Shown here: positions 1-64,000 of the stretch, piece by piece | Layout of the letters: each line of letters starts with the position of its first letter | Numbering within the stretch: the first letter of the stretch is position 1 | Assembly (NCBI RefSeq): GCF_022965805.1 | Contig: NC_133105.1 | Coordinates: 31,252,447-31,316,446, forward strand | Direction: 5' to 3' | Source: Primulina eburnea | Lineage: Eukaryota > Streptophyta > Magnoliopsida > Lamiales > Gesneriaceae | DNA length: 64,000 bases | Translations under genes and position numbers: made by a program | The notes under the pieces: generated by a model | The model's database searches: none | What the model was told of the DNA's origin: nothing | Seen by the model: the letters and a program-made list of their open reading frames with translations, nothing else

Positions 1-614
1 AGCTGCAGAGGCGTTTTGAGGATGCAAAGAATGCTGCTGACATTCATAAGCACCTCAAAGATCTCTTTGGTGAGCTGACTCGGCCTCTTAGGCATGCTAC
101 CGTCAAGGAGCTGATCACTATGCGCATGCGAGATGGGGCCTCGGTCCATGAGCATGGCCTGAAGTTGATTGGGCTCGTGGATAAGCTCGTTGGCATGGAT
201 ATGATCTTGCCTTCGGAGTTGACCACCGACGTGTTGCTCTTATCCCTGCCTAGCTCATTTGATCCTTTTTTGGTGAACTTCAACATGAACAAAATTGAAC
301 CGACCCTTGAAGAGTTGGTGAATATGCTTGTTACGTTTGAATCAACCATCAAGAAAGAGAAGTTGGTTCTTTATGTGGGTTCTTCATCCGGTACGAAGAT
401 TGATCCACATGGGAAGAGAAAGAAGAGTTCTTTCCAACATCCCAAGAAGAACGTGCCCTTGATGAGGCAATCTCCGAATCCCGTTGTGGCAGCCACAACA
501 GTTAAGGCTGACAAGACTAGTGATGTTTGTCATCACTGCAAGAAGCCTGGACATTGGAGGCGAAATTGCAAGGAATATCTGGCCCAGAAGAGTTCTGGAA
601 ACGGTATGTTCTAA
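1..614 (+). pseudogene. gag: C1 gag (UBN2-type) with CCHC zinc knuckle, 5' truncated
   Basis: This is the C-terminal part of a copia gag, the capsid/nucleocapsid protein that packages the element RNA. A long frame runs from 120 to a stop at 612-614, and the same frame is readable upstream from base 1. It has the helical UBN2-like region seen in C2, then a basic linker rich in Lys and Pro, then one CCHC knuckle, CHHCKKPGHWRRNC, at about 529-570. The stop after GNGMF replaces a Tyr codon in C2 (TAA against TAT), so gag and protease would normally be one frame. C2 has two stops earlier in gag that C1 lacks, so the two copies died independently. Confidence 0.88.
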
Positions 615-2703
615 ATTGAAGTAAACATTTCAATTAACTCTACTTCTTTGGTATTAGATACCGGTTATGACTCACATCTCTGTAATGGGTTACAGGTGAT
701 GGGAAGAAGTAGAATGCTTAAGGAAGGTGTGACCTTCTTGAGAATGGCTATGGAGCAAGAGTTGCTGCCAAGACCTTAAGAAATGTTTACTTATTGTTGA
801 ACAATGATTTTAAGTTATTTTTTAAGAGATGTTTTGTTTGTACCATTTTGGTGAAAAACATTGTTTCCATTTCTATTGTGATAAAAATGGATATTCTTGT
901 TTATTTTGCAAAGGTGTTTGCAACATTTACAAGAATGAATGTTTAATTGGTACTTGAGAACTTGAAAACGATCTCTATAACTTAAAATTGAAAGATATTC
1001 CACTAAATGTCCATACAAAGGTAGACACCATATGAGATATGGATGTGTAAGTCTCCCAAATATTCTTATCTTAGAATATGGGGAGCCCTGCTTATGTGAA
1101 GCAGGTAGTGGGAGATAAATTGGATAGTTGATCCATTTTATGTTACTTTGTGGGATATCCAAGGAATTAAGTTGGATATCATTTCTATCATCCCCAAGAA
1201 ACAAAGGTGTTTGTTTCTAGGAATGCAACCTTTTTGGAAAAGGAATTTCTATTGGATAGAAAAGGGGAGATGATAGAACTCGAAGATGTTCGAGAAACAT
1301 CCACAATTATAGAACCCACACCCGAAGAGCTAAGTGAGGAGATACAAGCTCCTAAAAGATCCGAGAGAGTCTCGAGACCACCTATGAGGTATGGTCTTGC
1401 TTCTTGAAGAGGGCCATGATGAGCCTATCCATGGATGTGATCCAAGGACCTTCAAGGAAGCATTATCTGATGCCGATTCATCCTAAATGGCTTGAAGCAA
1501 TGGAATCTGAGATGAATTCCATGCATTCGAACCAAGTGTGGAATCTCGTGGATCCACCTGAGGGAATTGTTCCCATAGGGTGTAAATGGATTTACAAGAG
1601 GAAACTTGGGGCGGATGGGAAGGTATTGACCTTCAAGGCGCGATTGGTGGCAAAAGGATATCTCAAAACAAGGAGTTGACTTTGAGGAAACCTTTGACCA
1701 GTTGCAATGTTCAAGTCTATAAGGATATTGCCAACCATAGCTGCATAGTATGACTATGAGATATGACATATGGATGTCAAGACAGCCTTTCTTAATGGGG
1801 ATATTAGAAAGTGATTTACATGTCTCAACCTGAAGGGTTTACATCTGTCGGAAGTGAGAATATGGTATGCAAACTTCAGAGATCTATTTATGGTCAAAAG
1901 CAGGCATCTAGGAGTTGGAACCTTAGATTCGATAGTACAATCAAAGAGTTGATTTACTAAGAATCCTGAGGAACCCTGTGTGTATAAGAAGGTCAGTGGG
2001 AGTGTTGTGACATTCCTGGTGTTTTTATGTTGATGACATTCTAATCATTGGAATTATGTAGGAATGTTGCAATCAACTAAGATATGGTTAGCGAGTAAGT
2101 TCTCGATCCAGGACTTGGGTGAAGCATCTTTTGTATTGGGATACAGATCTATAGAGATAGATCGAAAAGATTGCTTGGTCTCACCCAGTCCACATACATT
2201 GATACCATCGTGAAGCGGTGCTCGATGGATAAGTCCAAGAGAGGACATCTACCAATGTGTCATGGCGTGTCCCTATCCAAGTCTGTCTTTCAAGACTGAT
2301 GAAGAGATAGCGGCGATGACAAAGCATTCCTTATGCATCTGCGATTGGTAGCATCATGTATGAGATGATATCTATACGTCCTGACGTGGTTTTCGCACTA
2401 AGTGTAGTGAGTAGATATCAATCGAACCCTGGTCTTCCACACTGGAAAGCTGTGAAAGACATCCTCAAGGAGTTGAGAAGGACCAATAATTGTTCTTGGT
2501 CTTTGGGGAGGAGAACTAAAATTGGAAGGCTATACCGACTCTAGCTTCCAAAGCGATATCGATGACTCGAAGTCAACCTCTGGGTTTGTATTCATGCTCA
2601 ATGGTGCTGCTGTCTCTTGGAAGAGTTCCAAGCAAGACAATACTACGGATTCCGGCACAGAGGCCGAATACATTGCTTCATTAGATGCAGCAAGGGAGGC
2701 TGT
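615..2703 (+). pseudogene. pol: C1 pol remnant: protease, deleted integrase, RT, RNase H
   Basis: The protease site is recognisable as DTGYDSHLC near 657-683. The sequence then follows the pre-integrase region to about 1008 and jumps straight to the end of integrase (IWGCPAYVKQ equivalent at about 1075-1105). The HHCC zinc finger and the catalytic D, D and E are all missing. Next come the integrase C-terminus (1207-1407), the RT start (WLEAMESEMNSM at 1490), a frame-broken RT including the YVDD region near 2025-2040, and RNase H ([19 protein letters not shown] at about 2530-2590). At least six frame breaks lie between 1679 and 2520. Confidence 0.85.
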
Positions 2704-2923
2704 GCCTTCCAGAATGGAACCCAAGACCTCCCTGGATATAAGGTACTTGGGCACAAACTATAGCCTGGACTATAGAAGTTCTATGAGTAACCCGTACGAC
2801 GCCTATGGAAAGCCCGTGAGAGACAAGGCCCCATAGAGGGACCCCAAGATCGGGATAGCCTTGGGTCGATTGGGGCAGTTGGTCGTATGGGCGGTCCACT
2901 GGGCCTGTAATGGGTCGTTACAA
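2704..2923. other. Unassigned 220-bp segment between C1 and G1
   Basis: The C1 homology ends inside RNase H and G1 LTR homology begins at about 2924. The DNA between matches nothing else in the window that I could see. It is more GC-rich than its surroundings. It ends in GGGTCGTTACA, which resembles an LTR start read on the minus strand (TGTAACGACCC), so it may be a sliver of another LTR. A short open frame running on from C1 to 2836 reads into it by chance. Confidence 0.4.
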
Positions 2924-3120
2924 TCCGCCCGGGTGAGTGACTCCCGGCCCTCTTCTCCGAGGCACTCTCGCTCGGCGGTCAAAATGTCCGCCCGGGCGAG
3001 TCACTTTCGCCCAACAGTTTACATATTTAAATTTTAAATCTCAAAATGATCTGATTGCATTCATATCTACTCAACATCGATAATCTCAAACTAACGTGTT
3101 ATAAAATCTTGGGCATTACA
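2924..3120 (-). repeat. G1 3' LTR remnant (first ~200 bp)
   Basis: Bases 2924-3120 match 9664-9862, the start of the G1 5' LTR, with only scattered differences. The match includes one full paired GC-rich palindrome unit and the terminal GGGCATTACA. Everything downstream of it in the LTR (~1.65 kb, including TATA, R and U5) is gone. Confidence 0.9.
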
Positions 3121-3133
3121 TTTCTCCCCCTCT
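3121..3133 (-). other. G1 polypurine tract
   Basis: Read on the minus strand this is AGAGGGGGAGAAA, directly before the LTR start TGTAATG. It is the plus-strand DNA priming site. Just upstream (about 3145) lies the sequence TTCGAGGACGAAC, which also precedes the tract in G3 and, in variant form, in G4 and G6. Confidence 0.88.
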
Positions 3134-3219
3134 AAGACATAAGTTCGTCCTCGAACTTGATATAAATCAATTAGAGTATTTAAAACAGCATTACCATCTA
3201 AACCGAATAAATACTCACA

Positions 3220-6200
3220 TCATATAAATAACTCGGGGTGTTTCTGTCTCATGTCTGCCTCTGTTTCCCAAGTCGCTTCCTTGATGCCATGACGACTCCA
3301 CTGAACTTTCACAAGTGGAATAGTCTTCGTTCTGAGTGCTTATCTTTCCGATCAAGAATCTGTATCGGTTGTTCAACGTAGCTCAAGGTTTGATCAAGCT
3401 CAGCTTCGTCAGGACGAATGATATGAGAAACATCAGGCATGTATTTACGCAACATTGATACATGAAAGACGTCATGTATCCCAGATAGAGAAGGAGGAAG
3501 AGCCAGTTGATATGCTCGATCGCCAATCTTCTCTAGAATCTCGTAAGGACCGATGTATCTAGGAGATAACTTTCCACGCTTGCCAAATCTGACAACGCCT
3601 CTGAAGGGGGAAATTTTCAAGAACACTCTATCTCCTCGTTCAAATACCAACGGTCTACGTCTGATATTGGCGTATTTGGCTTGCCTATCCTGTGCTGTCT
3701 TCATCTTTTCTGAATAACTTTCACCTTCTCAGTCATGTCACGAATCATATCTGGCCCAAGTTCTGGTACCCTCTGAACGTCATCCCAGTATAGCGGAGAT
3801 CTGCACTTCTTGCCATACAAAGCTTCAAACGGTGCCATCTCGATACTCGTCTGATAGCTATTATTGTAAGAGAATTCGCAAAGAGGTAGGGAATCTTGCC
3901 AACCAATGCCAAAATCTAGCACGATGGCTCTCAACATATCCTCTAAAGTCTGGATAGTCCGCTCTGACTGTCCATCTGTCTGAGGATGGTAAGCAGTACT
4001 CAGGTGTAATGTCGTACCTAAGGCCTGCTGTAGACTGTGCCAGAAGTGTGAAGTGAATCGTGGATCACGATCTGATACGATAGACTTCGGCACTCCATGC
4101 AATCTGACTACCTCACGAATATAAATCTCCGCCATCTGATCCTGTCTATACGTCATTCTGTATGGAATGAAACAAGCAGATTTGGTCAATCTGTCAATAA
4201 TAACCCAAATCGCATCGCAGACTCTGGATGATCGTGGTAACTTCGTCACAAAATCCATGAAAATGTGATCCCATTTCCATTCTGGAATGGCTAAACTTTG
4301 AAGTAATCCACCAGGTTTCTTCCTCTCAGCTTTCACCTGTTGGCAGTTCAAACACTTAGACACAAATTCGGCAATGTCTGACTTCATTTGCTTCCACCAG
4401 AACTGTGTCTTCAAGTCGTTGTACATCTTCCTGCCACCCGGATGAATGCTGAACCGACTACAATGTGCCTCTGTCAGAATCTGCTGTCTCAAATCTGCAA
4501 CATCTGGCACAACTAGACGGTTATTCACGTACAACACATGATCTCGTACCTGATATTCTGATACATGCCCTGATCTGACCATTTGGATTGATTTCTGCAC
4601 ATTCTGATCGGTTCTTTGTGCTTCCTTGATCCTTATAATCAAATTGGGCTCAACTTGGATCGTAAACAGTCGTAGTGGCTTACTATCTGTATCAAATTCT
4701 AATCCAGATGTACAGCAATTTTCAACTAACTTGTTAACACCTATCGTCGATAAGGACAAAGAACATACCTTACGACTCAAGGCATCTGCTGCTGCATTTG
4801 ACTTCCTTGGATAATATTTGATTTCACAGTCAAAATCTTTCAGAAGATCTAGCCATCTACGCTGCCTCATGTTCAGTTCTGATTGAGAGAATAGGTACTT
4901 TAGGCTCTTGTGATCGGAGAATATTTCAAATTTTTCGCCATAGAGATAATGACGCCAAATCTTTAATGCAAATACGATAGCCGCCAATTCAAGATCGTGA
5001 ATGGGGTATCGAACTTCATGTGGCTTCAATTGTCTCGAGGCGTATGCGATCACATGGCCTCGCTGCATAAGAACACATCCCAAACCTCTATGAGAAGCAT
5101 CACAATATACAACGAAATCACCCGTACCTGAAGGTATCGTCAGTACTGGAGCACTGGTCAGCCTTCTCTTCAACTCTAGAAAGCTAGACTCGCACTCCTC
5201 TGACCAAACAAATGGTGCATTCTTTTGCGTCAATTGAGTTATTGGCTTTGCAATACTGGAGAAATCTTTGATAAATCTTCTGTAGTATCCGGCTAAGCCC
5301 ATGAAACTGCGTATTTCTGGTACAGAAGTCGGTCTTGACCAACTGATCACCGCTTCCACTTTACTCGGATCAACAGAAATACCATCTCCAGATATGATAT
5401 GCCCCAAGAATACAACTCGGTTCAGCCAAAACTCACACTTTGACAATTTAGCATACAGTCGCTCGTTTCTCAACGTCTGCAAAACAATTCTGAGATGCTC
5501 TGCATGCTCATTTCTGTTCTTCGAATACAACCAAAATGTCATCGATGAAGACAATAACAAATTCATCCAAATACCTCTGAAACACTTGGTTCATCAAGCC
5601 CATAAATACCGCAGGAGCATTTGTTAAACCGAAAGGCATGACAATAAATTCGTAATGTCCATACCTGGTTCGAAATGCTGTCTTTGGTATGTCTATATCT
5701 CGAACTCTGAGCTGATGGTACCCAGAACGCAAATCAATCTTAGAATACACGGAGGATCCCTGCAACTGATCAAATAGGTCATCGATCCTAGGCAAAGGAT
5801 ATTATTCTTGATCGTTGCCTTGTTCAGTTGCCGGTAGTCTATACACAATCGCATCGAACCGTCTTTCTTCCGCACAAACAGCACCGGAGCGCCCCAAGGA
5901 GATACACTAGGTCTGATATATCCCTTAGCCAGAAGATCTTCTAACTGTGCTTTCAGTTCTTTTAGTTCGATGGGTGCCATCCTATACGGAGCTCTCGAAA
6001 TAGGGACGGTACCCTGGTGTAAGATCAATACTAAAATCTACCTCACGAACCGAGGTAATCCTGGGATCTCATCTGGTAAAATATCAGCAAATTCCCGCAC
6101 TACTGGTATATCTGCCAACGCCGGGCTCGACTTCTGCATATCTACAGCATAAATAAAGAAACCATCTGCTCCTTTTGTAACAATTTGTTCATAGTAAGAG

Positions 6201-7754
6201 CCGAAATCAAGGGAATCCGAGATCTGGAACCTTTCCCGTAGAATTTCCACTCGTCTGTCATCTCGGGTCTGAATCTGACAATCTTATGGAAACAATCTAC
6301 AGTGGCTCTGTACTTTGTTAGCATGTCGATACCGACTATACAATCAAAATCAGCTAGACCCAATACTATACAATCTAGGTCAATCATATGCCCCTCAAAC
6401 TGTAAAATGCAATGTTTAACCGTAGTTACCGATATCAATCCTCTTCCTAACGTAGAAGTAATAGACACGACATCTAGTAACGACTCAACAGGCAGAGAAT
6501 GCAATAATGTAAATCGTTCTGATATGAATGTATGCGATGCACCCGTATCTATCAATATATAAGCAGGATAACCGCAAAGGAACAGTTACCTGCAATGACA
6601 TCATCTGGGGCATCCTGTGCTTGCTCTTCAGTCAAGGCAAACACCTGAGCTTGTTGTCTCTGAGGCTGACTCCCTGGCTGGCCACCTCTGGCTCGAGGCT
6701 GGGTCTGTGCTGGTGGCGGCTGAAATGAGTGAACAGATGAAGCTTGCCTCTCAGGCTGAGTCACGGAGGCAGACGATCCTGCAGCCTGGAATCTCGATGC
6801 ACCACTCCTCTGAGGACAGACCTTGGCATAATGCCCCTGTTGTTTGCATACGTTACACCTGCCCACTACACCTTGACATTGTTCTGTGGCATGCTTACCT
6901 CCACAAGTACTGCAATATCCACTTGCCACCTCTAGACTCTGGCCAAAACCTCTCTGTCTTGACCCGCTGGAGCTCGAAGAACTGCTCCCTGCCCTCTTAA
7001 ACTGTTTACCCTTTGCTTTCAACTGATCTTTGCGTCCGCTGCTGCTACCACCACTTTCGAATCAGGGAGAAGGAGTTTGGGATGGAGGTAATGGCGGTCT
7101 CGGACTCGGAGCAACATACGGAACACTCCGTTTCCTAAGCAATCCTGCTTCTGCTCCTTTGGCACGGTTCAATGCTTCAGCGAAACTATTGGGTCTCCCA
7201 GTATTGACCAATGTAAAGACATCAGGATTTAAGCCGTTTATAAACTGATCTGCCATGGCCTCATCATTGCCTGAAACGTGAGGTGCAAAGCGAAGCAAAG
7301 AAGAAAATTTAGCAACGTACTCTTCAATGTTCAATTGCCCTTGCCTCAGGTTTGCAAATTCAGCGCCTTTATCTTTGCGATAGGATACAGGGAAGAATCG
7401 CTGATAGAACTCCGTCTTGAATGCTTTCCAGGTAACCTCGGTGCCACGCTGTTCTAGTGCTCTCCTTATATTCACCCACCAATACTTAGCCACATCTTGT
7501 AGTTGATGGCCAACGAGTTTCACTCGTTTCTTGTCACTATATTCCAGAGACTCGAATAATATTTCGATATCCTCCAACCAGCTGTCACATTCAATTGCAT
7601 TTTCTGTACCCTTTAAAGTCGGGGGTCGGAATGACTGGAATCGTTTTAACAGAGTCTCCATGGGCGTAGCAGTGACGTCCATCGTATCTCCGGATGTGCT
7701 ACCCTGCTCTGGCGCTGGTGGTCGTAAAGGAACAGCTGCTCTTCTGGGAGGCAT
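3220..7754 (-). pseudogene. gag-pol: G1 gag-pol polyprotein with chromodomain, multiply frameshifted
   Basis: The gag start is ATG at 7754 (MPPRR). Gag ends with a CCHC knuckle, CNVCKQQGHYAKVC, near 6850. The protease motif IDTGAS is at about 6550, and the RT motif FIDDIL at about 5525. RNase H ([11 protein letters not shown]) lies near 5100. The integrase zinc finger (HCSR-H, CLNC) is at 4470-4340. The catalytic regions [15 protein letters not shown] and GQSERTIQ follow in order down to about 3960. The GPY-type module (SPRYIGPYEI) is at about 3560. The chromodomain ends with a stop at 3220-3222. Frame breaks fall near 7060, 6555, 6170, 6030, 5800, 5510, 3705 and 3340. The chromodomain places it in the chromoviruses, and the Tekay/Del clade is my reading of its C-terminus. 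Confidence 0.9.
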
Positions 7755-7995
7755 GTATCTAATAATCCAACTGATTAGAATACAAGATATACAACTGTCT
7801 CAGCCCTCCTCTAGTCAGTTACCTCTGATCTAGAATCGGTTCTGATTCAGTCTTAACCAATACATGCTGTAATAAATCAAATAACAAACAACATGTAACA
7901 AGTAAAGCAATAAACATGCTAGCACATCATAGAGCAAGGAAGAAGACTCGATCTACCCCGCTCATTCTATTCTATCTCAATCTATAGAACCTATG

Positions 7996-8007
7996 GCTCT
8001 GATACCA
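7996..8007 (-). other. G1 primer-binding site (initiator Met tRNA type)
   Basis: The minus strand reads TGGTATCAGAGC, the standard plant complement to the 3' end of tRNA-iMet, with a 5-base spacer after the LTR end at 8013. Confidence 0.9.
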
Positions 8008-9520
8008 CCTGTTGTGGGGACCCGGGCTCTAATTCTTTTCTTTGGGATTAAAACCGATCATTAATATAAAAAGTGGGTCAAATTTTTGCTTTTACATTAA
8101 CTCAAATGAAAGCTAACATTAGAAGTCTCTATGTTATTCACCACATAATATACAAACATAAGATACAAATATGTCTGGTTCCAAACCATATTCGACAACT
8201 AGTAATTAAATACAGTACATGCCAAAAGTACAACTACTAGTTCTTCTGCTATGCCCGAGATCACCACGCTATGTCCATCTCTCATCCTCTGCGTGACCCG
8301 GATCCTGCCCCACCTGTTGTTATGCACACAAACAGACATAACAACAGCCGGAAAACCGGTGAGAATAAATCCCAGTATAAACATGTATACATGCATACAA
8401 TCAATTAAACATGAAACATGCTATCATGAATGACATCATATGCACATGCAATGAAATGCGAATCAAACCATGTCTGGACTCGACTCGACTAGGACTCTAG
8501 GGATCCCGGTGTGAATAAGACGTCACTACCTACCCTCCAATCGGGGTAATGAACGTCTCATTCCTAGACTTCGGTCTGAGCTGTATCAACGGCGGCAATA
8601 AGAGTAATACCTACTCTTATGCTGAGATACACCGAAACGTCTAGCTGTTTGACAATGCCTGTCAAAGACTCTCCTATCTTAGATGCAATGAATATCAATA
8701 TGTAAACAAAGTATAATCATATTCATATCTGAATATCACACTGATCATACATGCTTGAATACAATTCTGAAATCAAAGCATAAACATGTTAAAAGATTGA
8801 ATATAATGCTATACACAATTCATAAACATGTTACAATATATCTAATAATACTAGTATGTGATTTTGGTTGGGAAACTCAAATAATATCTTATTTGAGTTA
8901 CATCTCCCCAAACAAAACATGACTTATACCTTTCTTGTTGAATAGTCGGTGTCAAAGTCTCGAGATCAGTATGTCAACTCTGTCAAGTTTAGTCTGAAAT
9001 GACAATGTGTAGATATATTCTATCAATGTACCACTCAATAAATCTTGTACAATTCAATTATCGGTCTCGGTATAAATTGACGGCATAACGACGTATTTCT
9101 TCAATACCGATAATTCAACAACACTAAACTCAATATCAACAATTCCTAATCTCCTCAAAATACAAAGTCTCACACTGAAATATCCCATCTCAACTCAATA
9201 AACATGCTGGAAATCGAAACTATAGCATATGACATCCGTTCTTTGATCCGTTTGCGATTCTACAATATCTATTATCTCAAGAACATAATATATAGTTCAA
9301 TTCATCATTTACCCAACACATAAATATCAAAACATGCTGGAATTAAATGAAACTTACATTACTTTGAAGCTAGTAGCACAAGGATTACAAATCTAAGCTC
9401 GGTTTAAAAATCGGTTGATAAAATCTTGCACAACCACCATTTAAAAGCATGAAGGAACTTGTATTGCTCTGGAGCTTTCGGTCAAGTGCTGGAGTGAAAA
9501 GGAATGAATTGAAGACACAT

Positions 9521-9528
9521 TATATATA
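9521..9528 (-). promoter_or_regulatory. G1 TATA box
   Basis: TATATATA lies ~335 bp inside the LTR and 48 bp past the palindrome array. This is the position expected for the pol II core promoter that makes the genomic RNA. Confidence 0.65.
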
Positions 9529-9575
9529 CTTTGCATGTCTAAGAACACATGGCTCATCCTTGGGTGTACACGACT

Positions 9576-9742
9576 CTCGCTCGGGCGATCAAAAGTTGCC
9601 GCCCGGGCGAGTAATTCTCGACCCTCGCCCATTCCAGCAGCCTCGCTCGGGCGGTCAAAAACATCCGCCCGGGCGAGTGACTCCCGGCCCTTTTCTCCGA
9701 GGCACTCTCGCTCGGGCGGTCAAAAATGTCCGCCCGGGCGAG
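9576..9742. repeat. G1 U3 array: three 65-66-bp units with paired GC palindromes
   Basis: CTCGCTCGGGCG starts at 9576, 9642 and 9707. The partner CGCCCGGGCGAG starts at 9600, 9666 and 9731, always 24 bp later. CGCCCGGGCG is itself palindromic, and the two arms together also form an inverted repeat with 12-bp arms and a 12-bp loop. The array sits between the LTR start and the TATA box. Confidence 0.9.
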
Positions 9743-9862
9743 TCACTTTCGCCCAACAGTTTACATATTTAAATTTTAAATCTCAAAATGATCTGATTGC
9801 ATTCATATCTACTCAACATCGATAATCTCAAACTAACGTGTTATAAAATCTTGGGCATTACA

Positions 9863-12247
9863 CTGGGAAGACCAGTCACGAAATCCATAGTAATATGCTC
9901 CCACTTCCAGTGAGGAATCGGCAATGATAGCAATGTCCCAGCAGGTCTCTGATGCTCGATCTTCACCTGCTGACAAGTAAGACACTGAGAAATGAACATG
10001 GCAATATCTTTCTTCATACCTGGCCACCAGTAAAGTCGACGAAGATCATGATACATCTTGGTACTGCCTGGATGAATCGAATAAGGCGTAGTATGAGCCT
10101 CTGTCAGAATGTCTCGTCGAATATCATCGCCAATAGGAACACAGATACGGCCTCTGAAAGTCACCAAACCCTCTCCATTTAGCCCAAACTCTGAGTTACC
10201 TCTCTCCTCTGCTCTAGCTCTCATCTCTGTCAACTGAACATCAACAGTCTGCTCTCTACGGATCCTGTCCGTCAATGTAGCCCGAATAACCAATGCTGAA
10301 AGGCGAGCAATGTTCCTCGGAATTACCAAAGAAATCTCCTCTCTCTGCAAATCCATCAACAATGGCCTATGAATCAAAGAACTCAAGGAAGAACTCGACT
10401 TACGGCTCAAAGCATCAGCCACAACATTCGCCTTCCCTGGGTAATAACTGATAGTCACATCATAATCTTTGACAAGTTCTAACCACCTCCTCTACCGCAT
10501 GTTGAGCTCTCTCTGAGAAAACAGATACTTCAAACTCTTGTGGTCCGTGAAGATCTCACATTTTTCGCCATACAAATAATGTCTCCAGATTTTCAGGGCG
10601 AAAACCACAGCTGCCAGCTCTAAATCATGCGTCGGATAATTCCTCTCGTAATCCTTCAACTGGCGAGAAGCATAAGCAATGACCTTACCTCGCTGCATCA
10701 GCACTGCACCAAGGCCTTTCTTCGACGCATCAGTATAGACAACAAAATCCTCAGAACCACTGGGCAATGAAAGAACATGAGCTTTCGTCAATCTATCCTT
10801 CAACTCCTGAAATCCACTCTGGCAATCAATGGACCACTCGAACTTCACAGTCTTCCTCGTCAATTTGGACAATGGCAGGGCAATCTTGGAAAAATCTGAA
10901 ATGAAACGACGATAATAACCCGCAAAACCAAGGAAACTGCGTACCTCTGAGACTGTGGTAGGAAGAGGCCGCTTCTGAATTGCCTCAATATTCACTGGAT
11001 CAACGGCAATGCCATCTTCGAAACAACATGGCCTAAGAAAGAAATCTGATCCAGCCAAAACTCACACTTCTTCAACTTGGCAAACAACCTCTTCTCCCTC
11101 AACAAACGGAGAACAACTCTGAGATGCTCTGCATGAAGCTCTCTGGTCTTGGAATAGATCAAGATGTCGTCGATGAAAACAATGACGAAGCTATCCAAGA
11201 ACGGCTTGAACACACAGTTCATCAGGTCCATGAAAACTGAAGGGGCATTGGTCAGACCAAAAGACATCACAAGAAACTCATAGTGACCATACCTGGTCCT
11301 GAATGCCGTCTTAAGGATATCGGACTCCCTAACCTTCAACTGATAGTATCCAAACCGAAGATCAATCTTCGAAAATACAGTGGCACCCTAAAGTTGATCA
11401 AATAGATCGTTAATCCGTGGCAACGGATACTTGTTCTTGATAGTCACTTTGTTGAGCTCCCTATAGTCAATACACAGCCGCAAAGACCCATCTTTCTTCT
11501 TGACAAATAGAACCGGAGCTCCCCAAGGCGAAGAACTCGGACGAATAAAACCTTTATCCAAAAGATCCTGCAACTGCGTCTTCAACTCCTTCATCTCGGT
11601 AGGGGCCATTCGGTACGGAGCCTTAGAAATAGGAACCGTACCTGGAGCTAAATCAATAACGAACTCAACATCTCTGTCCGGCGGCAAACCCGAAACATCA
11701 TCCTCAAACACATCGGCAAACTCCCTCACAACATCAATATCATCAATATTCAACTTAACCACACCATCCACATCCACAATAGAAGCAAGAAACCCATCGC
11801 AACCTGTACACAGCAATCTCTCAGCCTCAAGACATGAAATAAAAGGAAGGACCAGCGAAGTACCTGCACTGGCGAGCGAACCTCCCTTATTGCTATCATC
11901 TGCAAAAGTCACCGTCTTAGCAACGCAATCGATCACTGCACGATAAGTCGATAGCCAATCCATGCCAAGAATAACATCAAAAGCAACCATCGGGATCACA
12001 ATCAAATCAGCAAAGACCTCTCTATCATCAATACGAACAGGGCATGCATACACAATAAACGTCGGGCACAACACGTTCCCCGAAGGCAATAAGACATTCA
12101 AATGGAGGGGAAGAATAGAAGGAACTATACCCAAAGATCTCAAAAACAATTCAGACATAAAAGAATGAGTAGCACCAGTATCAATCAAAGTCGTAGCTAC
12201 TCTGCCTGAAATTAAAATAGTGCTAGAGATCACAGAAGAATCATGAT
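9863..12247 (-). pseudogene. pol: G2 pol remnant: protease, RT, RNase H, integrase zinc finger
   Basis: The frame opens with the aspartic protease motif [12 protein letters not shown] near 12180. RT follows: [20 protein letters not shown] near 11540, stop TAG in place of a Gln codon at 11388-11390, then FIDDILIYS near 11165. RNase H has [16 protein letters not shown] near 10730 and [12 protein letters not shown] near 10530, with another TAG at about 10495. The integrase HHCC finger lies at 10110-9960. The protein ends at MDFVTGLP, just after the first catalytic Asp, where G1 begins. A frameshift near 11030 separates RT from RNase H. G2 belongs to the chromovirus-like gypsy group by RT similarity, but the chromodomain that would prove it is absent. 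Confidence 0.87.
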
Positions 12248-12253
12248 TAATAC
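9863..12253 (-). mobile_element. G2: fragment of a different Ty3/gypsy element (protease to integrase)
   Basis: This internal fragment is clearly distinct from G1 in sequence. It is cut on its 3' side by the G1 LTR at 9862/9863 and on its 5' side by the C2 LTR at 12253/12254. Neither its LTRs, its gag nor the rest of its integrase occurs in the window, so both junctions have lost their partner flank. Confidence 0.88.
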
Positions 12254-14054
12254 TGAAAGCGGATCGGTTACGGTGGCCGGAAGCGCAACGGAAGTAAAAA
12301 ATTTAACATTTTAAGCTAGAAATTTCGGCCACCATGGTTTTTACACAATATTTACAAAACAACATCAAACATAGGATGTTTAGAGATTTACCTATCAACC
12401 TCTCAAGGTTGATGAATGGCACCAACTTTGTTGTAAACAACAAAGCTCTTCTTTGGTAGGCAAATCTACAAGCTCCTCCTTCTTTCCTTCAAGAAATAAG
12501 GCCCACCACTAGCAAGGCAAACCCCCTCAAGTTTTGCACTAGAAAAACTTAAGGATTTTTCAAAGAGAAGATTTTATTCTCCAAGAAAATGAAGAACAAA
12601 AATGGAAGAAAAATGGGAGAGAAAAACCCTCAAGAATTCGGCCAAGTGAGGTGTTGGGAGAGTGTGGGAGACTAGCCTTGGTTGTTGAAAAAGTTGTCTC
12701 TCAAAAGTTGCATCCTTTTGAATTTTTTAATAAAAAGTAATCCACACCTCTTCACCTCCAAGCATACAAACCCTAGCATGTCTCACATATATTATATGGT
12801 TTCTAACACATTAAAAAACCATGGACTAAATTTTTAATTATCTCAAACACATTGAGATTAATTAAATACTACTTGAATTTATTCAAGTCCCACTAGTTAA
12901 ATAATTATTTTAATTGAGCTCTACAAAACTCAATATAATTTAATTAATTCAACACTTGAATTATTTAATTATTTAGACTCTACTAGGTCCACTAGTGTTT
13001 AATTAATTCAACACTTGAATTAATTTAATTTAGTCCTCAATAATATTTATGAAAATCACAATTTTCAACTACATTATTTACTTGGCCAAATTTTAATCTA
13101 GGAACACTTCCATAAATTAAAATTTATATTTCTCTCATAGAAGTCATACTTCTATTTTTCTTTACGCTTATAAACACATTTATAAGCCGTTCAACACATT
13201 GAACTATTTTACTTCTGATCTGGATTTACAAAGCTAATACTTGTGTGGCCCTCAATGGTTCATTGATACAACTAGCCGTGGGTTCACATCTCTATGTGAT
13301 TCGGACTAAACATGTCCTTATTCGAGCATACCCCAATTGCTCCATTCTTACTTATCAACTCCTTGATAGTAAGAACGTCAGAACTCAAGTCTGATAGTAC
13401 CCAACCAATCACGTTAAACGCCTAGCAGCATCGCTTACGTGATTCCCTAGGTATCACATGATAGTGCCAGCAAGAACCATTCAATTATGGTTAGCGTACA
13501 GTACGGTCCCTTCAACTCATATATCCCGACCGATTCGACAACTATTGGTTTATCGAGAGTTGTCAATGAATCGATACTATGTGTCATGTTGTGGTTGCAT
13601 CGATGGTGTAATCTAAGAAACCCCTTTCATAATTACCACCATACTCTGATCAGAGATTTCAACCCACACATACATGAAAAACACATAGGATATCCATACC
13701 CGTAGGTAAGCGGTGAATCCCCGGCTACAATGCATCGACTCCTATATGTTTCGCCGTAACACCCAATCTTGCCACCTGATGACCCCATAAGAGTCGGTAA
13801 ACAAGTCAAAGTGAAACGCTAGCACATAGAGTCTCAATGTTGTCCCGGGTCATAAGGACTAATGGTGTACAACCATAAACTAGGACTTTTCCACTCGATA
13901 AGTGAGAACCACTTGGAAAGTCCTTTATAGAGGGTTGTTCAGTGCACTCTACCAGGAGCACCTATCTGCATGCTCGGACATCACAATGTCTCCTACCAAT
14001 GAAACATGGTACTCACATCGCAGATACTAGTCTGTAACTCGAGCGGCCTTTATC
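12254..14054 (-). repeat. C2 3' LTR, first ~230 bp missing
   Basis: This block aligns base for base with 27485-29289 with few differences, then stops at a TTATC shared by the LTR and pol. The missing part corresponds to 29290-29519. It contains a TATAAAG-type box near 13930, and a repeated inverted element TTAATTCAA-CAC-TTGAATTAA near 12940-13020. Confidence 0.9.
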
Positions 14055-15053
14055 TGCGGAGCCGACTTTGTCAATCACGACATCTCCTCTTTCCACGATC
14101 TCTCTGAGGATGTGGTACTTTCTCAATACGTGTTTGGACTTCTGATGAGACCTTGGCTCCTTCGCCTGAACTATGGCTCCCGTGTTGTCGCACATCACCG
14201 GGATAGGAGCAACTTCATTTGGAATGACGCCCAACTCTTGGACGAAATTCCTAATCCAAACAGCCTCCTTTGCTGCAGCCGATGCAACAATGTATTCTGC
14301 CTCAGTGGTGGAATCCGCAGTACTGTCTTGCTTGGAACTCTTCCAAGAGACAGCACCACCATTGAGCATGAATATGAATCCGGAGGTTGACTTCGAGTCA
14401 TCAACATCGCTTTGGAAGCTAGAGTCGGTATAGCCTTCCAATTTTAGTTCTCCACCCCCAAAGACCAAAAACAACTTATTGGTCCTTCTCAAATACTTGA
14501 GGATGTCTTTCACAGCTTTCCAGTGTGGAAGACCAGGGTTGGATTGATATCTACTCACTATACTTAGTGCAAGTGCTACGTCAGGACGTGTAGATATCAT
14601 CCCATACATGATACTACCAATAGCCGGAGCATACGGAATTCGTGTCATCGCCGCTATCTCTGCATCAGTCTTGGGAGACATAGACTTGGATAGGGACACG
14701 CCATGACACATTGGTAGATGTCCTCTCTTGGACTCATCCATCGAGAACCGCTTCACGATGGTATCAATGTATGTGGACTGGGTGAGACCAAACAATCTTT
14801 TTGATCTATCTCTATAGATCTGTATTCCCAATACAAAAGATGCTTCTTCCAAGTCCTGCATTGAGAACTTACTTGCTAAACATATCTTAGTTGATTGCAA
14901 CATTCCTACATCATTCCCAATGAGTAGAATGTCATCAACATAAAGAACAAGGAATGTCACAGCACTCCCACTGACCTTCTTATATACACAGGGTTCCTCA
15001 GAATTCTTAGTAAAACCAAACTCTTTGATTGTACTATCGAATCTGAGGTTCCA
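14055..15053 (-). pseudogene. pol: C2 pol, downstream half: RT C-part and RNase H
   Basis: This continues the reading frame broken by G5 at 15053/22830. The RT catalytic motif is LYVDDILLIGND near 14940. RNase H carries [19 protein letters not shown] near 14400 and the TEAEYI segment near 14290. The long open frame is unbroken over this stretch. It stops matching copia pol at the motif GSAD and then reads on into the LTR, because the last ~30 residues of RNase H and the start of the LTR have been deleted. Confidence 0.9.
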
Positions 15054-15720
15054 TGTGGGGACCCGGACGCTAATCACGATCTTAATCATCATTGGGACTA
15101 ATAATCAATTATAAAACAGGGTCTAAATTTTTTTTTTAAAATACAAAGCGGAAACGTAATGTAATTTACTCAAATTACATATTAAACATGAATATACATC
15201 TCAGTATAAAAGTACAAGTCATGTACAACATACATTTATTCCCTAGGGTTTAGCAGCTAATATCAAGTGTCTAACCCTATCTCTAAATCAAGTCCGGAAT
15301 CACCCACGCTAAACTCGTCTTCTCTCATCCTCTTCTTGACCCTGATCCAGCCCCACCTGTTGTCATGCACACATACAAAACAAGACAACAGCCGGATAAC
15401 TCCGGTGAGAATGAATCCCAGTATAAATCAACGAACATGCAATCATATAAAAACATATATAAAAGCATATATCAGTTATCATTAACATGTAGCAATTCAA
15501 CAAACATGAATGATATAAAACTGTAAATCAACATGTCATATCAGACTCAACTCCACTGACGCGTCGTCTCAGACTCGACTCAACTGACGCGTCGTCTCAG
15601 ACTCGATTCAACTCTATCCTAGGATCCCGATGTCTGAATAATGATAAATATACCGAATCTCAGTCGCTAGGAATGAATCAATCCCTAAACGGAATCGATA
15701 TAATCCATATATTCAATGTC

Positions 15721-15915
15721 TTGGCGAATCAGCCGCAGAATTGACGAATCAGTCAAGAATTAGGCGAATCAGCCAATAACCAGACGAATCAGGCTGTAAT
15801 TAAGCGAATCAGCTTAAGTTTAGACGAATCAGTCAATAGTTTAGACGAATCAGCCAATAACCCGACGAATCAGCCGGTGACTAGGCGAATCAGCCTATGA
15901 CTCAACGACTCAGTA
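15721..15915. repeat. 20-bp-period hairpin array in G5 3' LTR
   Basis: CGAATCAG starts at 15725, 15745, 15765, 15785, 15805, 15825, 15846, 15866 and 15886, and CGACTCAG at 15906, so the period is 20 bp with one 21. The bases around the constant core vary, yet often stay complementary: TTGAC/GTCAA, TTAAGC/GCTTAA, TAGGC/GCCTA. Two further isolated copies lie at about 15959 and 16044, inside an 85-bp duplication. Confidence 0.92.
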
Positions 15916-16884
15916 ATCAATACATGCATTCAGTATCTAAGCAATTCAGTCAATGACTAGCGAATCAGCAGTCGTTACATGCAGTAGCTATAAATCAATA
16001 GACTGATACATGCATTCAGTATCTAAGCAATTCAGTCAATGACTAGCGAATCAGCAGTCGTTACATGCAGTAGCTATAAATCAATAGACTACAAATATCA
16101 ATCTTATCATACAGTAGCTATAAATCAATAGAACTACAATCATAAGTCTCATCAATTGCAAATATCAATGCAATAAATAAAAGTATGTGATTTAGGGAAA
16201 CTCGAGTCAAACCTCACTCGAGTTGTGCAATCCCAACTCACATTATTTATATACATTTCTTTCTGATACTCTGATTCTGTCGAAGTCTCGAACTCAAATC
16301 TGTCAATACTCAATCTGACAAGAACAATATCGAGGAGTATAATATCAATACACACTCGAATCAAATCTGTTCTGCTCAATACTTAACCTAATTCAATATC
16401 GATGGCATAACGGTATAATATCGATATACCCAACAATACCACATCAATCTGATATTAATTCTAACATCTCATACTCGATATAATACCATTCTGATATCAA
16501 TTTCACTTCAAAATTCATAACAATTCCATAATCAGTCCGTTTCGTAATCTGACTTCGATTCTATGATGTCTAACATGTCAAGAACATCATATAGACGTGT
16601 ATTCAATTTCAACAACATCACAATTCCAAATCATATTAAAACGTAGTAAAACTTACGCCCAGTTGTAGCCTACGTTGATAGGAACTCGGTACTGAAGTCA
16701 GATTCAAAATCAGACGGACGGATTTCACGTAACTCACGATTATTCGTACGGAAATGAAGCTTCTTAAGATCTCTTGTCTCTTACCTTTCTTCATTCTGAT
16801 GGATAAGTGCTTGTGTGTGTATATATAAATATATACATGTTGCCAACTTAAGGCCAAGTGTCAATTTGGCAATCCGCATGCCGC

Positions 16885-17018
16885 GCGCATATGCGCCACT
16901 CTTCTCGCGCATATGCGCTGAACCTACTGTCCCTCCCGCGCATATGCGCCCTCTACGTCACGCATATGCGCCGATCCTTCTGACAGGTCGTGCATATGAG
17001 CGACTTATCTCGTGCATA
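16885..17018. repeat. Paired GCGCATATGCGC array in G5 3' LTR
   Basis: Copies begin at 16885, 16907, 16938 and 16960, with two more decayed copies before 17018. The first spacings are 22, 31 and 22, as in the 5' LTR. Several copies have CG-to-TG/CA changes. Confidence 0.9.
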
Positions 17019-17178
17019 TGCGCCGAGATGTTCGGCCCCGAACATCTTGAGATGTTTCGGTTTTGAACATCTTGGCTTATATTATAACGATGCCCGACCT
17101 CGTCATTTGAGTTCTTATAACCTCAATCATGGTCAATAATCAATGTCTGATTATAATAATTAATTCTCGGGCATTACA

Positions 17179-19329
17179 TTTCTCCCCCTCTTAGACCTGA
17201 GTTCGTCCTCGAACTCACAAGTAATCGATTCAGAAGAAATGTATATATAGAGTTTAAACCAAAACTCAAATATCTGATTCCGGTCTGGAATAAGAATTCA
17301 CTAAGTATAATGTCATAATACTTCTCCAATCCTTCTGACGGAATCAATCTCGCATTACTGGCTATACAATGTCCGTATAAACCATTCTACAGTTCATCAC
17401 ATATCCGTACCATCTGCTGTTATCAAAGACATTTACAGTCTTCAGCTTCAAATACCACTCGTCATCATCTGACGTTGGTTTCTTAAATCGGTCCATTCTG
17501 AACTATCTTCATCTTCCTTCGAATTTTCTTCAAAAGAAATCTGTAGTATTCAACGTATACTGTCTTGTCTATAACTATCTCATTACCCATCTGATAAGAT
17601 GATAGTTATTGTCACACAGTGATAATAAGTCATATCAATTGGTGCTAACATCCAGCACTAAAGCTGTACCCAAGTCTTCCAATGTCTGGATAATACATTC
17701 TAACGGTCTGTCAATCTGTAAAACCATTTAAGAGAGAGTTCATGATATACTCTATCATAAGTACACAATCAATAAAAAAAATCACAATCTATTACATTCT
17801 ATGGTGGCATTCTGATCTTTCTGACCACTTCTCTGACATCAATCGGTGTCATTTGATCATGTTTGTACATTATCTAGTACAATCTGATAGATATAGATTG
17901 AACAATCAGTCAATCTTAATTATATCATATTACAATCTGTAAAATGACGGTAATTTCAATACGAAGGCTATAGAAATGTACTCTCATTTCTATTTAGAAC
18001 TTTACAATTCTGTAATAATTCTCCTGATTTCTATCTTTCTATCTTTTCTGTTAGCAATTTAGACATATCAGTACAATTTCTGCCAATATTTCAATACAAT
18101 TCTGTTATAACTGATCTCATCTGTCTATATCACCACTATCTGTTCGAATATAATACAGTCTCAATCATCAGATTGAACACTGAATCCATGACTGTAAGCT
18201 TCTGACAATATCTGTTCTTTCTGATTCGAACTATTTGATTTACACAAATCAGTTAATAACATAAATTAAAGAGGAAATACCTACCTGTATTCGGCTCTGA
18301 CTATCAATATCAAGCTTTGCTGTACAATTCTGACACATCTGATATCACAGAACAATCAATCTCATACAACATACACAATCACATATCTGTTATTCTGATC
18401 GACACTCTGTTCTGATTATCGATGTTGAGTCCTAAACATTCTAATCAGCTTTTCGAACTGCTAACGTTTCAAAATCAGCTCTGGTTCAGAAGGTACAATA
18501 TAATCTTCATTGTCTACAATCAGTCTCAACCACGTGTTCAGAATAACATCAATATTCAATCGGATTCAAAACATGCTAAATTCATAAACCGCAACTGTCT
18601 GACACTGATGTCAACCTCAGCTGACTAATCACGGTTTAACTCTGCTAGAATCAACAGATACATCATTTTCAGATATAATAATCCCTGAACACAATCTGTC
18701 TCAATCAAGATTCACCATTTTAACCGTTTCTAATATCAATTCAAGGTTAAATCAATCTCTCTGAAATCATATCTGACGTCTTATCTGGGGAAAACATTAA
18801 CAACTTTCATATCATTGGTAAATCAGCCAATGATAGACTCAACTTCAGTAAATCAACTGAATACATAAGGAGTCACTCTGCTCCTTTCTGTAATAATCGA
18901 GTCATAGCTAGTACGAATATCAAAGGAATTCTCAGTCTAGAATCCTTATCGTACAATATTCATCCCCAAGCTATCTCAGGTCCAGTTCTCACCATCTTCT
19001 GGAATTAATCTATGGTAGCTCTGTACTTGGTCAGCATATCAATATCAGTAATGCAGTTCAAAAATCATAGAACACCAGTAAAATATCATCTACCACACAA
19101 TCTAACTCGATCTCATTCTTATCCTACTATAGTATACAAGATCTAACAGAAATCGCTGATACAAGATCTTTCCCAAAGGAAAAGAAACAAATACTACAGT
19201 ACATAGGGACTCAACAGAGAATGCATACATCAATGCAAATCTTTCAGAAATAAGAGTATGTGAAGCACCGGCATTACTCAATACATACGTAGGATAATCA
19301 AACAAATCAGTTACCTGCAACATCATCAT
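17179..19329 (-). pseudogene. pol: G5 dead protease and shrunken pol
   Basis: The protease segment (19329-19102) reads NAGASHTLIS where relatives have [10 protein letters not shown], so the catalytic Asp is lost. Protease C-terminal words (DMLTKYRAT) recur near 19035. From about 18900 down only scattered pieces of the G4-like pol can be followed, for example a PELIL-like stretch near 18480 and remnants of the linker before the integrase zinc finger. I found no RT FIDD motif, no RNase H, no integrase core and no chromodomain. The stretch is about 2 kb against about 3.5 kb in G4, so many deletions have occurred. Confidence 0.75.
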
Positions 19330-20412
19330 CTGGTGCTTCCTGAGCCTGCTCCTCGGTCAAAGCAAATATTCTGGCCTGCTGTCTAGGAGGCTGGCCAACT
19401 GTCTGGCTTCCTCCTGGCCTCTGCTGTGGACTGAGATGGTGCTGGCTGAAATGAAGGAACGGCAGCTGATCGTCTACCCCACTGTGCCGCTGATCCAGAT
19501 GGTTCAGCTCCCTGGGATCTTTGGGAACCCCTCTGTGGACATACTCTGGCAAAATGTCCCTGTTGCTTGCAGAAGTGGCAACTACCAAGTACTCCTTGGC
19601 ATTGCTCAGTGGAATGTCTCCCTCCACAATTTCCGCAGTAAACGCCAGTATAACTCTGCTGAGAACCACTGGAGCTAGAAGAAATGCCGCCCGACTTCTT
19701 CAATTGCTTCCTCTAGCCTTAAGAAAATCTTCCTTCTACCACTGATACTGCCACTCTCGAATCGGAGAGGTGGCTGCGTGGGTCTCGACACTGGAGGAAC
19801 AAATTCCGCTTCCTCTCTGCCTTATCAGGCCCGCTACAGCGCCCTTTGCTCTATTCATGGCATCAGCAAAGTTATTCGGTGTCCTGTGTTCACCAATGTA
19901 AAAATATCGGGATTCAAGCCATTGATGAACTGATCAGCAACGGCTTCGTAATTTTCAGACACATGAGGAGCAACTTCAACAAGGTAGAAACTTGGTCACA
20001 TATTCTTCAATGTTCAGCTGACCTGTCTCAAATTGCCAAATCCGCCCCTTGTCTTTTCTGTACGATATTGGGAAAAACTCTGGTAAAACTCAGTTTTTTA
20101 AATACATCCCAAGTAATAATCGTACCTCGCTGCTCCAAGGCCCTCTTCATTGTAACCCACCAGCTTTGTGCAACATCAAGCAACTGGTGCCCAATCAATT
20201 TAATCCGGCGCTCATCACTGTACTCCAGTGAATCAAACAGCAACTCAATGCTACCTAACCAATTCTCACACTCGACTGATGTCTCAGTACCCTTCAGCGT
20301 GGGTGGTTTTTGAATGACTGAAACCTCTTCAGCAAGGTTTCCATGGGAGTCGGTGTTACATCCATTGGAGATTTGATGTACTACCCTGTTCTGGTATTCG
20401 TCTGGGAGGCAT
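19330..20412 (-). pseudogene. gag: G5 gag remnant with CCHC knuckle
   Basis: The likely start is the ATG at 20412 (MPPRRIPEQGSTS-like, as in G4). The retrotransposon gag domain is readable in pieces: EYSDERRIKLIGHQL near 20220 and ALEQRGTIITWDVFK near 20120. The knuckle CHFCKQQGHFARVC lies near 19570. The end of gag ([15 protein letters not shown]) lies near 19350. Frameshifts fall near 20290, 20030, 19990, 19800 and 19720. Confidence 0.82.
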
Positions 20413-20682
20413 ATCTGAATATCACAAGGATTAGTAACTCAATCCAACAAACCTGTTTCAATTCAGTCTCTCCTCCGATCATCTTACTGCTGATCGAGAA
20501 TCAATTCAGATTCGTTCCCAATAATACATATTACAAATCAAATCAGATAAGTCAAGTAACATGTATTATTATAACGCAGCAAGACATGCTAGCATTCAAA
20601 AGCAGGAAAGAAAACCTCAATCTAGCCCGCTCACTAGCCTCTTCTATCTCAATCTAAAGAATCTACAGTTCTGGTACCTACA

Positions 20683-20694
20683 GCTCTGATACCA
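20683..20694 (-). other. G5 primer-binding site (iMet type)
   Basis: The minus strand reads TGGTATCAGAGC, five bases past the LTR end at 20700. It is perfectly kept even though the coding region is ruined. Confidence 0.9.
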
Positions 20695-21364
20695 CCTGTT
20701 GTGGGGACCCGGACGCTAATCACGATCTTAATCATCATTGGACTAATAATCAATTATAAAACAGGGTCTAAATTTTTTTTTAAAATACAAAGCGGAAACG
20801 TAATGTAATTTACTCAAATTACATATTAAACATGAATATACATCTCAGTATAAAAGTACAAGTCATGTACAACATACATTTATTCCCTAGGGTTTAACAG
20901 CTAATATCAAGTGTCTAACCATATCTCTAAATCAAGTCCGGAATCACCACGCTAAACTCGTCTTCTCTCATCCTCTTCTTGACCCTGATCCAGCCCCACC
21001 TGTTGTCATGCACACATACAAAACAAGACAACAGCCGGATAACTCCGGTGAGAATGAATCCCAGTATAAATCAACGAACATGCAATCATATAAAAACATA
21101 TATAAAAGCATATATCAGTTATCATTAACATGTAGCAATTCAACAAACATGAATGATATAAAACTGTAAATCACCATGTCATATCAGACTCAACTCCACT
21201 GACGCGTCGTCTCAGACTCGACTCAACTGACGCGTCGTCTCAGACTCGATTCAACTCTATCCTAGGGATCCCGATGTCTGAATAATGATAAATATACCGA
21301 ATCTCAGTCGCTACGAATGAATCAATCCCTAAACGGCATCGATATAATCCATATATTCAATGTC

Positions 21365-21560
21365 TTGGCGAATCAGCCGCAGAATTGACGAATCAGTCAA
21401 GAATTAGGCGAATCAGCCAATAACCAGACGAATCAGCTTGTAATTAAGCGAATCAGCTTAAGTTTAGACGAATCAGTCAATAACCAGACGAATCAGCCAA
21501 TAACCCGACGAATCAGCCGGTGACTAGGCGAATCAGCCTATGACTCAACGACTCAGTAAT
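21365..21560. repeat. 20-bp-period hairpin array in G5 5' LTR
   Basis: This is the same array as in the 3' LTR, beginning with CGAATCAG at 21369 and 21389 and continuing at ~20-bp steps to about 21550. One unit has CAGAC-GAATCA-GCTTG where the other LTR has CAGAC-GAATCA-GGCTG, so single arms do change after insertion. It lies downstream of the TATA tract, so it should be transcribed. In the element-sense RNA the loop reads UGAUUC. Confidence 0.9.
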
Positions 21561-22457
21561 CAATACATGCATTCAGTATCTAAGCAATTCAGTCAATGAC
21601 TAGCGAATCAGCAGTCGTTACATGCAGTAGCTATAAATCAAAGACTGATACATGCATTCAGTATCTAAGCAATTCAGTCAATGACTAGCGAATCAGCAGT
21701 CGTTACATGCAGTAGCTATAAATCAATAGACTACAAATATCAATCTTATCATACAGTAGCTACAAATCAATAGACTACAATCATAAGTCTCATCAATTGC
21801 AAATATCAATGCAATAAATAAAAGTATGTGATTTAGGGAAACTCGAGTCAAACCTCACTCGAGTTGTGCAATCCCAACTCAGCATTAATTTATACCTTTC
21901 TTTCTGATACTCTGATTTTGTCGAAGTCTCGAACTCAAATCTGTCAATACTCAATCTGACAAGAACAATATCGAGGAGTATAATATCAATACACCACTCG
22001 AATCAAATCTGTTCTGCTCAATACTTAACCTAATTCAATATCGATGGCATAACGGTATAATATCGATATACCCAACAATACCACATCAATCTGATATTAA
22101 TTCTAACATCTCATACTCGATATAATACCATTCTGATATCAATTCAACTTCAAAATTCATAACAATTCCATAATCAGTCCGTTTCGTAATCTGACTTCGA
22201 TTCTATGATGTCTAACATGTCAAGAACATCATATATGACGTGTATTCAATTTCAACAACATCATAATTCCAAATCATATTAAAACGTAGTAAAACTTACG
22301 CCCAGTTGTAGCCTACGTTGATAGGAACTCGGTACTGAAGTCAGATTCAAAATCAGACGGACGGATTTCACGTAACTCACGATTATTCGTACGGAAATTG
22401 AAGCTTTCTTAAGATTCTCTTGTCTCTTACCTTTCTTCATTCTGATGGATAAGTGCT

Positions 22458-22465
<8 letters not shown>

Positions 22466-22491
<26 letters not shown>
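22466..22491 (-). promoter_or_regulatory. G5 TATA tract / (TA)n microsatellite
   Basis: An uninterrupted TA run of ~13 repeats lies ~50 bp past the palindrome array, where G1, G3 and G4 have their TATA box. The 3' LTR has a shorter, interrupted version (about 16824-16846), so the run has changed length since insertion. Confidence 0.6.
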
Positions 22492-22540
22492 CATGTTGCC
22501 AACTTAAGGCCAAGTGTCAATTTGGCGATCCGCATGCCGC

Positions 22541-22680
22541 GCGCATATGCGCCACTCTTCTCGCGCATATGCGCTGAACCTACTGTCCCTCCCGCGCATA
22601 TGCGCCCTCTACATCGCGCATATGCGCCGATCCTTCTGGACAGGTCGCGCATATGTGCAACTTATCTCGTGCATATGCGC
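22541..22680. repeat. Paired GCGCATATGCGC array in G5 5' LTR
   Basis: Six copies of the 12-bp palindrome (two with one changed base) start at 22541, 22563, 22594, 22616, 22647 and 22669. The spacings alternate exactly 22, 31, 22, 31, 22, which makes three tandem 53-bp units with two palindromes each. Confidence 0.95.
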
Positions 22681-22682
22681 CG

Positions 22683-22702
22683 AGATGTTCGGCCGAACAT
22701 CT
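22683..22702. repeat. 20-bp perfect palindrome near the G5 LTR start
   Basis: AGATGTTCGG followed by its exact reverse complement CCGAACATCT. A second, imperfect copy follows at 22705-22724. In the 3' LTR both copies (about 17029-17072) are spoiled by small insertions. Confidence 0.88.
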
Positions 22703-22829
22703 TGAGATGTTCGGTTGAACATCTTGGCTTATATTATAACGATGCCCGACCTCGTCATTTGAGTTCTTATAACCTCAATCATGTCAATAATCAATGTCTG
22801 ATTATAATAATTAATTCTCGGGCATTACA

Positions 22830-25048
22830 TTCCAACTCCTAGATGCCTGCTTAAGACCATAAATAGATCTTTGAAGTTTGCATACCAGATGCTCACTTCC
22901 GATAGATGTAAACCCTTCAGGTTGAGACATGTAAATCTCTTCCTTAATATCCCCATTAAGGAAGGTTGTCTTAACATCCATCTGCCATATCTCATAGTCA
23001 TACCATGCAGCTATGGCTAGCAAAATCCTAATGGACTTGAACATTGCAACTGGAGAAAAGGTTTCCTCATAGTCAATACCTTGTTTTTGAGTATACCCTT
23101 TTGCTACCAATCGCGCCTTGAAGGTCAACACCTTCCCATCCGCCCCAAGTTTCCTCTTGTAAATCCATTTACACCTTATGGGAACAATTCCCTCAGGTGG
23201 ATCCACGAGATTCCACACTTGGTTTGAACGCATGGAATTCATCTCAGATTCCATTGCTTCAAGCCATTTGGATGAATCGGCATCCGATAACGCTTCCTTG
23301 AAGGTCCTTGGATCACATCCAAGATCAGGCTCATCATGGCCCTCTTCAAGAAGCAGACCATACCTCACAGGTGGTCTCGAGACTCTCTCGGTTCTTCTAG
23401 GAGCTTGTATCTCCTCACTTGGCTCCTCGGGTGTGGGTTCTACAACTGTGGGTGTTTCTCGAACCTCTTCGAGTTCTATCATCTCTCCTTTTCTATCCAA
23501 TAGAAATTCTTTTTCCAAAAAGGTTGCATTCCTAGAAACAAACACTTTTGTTTCTTTGGGATGATAGAAATAATATCCAGCTGAATTCTTTGGATATCCC
23601 ACAAAGTAACATAAAATGGATCGACCGTCCAATTTATCTCCCACTACCTGCTTCACATAAGCAGGGCACCCCCATATTCTAAAATAAGAATATTTAGGTG
23701 GCTTACCCATCCATATCTCATATGGTGTCTTATCAACTGCTTTTGTATGGACATTGTTCAACAACAGCGCCGCTGTCTCAAGCGCATATCCCCAAAAGGA
23801 TGGCGGCAACTCCGTGAACCCCATCATAGACCGAACCATGTCCATCAAAGTTCGGTTACGACGCTCCGAAACACCATTCAACTGCGGTGTAGCGGGCGGA
23901 GTCCACTGCGAGAGAATCCCATTCTCTCTAAGATACTCTTGGTACTCGGCACTCAAGTACTCACCACCTCGATCCGATCGAAGTGTCTTGATGCTTCGTC
24001 CCAATTGTTTCTCTACTTCACTTCTGAATTCTTTGAACCTTTCAAAGACTTCAGACTTGTATTTCATCAAATACACATACCCATACCTCGAAAAGTCATC
24101 GGTAAAGGTGATGAAGTAGGAATGTCCATGCTTAGTGGTGATGCTAAGTGGACCGCACACGTCGGTATGGATCAAATCCAATAACCCTTTGGCTCGCTCC
24201 GCATGGCCCTTAAAGGGAATTTTGGTCATCTTTCCTTTTAGACAAGATTCACAAGTCGTGAGAGCATTAATATCGGACATATCAAACATGCCAACTCCCA
24301 CTAGCTTGTTCATCCTTCTTAGGGAAATATGACCTAATCGAGCATGCCATAATTGTGCCGAATTAAGAGTATCTTGTTTGCGCTTATTTGTTGTTGTTAT
24401 CGTTTGGACATTGTTAAGTGGAATATCTTTTAATTTTAAGGTGTAGAGATTGTTTTCAAGTTCACCCGTACCAACTAAACATTCATTCTTGTAAATATTG
24501 CAAACACCTTTGCCAAATAAACAAGAAAATCCATCAATATCAAGCATACAAATGGAAATAATGTTTTTAACCAAGTCTGGTACATACAAAACATCTCTCA
24601 AAACAAGCTTAAAATCATTGTTCAATATTAAATAAACATCTCCTACGGCTTTGGCAGCAACCCTTGCTCCATTGCCCATCCTCAGGAAGGTCTCACCCTC
24701 TCGGAGCCTCCTACTTCTTCCCATCACCTGCAAATCATTACAGAGATGTGAGCCACAGCCGGTATCTAATACCCAAGAAGTAGAATTAATCGAGATATTT
24801 ACTTCAATATAGAACATACCCTTGCCAGAACCCTTCTGCGCAAGATATTCCCTGCAGTTACGCCTCCAATGTCCAGGCTTCTTGCAGTGATGACAGATGT
24901 CAACTGTCTTCTCAGCCTTGGCTGGCGCGGCTGCCACTACGGGACTCGGAGTCTGCCTCTTCAAGGGCTCGCTCTTCTTGGGGCGCTTGAAAGAACGCTT
25001 CTTTCCTTTCCCAGGTGGACCGGTCTTCGTGCCAGATGAAGAGCCCAC
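22830..25048 (-). pseudogene. pol: C2 pol, upstream half: zinc knuckle, protease, integrase, RT start
   Basis: One open frame of ~740 codons covers the copia order. The CCHC knuckle CHHCKKPGHWRRNC is near 24890 and the protease site LDTGCGSHLC near 24760. The pre-integrase zinc finger (HARLGHIS, CESCLKGK) is at 24350-24240. Integrase catalytic Asp is in LIHTDVCGP near 24165, the second Asp in LRSDRGGEYLS near 23975, and Glu in NGVSERRNRTL near 23860. The RT start WLEAMESEMNSM is near 23265, running to QMDVKTTFLNGD and LKQASRSWN at 22835. All three integrase acidic residues are present. G5 cuts the gene at 22830, so no full-length product is possible. It is the best-preserved copia gene in the window. 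Confidence 0.93.
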
Positions 25049-25063
25049 ATAAAGAACCGACTT

Positions 25064-25675
25064 CTACTTTTTGATTGTGGACTCAAAGGTCACAAGCATG
25101 TTCACCAACTCTTCAAGGCTGGGCTCGAGCTTGTTCATATTGAAATTCACCACAAAAGGATCGAACGAGTTCGGCAGTGACAACAGTAGCACATCCGTGG
25201 TCAACTCCGATGGCAAGATCAAATCCATGCCAACGAGCTTGTCCACGAGCCCAATCAACTTTAGGCCATGCTCATGGACCGAAGTCCCATCTCGCATGCG
25301 TAAAGTGATGAGCTCCTTTACTGTGGCATGCCTCAAAGGCCGAGTCTGCTCACCGACGAGCTCCTTGAGGTGCATATGAATGTCAGCAGCATTCTTAGCA
25401 TCCTCGAATCGCCTTTACAGCTCATCGTTCATCGAAGCCTGCATATAACACTTGGCCTTCAAGTCATGGTCGCACCAATCCTTGTAGGTCTGCAGTTCCT
25501 CGGGACTGCAGTTAGTCGGAGCCTCATCAGGGGGCGACTCAGTCAGTGTGTTTGCGATTTTCTCCGAGTTCAAGACAATCTTTAGATTTCTTAGCCAAGT
25601 GATATAGTTAGGTCCGGTTAGAACGTGTTTTTTGAGAATAACGGAAAACGGGTTGCGAATTGATGACATTGTCAA
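25064..25675 (-). pseudogene. gag: C2 gag (UBN2 type) with two nonsense codons
   Basis: The start is ATG at 25675 (MTMSSIRN), shortly after a pyrimidine-rich TTTTCAG. The N-terminal domain contains LTGPNYITWLRNL, typical of copia gag. A TAA at about 25415 replaces the Gln codon kept in C1. The second half runs from about 25410 to a TAG at about 25064 that replaces the Glu codon of C1. Past that stop the frame continues in the pol ORF that begins MGSSSGTK. Without the two stops gag and pol would be one frame, as is usual for copia. Confidence 0.88.
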
Positions 25676-27470
25676 AGATTTGTACTGAAAAGTAAAACAG
25701 ATAAATGTTAATGACTATTTTAAAATATTTAATAAGATATAAAGTTTGGACTTTTACTTTATAAATTATCGCTCCCACTGTTTTGACATTTTCACTACCC
25801 TCTAGTGAAAACGGGAAACTCCTTTCCTCAGTAGGTACGTAAGGTCCAATTAGCGAATTATGATCCCGATTATACAGCCAATCACAATTCCTAAAAGGTA
25901 GTTTCCCAATTGCATCACAATGCAACCCTTCTCGTAAACTTTTGTCTCACGTTTGATTAGGACCCATTATAGACGTCGTTCATCTTTACGTGTCAAGTCT
26001 TACCCATCGATGTTAAACCTTAATGGACGGTCGCCATGAGTTCCCTCAATTATCTGAGCCGAAGTCATGGGAGTTCCACGTAGTTCACATCACCATGTCA
26101 ATGAATGTCACAGCTTTCCGGCACTAAGGGCCCCCCCAATAAAATGAGCCGAGCCCCAAGTACGGGTAGCGTTCATCATGCACCCATTGTCGATGGAAGA
26201 CAAGAAAATTATAACCAAATTTATAATTCCCCTTTTCGGACTTGATATTAATTTTGAATCTTATTCAAAATGAGGGTTTTTTAATTTTGAAAGGTCTCAT
26301 CATTAATTTTATTTTAAAAGCTCGCCATGTTTGATCGTATGTTTGCCGGATTCATGCAACTTTGTTATTATAATAATAATAACGCACATACTCATTATTT
26401 ATAACATATCATGCATATATTATAAATAGAAAACAGTACAAGGATGATCAATTGCCCCAATACTAATGGCCCGTTGAGCTAAACACGGGCCTAGGTCCAA
26501 TCCTAGGGTAAATGCAAGGGATGCAATGCAACTAAATTATTACATTAGCATCCAATATTACATGTCTTCGATCTTCATAATCACCAAGGCCACCATCTTC
26601 CAATCTTGATCTTCCACTATTCTAATATTTACAATTAAATATCCATGGCACATAGGGATACATCTCATGGGGTGGGAACGGGCCATAAACCAAGCCCACT
26701 TTAAATTGATAATTATTACAATCATACAACACAAATATCCTAACATACACCTAGCAAATTGGGCTTGGGTTTTTGATCATCCTTCATTCATAATATCACA
26801 TATCATACACCATCAATTAATTATCACTATAATTAATTGATCCAATATTATATATCTTGATCCAATCACTAACCGCCACAATTATAAATTAAATTAACAA
26901 AGTATACAAACTCCTTTGTCTACTTTCAAATTAATTTATTTATAATCGAATTTCTTGTAAATCACAATTTACTATAAATAATTAAAGTCCTACTTCAATT
27001 ATTTATTTTATGAGAAAATATGTACAACAATTGTAAATTTAAACTTAAGGGCCCAAAACTCATTTTTCACCAAAAAATATTTTGGCCCATTTAAATTTGA
27101 CAAATTATGTTGTCCATCCAATGGCCCAACATCTCAAGGCCCATGACACTAAGATTGTCCAAAACACTTTTGGAAACCCTAGTCGTCATCGCCGTCGCCA
27201 GAGCTCCGTCGCCGGATTCCGGCAACAAAAATTTTTTTTTTTTTTTCCTTTAAAAAATCCTGCATTTTTTCGGGCAGCCCCTTTGCTGTCCGAAATTTCA
27301 GGGCAGCTCGGGCAGCCCTCGGGCAGCAACATGCTGCCCGAAAAAATATTTTTTTTTTTTTGTTTTGATTCCAAAATTTTCGGCCTTGTGGATTTTTATG
27401 CACAAAAATTCTCAAGCGGTTAGAAATCGATCTCAACATAATATTATGCAAATATTACATCGTAACCATA
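25676..27470 (-). other. C2 leader between primer-binding site and gag
   Basis: This is about 1.8 kb of mostly AT-rich untranslated sequence. It includes oligo-T/A tracts and a GC-rich GGGCAGC repeat cluster (27270-27345). A 105-codon minus-strand frame (25925-25608) overlaps the gag start in another frame and has no recognisable motif. A possible 73-nt intron ends just before gag (see findings). No gene is supported here. Confidence 0.6.
27320..27340. other. GC-rich hairpin in the C2 leader
   Basis: CGGGCAGC (27320-27327), loop AACAT, GCTGCCCG (27333-27340): a perfect 8-bp stem. More GGGCAGC copies lie directly upstream, and poly-T runs flank the cluster at 27231-27246 and 27349-27361. In the element-sense RNA it would stand ~150 nt downstream of the primer-binding site. 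Confidence 0.75.
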
Positions 27471-27482
27471 GCTCGGATACCA
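27471..27482 (-). other. C2 primer-binding site (iMet type, one mismatch)
   Basis: The minus strand reads TGGTATCCGAGC, one base different from the usual TGGTATCAGAGC, two bases past the LTR end at 27485. Confidence 0.8.
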
Positions 27483-27484
27483 CT

Positions 27485-29519
27485 TGAAAGCGGACCGGTT
27501 ACGGTGGCCGGAAGCGCAACGGAAGTCAAAAATTTTAAATTTACAAGCAAAATTTCGGCCACCTAGTATAGTGTGTAATATTTACAAAATAATCACATTC
27601 ATAGGATGTTCAAGTGATTATTTACCTATCAACCTCTCAAGGTTGATGAAAGGCACCAACTTTGTTGTAAAAAACAAAGCTCTTCTTTTGTAGGCAAATT
27701 TACAAGCTCCTCCTTCTTTCCTTCAAGAAATAAGGCCCACCACTAGCAAGGTAAAACCCCTCTTGATTTGCACTAGAAAATCAAGAGGATTTTTCAATGA
27801 GAAGATTTTATTCTCCAAGAAAATGAAGAACAAAAATGGAAGAAAATTGAGAGAAAACTCCTCCAATATTTCGGCCAAGTGAGAGTGTAGAGTGTGTAGT
27901 GAAGTCTAGTATTGGGTGTGGGAAAAGTTGGGAGAAAAGTTGCATGCCTTTGCAATTTTTTTAATAAAAAGTAATCAAGACTCTTCACCTCCCAAGCATG
28001 CAAACCCTAGCATATCTCACATATATTATATGGTTTTTAACACATTAAAAACCATGGACTAAATTTTAATTATCTCAAACACATTTGAGATTAATTAAAT
28101 ACTACTTGAAATTATTCAAGTCCCACTAGTTAAATAATTATTTTAATTGAGCTCTACAAGGCTCAATATTATTTAATTAATTCAACACTTGAATTAATTT
28201 AATTATTTAGACTCTACTAGGTCCACTAGTGTTTAATTAATTCAACACTTGAATTAATTTAATTTAGTCCTCAATAATGTTTATGAAAATCACAATTTTC
28301 AACTACATTATTTACTTGGCCAAATTTTAATCTTAGGAACACTTCTCTAAATTAAAATTTATATTTCTCTCATAGAAGTCATACTTCTATTTTTCTTTAC
28401 GCTTATAAACACATTTATAAACCGTTCAACACATTGAACTATTTTACTTCTCATCGGGGTTTACAAAGCCAATACTTGTGTGGCCCTCAATGGTTCATTG
28501 ATACAACTAGCCGAGGGTTCACATCTCAATGTGATTCGGACTAAACATGTCCTTATTCGAGCATACCCCAATTGCTCCATTCTTACTTATCAACTCCTTG
28601 ATAGTAAGAACGTCAGAACTCAAGTCTGATAGTACCCAACCAATCACGTTAAACGCCTAGCAGCATCGCTTACGTGATTCCCTAGGTATCACATGATAGT
28701 GCCTGCAAGAACCATTCAATTATGGTTAGCGTACAGTACGGTCCCTTCAACTCATATATCCCGACCGATTCGACAACTATTGGTTTATCGAGAGTTGTCA
28801 ATGAATCGATACTATGTGTCATGTTGTGGTTGCATCGATGGTGTAATCTATGAAACCCCTTTCATAATTACCACCATACTCTGATCAGAGATTTCAACCC
28901 ACACATACATGAAAAACACATAGGATATCCATACCCATAGGTAAGCGGTGAATCCCCGGCTACAATGCATCGACTCCTATATGTTTCGCCGTAACACCCA
29001 ATCTTTCCATCTGATGACCCCATAAGAGTCGGTAAACAAGTCAAAGTGAAACGCTAGCACATAGAGTCTCAATGTTGTCCCGGGTCATAAGGACTAATGG
29101 TGTACAACCATAAACTAGGACATTTCCACTCGATAAGTGAGAAACACTTGGAAAGTCCTTTATAGAGGGTTGTTCAGTGCACTCTACCAGGAGCACCTAT
29201 CTGCATGCTCGGACATCACAATGTCCCCTACCAATGAAACATGGTACTCACATCGCAGTTACTAGTCTCTAACTCGAGCGGCCTTTATCCTTCTTAGTGG
29301 CGGCTGAATCGACTAGGAACGGTTTAGAATATACAGTATTCCAAATATGAGTTTCATGATACTCATCATATGAGCATCCCATATTCTTTCTACTATTTGT
29401 ATATTCAAGGACTTTATCTATGCAACTAGCATGGGTATAAAGATAAAGATGCGCCAAATTAATAAATTCAAATATTATTAAAATAAAGATCGTTTATACA
29501 AAGAGTTTCATCGTGAACA
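27485..29519 (-). repeat. C2 5' LTR, 2035 bp
   Basis: It starts TGTTCACGATG at 29519 and ends CTTTCA at 27485. A TATAAAG box on the minus strand lies near 29160, ~360 bp inside. The stretch 28168-28263 carries the inverted element TTAATTCAA-CAC-TTGAATTAA twice, 62 bp apart. Its first 230 bp have no partner in the truncated 3' LTR. Confidence 0.88.
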
Positions 29520-32500
29520 GTCGGCCAACACTTGGCTCGACGTGCACCTACTCTAACAAGAAAGAGTTTTTGAAGGCTAAGGGTAAGCAGTTTAAGAGAG
29601 CAGGGAGCAGTTCGTCGAGCTCCAGTGGGTCAAGACAGAGAGGTCCTGGCCAGAGTACCGATTATACAGGTGTCTATTGTAGTTCTTGTGGTGTTACGCA
29701 TGCCACTGAGCAGTGTCAGGGAGTGATGGGCAGATGTAATTATTGCAGACAGCCGAGACACTTCGCTAGAGTTTGTCCTCAAAAAGGTGGCCAGAGATTT
29801 CAGAGTGCAGGGTCATCAGCTTCAGTAGCTCAGCCCGAGAGGCAAGCTTCGTCTTTCCATTCCTTCCAGCCCACGCCCCCACAGTCCCAGCCTAGAGCCA
29901 GAGGTGGCCAGACAGTGACCCAACCTCCCAGACAACAGGCTCAGGTGTTTGCATTGACAGAGGAGCAGGCACAGGATGCGCAAGATGACGTGATTGCAGG
30001 TAACTGTTTTCTTTGCGGTTATCTTGCATATGTGTTGATAGATACAGGTGCATCACATACATTTATATCAGAACGTTTTGCTTTGCCCTATGCATTGCCT
30101 ATCAAGTCAATGTCTACTGTAGTATCTATTTCTTCTCCGTTGGGAAGTGGTCTTATATCTGTGACTTCAGTTAGACATTGTATACTAAAGTTTGAGGGGC
30201 ATGAAATTGATTTGGACTGTGTTGTACTTGGTTTATCTGATTTTGATTGCATTTTCGGGATTGACCTGTTTACTAAGTACAGAGCTACCGTGGACTGCTT
30301 CCACAAGATTGTCAGATTCAGACCTGAAATGACAGAAGAGTGGAAATTCTACGGTAAGGGTTCCAGATCTCGGATTCCCTTAGTATCTGCTCTGACTATG
30401 AGTAGATTGTTGCAGAAAGGAGCAGAAGGGTTCCTTGTTTATTCTGTAGATCTGCAGAAATCGAGCCCGGCATTGGCAGATTTGCCAGTAGTACGGGAGT
30501 TTGCAGATGTATTTCCGGACGAGATTCCAGGGTTACCTCCAGCCCGAGAGGTAGATTTTAGTATTGATCTTATTCCAGGTACCATTCCTATTTCAAGAGC
30601 TCCGTATAGGATGGCACTGATAGAGCTAAAAGAACTGAAAGCACAGTTAGAAGATCTTCTAGCCAAGGGATATATCAGACCTAGTGTATCTTCTTGGGGC
30701 GCACCAGTGTTATTTGTGCGAAAGAAAGACGGTTATATGAGATTTTGTATAGATTACAGGCAACTGAACAAGGCAACGATAAAGAACAAATATCTTTTGC
30801 TTAGAATCGACGACTTATTTGATCAGTTGCAAGGATCTTCTATCTATTACAAGATTGATTTGCGATCGGGATATCACCAACTCAGAGTTCGAGATGTTGA
30901 TATACCGATGTCAGCATTCCAGACCAGGTATGGACATTATGAGTTTGTTGTCATGCCTTTTGGTTTAACGAATGCTCCAGTGGTGTTTATGAGTTTGATG
31001 AACCGCATCTTTCAGAGGTACTTGGATGTGTTTGTGATTGTTTTTATTGATGATATTTTGGTGTACTCTAAGAATCTGAATGAGCATGCCAATCATTTGA
31101 GAATTGTGTTGCAAACACCGAGAAATGAAAGATTATATGCTAAGCTGTCAAAATGTGAGTTTTGGCTGAGACAGGTTGTCTTCTTGGGTCATATCATATC
31201 TGGAGACGGTATTTCTGTGGATCCGAGTAAAGTTGAAGCTGTTATCAGTTGGCCGAGACCGACTTCTGTGCCAGAGATATGCAGTTTCATTGGTCTAGCA
31301 GGGTACTATAGAAGATTCATCAAAGATTTCTCCAGTATTGCGAAGCCAATTACCCAGTTGACACAGAAGAATGCGCCATTTGTGTGGTCTGAAGATTGTG
31401 AGTCTAGCTTTCTAGAGTTGAAGACGAGGCTGACCAGTGCACCTGTCTTGATGATTCCTTCAGGTACTGGCGATTTCGTTGTAAATTGTGATGCATCTCA
31501 CAGAGGGTTGGGGTGTGTTCTTATGCAACGAGGTCATGTGATCGCATATGCCTCGAGACAATTAAAGCCACATGAGACTCGATACCAAATTCATGATCTT
31601 GAATTGGCGGCTATCGTATTTGCATTAAAGATTTGGCGTCATTATCTTTATGACGAGAAATTTGAAATCTACTCCGATCACAAGAGCCTAAAATACATGT
31701 TCTCTCAATCTGAGTTGAACATGAGACATCGTAGATGGCTCGATTTGTTGAAAGATTTTTATTGCGAAATCAAATACTATCCAGGGAAGTCAAATGCAGC
31801 AGCAGATTCCTTGAGTCGAAAGGTTTGTGCTTTATCCTTGTCGACGATAGGGGTTTCAAATTTAGTTGAAGATTGATGTTTGTCTGGATTAGCATTTAAT
31901 ACAGGTAGTAGACCATTGCTACTTGCTTCGATTCAAGTTGAGCCAGATCTGATTATGCGAATTAAAGAAGCACAAAGAACGGATCAGAATGTTCAGAGAT
32001 CAATTCAGATGGTCAGATCCGGGCATGTGTCAGAATATCATGTACGTGATCAGGTACTATACGTGAATAACCGTCTTGTAGTGCCAGATGTTTCAGATTT
32101 GAAACAACAGATATTATCAGAAGCACACTGTAGTCGGTTCAGCATTCATCCTGGAGGCCGTAAAATGTACAATGATCTGAAGACACAATTCTGGTGGAAA
32201 CAGATGAAGACAGATATCGCAGAATATGTGTCTAAGTGCTTAAATTGCCAACAGGTGAAGGCTGAGAGAAAGAAGCCCGGAGGTTTACTTCAGAGTTTGT
32301 CTATTCCAGAATGGAAATGGGATCACATTTCCATGGATTTCGTGACGAAGTTACCTCGTTCTTCCCGAGGCTGTGACGCGATTTGGGTCATTATTTACAG
32401 ATTAACCAAATCAGCATGCTTTATTCCATACAGAATAACCTACCGACATGATCAGATGGTTAAGATCTATGTCAGAGAAGTAGTCAGATTGCATGGTGTG

Positions 32501-33373
32501 ACGAAGTCTATCGTATCAGATCGTGATTCACGATTCACTTCACACTTTTGGAACAGTTTGAAGCAGGCTTTGGGTACGACATTACACCTGAGTACTGCCT
32601 ATCATCCTCAGACAGATGGAAAGTCAGAGCGGACTATCCAGACATTAGAGGACATGCTGAGAGCTGTAGTACTAGATTTTGGTACTAGTTGGCAAGATTC
32701 ACTGCCATAATGTGAATTCTCGTACAACAACAGCTATCAGACGAGTATCAAGATGGCACCGTTTGAAGCTTTGTATGGGAAGAAGTGCAGATCTCCGTTG
32801 TACTGGGATGATATATCTGAGGTACCAGGACTTGGACCTGATATGATCCGTGAGATGACTGAAAAAGTGAAGATCATTCAGAAAAGAATGAAGACGGCAC
32901 AGGATAGACAAGCCAAGTATGCCAATATCAGACGTAGACCGTTGGTATTTGAACAAGGAGACAGAGTGTTTCTAAAGATTTCTCCTTTCAGAGGCGTTGT
33001 CTGATTTGGCAAGCGTGGAAAGTTGTCTCCTAGATACATCGGTCCTTACGAGATTCTGGAGAAGATTGGCGATCGAGCATATCGACTTGCTCTTCCTCCT
33101 TCTCTATCCGGGATACATGACGTTTTTCATGTATCGATGCTGCGCAGATATATGCCTGATGCTTCTCATGTCATTCAACCTGACGAAGCCGAGCTTGATC
33201 AGACTTTGAGCTATGTCGAACAACCGATACAAATTCTTGATCGGAAAGAAAAGAAGCTCAGGACGAAGACTATTCCGCTAGTGAAAGTTCAATGGAGTCG
33301 ACAAGGTATCGAAGAAGCAACTTGGGAGACAGAATCAGAGATGAGACAGAGATATCCCGAGTTATTCCAATGA
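29520..33373 (+). pseudogene. gag-pol: G3 gag(part)-pol polyprotein with chromodomain, three nonsense codons
   Basis: The order is: gag knuckle [14 protein letters not shown] near 29735; protease [11 protein letters not shown] near 30040; RT with [11 protein letters not shown] near 31045; RNase H with [15 protein letters not shown] near 31485; integrase zinc finger (HCSR-H, CLNCQQ) 32125-32255; catalytic Asp in MDFVTKLP near 32335, Asp in VSDRDSRF near 32515 and Glu in [11 protein letters not shown] near 32625; GPY module near 33035; chromodomain ending at 33373. The whole length keeps one frame, broken only by TGA (31874-31876), TAA (32708-32710) and TGA (33002-33004). The RNase H Asp context reads NCDAS rather than YCDAS. 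The first ~45 nt after the C2 LTR do not match other gag genes. Confidence 0.92.
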
Positions 33374-33460
33374 TGTAAGTATTTTTTCTATTTTGATTAC
33401 ATTGCCTCCTTTATGTATCTTGATTAATTGCTCGTGAGTTCGAGGACGAACTCATGTCTA

Positions 33461-33473
33461 AGAGTGAGAGAAA
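33461..33473 (+). other. G3 polypurine tract
   Basis: AGAGTGAGAGAAA directly before the LTR start, preceded by TTCGAGGACGAAC. It is less G-rich than the tracts of G4 and G6. Confidence 0.8.
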
Positions 33474-33534
33474 TGTAATGCCCTAGATTATAAATTGAAC
33501 AATGAGATTATGAAGTGTGGCATGAGACAAGGAC

Positions 33535-33870
33535 CGCACCCGCGCCTAGAGAAGGAGTGAACCCGCGGTCATTAAATGTGAATTTGTGAAGGTGAAGCCG
33601 AGGGGACACCACACCCACGGTGCTAGAAGGACCGCACCCGCGGTCGATGTCCAGTAGGGTAGGAAATTCTATTCGAAGCAAGACCGCACCCACGGTCAAA
33701 GAACCACCGCACCCGCGGTGCATGGACAGAAAGTTGGCGATATTTACCGAAGCAACACCGCACCCGCGGTAAGAATGAGACCGCACCCGCGGTCGTTGAA
33801 TTTTGAAAAATGAATGGATTGCCGAAGCATGAGCGCACCCGCGCTAAAGAAGTTACCGCACCCGCAGTCA
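33535..33870. repeat. G3 U3 array: five 75-bp units with paired ACCGCACCCGCGGT
   Basis: The CGCACCC core (or a decayed version) falls at 33535, ~33558, ~33610, 33633, 33685, 33708, 33759, 33782, 33834 and 33857. Spacings alternate 23 and 51-52. Each core is an imperfect palindrome ACCGC-ACCC-GCGGT. Outer copies are more decayed than inner ones. Confidence 0.93.
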
Positions 33871-33917
33871 TGCGTGTTACTTGAAAAATGATAACACTTG
33901 TCCCTTTCCATGAAAGA

Positions 33918-33925
33918 TATATATA
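33918..33925 (+). promoter_or_regulatory. G3 TATA box
   Basis: TATATATA followed by GAGG, ~445 bp into the LTR and ~50 bp after the palindrome array. Confidence 0.65.
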
Positions 33926-35250
33926 GAGGTGGCTCTTTCCCCTTCCATTTCAGAAGTGAAAAACAAGAAGAGCTTCAGAGTTATTTTAAACTTGCATCCT
34001 AGCTTAGATTGTGAGTTTTGAACGATCCGGCCAACCGATTTTCCATCCGAGCGTAGATTTGTAATCCTTGTGCTACTAGCTTCAAGGGAATGTAAGTTTC
34101 ATTAAATTCCAGTATGTTTTGAATTGTTGATGTTGGGGAAACTTTGTTATGATTTTAGATACATGTTCTTATGATTTTAAGTAACGGTTATACGCAACCG
34201 GATCGAAGAATGGATATTGTATGCTATTGCTACTATTTCCAGCATGTTTAGGGTTAAAGAAGGCAGATTTTGAGTACTATCATATGCCTATGATGATGAT
34301 TATGAGTTGAGAATTAAGATGTATTGATATATGTTGAGATTTAGGATTGAACGGTATTGAGAAAGTACGTCGTTACGCCGTCAAATTGTACCGAGATCTA
34401 GTATTGAATTGGATATGTGTTGATTGAGTTAGAGATTGATAAAATGTGTATCAAAATTGCCATTTTAGATTGAAATTGACAGATTTGTCTTCGAGACTTC
34501 GACTACGACAAGAAAGGTATATTTCATGTGATTGTAAGGAAGATACGACTCGAATCAGATTTGATTGGAGTTTCCCAACAAAATCACATACTAGATTTGT
34601 TATTGTTTATATCTTTGATATACTTTGGATTTGTTTATATATTTATATTCAAATCTCTTGATATAATTATGCTTTTTCTATAGATTTATATTCAAGCATT
34701 GAGATAGGAGAGTCATTGACAGATTTGTCAAAACTAGATGTTCGGTGTATCGACGCATAGGAGCAGTCTTCCTCCGATTGTAGACATTCGATACAGACAC
34801 GACCGAAGTCTAGGAGTAAGACGTACAGTTACCCCGATTGGAGGATAAGTAACAGACAGTGACGTCTTATTCACCCCGAGATCCTTAGAGTAGAGTCGAG
34901 TTGAGTCAAGACATGATTTGAGTTGCATTACATGCTTATATAGATTGGTTTCATAGACTATGGAACCCATTATTATTGCTTTTATGCATGATTCATGATT
35001 TTATGTTAGCATGTATACATGTTTTATACTGGGATTTGTTCTCACCGGAGTTTCTGGCTGTTGTTATGTCTGTATGTGTGCATAACAACAGGTGGGGCAG
35101 GATCTGTGTAATGCCCGAGAATTAATCACAGTTAATCAAGGATTATTGACTTATAATTTAACGGGATTATGAAAGGGCCAACGGAGACACGATTTAAGAT
35201 AACGTGCGGCCAATTATTTTGAATTTCAGAATGTGTTGCCGAAGCAACAC

Positions 35251-35456
35251 CGCACCCGCGCTCAGGAAGACACCGCACCCGCGGTGCATGAACAGAAAGT
35301 TGGGGCAAATTCCAGTAGCCTCACCGCACCCGCGGTATGAAACACGACCGCACCCGCGGTGCAGAACCGCACCCGCGGTCGTGGAAATTCAGAAAATGAA
35401 AAGACTGCCGAAGCATCAGCGCACCCGCGGTCCGATTTGTAGCGCACCCGCGGTGA
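35251..35456. repeat. G4 U3 array of paired CGCACCCGCGGT palindromes
   Basis: Cores start at 35251, 35274, 35325, 35349, 35368, 35420 and 35443. In the 3' LTR they lie at 41923, 41946, 41997, 42021, 42044, 42096 and 42119, so a regular 23-24/51-52 pattern was disturbed in the 5' copy by a 4-bp loss. Confidence 0.92.
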
Positions 35457-36366
35457 TACGTGTTTTGCGAAAATTGTGCCACCTCGTCGAATTCATGCAT
35501 GGATATATATATAGTAGGATTCCTTCGAAAATCAGCAAAAAATCGAGAAAAGGGTCCGAGGAATTTGCTGAAAAATCCTTACGCCTTTTGCGAGAAATTC
35601 GTCCGTCTGATTTTGAATCCGACTTCGGTATTGAGTTCCTAACGACGTAGGCTACAACTGGACGTAAGTTTTACTACGTTTTGACATGTTTTAGAATTAT
35701 GATATTGTCAGAATTGAATGGAACTCATATATGTTGTTCTTTACATTTTAGACATCATAGAATCGAAGTCAGATTAAGAAACGGACTGATTATGGAATTG
35801 TTATGAATTTTATGGGTATATTGATTTATACCAGACAGATTTGAATTGTGATTGGATATCAGATTGTATTGGTATTGATTATGAATTGAGGGAATTGTTA
35901 TCTGGTGAGGTGGTATTGACGGGGATACTGAAATTTTACCGTTATGCCGTTGATTTTGAATTAAATCAAGATTGATCAGATTGTTATTGATTTGAAAGGT
36001 ATATTGACATGAGATTATTGATATTGTCATTGCCAGACAGACTGTGAATTCAGGATCTCGACTGAGCCAGAAACCGACAAAAGAAAGGTATAAGTCAATG
36101 TGGTACTGGGAGATCGACTTGAGTCGGTTTAGACTTGAGTTTCCCTAAATCACATACTTTACTTTATTGCATTGATATTTGCATTGATTTGACTGATGTA
36201 CTTGTTCTCTTGGATATAGATAGCAGGTATTAGACGAGTAATCTTGTGACAGAAGTGCCTGATAGTGGCGGAATCGCCACGGGCACATTGCTCGATGTCT
36301 CAAGATGGGATATTAGCGATAGAGCTACAGTCCATGACGGTTAGGTCAGGACGCCGGATGTTTGGT

Positions 36367-36479
36367 TATATCGAGTAATAGGATTGGAATTCTTCTATTA
36401 CGGAATTCGATATAGGAACACAATATTTGGTTATATCGAGTAATAGGAACAGAGTTCGTTTTATTACGGAATTCGATAT
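36367..36479. repeat. Two tandem long hairpins in the G4 leader
   Basis: Unit 1: TATATCGA (36367) plus GTAATAG, then CTATTAC (36395-36401), a 5-nt bulge and TCGATATA (36407-36414), making a 15-bp stem. Unit 2 repeats it 65 bp on, with one base lost at the stem end (TCGATATG). The same pair is present in the 3' LTR near 43040-43156. Confidence 0.88.
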
Positions 36480-37016
36480 GGGACACCACATCTGGAAACC
36501 AGGATCCCTAGACTAGGATTGAGTCTAGTCTGAATGATAGAGTATGAGCATTGTCGACAGCCTATGATTGTTTATGTTTTAGATTTTGATACATATATCT
36601 GTTACCTGATTACATGCTTTATATTTGTTGATATGATTGCATGTTTCATTGATTTATACTGGGATTTATTCTCACCGGAGTTATCCGGCTGTTGTCTTGT
36701 CTGTATGTGTACACGACAACAGGTGGGACAGGATCAGGGTCCAGGAGATGAAGAGAGATCGTGATTAGAGTGGAGACTCCGGACTTGGATTATGATGTAT
36801 AATAGGGTTGGAACACTTGTCATTAGTTGTCAAACCTTAGTGTATTTTGAATGCATGCAGTACAGGACTTGTATTGTATTTTATACTTATATGTATATTA
36901 GTTTGATTTCTCTACGTTCCGCATTTAAAAAAAATATTTAGACCCTGTTTTATTATTGATTAATTAGTCCCAATGATGATTAAGAATTTGATTAGCGTCC
37001 GGGTCCCCACAACAGG

Positions 37017-37028
37017 TGGTATCAGAGC
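37017..37028 (+). other. G4 primer-binding site (iMet type)
   Basis: TGGTATCAGAGC, five bases past the LTR end at 37011. Confidence 0.92.
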
Positions 37029-37270
37029 GATAGATCCTTGAGATTGATATAGGAGCAAGTGAGCGGGGTAGAATGTGTTTTCTTTCCTGCTTTTGATTGC
37101 TAGCATGATTTACTGCTTTATAATACATGTTTGTCTGTTTGTCTGATTTGATTTGAAAACATGTATTATTGCGAACGAATCAGAGCCGATTCTGGATCCG
37201 CAGTAAGATGATCGGAGGAGGACTGAAATAGAACTTTGGGTTGGGGTTGCTAATCCTTTTGATTTCAGAT

Positions 37271-40200
37271 ATGCCTCCGAGAAGAATACCAGAACAGGGG
37301 AGTACATCGAATCCTCCCATGGATGTGACTCCTACACCGATGGAGAAACTGTTGAAAAGATTTCAATTTTTCCGCCCACCTACTTTGAAAGGTACGGAGA
37401 ATTCCGTGGAATGTGAAAGTTAGTTGGACGATATTGAAGCGATGTTCGAATCTTTGGAATATACTGAGGAAAAGAGGGTAAAACTGATCGGACACCAGTT
37501 GCATGACGTGGCTAAACACTGGTGGATTACGACGAAACGGGCATTGGAACAACGAGGTACGGCCATTACCTGGAATGTGTTTAAGTCTGAATTTTATCTA
37601 CGGTTATTTCCAGTATCTTATAGGAAGGACAAAGAAGCCGAGTTCGCAAATTTGAGACAAGGCCAGTTAAACATTGAGGACTATGTGGCCAAGTTCTCTA
37701 CACTGTTGAGATTTGCTCCCCACGTAGCTGAACATGATGAGGCCGTTGCAGATCAGTTCATAAATGGCCTAAATCCTGAAATCTTCACCCTGGTGAATAC
37801 CGGGAGTCCAAACAATTTCACCGATGCCTTGAATAGAGCCAAGGGAGCCGAAGCAGGACTGATGAGGCAGAGAGAAGCTTCGTTTGTGCTTACAGTATCG
37901 GGACAACAACAACCACCTCCTCGATTTGAAGGTGGCAGCAGCAGTAGCAGGAAGAGGGATTTCTTGAAGGCTAGAGGGAAGCAATTCAAGAAATCGGGAA
38001 CTAGCTCGTGCAGTTCGAGTGGCTCTAGACAAACTAGTCAGGGCCAGAGCTATACAGGACCGTACTGTGGTACTTGTGGAGGGAGGCATTCCACAGATCA
38101 CTGCCGAGGAGTGATTGGCAGCTGTCGTATTTGTGGACAGCAAGGACACTTTGCTCGAGTGTGTCCCCAGAGGATTGCCCAGGGATCACAGGCAGCTGAG
38201 TCATCGTGATCAGTAGCTCAGGCAGGTAGACGACCATCTGCCATTCATACTTTTCAGCCGGCACCGCCTATTCAGTCACAGCAGAGGCCAGGAGGGGGCC
38301 AGACAGCGAGCCAGCCTCCGAGACAGCAGGCCAGAATTTTTGCTTTGACCGAGGAGCAGGCACAGGATGCACCTGATGATGTTGTGGCAGGTAATTGTTT
38401 TATTTCTGGTTATCCTGCATATGTACTGATTGATACTGGTGCATCTCATACATTTATATCTGAGCGATTTGCGTTGATGCATTCTTTGCCTATTGAGTCA
38501 ATGTCTGCAGTAGTGTCTGTCACGTTTCCGTTAGGGACAGGATTGATATCAATGAAATCTGTTAAATCGTGTATACTGCAGTACGATGGGCATACGATTG
38601 AGTTAGACTGTATTGTGCTTGGTTTATCTGATTTTGATTGTATTGTCGGTATCGATATGTTGACCAAGTACCGAGCTACAGTCGAATGCTTCCATAAGAT
38701 AGTTCGATTCAGACCTGAAATGGCCGAGGAGTGGAAATTTTATGGTAAGGGTTCTCGTGCTAGAGTTCCTTTGATATCTGTAATGAATATGACTCGATTA
38801 TTGCAGAAGGGAGCGGATGGATTCCTCGATTACCTTCGATTCGAGAGATAGACTTCAGCATTGAGTTAATGCCAGGAACAGTTCCGATTTCTAGGGCTCC
38901 TTACAGGATGGCACCGATCGAATTGAAAGAACTGAAGGAACAGTTGGAGGATTTACTGGCCAAGGGGTATATCAGACCGAGTGTATCTCCTTGGGGTGCT
39001 CCAGTACTGTTTGTGAAGAAGAAAGATGGGTCGATGAGACTTTGTATCGACTATCGGCAGCTGAACAAGGCAACGGTAAAGAATAAATATCCATTGCCTC
39101 GTATTGATGTTTTGTTTGATCAGTTGCAGGGTTAATCTGTATATTCCAAGATCGATCTGAGATCTGGATACCATCAACTGAGAGTCAGGGACTCTGATAT
39201 CTCAAAGACAGCATTCAGAACCAGGTATGGACTATATGAATTTATTATCATGCCATTCGGTTTGACGAATGCACCAGCGGTATTTATGGGATTGATGAAC
39301 CGCGTCTTTCAGAAATATTTGGATGATTTTGTTATCATGTTCATTGATGATATATTGATTTATTCAAAGAATATGATTGAGCATGCTAATCATCTGAGGA
39401 CTGTGTTGAGAATTTTGAGTACGGAGAAACTGTATGCTAAATTGTCAAAATTCGAGTTCTGGTTGAAACAGGTGATATTTCTGGGTCATATTATATCCGG
39501 AAATGGGATATCAGTGGATCCCAGTAAGGTTGAGGCAGTGATTTCTTGGCCGAGACCGACATCTGTACCTGAGATTCGTAGTTTTATGGGTTTGGCAGGA
39601 TATTATCGACGTTTTATTAAGGACTTCTCGAGTATTGCCAAACCGATTACGCAGTTGACCCAGAAGAATGCCCCGTTTGTTTGGTCAGAAGACTGTGAAT
39701 CCAGTTTTCTGGAATTGAAAAAGAGGTTGACCAGTGCGCCTGTGTTAACAATTCCTTCAGGTACTGGTGACTTTGTTGTTTATTGTGATGCATCTCACCG
39801 AGGATTGGGTTGTGTCTTAATGCAGCGAGGGCATGTGATCGCTTATGCCTCAAGACAGCTGAAACCCAAAGAATCCCGTTATCCAATTCATGATCTTGAA
39901 TTGGCAGCCATAGTCTTTTCTTTGAAGATATGGCGAGATTACCTCTACGGTGAGAAATTCGAAATCTATTCTGATCATAAAAGCTTGAAATATCTGTTTT
40001 CACAATCAGAGATGAATATGAGACAGCGGAGATGGCTGGATTTACTGAAAGACTTTGATTGTGAAATCAAATACTATCCAGGGAAATCCAACGCAGCAGC
40101 AGATGCGCTGAGTCGAAAGGTATGTGCGCTATCCTTATCGACGATAGGTGTTTCGAATTTGATAGAAGACTGCTGTTTGTCTGGATTAGCTTTTGAAACA

Positions 40201-41670
40201 GATTGTCAGCCTCTGAGATTATGTACTGTTCAAGCTGAACCAGAGCTGATTTTGAGAATTAAAGCAGCTCAGAAAAGTGATCAGAATATACAGAAGTCGA
40301 TTGCTATGTTTAGAACTGGTCATCAATCGGAATATCAGGTACGGAATAGTGTTTTGTATGTGAATAATCGTATTGTTGTGCCGAATGTTTCAGATTTGAG
40401 ACAAAGAATATTGTCAGAGACGCACAACAGTCGTTTTAGCATTCATCCTGGTGGCAGAAAAATGTACAATGATTTAAAGACACAGTATTGGTGGAAACAA
40501 ATGAAATCTGATGTTACTGAATTTGTAGCCAAGTGTCTGAATTGCCAACAGGTGAAGGCTGAAAGAAAGAAACCAGGAGGATTATTACAGAGTTTGTCCA
40601 TTCCTGAATGGAAATGGGATTACATTTCCATGGACTTTGTGACGCAGTTACCGAGATCCTCCAGAGGTGGTGATGCGATTTGAGTCGTGATTGATCGATT
40701 GACCAAATCCGCATGTTTTATTCCATACAAAATGACCTACAGGTATGACCAGATGGCCGATATCTATGTCAGAGAAGTGGTTAGATTGCACGGAGTGCCG
40801 AAGTCGATTGTTTCAGACCGTGATCCTCGGTTCACTTCGCACTTCTGGCAGAGTTTGCAGCAAGCTCTTGGTACGAAGTTACATTTGAGTACCGCATATC
40901 ATCCACAGACTGACGGACAGTCAGTGCTTACGATCCAGACCTTGGAAGATATGCTGAGAGCTATAGTGCTGGATTTTAGCACTAATTGGCAAGATGCATT
41001 GCCTCTTTGCGAATTTTCGTACAACAACAGCTATCAAACGAGTATTGAGATGGCTCCATTCGAAGCGTTGTACGGAAATAAATGCAGATCCCCTCTTTAT
41101 TGGGATGATATCTCTGAAGTTCCTGAGACTGGACCTGATATGATCAGAGATATGACTGAGAAAGTGAAATTGATTCAAAAGAAAATGAAGGCAGCTCAAG
41201 ACCGACAAGCCAAATATGCCAACCTCAGACGACGACCGTTGGTATTTGAGGTGGGAGACCGAGTATTCCTGAAAATTTCGCCTTTCAGAGGAGTTGTCAG
41301 ATTTGGCAAGAAAGGGAAACTGTCTCCACGATACGTTGGTCCTTATGAGATTTTTGACAAGATAGGAGATCGTGCCTATCGACTCGCCTTGCCGCCTTCA
41401 TTATCTGGAATACATGATGTCTTTCATGTATCGATGCTGCGGAAATATCTCCCTGATGATTCTCACGTGATTCAACCAGACGAGACCGAGCTGGATGAGA
41501 CATTGAGTTATGTCGAGAAACCGATTCGGATTATTGATCGGAAAGAAAAACAGCTCAGAACAAAGATGATTCCTCTTGTGAAAGTTCAATGGACTCGTCA
41601 TGGTGTTGAAGAAGCCACTTGGGAGACTGAATCAGATATGAGACAAGAATTTCCAGCATTGTTTCACTGA
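37271..41670 (+). pseudogene. gag-pol: G4 gag-pol polyprotein with chromodomain, inactivated
   Basis: Gag starts at ATG 37271 (MPPRRIPEQGSTS). A TAG at 37421-37423 replaces a Trp codon. The gag knuckle CRICGQQGHFARVC is near 38130. A TGA (38207-38209) follows, then protease [11 protein letters not shown] near 38435. A deletion of about 100 nt near 38823 removes the protease-RT linker and shifts the frame. RT resumes at 38869, with a TAA at 39133-39135 and [11 protein letters not shown] near 39340. RNase H has [15 protein letters not shown] near 39785. The integrase finger is at 40420-40550, followed by a TGA (40681-40683) at a Trp codon. The catalytic Glu that relatives have in QSERT is Val here (40924-40926). 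The GPY module is near 41340, and the chromodomain ends at 41670. Confidence 0.94.
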
Positions 41671-41765
41671 TGTAAAAGTTTATTACATTTCTTGTACAGT
41701 TTCTGTATATACTCCTTACTGATACGAATGAAATGCCTGTGATTTCGAGGACGAAATCGTATCTT

Positions 41766-41778
41766 AGGGGGGGAGAAA
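41766..41778 (+). other. G4 polypurine tract
   Basis: AGGGGGGGAGAAA, preceded by TTCGAGGACGAAAT and directly followed by the 3' LTR start TGTAATG. Confidence 0.9.
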
Positions 41779-43689
41779 TGTAATGCCCGAGAATTAATCA
41801 CAGTTAATCAAGGATTATTGACTTATAATTTAACGGGATTATGAAAGGGCCAACGGAGACACGATTTAAGATAACGTGCGGCCAATTATTTTGAATTTCA
41901 GAATGTGTTGCCGAAGCAACACCGCACTCGCGCTCAGGAAGACACCGCACCCGCGGTGCATGAACAGAAAGTTGGGGCAAATTCCAGTAGCCTCACCGCA
42001 CCTGCGGTATGAAACACGACCGCACCCGCGGTGCAGACAAAACTGCACCCGCGGTCGTGGAAATTCAGAAAATGAAAAGACTGCCGAAGCATGAGCGCAC
42101 CCGCGGTCCGATTTGTAGCGCACCCGCGGTGATACGTGTTTTGCGAAAATTGTGCCACCTCATCGAATTCATGCATGGATATATATATAGTAGGATTCCT
42201 TCGAAAATCAGCAAAAAATCGAGAAAAGGGTCCGAGGAATTTGCTGAAAAATCCTTACGACTTTTGCGAGAAATTCGTCCGTCTGATTTTGAATCCGACT
42301 TCGGTATTGAGTTCCTAACGACGTAGGCTACAACTGGACGTAAGTTTTACTACGTTTTGACATGTTTTAGAATTATGATATTGTCAGAATTGAATGGAAC
42401 TCATATATGTTGTTCTTGACATATTAGACATCATAGAATCGAAGTCAGATTAAGAAATGGACTGATTATGGAATTGTTATGAATTTTTAGGGTATATTGA
42501 TTTATACCAGACAGATTTGAATTGTGATTGGATATCAGATTGTATTGGTATTGATTATGGATTTATGGAATTGTTATCTGGTGAGGTGGTATTGGCGGGG
42601 ATACTGAAATTGTACCGTTATACCGTTGATTTTGAATTAAATCAAGATTGATCAGATTGTTATTGATTTGAAAGGTATATTGACATGAGATTATTGATAT
42701 TGTCATTGCCAGACAGACTGTGAATTCAGGATCTCGACTGAGCCAGAAACCGACAAAAGAAAGGTATAAGTCAATGTGGTACTGGGAGATCGACTTGAGT
42801 CGGTTTAGATTTGAGTTTCCCTAAATCACATACTTTACTTTATTGCATTGATATTTGCATTGATTTGACAGATGTACTTGTTCTCTTGGATATATATAGC
42901 AGGTATTAGACGAGTAATCTTGTGACCGAAGTGCCTGATAGTGGTGGAATCGCCACGGGCACATTGCACGATGTCTCAAGATGGGATATTAGCGATAGAG
43001 CTACAGTCCATGATGGTTAGGTCAGGACGCCGGATGTTTGGTTATATCGAGTAATAGGATTGGAATTCTTCTATTACGGAATTCGATATAGGAACACAAT
43101 ATTTGGTTATATCGAGTAATAGGAACAGAGTTCCTTTTATTACGGAATTCGATATGGGAACACCACATCTGGAAACCAGGATCCCTAGACTAGGATTGAG
43201 TCTAGTCTAAATGATAGAGTATGAGCATTGTCGACAGCCTATGATTGTTTATGTTTCAGATTTTGATACATATATCTGTTACCTGATTACATGCTTTATA
43301 TTTGTTGATATGATTGCATGTTTCATTGATTTATACTGGGATTTATTCTCACCGGAGTTATCCGGCTGTTGTCTTGTCTGTATGTGTACACGACAAAAGG
43401 TGGGACAGGATCAGGGTCCAGGAGATGAAGAGAGATCGTGATTACAGTGGAGACTCCGGACTTGGATTATGATGTATAATAGGGTTGGAACACTTGTCAT
43501 TAGTTGTCTAACCTTAGTGTATTTTGAATGCATGCAGTACAGGACTTGTATTGTATTTTATACTGATATGTATATTAGTTTGATTTCACTACGTTCAGCA
43601 TTTAAAAAAAAAAATTTAGACCCTGTTTTATTATTGATTAATTAGTCCCAATGATGATTAAGAATTTGATTAGCGTCCGGGTCCCCACA
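41779..43689 (+). repeat. G4 3' LTR, 1911 bp
   Basis: Matches the 5' LTR throughout with scattered substitutions and small indels, on the order of 1-2% by eye. Array copies lie at 41923-42132 and leader hairpins at 43040-43156. It ends CCCCACA at 43689, followed by the right ATCTG duplication. Confidence 0.94.
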
Positions 43690-43980
43690 ATCTGGGTCAC
43701 GACAAAGATGAGTTCGAGATAGCGTGGTAACTACGGGCGCAGAAGATGACTAGTGGCTTTTATTAGACTTGGACTAATTGTATTTTGGTATTTTGTATTA
43801 AACACTAGTTGGATTGATGTATTAGAACAAGACATGTTTGTATGTTTGTAGAAATAAATAAAGAACTTGTGCTTGTTTATATACATTTGAATGAATGTTA
43901 AAAAGCGAAAATTTGACCCACATTTTCTCACAGATCCATTTAATCCCAGACAGAATTGAGTTAGAGCCCGGGTCCCCACA
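43690..43980 (+). repeat. G3 3' LTR, second part
   Basis: It resumes G3 after G4, starting with the duplicated ATCTG and ending GAGCCCGGGTCCCCACA. No matching 5' flank of G3 is available, so no target duplication can be read at 43981. Confidence 0.9.
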
Positions 43981-44216
43981 GTTTTTGAGAGGATGATACT
44001 TTTCAAGTTTATGGCTTTCTAGGTGGGTAAACATTTGATGATTTTATACCTTGAGATATTTCCTTTAATTTTCAAACACTAATTGGTTGATTTATTAATT
44101 TAAAATGATGCAAAATAATTTTATGTACATGTGAGTGTTCGGCCGATTCCTTACAACAATAAAATAAAATAAAATAAATTTTTTTAGTAATTTTTAGGTA
44201 AAAATAATAGCAAACG
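43981..44216. other. Unassigned AT-rich 236-bp segment
   Basis: It lies between the end of the G3 LTR and the first recognisable C3 pol sequence. It contains an AAAAT-type simple stretch (44159-44190). No coding or LTR signature was seen; it may be the original target of G3. Confidence 0.4.
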
Positions 44217-45905
44217 TTTCATGTTGTGTTTGATGAATCAGGACTAACTGATAAGCCAACTGATCTAGTTGAGCTAGTTGATCTCTTTACATGTATAAGT
44301 TTAGAGGATGATAGTGAAGAAGAAGTTCATATCAATTCAAATCTCTGTCAAACATAAGAACTAGAGATACTAGATCAATCATTTGAACAAGAAATTGTTC
44401 CTGATCATCAGTTGGTGGAGCAAAATGATGAAATTAAAATACCAACTAAAGTAGCAACAACTGAAACTGAAGAAAACGTTCAGTTACCAATTGAAACAGC
44501 TGCTGAAATTGATCCAACCAATGCTGAATACAGATAGAAGAAATCACACCCACCAGAATTGGTGACAGGTAATCCATCTAATCCGGTAAGAACTCAAAAT
44601 CAAATGATAAATTTATTTATTCATTCAGCTTTCATTTCCCAACTGAAACCAAAGAAAACTGATGAAGCTCTTGCTGATCCTAACTGGATAAATGCTATGC
44701 AAGAAGAGCTAATTCAGTTTACTAATAACAATGTCTGGAATTTTGGTCCAAGGCCAGTTTCTAAAATCATTATAGTTACGAAGTGGGTCTATAGGAACAA
44801 ACTGAAGGAAGAAGGTTTAGTTTTGTGCAATAAAGCGAGGCTTGTAGCACAAGGATATAGACAAAAAGAAGGAATTGATTACGACGAGAAATATGCACCA
44901 GTTGCAAGACTGGAAGCAATGAGAAAGTTCCTTGCTTATGCCCCATTCAACGACTTCAAAGTCTATCAAATGGATGTCAAGAGTGCATTCCTAATTGGTC
45001 AATTATAGGAAGAAGTGTATGTTGAACAACCACTAGTTTTTGTTAATCGCTCACTTCCTGATCATGTTTATCACTTGCACAAAGCTTTATAAGGTCTTAA
45101 ACAAGCTCCAAGAGCTTGGTATGAAAAACTTTCAAAATTTCTAATTGATCATGATTTTATTGTTGGATCAGTTGATAAGACTTTATTCAAATTTTGAAAG
45201 AATGATTATATTTTTCTTTTTGCATATACATGTAGATGATATTATTTTTGGGTCAACTAACCACAGATTATGTGAGAAATTTGCCATTAAAAATTTGAGA
45301 TGAGTATGATGGATGAACTGACGTTATTTCTTGGTTTGAAAATGAATCAACTGGAAACTGGTACTTTTATCAGCCAGACCAAATACACGAAGAAAGTGCT
45401 TAAGAAATTTGGTATGGAGACTTGTTCAGCTGCAAATACTACCATGAGCTCATCGATTAAATTAGATAAAGATGATGGGGGAATATCAGTTGAGGCGGCA
45501 ATCTACACTAGTGGATCATGTCAGTTTCTAGGAGACAGACTGATTTCATGGTCCAGCAAGAAGCAAACATCCATATCAACTTCCAAAACTGAAGCAGAAT
45601 ATCTAGCTGTTGGAATTTGTTGTGCTCAATTGCTCTGGATTCAACAACAACTGAAGGATTATGGAGTCATTCTAGAAGAATCACATATCATTTGTGATAA
45701 CACAAGCACGATTGCAATTATATACAATCCAGTTCTTCACTCCAGAACCAAACACATTGATGTAAAACATCACTTCATCAGAGACCATGCTCTAAAGAAG
45801 GCAATAAGGCTGGAGTACATTTCAACTGAACCATAAGAAGCTGATATCTTCACCAAACCATTACCCGAGACTAAGTTTTCTTACATTCGTAACATTCTTG
45901 GTTGA
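44217..45905 (+). pseudogene. pol: C3 pol remnant: integrase tail, RT, RNase H
   Basis: An integrase tail (VVFDESGL) begins at about 44225. RT opens with [12 protein letters not shown] near 44690 and continues with [18 protein letters not shown] and [10 protein letters not shown] (44965), then stops at 45006 and 45090. GLKQAPRAWYEKLSKFL is at about 45094-45145. The YVDD region near 45225-45245 is frameshifted. The C-part (from 45300) has LTLFLGLKMNQ, then a jump at about 45508 that removes the end of RT and the first RNase H Asp. SWSSKKQTSISTSKTEAEYL follows near 45550 and EADIFTKPLPE near 45840. The words match SIRE-like copia pol. Confidence 0.85.
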
Positions 45906-46062
45906 ATTGATTTTTCTTGGTATTAGTTGCATTATTATGTCAGCTAGTGGTGTTAGTTAGTGGTTATTTAGTTGTTTTTAACTGTTTTTCAGTTAGTATC
46001 AGTTAGGATGCAGAAATAATTAAAGCAACAAAAATTAGACAAACATTAACTGAAATAAATCT

Positions 46063-46454
46063 TTATTGATTAGAACGACTATCTATTTCATTGTTTATTT
46101 CAATCTCTATTGCATCTAGCCAGGAGGTCATCCTTGCGGATAATCTACCATTGGCAGACTTCGTAAACTCATGGGAAAAAGCAATGTTTTTCAAGGTCTT
46201 CTGCTCCTTGAGAAGCATCGGATGGAAGACATCCATGACGCCAAGACGCGACAAATATTTAGTTTCAGTTGCCACTCGATCTTTAGTGACAACAAGTTCT
46301 TCCTCTCGGGAGGACTGCAGCTCCCGGATTTTTTTCCAGGTTGAAAATGTCTTTTCAATGACAAGGTCTTCAATCTTCAGCTTTCATGTAGGTTCGATGG
46401 ATATCTTAACTCCTCAACAAAATCCTGTTGCTGTGAACTACCTGCTGCATCCAT
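46063..46454 (-). pseudogene. C3 antisense accessory gene, copy A (~130 codons, unknown function)
   Basis: The start is ATG at 46454 (MDAAGSSQQQDFVEEL), 72 bp from a TATAAATA box. One lost base near 46383 shifts the frame; after it the protein continues with KIEDLVIEKTFSTWKKI, then KYLSRLGVMDV, and ends SWLDAIEIEINNEIDS-SRSNQ-like before a stop at 46063. It is acidic/helical, with no signal peptide, no membrane span and no zinc motif. I do not recognise the family. Copy B at 46768-47161 is the same length and shares the order of motifs, so this was a real gene rather than a chance frame. It opposes pol, as antisense extra ORFs of some plant LTR elements do. Confidence 0.65.
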
Positions 46455-46525
46455 ATGCTGTTGCGCTAATTTTTTTACTATTTGCTGAAATAATCAACTG
46501 ATACGGTGACTAATCACTCCATTCT

Positions 46526-46533
46526 TATTTATA
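46526..46533 (-). promoter_or_regulatory. TATA box of antisense copy A
   Basis: The minus strand reads CTATAAATAAG. The same CTATAAATAAG stands upstream of copy B at 47215-47225, at a similar distance from its ATG. Confidence 0.6.
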
Positions 46534-46767
46534 GATAAGCTGAGAGTCATCTGAAGAGACACACTTGTCATCTCCGACGATTTAGCTTCCAAGGATAAGA
46601 ATTCTCTTATATTTTTGCGATATATTTAAGAAAGATTGTTGACTGAATTTTATATTATTTACATTATTTTATGTCAGTCAGTATTGTTAGTCAACTGAAT
46701 TTCAGTTAGCTTGCAAATAGAACATAGCAGTAAAACTGATGAGTAGCAATGAAGTGAAATAGAAATT

Positions 46768-47161
46768 TTAATATCTCTCTGCTATTACATGATTTAATTC
46801 TATTTCTACTGCATCTAACCAAAAGGATAACCAGCTGGACATTTCTTAGAAATTTGACGAAAATCTTCTCTGAAAACAATTGTTTCCAGTGTTCTATACT
46901 CTTTGCTGAGCATTAGGTTGTACAGACCTTCATCAGTTACTAGGTCAGAAGTGTGAATGACGTCAAGTCGGCACTAATATTTGATTTCAGTTGCCTTCTG
47001 TTCATCAGTTGCAACTAATCTATCTCTTTGAATAGTTTGCAAATCATGAACCTTCATCCAGGTGGAGATTACTTTGTCAAAGACAAAGTCTTCGATATCC
47101 ATCTTCCATGTTTCCACGGTCCTGAAGGATTAAAGTTCTCTGAACTGCTTGCTTTTTTCAT
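46768..47161 (-). pseudogene. C3 antisense accessory gene, copy B (tandem duplicate)
   Basis: ATG at 47161 (MKKASSSEN-like), stop at 46768-46770; 394 nt against 392 nt in copy A. Shared motifs in order: WKMDIEDFVFDKVISTW (copy A: KIEDLVIEKTFSTW), then LVATDEQKATEIKY (copy A: LVVTKDRVATETKY), and a final FWLDAVEIELN (copy A: SWLDAIEIEIN). An in-frame TAG follows EIKY near 46976 and a frameshift lies near 46835. The copies have drifted far in sequence but keep length and motif order, so the duplication is old and both were constrained for a time. Confidence 0.6.
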
Positions 47162-47216
47162 CTGTGATTGATTTATATTATCTGTAAAAATGTTTTGTTT
47201 CTGATAAATTTGATCT

Positions 47217-47224
47217 TATTTATA
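47217..47224 (-). promoter_or_regulatory. TATA box of antisense copy B
   Basis: The minus strand reads TATAAATA, ~56 bp upstream of the ATG at 47161. Confidence 0.6.
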
Positions 47225-47737
47225 GACATGCTCTAATTGAAGAAACTATAGAAGAAGAAGAAGAAGAGACATCAGTCAAACTCTTACACTATTTACTTAT
47301 ATGCATCTATTTAGTGGTAATATCGATAATAAATTGGTTAACTGATAAGACAATATTCAGTTAGTCATCAACTGAACTGATTCAATTTTCAACTGATCAC
47401 TTAGTTATTGACCTAACTGATCTTTTCCATAAGTTGAGTAATTAGCGATTAAAGTTCCATATCAAATGATGGGACTGATAAGATTACGCACTTAATTATG
47501 TCTTTCATTGAATACGTGACCCCACGTAGTCCAAGAAATTTCTATTCACGATTACACACGATGTACGCACATTTTTAAATCAATTTATTTTGGACTGATA
47601 CATGTCCAAAAATTCGAACAGTCACCAACATAGGAAATGAACCCGCTTCATTTCAGTTTTGTTTACGAGCTTTTCACTCACATAGCAAATCAAACACCCA
47701 GATCTTTTCTTACTTGCAGATATCCAAACTTTCAGCA
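47225..47737. other. Divergent spacer between antisense and sense accessory genes
   Basis: About 510 bp of AT-rich DNA with no coding signal. It is crowded with AACTGA/TCAGTT words (for example 47335-47430), and the antisense gene on its left and the sense ORF on its right point away from each other. It could be a shared promoter region; no clear TATA for the sense ORF was seen. Confidence 0.45.
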
Positions 47738-50429
47738 ATGGCAAGCCAAATTTCTCCATAAATCCTTAATGCAATGGCTATTGACATCGACTCAGTCCTC
47801 TCTATTAAGGATGAAGATGTTCGAAGTGTCTTTCTCAAGCTTGAAGCAGCTGGACTGAAGACATTTCGGTGTTATCAACTCAAGAAATTTATCCCAAGGA
47901 AATTCATGATCTTTATGCTAATAACTTCATTTCTGCTGACAATAAAATCACAACAACTGTAAACAGCAAGTTGCTAATCATTGAAGAAGACTCCTTCAGG
48001 AATTTCTTCCAACTGCCTTCTGATTTCTTAGCTCACTTTTCTGATGTGAAGATTTCTGATATTGAGGAGATGCAAAGGTTGCTATCTGCTGATGGACGAA
48101 AAATTAAGGTTTTCGATCCAAAGAAGGAACTGAAGCCAGATATTCAGTTACTGGCTGATATTGTGGCCAAGGGTGTGCTCGTTGAGGCAGGCTCTTTTTT
48201 TCCCTCACACTGGAAAAATTTCAGGTGATGACTACCATTATGGCTGGACGGAGACTGAATTGGTCAGCTATTATGTTCACCATCTTCAAGAACATGCTTC
48301 AGTCGTCCAAAGCTTTTGCTATGCCACACAACTACCTCTTGAAAAACAAAGGTTTGGTGGACTCTGCAGAAAAGTCATCCAAATTCAAGGTCTTCACTGC
48401 CAAAAATGTTCAGCAAGCAACCGAAAACCAAGCTGGACATGTCTCCTGAGCAGTTTGTTAAAGTAAAGAAGGAGATTGGGATGAAGGCAGCTCCCAACTT
48501 AATCAAGAAGTCCAAGGAATTGGCTCAGAAAAAGGAAATCAAGAGGAAATTGATTGTCAGTGAAACTGAATCAGAGAAGAGTCCATATCCGAAAATTAGA
48601 AAGAAGCCAAGGTCACAAAAAATCAAACCAACTGCTGCTGTGGAAGTTGTCCCAGCTGAGAGATTAAAGCCAACTAGAGCTGAACAGCCTATCATTGCCA
48701 TACCAATCAGGGCAGTTCTAGTTGCATCTCCAACTGAACATCAACAACCTTCTCAAACTGCTCATTCAAAGAAGACTATCACCGAATCTGATGACAAACA
48801 AAAACAAGTTGGAGTGAAGTCACCACTGATCACTATCACCAGTCCAACTACACTACATTTTGAAAGACCAAAGGAAGTGGTGATACATGAGAAAGTGGAA
48901 TAAACAGTCTCTGGGCTGAGCATTACTCATGCCCTCTCTTACCCAAAAAGTAAAGGCAAAATGATTGAAGAGCCTCGACCAACGAACCCGATTTAGACTC
49001 ATATTGAACTGATCTGGGAAGAAGTCAATGAGTTCTCTGAATCCAAGATGAAAACATACAATGAATGGGTGGACTTAAGTGTTTGTCAAGCGATTGTAGA
49101 AGAAATCGATTTGGGAAAAATTCATTGCCTTGGAAACAATAGTCCTTAAGGTAGTTAAAGCTGTCTCAATCACTCAAATGCTAGAGAGGAGGACTTACAT
49201 CTTTGATCTGATGCCTGCCAAAAAGCTAGCTCAAATTATAGCTCTCTGCTACGCAAGAACTATAATCCTACAAATTCAACTGCCTTCAATGACAAAACAG
49301 TTTTTGATCAGATGGGCATGGATCTATTATCTTTGCAAATGAAGATCAAAGATTGGGAAATGGGACAAGAATTTTTTATTCCAGCTAATTCCCAAAATCC
49401 ATCATTCGAAGAGCAGGCTGGACATTCGACTCATCAGCCAGATCCATCACAAGAAGCAGTTGATGAACAGTCTGAGCGAACAACTGATCTTTCATCCAAG
49501 GATGCTCAGCTCTTATCTTTTACTCTTTCATCTCCTCCAACAGGTCTTCAACTTTAAACTGATGCTGAGTTTTCATTGGCAAACATTGATAAAGTAATAC
49601 AATCCGTTGCCGCTGACATCCAGCTGAATGCTAGAACCGATGAACTAGCTGAAGACCAATTCAATATTGAACAAACTGCTTTAGAGGCTGTAATATACAA
49701 AGTTGTAGAATCAGTTAGTTTCCTGCCACAACTGAAAAAGTGGTTCAAGCTGAAGTTGATATGGCTCAGTTGCACTCAGTGCCAACTAAAGAGCCTACAA
49801 GCTCTACTGCTACTCAGACTTCTTCCCAATCTCAAGAACCTCAACAGGAGAGAGTTAAAGAAATTATTGAATAAATGGTTATAGCTGTGACTAAATCACC
49901 AAATAAGGCAATGGTCATTTTCAATGAAGAAAATAGGGAGCAAGAACCAGAATCATTTGAAGCTTTGCCTACTGATACAATGATAGAGGATATTCAGTCA
50001 AGTCTACACAATTTAGTTTCAACTACCTTTGCTATGAAGTCAACCCAATTGCTGCATACATTGAAGATTGATTCCACAAAGGAGAATACCTTAAAGAGCC
50101 TACACCAAATTACTAAGGATATCACTTCTTTATTTCTTCAATTGGATCAATTGAAAAAGGACTGAGTGACAGTTACAGAACATTTCCAAACTCTAGACAT
50201 GCTAATCAATAGAATGGATTTTATACAAACCAGCATGACCAAGAGATTGGATCTGATGCAGGAACAGATTTTGAATGTTATATCCACAGTCACCTCAGAA
50301 GTCTGTATATTATCCAGCAAGGTTGATGGGTTTGACAAAACAGGGGAAGAACAACAGAAGCTATCTAAGAAAAGATCCAGTCAACCAACTGATAAAGAAC
50401 CAGCTGATGAAAGAACCAAGCAAGGAAGA
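47738..50429 (+). pseudogene. C3 sense accessory ORF (unknown function), upstream part
   Basis: The likely start is ATG 47738 (MASQISP), with a TAA at 47759-47761 eight codons in, then MAIDIDSVLSIKDEDVRSVF. Frameshifts fall near 47870 and 48225 and nonsense codons at 48901, 48994 and 49148. The first ~230 residues look like a folded domain (FRNFFQLPSDFL, LADIVAKGVLVEAGSFF, LNWSAIMFTIFKNML). A long Lys/Pro/Thr-rich, low-complexity middle and a helical C-part follow. From memory this resembles repetitive predicted proteins in Gesneriaceae annotations with misleading splicing-factor names; I cannot check this. Its place between pol and the 3' LTR is that of the envelope-like ORF of SIRE elements, but I see no signal peptide or membrane span. 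Confidence 0.6.
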
Positions 50430-50506
50430 TGTAGTATCCCGATGCCTAATTTGAGTTAATTATTGGATTAATTATATTTCGTTGGGATCGGAAGGACCGA
50501 ACCGGG

Positions 50507-50742
50507 TTCGGATCGTCTGAAGAGGGTTCGGATCGTCCGATCAGGGTTCGGATCGTCCGAAGACAGGTGGCTGGACACGTGGAAGACATGCAGAGTTCGG
50601 ATCGTCCGATTAGAGTTCGGATCGTCCGAAGACAGGTGTCTGGACACGTGGAAGACATGCAAGGTTCGGATCGTCCGATCAGGGTTCGGATCGTCCGAAG
50701 TGTGCCGGATCGGATCTTCCGAAGTGGATCGGATCTTCCGAT
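50507..50742. repeat. G6 U3 array of paired TTCGGATCGTCCGAA palindromes with G-boxes
   Basis: TTCGGATCGTC (first copy ends TCTGAA) starts at 50507, 50527, 50547, 50596, 50616, 50665 and 50685: pairs 20 bp apart, pairs repeating every 69 bp. Two variants, ATCGGATCTTCCGA, follow at ~50709 and ~50728. CACGTG lies in each 49-bp gap between pairs. The 3' LTR holds the same array at 56404-56639. Confidence 0.95.
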
Positions 50743-50749
50743 CGTTGTC

Positions 50750-50757
50750 TATAAATA
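50750..50757 (+). promoter_or_regulatory. G6 TATA box
   Basis: TATAAATA followed by GAGG, immediately after the last palindrome; a canonical plant core promoter. The copy in the 3' LTR is at 56647-56654. Confidence 0.8.
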
Positions 50758-51676
50758 GAGGCGCGAGGTTTCACTTTTTACTCGCCAATTCCGAGTGTTC
50801 CAGAGCGTTTTAGTCGTTTCTGATGGGTTTCTAGTCTTTTCCCGAGGTTTGGGCACTAGCGGGGAGCTACTAGTCTTGTAGCGGAGCTGTGCTCTAGTTG
50901 GGAGCTAGCGGCATCAGTGGGCTGACTACGGACACAGGCTTGATTCTAGGGCTGATTGCTAGGATCTACTGATTTGAGGTACGAAAGTACTATCCGAGAT
51001 AGCAGGATTGAGTATGCTTTACTATGTGTTGCATGTTTATATGTTGCATTATTATCTGTCATATGATGCATGGTTTATTATGCGGCATTTGCATAATCAT
51101 GTTGAGCCTGATTATCTTTGAGATAGCCTGTTGAGAGGGTGCTCAGCCCTCGTTTGTTGTGGATGGTTGGACCCCGTTGGCCGACGGTGGTCAGGTCACC
51201 GGTATATCCACAGGTTTATTTTGGTATGGGAGCCACCTCCTGGTGCGACGGCGCAGAGTGCTACATACCTTGACGTCATTTACCTGAGCAGTATTTCGTT
51301 ATACCCAGATCCTGGTATCCAGTACATTTTGCATACATGCATGTCATAGTCTTGTATACTCATGCTTTCGGTGCTGAGCGTTTTATGCTCACGTCCTCGG
51401 TTTATCTCTGTTTTGGACACCCTATTCGATGGGGCAGGTCTCAGGTTGGACGGTCCAGGAGGGAGTGGACAGGGAGCTGGCAGAGGTTGACCTGTAGTTG
51501 TTGGTATTTGTTCTTGGTATTTAGTTCGATCTGGTTGTTTAAGTATTTTTGTACTTACAGATTCGATTGGGTTGTATTACTGTTTTTCCGCTGTTTACCT
51601 GATTCAGTTTAAATGTTAAATTTTGCATGCTTAAGTTCTGATTAGTAGGTGATTCTGGAACGGGTCACTACATTTA

Positions 51677-51688
51677 TGGTATCAGAGC
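51677..51688 (+). other. G6 primer-binding site (iMet type)
   Basis: TGGTATCAGAGC, four bases past the LTR end at 51672. Confidence 0.93.
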
Positions 51689-51758
51689 ATGCATTAAGAT
51701 TTTGGGATTTAGAACTTTTCTTTTGGGTTTAATCTCTGGTAACTTTTGTAGCTAAGAG

Positions 51759-54700
51759 ATGTCTGGTTCTGACGACGATGCTAGTAGTCATGGCAGCATT
51801 GGACGCTGGGGAGACCGCGACGATCGGGAGCGTCGTCGAGAGCATCGAGAACGTCGTCAACACCGTCGTGATGAGCCTCGGAGTTTTAGTATGCATCGAT
51901 TCTTGCAGATGGGGCCGAAACCTCTCTCAGGCGGTGAGACCCCGGATGTTGCGGAGAACTGGCTCGAGAGGATGGAGAGCTGCTTCAAGACTTTTCAGTG
52001 CTCGGCGGAGCAGCAGATTGATACCCTTGATTTCTTGCTGGAGGGTGGTGCGCGCAAGTGGTGGAGGTCTACCTCTGCACCGATAGTTCAGCGACAGGGT
52101 CGAGTTCTTTGGGTCGATTTCCGAGCCGCTTTCATGCTGCTTTACTTTCCGCCAGCTCTTCTGCAGACCAAGACGATTGAGTTGATCAATCTGAAACAGG
52201 GAAGTTTGTCTGTTGATGAGTATCAGCAGAAGTTCTTTGAGTTGCTTCCGTATGTTCCACATGTCAGTGACAATGCTAGTGCCAAGTATAACCATTTTCT
52301 TCAGGGCCTCAATCAGGAGATTTATGATCGGGTTGTTGTCTGCGATGATCCGACATCGTATGAGGGTCTTGTGAATCGTTGTCGCCAAGCTGAGGGCAGT
52401 TTGCTGAGAGGTCGAGCCATGCAGTCTGCTCGTCCTACTAGTTCTTTGGGTCCCCGCGCCCATGCATTTAAGAAGGCTGGATCTACTTCTTCTTCCTCTG
52501 GATCTGGAGGAATTCACCATTTTGGGAAGAAGAAGGGCCCGTGTCAGCATTGCGGGAAGGATCATCCGACGGAGCGTTGTCGCAAGGTTGCGGGTGCTTG
52601 TTACAAGTGCGGTGAGATGGGCCACATGAAGAGAGATTGTCCACAGACGGGCGGAGGATCAGGATCTGGTTCTCAGGCTTCAGTTCATCAGAGGCCACAG
52701 CAGGGACAGTCTACTCAGGGTTCTAACCTCCGACCGCGTACTCAAGGGCAGGTCTTTGCTCTTAACCAGGATCAGGCGGCTGAGGAGAACGAGAGAGTTA
52801 TCGCAGGTGTGTTTTTATTATGTGGATTACCTGCTTACGTTCTCATTGATACTGGTGCATCACATTCATTCATATCTGCGAGATTTGCTAAGCGTCGTAA
52901 GTTACCTTTCACTTCTTTGGACGTTGTGGTATCTGTTTCCACGCCGATGGGTCATTCGGTGCTAGCTAAACGTCTAGTTTTGGGTTGTCCTCTAGAGTTT
53001 GAGGGTAATGTTTTAACTGCTAATTTGATGATTCTTGTGATGGAGGATTTTGATTGCATTCTGGGAATAGATGTGCTGACTGTGTTTAGAGCTACTGTGG
53101 ACTGTTATCAGAAGTTTGTGCAGTTTCGTCCAGTTGAGGGCGACAGTTGGTTTTTCTATGGAGAGGGAGCGCGACCCCCGATGCCTGTGGTTTCTGCTCT
53201 GAAAGCCTGTCGTGCTTTAGAGTCGGGCGGGGAAGGCTACCTTATCTATGCTATTGATTCGTCCGCAGATAGTGTCGGTATCAGTGACATTCCAGTGGTT
53301 TGCGATTTTCCGGATGTTTTTCCCGAGGAGATTCCTGGTTTTCCTCCCGTTCGGGAAGTGGATTTCGGCATTGATTTAGTGCCAGGCACGGCACCAATCT
53401 CTAGAGCTCCTTATCGTTTAGCTCCATCGGAGATGCAAGAATTGAAACAGCAGTTGCAGGATCTTCTTGACAAGGGGTATATTCGACCCAGTGTGTCCCC
53501 GTGGGGAGCACCAGTTCTTTTTGTCAAAAAGAAGGATGGTTCTATGCGGCTCTGCATAGATTATCGGGAGTTGAATCGTGCGACGATAAAGAATAAGTAT
53601 CCGTTGCCACGGATTGATGATTTATTTGATCAACTGCAAGGTACCTCTGTGTATTCCAAGATTGATTTAAGGTCTGGTTATCATCAGCTTCGAGTTCATC
53701 AGGGAGATATATCGAAGACTGCATTCAGGACCCGGTATGGGCATTATGAGTTTCTGGTTATGCCTTTTGGGGTGACGAATGCACCAGCAGTTTTTATGGA
53801 TCTGATGAAACGGGTATTTCGGGATTTCTTGGATAAGTTTGTTGAAGTGTTTTTAGATGATATCTTAATCTATTCGCATGATCAGCAAGAACACGTACAA
53901 CACTTAAGGATTATTTTACAGACACTTCGCGAGAATCAGCTTTATGCGAAGTTGAGTAAATGTGAGTTTTGGATTGACAGGGTTGTATTCCTTGGTCATG
54001 TCATTTCTAGCGAGGGAGTTTCAGTTGACCCAAGCAAGGTGGAAGCGGTATTGAACTGGTCGCGTCCGACGACAGTAGCCGATATTAGCAGTTTTCTGGG
54101 ATTGGCTGGGTATTATCGCCGTTTCATTGTCAACTTCTCTCAGATTGCTAAGCCACTCACTCAGCTCACTCGGAAAGATGTTTCATTTGAGTGGACATCA
54201 GAGTGCGAAGAGAGTTTCTTGGAACTTCGCAGACGTTTGACATCTGCGCCTGTTTTGGCTTTACCGTCTGGATCTGGTGGTTTCAGTGTTTACACCGATG
54301 CCTCTTTACAGGGACTAGGGTGTGTTCTGATGCAGAATGAGCATGTGATTGCTTATGCGTCGAGACAGTTAAAGCCTCATGAGGAAAACTATCCTGTTCA
54401 TGATCTGGAATTAGCAGCGATCGTTTTTGCTTTGAAAATCTGGCGCCATTATCTGTATGGTGAGCGATTTGAGATTTTCACCGATCATAAGAGTTTGAAG
54501 TATCTGTTCACTCAGGCTGAGTTGAACATGCGTCAGCGTCGTTGGATGGATCTACTCAAGGATTACGATTGTGAGATCAAGTATCATCCAGGATCTGCGA
54601 ATCTCACGGCCGATGCTCTTAGTCGCAAGGTGAGGTTATCTGCTCTTCAGACTTGTGCTGTATCTGGGATTATTCAGGATTTCTGTTCGATGGGATTCAA

Positions 54701-56186
54701 TTGTAAGCATCGGAAGGGAACAGAGAGTATCCGTATAGCTACTATTTTGTCCGAGCCAGTTTTGTATTCTCGGATTAGAGATGCTCAGATGTCTGATTCT
54801 AAGGTTCAGAAATTAGCTCGGTTGGCTGATAGAGATAATACTTCTGGATTCCACTATCAGTCCGAGGGTCTTTTGTGCTTATCTGGTCGTGTTGTTGTAC
54901 CGGAAGATGACACTTTGAGGGAGGAGATTTTGTCCCAGGCTCATCGTAGCAAGTTGAGTGTTCATCCGGGGAGCAACAAGATGTATAAGGATTTGAGGAC
55001 TCGATTTTGGTGGAAGGGTATGAAACGTAATGTTTATCAGTATGTCTCCAAGTGCCTAGTCTGTCAGCAGGTGAAGGCTGAGTATCGACGACCCGGAGGC
55101 TTGTTACAGAATCTTCCTATTCCGGAGTGGAAGTGAGAGCATATCACGATGGACTTCGTGACTCACTTGCCTATGTCTGTGGGGAATAGAGATGCTATCT
55201 GGGTGGTAGTGGATCGACTTACTAAGTCTGCCCATTTTCTTCCGTATAACAGAGATTTCACTTTCGATCGGATGGCACGGTTGTACATTCAGGAGATTGT
55301 ACGGTTTCATGGTGTGCCCGTGAGTATCGTTAGTGACAGAGATCCTCGATTTACATCTAGATTTTGGGGCAGCTTTCAGCAAGCTTTGGGCACTACCTTG
55401 AGTTTGAGTACTGCACATCACCCAGAGACTGACGGTCAGTCAGAGAGGACTATTCGTACTCTTGAGGATATGTTGAGATCTTGTGTGATGGATTTCGGGC
55501 CAGCTTGGCAGGATCATCTGCCGCTGATAGAGTTTGCATACAACAACAGTTTTCATAGGAGTATTGGTATGTCTCCGTTTGAAGCATTGTATGGTCGACG
55601 TTGTCGTACTCCTCTGTTCTGGGAGGAAGTCGGAGAACGACAGGTCGAGGGTCCAGAATTGATTCAGCAGGCCATGGACAAAGTTCTTGTGATCAATCAG
55701 CGGATTAAGACTGCTCAGGATCGACAAGAGAGTTATGCGAACACCAAGCGCAGACCTCTTCATTTTGATACAGGCGAGAAAGTGTTTCTCAAGGTATCAC
55801 CTTTTCGGAGGATTCTGAGATTTGGACTCAAGGGTAAGCTATCTCCGAGATTCATTGGTCCTTTTGAGATCTTAGAATGTGTGGGAGATTTGGCCTACAG
55901 ATTAGCTTTGCCACCGTATCTGTCTAGTGTTCACAATGTGTTTCATGTGTCCTTGTTGAGACGATACGTAACGGATGAGTCTCATGTTTTGCATCCGACA
56001 GAAGTTCAGCTGAATCCGGATTTGTCTTTTGTGGAAAGACCGGTTTCGATCTTAGACCGGAAGGATAAGGTACTGCGGAATAAGACTATTCCTCTTGTCT
56101 TAGTGCAGTGGCAGCGCCGAGGTACTGAAGAAGCTACTTGGGAACTAGAGAGTCGCATGCGGTCAGAGCATCCAGAGTTGTTCTAG
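51759..56186 (+). pseudogene. gag-pol: G6 gag-pol polyprotein with chromodomain, one premature TGA
   Basis: Single frame of 1475 codons from ATG 51759, 86 nt past the LTR. Gag core lies at about residues 60-210. The knuckle [14 protein letters not shown] starts at about residue 281. Protease is DTGAS at 364-368. RT has FLDD with Asp 700 and 701. RNase H is YTDAS with Asp 847. The integrase HHCC finger lies at about 1060-1105, and its catalytic residues are Asp 1132, Asp 1193 and Glu 1229, with the canonical 35-residue gap between the last two. The GPF module (SPRFIGPFEI) is at about 1365 and the chromodomain at about 1425-1475 (EEATWELE). The only lesion is TGA at 55134-55136 in place of a Trp codon (codon 1126), just before the first integrase Asp. 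It leaves gag, protease, RT and RNase H open but cuts off integrase. Confidence 0.96.
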
Positions 56187-56314
56187 TTGTAGTATTTTCA
56201 GTAATGATTGTAATTTCAGTTGTACTTTCAGTTGTAATTCATTCTTAAGATTGAATGTATTGTTGTTCAGAATTGTCATTCTTCAGACTCGATTTCGCGG
56301 ACGAAATCCTTTTT

Positions 56315-56326
56315 AGGGGGGGAGAA
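56315..56326 (+). other. G6 polypurine tract
   Basis: AGGGGGGGAGAA directly before the 3' LTR, preceded by TTTCGCGGACGAAATCC. Confidence 0.9.
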
Positions 56327-57569
56327 TGTAGTATCCCGATGCCTAATTTGAGTTAATTATTGGATTAATTATATTTCGTTGGGATCGGAAGGACCGAACC
56401 GGGTTCGGATCGTCTGAAGAGGGTTCGGATCGTCCGATCAGGGTTCGGATCGTCCGAAGACAGGTGGCTGGACACGTGGAAGACATGCAGAGTTCGGATC
56501 GTCCGATTAGAGTTCGGATCGTCCGAAGACAGGTGTCTGGACACGTGGAAGACATGCAAGGTTCGGATCGTCCGATCAGGGTTCGGATCGTCCGAAGTGT
56601 GCCGGATCGGATCTTCCGAAGTGGATCGGATCTTCCGATCGTTGTCTATAAATAGAGGCGCGAGGTTTCACTTTTTACTCGCCAATTCCGAGTGTTCCAG
56701 AGCGTTTTAGTCGTTTCTGATGGGTTTCTAGTCTTTTCCCGAGGTTTGGGCACTAGCGGGGAGCTACTAGTCTTGTAGCGGAGCTGTGCTCTAGTTGGGA
56801 GCTAGCGGCATCAGTGGGCTGACTACGGACACAGGCTTGATTCTAGGGCTGATTGCTAGGATCTACTGATTTGAGGTACGAAAGTACTATCCGAGATAGG
56901 AGGATTGAGTATGCTTTACTATATGTTGCATGTTTATATGTTGCATTATTATCTGTCATATGATGCATGGTTTATTATGCGGCATTTGCATAATCATGTT
57001 GAGCCTGATTATCTTTGAGATAGCCTGTTGAGAGGGTGCTCAGCCCTCGTTTGTTGTGGATGGTTGGACCCCGTTGGCCGACGGTGGTCAGGTCACCGGT
57101 ATATCCACAGGTTTATTTTGGTATGGGAGCCACCTCCTGGTGCGACGGCGCAGAGTGCTACATACCTTGACGTCATTTACCTGAGCAGTATTTCGTTATA
57201 CCCAGATCCTGGTATCCAGTACATTTTGCATACATGCATGTCATAGTCTTGTATACTCATGCTTTCGGTGCTGAGCGTTTTATGCTCACGTCCTCGGTTT
57301 ATCTCTGTTTTGGACACCCTATTCGATGGGGCAGGTCTCAGGTTGGACGGTCCAGGAGGGAGTGGACAGGGAGCTGGCAGAGGTTGACCTGTAGTTGTTG
57401 GTATTTGTTCTTGGTATTTAGTTCGATCTGGTTGTTTAAGTATTTTTGTACTTACAGATTCGATTGGGTTGTATTACTGTTTTTCCGCTGTTTACCTGAT
57501 TCAGTTTAAATGTTAAATTTTGCATGCTTAAGTTCTGATTAGTAGGTGATTCTGGAACGGGTCACTACA
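56327..57569 (+). repeat. G6 3' LTR, 1243 bp
   Basis: Same length as the 5' LTR, with two substitutions visible by eye. Followed at once by the right GAAGA duplication (57570-57574). Confidence 0.96.
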
Positions 57570-57844
57570 GAAGAACTCCAGATCAGTTAGAAGACGACAT
57601 TTTTATTCAGTTGAGAGTTTTGGCAGATTTTTCAGTCAGTTATTCTTTTATTCTTTGTACGAATCTGTACAATGAAAGAAGATTCTTTTATTCTTTCATT
57701 CTTCGTACGAACTTGTACATTGAAAGAGTTATCAATAAAAGATTATTTTATCTACTAGAGCTCAGTTTGATCAGTTCATATATTCTGAGTTTTGTCAAAC
57801 AACAAAAAAAGGGAAATTGTTGGAAATTAAATTTCGGAGTTTGA
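57570..57844 (+). pseudogene. C3 sense accessory ORF, downstream part
   Basis: After G6 and its duplication are set aside, the frame of the last upstream segment (ending TKQGR) continues here with TPDQLEDD and stays open for ~90 codons to a stop at 57842-57844. The last ten codons lie inside the LTR start, so the ORF overlaps the polypurine tract and LTR. It contains a duplicated SFILCTNLYNER / SFILRTNLYIER segment and is rich in aromatic and aliphatic residues. Continuity of frame across the insertion supports a real gene that was open when G6 landed. Confidence 0.6.
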
Positions 57845-58420
57845 AAAATTAAGCGTAAAAAGATTGAACAACTTACAAGAAAAATAAAGGTAACTTAAAA
57901 GAAGATTCGTAAACTGATAGTTGCCTAAATTGAAGATTATTGCGTATATAATTCTAGAAAACTGAACTGAGCGAAACTAACTGAAATGTGTTGTCAACTG
58001 AACGATCAGTTGAGACTGATCAGTTACACTACAATTAGTATAGAATGATCATTTAATCCCATCGGCTGAAGAAGTCAACTGATTTTATCATCTTTAAACT
58101 TCATCAGCAAAATACGTAGCCAACAACCAACAGTTTCTGTACAGAAGCAGTGGGAACGCCACTTTCAGAAAAGATAAAGTGTACGATTGTTAGAATAATG
58201 TTGACATGGCTATACAACGGATATAAAGATTCAAATGCATTAATTGTTACCATTGGAATCAAAGCCTATAAATAGCCGAGAAGATCAGCTGAGAAAAATA
58301 ACGAAAGAATAACACAACACATACGAAGTTAACTGAGTTATCCGATTATCGAGCCTTTCGGTTACAACTCTATGCATATTCTTTCAAAGCTCAGTTTTAC
58401 AAAAGATCACACTTATCATA
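57818..58420 (+). repeat. C3 3' LTR, truncated
   Basis: It starts TGTTGGAAATTAAATTTCGG after the purine tract AACAAAAAAAGGGAAAT (57801-57817). A TATAAATAG box is at 58267-58275. It breaks off at 58420, ~150 bp after the TATA box, where another LTR begins. It is very rich in AACTGA/TCAGTT words. Confidence 0.75.
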
Positions 58421-60065
58421 TGTCAGGGCCCGAGCTTTTAATTGATATTTAATTACCACACAACAAGGATTAAATGGTGTAAACAGCGTAAACGAGTTTA
58501 AAACGTTCATTAGGGCCTACAGAAAATTCGGCATGACCTCCCCGTAAGTAGGACATCCCAAAAATTTCAAACACAACAACAACAATATACGCTCGAAAAT
58601 AATACCAAGTTCACAATCAACCACAACAACATCCTACAGCCGCACTGGCCAGGACTAGACACAACATACTACAAATAAAATCCAAACAACATTAAAACAT
58701 AACCATACAGCTACACAGGGCATCCCCTGGCAAATGTATCAAACCAGAATAATATATATAAATATCTGGGAACTCTGACACAAACCGACTGACTACTGGG
58801 CACCACTCGCTGACGCTCCACCAGACGTGTCAAAACCCCTGGAATGACCTGTTAAGTCATCAAAAACAACCACATCATCAAAAGAAAACAGGGGTTGGAC
58901 CCAAGTACGACAAACCAGTAAAATCACGACGTATATAAAAGACATGTAATAATACCAAGTAAATGCAATGCTATGAGATGCATGAATGGTAACAACGGAA
59001 CAATGGATACCAAAAGGAGTCCAAACGAATAGCATCATCAACAGTAACAGTGGCCACCCGTGCCAAGAATGCAGCATCAAATCGCCGCTCGTCCATGCAC
59101 GTAGCATCGGGAATGCGAGTAGCTAAGTCGCTCGTCCCTAGCTGTCATCTGGGAATGTGGCTAATCCTAACCCACTCGTCCCTCTGATGACTCAATATCT
59201 CAACAGAATCAACATAAATAACCGTCAAAGGAGTCAAGGCTCAATATGTTATGCCAACATAATTAATGCATGAATGCATCAAAATAAACATTCAATGCAC
59301 ATAATAGCAAACAACATTCACCGAATATTCTTACACGCCAATATAAGCGTCATAATGATACAGGTTTGAGCGTACCTCAATAGCAACTTACAATACCACA
59401 GAAAATCTTAAGGAATATCGAATGAACTCGTCCAACGATAAATCCTACAATAAAAATTTGTTATATACTTCAATACAACGGATACCAAACGACTAAACAA
59501 AAATAAATCGTCTCAGTTAAAAGTCGAATTCCGGGCAGCCTATTAAACTCATACAAATTCTGAAATTCCAAGCTTAGTACCTTAAGAAACGAAGCTAGAA
59601 TGCACAACGGTAATTTTGCGAAAATGGCTCGCCGGAAAAAGTCACCGGAAACACTGTTCACGCCGGAAACCTTGCTGGAAATTAGGGGAAAAGCTCAATT
59701 CTTCACTTTTATAAACTAGTACACCAAGAGCAACCAAAAATCGAAGCTACAACCTTACCTAAAACCGAATCGAAGTCACGCACATAGCTGCTGGAAATCA
59801 TGACGATCGAGCTCAATACCTTCCAATTTATAGCAAGAAAGAAGCTAATAGAATGGAGGAAGAAATTTTCTAAGCTGCTGCACTATTCTCCTACCAACGA
59901 TGGCGCTGCGCGACTGAAGCAGAACCAAAAGAGGAGCGACGAGTTGCAAAGCTGGGGGAAGAGCTTTCTGGAATTGAGCGATTATGATTTCTCAAATGGG
60001 TTTGGGTTATTATTAAATAAAATTGGAAATGGGCTTGGGCTTATTTATTGATATTGGGCATCACA
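58421..60065 (-). repeat. LTR A: solo LTR or isolated 3' LTR, 1645 bp
   Basis: The minus strand begins TGTGATGCCCAATATC at 60065 and ends CTCGGGCCCTGACA at 58421, matching the TGTAATGCCC...CCCCACA plan of the Tekay-like LTRs. A minus-strand TATAAATT stands near 59828. No primer-binding site follows its end, and no 5-bp duplication flanks it (TCATA against ATCTC). It has no palindrome-pair array. Small frames within it (59107-58793, 59800-60051) show no known domain. Confidence 0.65.
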
Positions 60066-62706
60066 ATCTCCCAACTAATAATGAAACATCTACTCATTTT
60101 AAAAGCGCGGAAATATTTTTTTTTTTATAAAATCTCGCATTTTCGAAACAACATTTAAAAATGTTTTAAGTATTTGACAATAAAAATAGTGCGTAAACAT
60201 AAACGAGTAAAAATTGTGAAAACCATCAGTGTATCAAAACCAGGGTAGAAAAATGTTCATATCCTCTGAAATCTCATAAAAACAAAATGCGGAAAACATG
60301 TGGTCCTCGGGTCATGTCACCCCACCAGATCTGTCCACTCAGTGTTCAGCACCTCCAGTCCTCTCAATAACAAGCTCACCTGCATCACACACGCCTAGTG
60401 AGTTTAAAGACTCAACACACATGTACCGTTAATAACAAGTAAATATACATAGCACACAGCAGTGAAAAATATCATACTCAACATATCTTTATGAACTTAA
60501 AATCATAACGTAAACTTGTCGGATAAAATCATGTCGTGTCAAATCATCATATACGTGTCAAAAATCTCATCGTGTCATCATGAACTTAAACATTTTCTTT
60601 TTATTGAATTCAGTTCATTAGTTGTGACTTTCGTATCATCATGTCATCATGTCAGTCGATGGATCCATCTACGTGTAACCGCGGTACCCGGCGGTGAGGG
60701 TCATCAGCGACGACATTACCCGCCCACTGAGCCCGGGCCTTACATGTCATCGTGTCATCGTGTTAGTCACAACTAAATCACTTCCTTCAAAACGTGTTAA
60801 CATATTCATCACTTAAACAAAAGCATGTGTATATGTAATTTTTCTTTTGAACCAAGCATGCACCGTATTTATCATAATTTCATGAAATCCATAAACGTGA
60901 TGCATAAACATTTAAAATATCATAAATTTGTGCTCAGGGTGCTGCCAAGACCAAAATCTCACCCTGGGTGCAAAATGACCATTTTGCCCCTGGAAACCCA
61001 AAAATTAACGTTTCAACCCTGGACCTCTAAAATTTACCCGAAGCTTACCAAACTCCTTAAAATGTCCCAAAACATTTTCAAAAGCATTCCTAGACATAAA
61101 CTCGAGCTCATTTTATAACTTAACCAATTCGTTTTGAAACTTGGACTGGTGTCCCGATTTTAACCCGAATCGAACCAAAACTTGACCAAACTTTCCCAAC
61201 TTTTTTTCCACACCTAATACAATCATTTACAGCCTTAAAACAATCCAAGCCAACCCCCTAATCCTTAGAACAGTATGCCACCAGCAGTTGGAGTTGCGAC
61301 ACTTTCCAATCCAACCCATCCTAGCCCACCACTTTACATATTTGAGATCCTAGCCTTCTACTGATGGGACCAGCTGCCATCCACCCTTCCCTAGACCGCC
61401 TAGGTCTCCTCTGAACCTGCTGAACCCACCCACGCAGCCCCCTTCCCGCTGCTATCTTCTAAGAGCCGAGAAACATCCCAAAAAAATTCCTAACCACGGC
61501 CTACCCGACTCAACCTTGCTCGATCAACTTTTCCACCGACTCCAGCATGGTTCGAGTCATCCCAGACCACGACTCAGACCCACCAGGGTCTGGTCCATGG
61601 CTGGGGATGACCCTCGCACAACCGGGGCAACAGAATTTCCGATCGAGCCCCCACACAAGCCTCAACTCCAATCGGCCCTCAACAATCTCAACGACCCCGA
61701 TCGAACTTCGACTCCAGCATCTAAATCTCATCACCCTCGACCTTAACAGCTCTCTGTCAACCTATTACAGCAGCCCCTTACACCACAAACCAGAAAAATT
61801 CATGAGTGAACAACAAAATAATGCAAGAAATACATTGTATCACCAAAATCTTTTGTGCACAAGGGGGGATCGAAAGTTTTCTTGGATGTACACATTCAAC
61901 AGCATATAAAACGTGTGTGATGAGTAAAGAAGAGATACAACGCGTGCCTCGATGAATTCTACGCAAGAACGACGAAGAAATGAGCAACAGGAAAGCGTCA
62001 GAATAATTTATTTGCAAAGACAAGCCAAGGCCGATGCTATTCAGCTATTGGGGTGCTGAAAACGAGAGGAAAACCTGCTGAGGGGAGGGTGTCGGCTGTA
62101 GGAGGGAATATGTTTAGGTTAAGTGAGGTTAAGGTGTTAATTAAATAATAATTTAGTATATAATGGGCCCTATATTGTCAATTAAGAGTTTAAAAAGATA
62201 TTTAAGCCCAATAAGCTTAAAAGTAGGTCCATTAAATTCAAAAACACTCCCGAAAAATATTTCGTTTTGGAAAGTTTTTGAAAATAATAGCCGAGCCCTC
62301 AAAAAGTCCCTGATTCGACAAAATTTACGTACCGTTAAAAATAAAATCTTGCGGATAAAAATACCCAATAAATCCCATTTTTGAAAAATACACTTAAAAA
62401 CATCTTAAAATAATTAATAAAAATTAATCATGTAGTAAAATAATTTTCTGATAATTTCTCGTTTTCGTTCCTCGTTCGAGCGCGAAATGCAACTTAAAAA
62501 TCTATATTGCATAATCCTTTAAAATTTCATGAAATAAATTCTACCATTCAATAATTATGCATAAAATACATAAAAAATAATTAAATACAATTTAATGAAA
62601 TAAACATGCATTTACTGCTTTAAAACAATTTAATAAAATACTAAAGAAATTTGATAAGTTGCATGCATGTGGTTCCCGTGGAGTTTCAAATTTTCGGGAC
62701 GTTACA
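60066..62706 (-). repeat. LTR B: long LTR-like block with its own start
   Basis: The minus strand starts TGTAACGTCCCGAAAATTTG at 62706, directly after a purine tract (AAGGGGGAAGA, 62717-62707), so 62706 is a real LTR start. About 2.6 kb later it runs into LTR A without a clear CA end. It includes an AT-rich U3, a GC-rich stretch (61240-61760), a GTGTCATCATGTCATC-type repeat patch (60550-60770) and an oligo-T/A tract at 60115-60127. Short frames (61510-61909, 62153-62384) have no recognisable product. Confidence 0.55.
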
Positions 62707-64000
62707 ATCTTCCCCCTTAAATTGAATTTCGTCCCCGAAATTCGTTTATCCTTGATAAACAAAAATATTTAGATTCTTAATCCTAGTATCCCGATAATAC
62801 ACACTTCTGTTGCGCTACTCTGATAAAATAAGTGTTAAATCATCCTTACGTCTCCTCAATTCTAATTAAATTTGTCTACCAAAATTCTCGTTAGCGGATC
62901 GCAACTTAAAACGATCCATGGTGACTAAGTTCTATTTTTCTATGTTCTCAAATTTCTGACTTTCTCGCAATTCCTCATATTAGAAAAAAATGGATGTCCA
63001 AACCTATTGCACCTTATTTTTCTTATGTTATACCCATATTTTTTATCAACCTATTACATCGTCCTTTATGCTGTTCAACTTAAGAAATCTTAGTACCAAA
63101 CTTTACTGATCGACTTCTATCATTGGTAATACACTTAAAAATTTAACCTTATCTCAACTCCATAATAATATTAGCCTAAGATCCTTGAATTGAATCTTTA
63201 TCTTACGTCCCAAACTAATGTAACTTAATTATTTACAAGTATACCCCAAATATAAAATTGTTGTAAATCTGAAACCTCGAATAACGTTAATCTACAAAAC
63301 CCAATTATTCAAGATCGACCTTCTACCCATATTTTAAAGCCCTTCAAGTTCCAATTAAATGCTTAAACTATTTTCTTCATAATTACAATATAATTGAGGC
63401 CTAAAACTCTCGGACTTTTCTCATTGGCACGAATATCGCATTCTTACGTCTCCTCAATGTTCAATACATACTAGTGAACAAAACTTAGTAAATTATCTCA
63501 TGGTACCCTTAGACTAACTCTAATAATTCAACTTCACTTATACTCCATAGAGTTCCAAGATCTTCATATCAAAGTTTTAAATTTCTTATTCGATAAAAAC
63601 CTTAATATTTGTTCAATGATAACCTATGTTGAACACCACTAGTTCCCTTTTTTTTTTTGTGTTTCACCCAAAAATTTCCGTATGAACAATTATCCCATAA
63701 ATTTTAAATTCAAACTTACCTATTCCAAATAGATTTGGGTAAAATAATTCCAATACATGTATCCGCTTAGCCCCAAGTTTCTTAATGACTTTCAAAATTC
63801 CTCAAGACAAGATGTCTACATCAATTCTTACATGCGTCGTCTATCAAATAACCTAATCATCGATCGTACCCAACTTTCTATAAATGCCAAATTCGAACAA
63901 AGGTACAAGCTTAACTGTCAAAATCATGACTAAAACTCATGACACATCAAACTTAAGTTCCCAAAATTTCGCTATCTCAATGTCTACTCTTATAAATTAG
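62707..64000 (-). other. Internal 3' side of the last element: polypurine tract and non-coding DNA
   Basis: On the minus strand the tract AAGGGGGAAGA is preceded by TTTCGGGGACGAAATTC (about 62726-62742), the same kind of motif that precedes the tract in G1, G3, G4 and G6, so this belongs to a related gypsy element. Upstream of it, to the end of the window, the DNA is AT-rich with no frame of note and no chromodomain or integrase words. Either pol is very decayed or this element has a long 3' untranslated region. Confidence 0.5.

What the first reader, a model, noticed from the sequence alone, without database searches (positions are those of the whole stretch)
9576..56639. Paired-palindrome arrays before the TATA box in five Tekay-like LTR families: geometry kept, sequence different
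Seen directly: G1, G3, G4, G5 and G6 each carry, between LTR start and TATA box, a tandem array whose unit holds two palindromes. Pair distance is 24 bp (G1), 23 (G3), 23-24 (G4), 22 (G5) and 20 (G6). Unit length is 65-66, 74-75, 74-75, 53 and 69 bp, with three to five units. The palindromes differ: CGCCCGGGCG, ACCGCacccGCGGT (G3 and G4), GCGCATATGCGC and TTCGGAtcgTCCGAA. Pairs about two helical turns apart would put two dimeric sites on the same DNA face. I infer a family-specific enhancer or silencer platform bound by a tetrameric factor, or a CpG-methylation target. I know of no description of this shared geometry, but I cannot search.
Basis: partly seen in the sequence, partly recalled or inferred. 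Interest (0 to 1): 0.88.

Follow-up and report, generated by a model that had tools for sequence, protein, structure and literature searches.

The report
Paired palindrome arrays before retrotransposon promoters
In a Primulina-like plant genome, many LTR retrotransposons carry, just before their promoter, arrays of short CpG-rich mirror-image DNA words whose spacing is kept while the spacer sequence drifts and the words are exchanged between families, which looks like a modular regulatory switch that can be tested.

Summary
The arrays are real; one number is wrong (G1 pair distance is 22, not 24). The host is a eudicot: an F-box gene of the same assembly is 100% identical to Primulina tabacum. 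Genome-wide, exact pairs of ACCGCACCCGCGGT number 19,035 and of GCGCATATGCGC 21,629; reversed controls give 0. Geometry is kept: in 30 distinct arrays, 61 of 123 neighbouring core distances are 22-23 bp, and none is 25-29 or 32-40. Spacers are near-random, palindromes conserved. The words are not wholly unrelated: G1, G3/G4 and G5 share CGC-N4-GCG; G6 is a separate CGG-N5-CCG class. Words do not follow the LTR body. Best reading: a promoter-proximal DNA-binding platform for a dimeric factor, exchanged between LTRs by recombination. It resembles the palindromic boxes of Sireviruses (Ty1/copia) and lies where grass Del/Tekay elements have a variable 5' CpG island, reported absent from the eudicots surveyed. 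Helical phasing is suggestive only (P 0.08 with distance clumps as units, 0.002 or less with single values). Of five Tekay-type LTRs from other assemblies, four lack the array. Bound factor and direction of effect are unknown.

The parts
9573..9747 (-). G1 array: three pairs of CGCCCGGGCG / CGCCCGAGCG (element orientation), pair distance 22, inter-pair 43-44
9522..9529 (-). G1 TATA box, 49 bp after the last core
2923..3120 (-). Fragment of the other G1 LTR copy, 98% identical over 200 bp, with the end of the array
33533..33868 (+). G3 array: five pairs of ACCGCACCCGCGGT, pair distance 23, inter-pair 51-52
33918..33926 (+). G3 TATA box, 51 bp after the last (degenerate) core
35249..35454 (+). 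G4 5' LTR array: seven copies of the G3 word, distances 23, 51, 24, 19, 52, 23
41921..42130 (+). G4 3' LTR array: seven copies, distances 23, 51, 24, 23, 52, 23
22541..22680 (-). G5 5' LTR array: three pairs of GCGCATATGCGC, pair distance 22, inter-pair 31
22466..22491 (-). G5 TATA region (TA)13, 50 bp after the last core
16885..17023 (-). G5 3' LTR array, distances 22, 31, 22, 30, 22
22682..22726 (-). Second, longer palindrome pair of G5 (AGATGTTCGGCCGAACATCT type) at the upstream edge of the array
50507..50742 (+). G6 5' LTR array of TTCGGATCGTCCGAA/T, pair distance 20, inter-pair 49; class CGG-N5-CCG
50750..50757 (+). G6 TATA box, about 10 bp after the last site
56404..56639 (+). G6 3' LTR array, no array difference from the 5' copy

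Best explanation
The arrays are promoter-proximal, DNA-level binding platforms in the U3 of Tekay-like LTRs. Each palindrome is a site for a dimeric factor; neighbouring sites lie about 2, 3, 4 or 5 helical turns apart, so that several dimers could assemble on one DNA face about 50 bp upstream of TATA. Shown here: the sites, their spacing and position, conservation of sites but not of spacers, CpG decay of sites after insertion, and mismatch between word and LTR-body ancestry. Inferred: that a protein binds, that it mainly activates the element, that methylated copies are not bound and lose their CpGs, and that words move between LTR bodies by recombination during reverse transcription, which replaces a whole array at once and keeps the geometry.
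For: Palindrome columns are far more alike than spacer columns within arrays: G3 0.86 v 0.37, G5 0.94 v 0.47, G1 1.00 v 0.69, G6 0.95 v 0.73. In 94 rows typed from the listing, 57 have distance 23, with 40 distinct 9-nt spacers on average 34% alike; in the 50 forward rows the distances are 20, 22, 23, 31 and 41-43 only. The 22-23 bp distance recurs with three words in the window and in an independent 200-kb grid sample. TATA lies 48-54 bp after the last core in 17 of 27 non-redundant arrays, with three different words. In 144 ACCGC sites, changes that keep a G-U pair in RNA (23) are no commoner than those that break it (24), while positions 2 and 13 covary (P 0.0006, sites not independent), as a DNA dyad would. 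LTRs are mosaic: G3 shares its array with G4 but its LTR body and 85% of RT with G1; G4 and G5 share the LTR body but not the array.
Against: No binding or expression data. Helical phasing is not firm: P 0.08 with four distance clumps as units; in the window alone P 0.04-0.08. In 10 of 27 arrays TATA is at 41, 61 or 98 or was not found. G6 differs in word class, in pair distance (20) and in TATA distance (10). Arrays also fold strongly as RNA. Four of five Tekay-type LTRs from other assemblies lack the array. The central ACCC of the G3/G4 word is as conserved as its arms and always faces the same way, which a simple symmetric dimer site does not need.
Confidence: 0.55

Rival explanations
1. 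RNA-level: the palindromes form a hairpin cluster in the 3' U3 of the element's RNA, as a packaging, dimerisation or 3'-end signal, or as a source of small RNAs that the host uses for silencing, as proposed for maize Sireviruses.
For: All eight arrays reach -40 kcal/mol or lower in 110-nt windows, the copia LTRs do not. Maize Sirevirus palindromes are small-RNA hotspots (cited in PMC10760457 and PMC5311732, passages read). All copies of the asymmetric words face one way.
Against: Folds this strong are not confined to arrays: 28 runs on the plus and 19 on the minus strand of the window. G-U-keeping changes are not favoured, 23 against 24. Fixed distances between hairpins and to TATA are not needed for hairpins.
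Confidence: 0.2
2. Anti-silencing: the arrays are the target of an element-encoded or host factor that removes or blocks CpG methylation, as VANC proteins do at tandem motif arrays of VANDAL elements, and words change in an arms race.
For: CpG-rich conserved sites that decay by CpG transitions after insertion (7 of 11 array substitutions between LTR pairs of G4 and G5, against 5 of 59 elsewhere); arrays with exchanged words; the VANC precedent of co-evolving tandem motifs (PMC5735166, passages).
Against: No extra gene was looked for in these elements; VANC motifs are not palindromes; decay of CpGs shows that the sampled copies were methylated at the arrays.
Confidence: 0.15
3. Neutral tandem repeats from slippage or template switching, with no function.
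For: The arrays are tandem repeats, and within a family equal spacing is partly inherited by duplication.
Against: Spacers have diverged to near-random while CpG-rich sites, which should decay faster, are kept; the same distances recur with three words.
Confidence: 0.05

Closest known systems
Sirevirus palindromic repeated motifs (RM boxes), PMC2829016 (section 9 and passages read)
   Same: [quoted passage not shown] G6 and L044 have the CGG...CCG form.
   Different: Sireviruses are Ty1/copia; most words here have the core CGC-N4-GCG; a paired, stepwise spacing is not mentioned in the parts I read. Half-site sharing with the Sirevirus words is not above chance (3 of 4, P 0.23).
'Plastic' 5' CpG island of Del/Tekay LTRs, PMC4029996 (outline and passages read)
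   Same: Same lineage, same place in the LTR, variable in sequence and length.
   Different: Described in grasses; reported absent from the five eudicots surveyed; the words 'palindrom' and 'tandem' do not occur in its main text.
VANC target arrays of Arabidopsis VANDAL elements, PMC5735166 (passages read)
   Same: Tandemly arrayed short motifs in non-coding parts of a mobile element that change between related families.
   Different: DNA transposon, non-palindromic nine-base motif, bound by an element-encoded protein; none was looked for here.
Tnt1 / Tto1 U3 enhancer boxes (recalled; Tnt1 box I symmetry and Tto1 stress signals are mentioned in passages of PMC2829016 and PMC3485330)
   Same: Repeated, partly symmetric U3 boxes that act in transcription.
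   Different: Ty1/copia, few copies; no paired ladder known to me.

Membership tests
Tekay/Del chromovirus | Ty3-type RT and integrase | tested here: met
   RVT_1, integrase zinc-binding and SH3_Tf2-1 matches in pieces of G6, G4 and G3; rve only below its cut-off
Tekay/Del chromovirus | C-terminal chromodomain | tested here: inconclusive
   G4: Chromo E 9.3e-5, 22.7 bits, below the curated cut-off of 25.1; no match in the G6 piece
Tekay/Del chromovirus | place in the Tekay clade of an RT/integrase tree | not tested
   no reference tree was made; 'Tekay-like' rests on domain order, best relatives and LTR type
Tekay/Del chromovirus | PBS type | tested here: inconclusive
   TGGTATCAGAGC after the 5' LTR of G4, G5 and G6; that this is tRNA-Met and usual for Tekay is recalled
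Sirevirus RM boxes | element is a Sirevirus (Ty1/copia) | tested here: not met
   Ty3-type RT; 'works like', not a member
Sirevirus RM boxes | palindromic motif in at least 8 copies per element, upstream of TATA, in a CpG island | tested here: met
   G1 6, G3 10, G4 7, G5 6, G6 9 copies per LTR, hence 8 or more where two LTRs carry them; CpG o/e 1.22-1.54
Sirevirus RM boxes | core CGG-CCG | tested here: not met
   met by G6 and L044 only; class A has CGC-N4-GCG
Del/Tekay plastic 5' CpG island | CpG-rich, variable region in the 5' part of the LTR | tested here: met
Del/Tekay plastic 5' CpG island | confined to grasses, absent in eudicots (as reported) | tested here: not met
   host is near Primulina tabacum
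VANC-type anti-silencing target | element-encoded protein binds the array and removes methylation | not tested
   needs binding and methylome data; no extra gene was searched for

The most novel reading that the evidence does not exclude
One factor family reads a CGC-N4-GCG dyad whose central four bases and flanks give several specificities; Tekay-like LTRs trade these specificities as ready-made cassettes that keep a helical ladder (about 22, 31, 42 and 51 bp) next to TATA, so that an element can change its regulator, or escape a repressor, in one recombination without rebuilding its promoter.
Probability: 0.25. Interest if true: 0.8.

Novelty: new variant of a known kind. Interest (0 to 1): 0.58.

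Why it matters
It carries a design known from Sireviruses to a second retrotransposon superfamily and to a eudicot Tekay-like group, where such CpG islands were reported absent, and adds a shared core, a stepwise spacing and exchange of words between LTR bodies. With tens of thousands of site pairs in one genome, spacing and sequence rules can be read statistically and tested with LTR reporters. It offers a concrete explanation for the variability of the Del 5' CpG island and a way to ask how a retrotransposon changes its regulation while its promoter stays intact.

Tried and rejected
Half-site sharing with Sirevirus motifs: 3 of 4 words share a 5-mer (expected 1.8, P 0.23), 1 of 4 a 6-mer (P 0.48); not evidence of a common factor. 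Relatives in viral contigs: none. Phages: no match; plasmids: two matches of 27-29% identity, not followed. Neutral tandem duplication: rejected. RNA stem as the main target of selection: not supported. Unit length in whole helical turns: not so for G1 (6.24) and G6 (6.57). Spacing in the window alone: four words within 3 bp has P 0.012 under a uniform null, phase tests 0.04-0.08, all post hoc. The 15-value phase test left out two values seen at least twice (19 and 41); repeated with them P is 0.00006, with all values seen 0.002, but with the four clumps as units 0.08, so I call phasing suggestive and lowered the novel case from 0.3 to 0.25. Word label on the LTR-body tree: not significantly clustered (6 changes, shuffled mean 7.1, as low in 43 of 200). 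The first palindrome finder merged or missed sites and was replaced by word scans and core scans. Genome-wide counts for the G6 and the CGCYCGRGCG / CGCCCGGGCG words, and a protein search of the genome, did not complete.
Full report
Setting. The window is 64 kb of nested LTR retrotransposons in a held assembly of 812 Mb (G000:C5:31252447-31316446). A single-exon F-box gene from the same assembly (L040) is 100% identical over 419 aa to a Primulina tabacum protein, so the host is a eudicot in or very near that species. Pieces of G3, G4 and G6 match Ty3-type RT and integrase models; a chromodomain is seen in G4 only, at E 9.3e-5 and below the curated cut-off. G4, G5 and G6 have the PBS TGGTATCAGAGC. 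'Tekay-like' is therefore likely but no reference tree was made. G2 (and, by DNA similarity, the element at 1-2703) is Ty1/copia (RVT_2) and serves as an inside control.

Observation. Palindrome counts exceed dinucleotide shuffles clearly in G3, G5, G6 and the 5' copy of G4, weakly in G1 (12 of 300 shuffles reach it) and in the 3' copy of G4 (14 of 300). CpG observed/expected is 1.22-1.54 against 0.77 for the window. In 250-bp windows, seven of the eight densest places are arrays; the other is 23176-23425, and G1 ranks lower with three exact palindromes.

Sites are kept, spacers are not. Palindrome columns are more alike than spacer columns in G3 (0.86 v 0.37), G5 (0.94 v 0.47), G1 (1.00 v 0.69) and G6 (0.95 v 0.73). 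CpG-bearing DNA in silenced copies should decay faster, so this is conservative evidence for selection on the sites in copies that multiply. After insertion the sites do decay: 7 of 11 array substitutions between the two LTRs of G4 and G5 are CpG transitions, against 5 of 59 elsewhere in those LTRs; per CpG 7 of 48 against 5 of 130, P 0.018. G6, with near-identical LTRs, has no array substitution.

A common core. A screen of all 64 half-sites with gaps 0-8 puts CGC-N4-GCG first in the window (35 occurrences, 29 close pairs against 0.88 expected) and, after ten AT-repeat frames, CGC-N6-GCG (35 against 0.37) and CGC-N4-GCG (54 occurrences, 35 against 0.67) first in an independent 200-kb grid sample. 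G1 (CGC-CCGG-GCG), G3/G4 (CGC-ACCC-GCG) and G5 (CGC-ATAT-GCG) are three fillings of that core. G6 (CGG-ATCGT-CCG) belongs to another class, like the Sirevirus motifs in form.

Genome scale. Exact pairs with spacers of 4-34 bp: ACCGCACCCGCGGT 9,839 + 9,196; GCGCATATGCGC 21,629 (self-complementary, so both strands give the same places); reversed controls 0. Of 94 rows typed from the first places listed, 57 have distance 23; 40 distinct 9-nt spacers are on average 34% alike. The 50 forward rows have distances 20 (2), 22 (16), 23 (16), 31 (9) and 41-43 (7). Both listings are the first places of contig 1, not a random draw. The grid sample (20 stretches of 10 kb) holds array clusters in 5 stretches: L037 and L046 with CGCYCGRGCG at 22/49-50, L049 and L050 with GCGCATATGCGC at 23/50-51/31, L046 also with the ACCGC word at 23/53, L044 with a class-B word at 73/66. 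Pooled, 30 distinct class-A arrays give 123 neighbouring distances up to 60: 72 at 17-24 (61 at 22-23), 7 at 30-31, 6 at 41-44, 1 at 47, 37 at 49-54. L021-L030 and L051-L058 were fetched because they hold the ACCGC word, so this pool is biased to it. In 19 distinct ACCGC arrays with tolerant site calls, 59 of 125 distances are 23.

Phasing. At the fixed period of 10.5 bp the seven distances of the ATAT word give P 0.001 and all values seen give 0.002; with the four distance clumps as units P is 0.08. In the window alone P is 0.04-0.08. The tests were chosen afterwards. Phasing is suggestive.

Place relative to the promoter. Among 27 non-redundant class-A arrays, TATA begins 48-54 bp after the end of the last core in 17, with three different words; it is at 41, 61 and 98 in one each, and was not found in seven. 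The seven include LTRs of evidently other promoter type that still carry the ACCGC word at 22-23 bp (L025, L054-L056). G6 has TATA 10 bp away. LTR bodies are partly homologous, so the equal TATA distance need not have arisen independently.

Exchange of words. G1 and G3 share 85% of an RT-RNase H piece and a 1-kb LTR body (69.5%) but no detectable array similarity; G3 and G4 share the array (74.6% over 228 bp) but, of the LTR body, only its last 104 bp (85%); G4 and G5 share the LTR body (74-77%) but not the array. LTR bodies in L037, L046, L049 and L050 are 69-90% like G4 or G5, while L037, one L046 copy, L049 and L050 carry words other than G4's. On a tree of 17 LTR bodies the three class-A words need at least 6 changes where 2 would do; shuffled labels need 7.1. 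Only 5 of 14 inner branches are starred and one row is long, so the number is soft; that G3 and L027 (ACCGC) fall in one starred clade with G1 is the firm part.

DNA or RNA. The arrays fold strongly, but so do other stretches (28 and 19 runs at -40 kcal/mol or lower on the two strands). In 144 ACCGC sites, changes that keep a G-U pair in the transcribed RNA (23) are no commoner than those that break it (24); positions 2 and 13 covary (CG 93, GC 15, GG 21, CC 14; P 0.0006, sites not independent). The conserved, one-way ACCC centre is not explained by a symmetric dimer site.

Elsewhere. Five loci in bacterial assemblies encode integrases 55-62% like G6's and are most likely plant contaminants (L001-L005; two are from one assembly). 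Downstream stretches hold from about 0.5 to 3.5 kb after the integrase end. Four show no CpG palindrome array; L005 has one CGG-CCG pair with centres 31 bp apart. The array is therefore not a general Tekay feature.

Literature. PMC2829016 (section 9, passages): family-specific palindromic motifs forming CpG islands upstream of TATA, said to be absent from classic Ty1/copia elements. PMC4029996 (outline, passages): variable 5' CpG island in grass Del/Tekay LTRs, none in the eudicots surveyed. PMC10760457 (passages): Ty3 elements of maize generally lack an obvious peak of miRNA-like structure. PMC3485330 (passages) on rice Retrosat2: 'palindrom' and 'CpG' do not occur. The 2016 Genome Research paper on maize Sirevirus palindromes is known to me only through citations (not held). 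Searches listed 20 of 235, 10 of 10, 15 of 200, 12 of 161, 12 of 141, 2 of 2 and 3 of 3 papers; by title and start of abstract none is about paired palindromes in Tekay LTRs. Most subscription journals are not held, so absence from print is not shown.

Verdict. A real, conserved and genome-wide cis-structure: a new variant of a known kind, most likely a DNA-binding platform. What binds, and whether it activates or represses, is open.

Noticed in passing
L045:1-10000 (G000:C4:15000001-15010000): About 27 tandem copies of a unit of about 364 bp that matches the integrase core (residues 1-111 of the G6 piece, about 45% identity): a satellite that seems to derive from a retrotransposon integrase. 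L038 has two related open frames.
   Followed up: partly
L001-L005: Retrotransposon contigs, most likely of plants, sit in public bacterial assemblies, among them Streptomyces clavifer JCM 5059, a Mycobacterium sp. and Labilibacter sediminis CG51.
   Followed up: no
window 50562-50655 and 56459-56552: The long spacers of the G6 array hold the G-box-like word ACACGTGG, two copies per LTR; the name G-box is recalled.
   Followed up: no
window 9522-9545(-), 35495-35512, 42171-42188; L021, L023, L024, L037, L046, L049: CATGCA (an RY-like word; name recalled) lies just upstream of TATA in G1, G4 and several loci, not in G3, G5, L022 or L028.
   Followed up: no
window 15054-22831: G5 has an internal region of only about 3.5 kb with gag-like similarity to G4 and little pol, so it is probably a non-autonomous derivative.
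   Followed up: no
window 15714-15914 and 21365-21556: A second tandem array in the G5 LTR body, unit about 20 bp (GACGAATCAGCCAATAACTA).
   Followed up: no
L044:383-609 and 6522-6748: Another Ty3-type element (RT 54%, integrase 36% like G6) carries a class-B palindrome array (CACGGACCCCGTG, distances 73/66/73) in both LTRs.
   Followed up: partly
L049:7220-7330: A further CGC-N4-GCG filling (CGC-CATG-GCG / CGC-GATG-GCG) with GGCGCGCC-like words and TATA 41 bp downstream.
   Followed up: no
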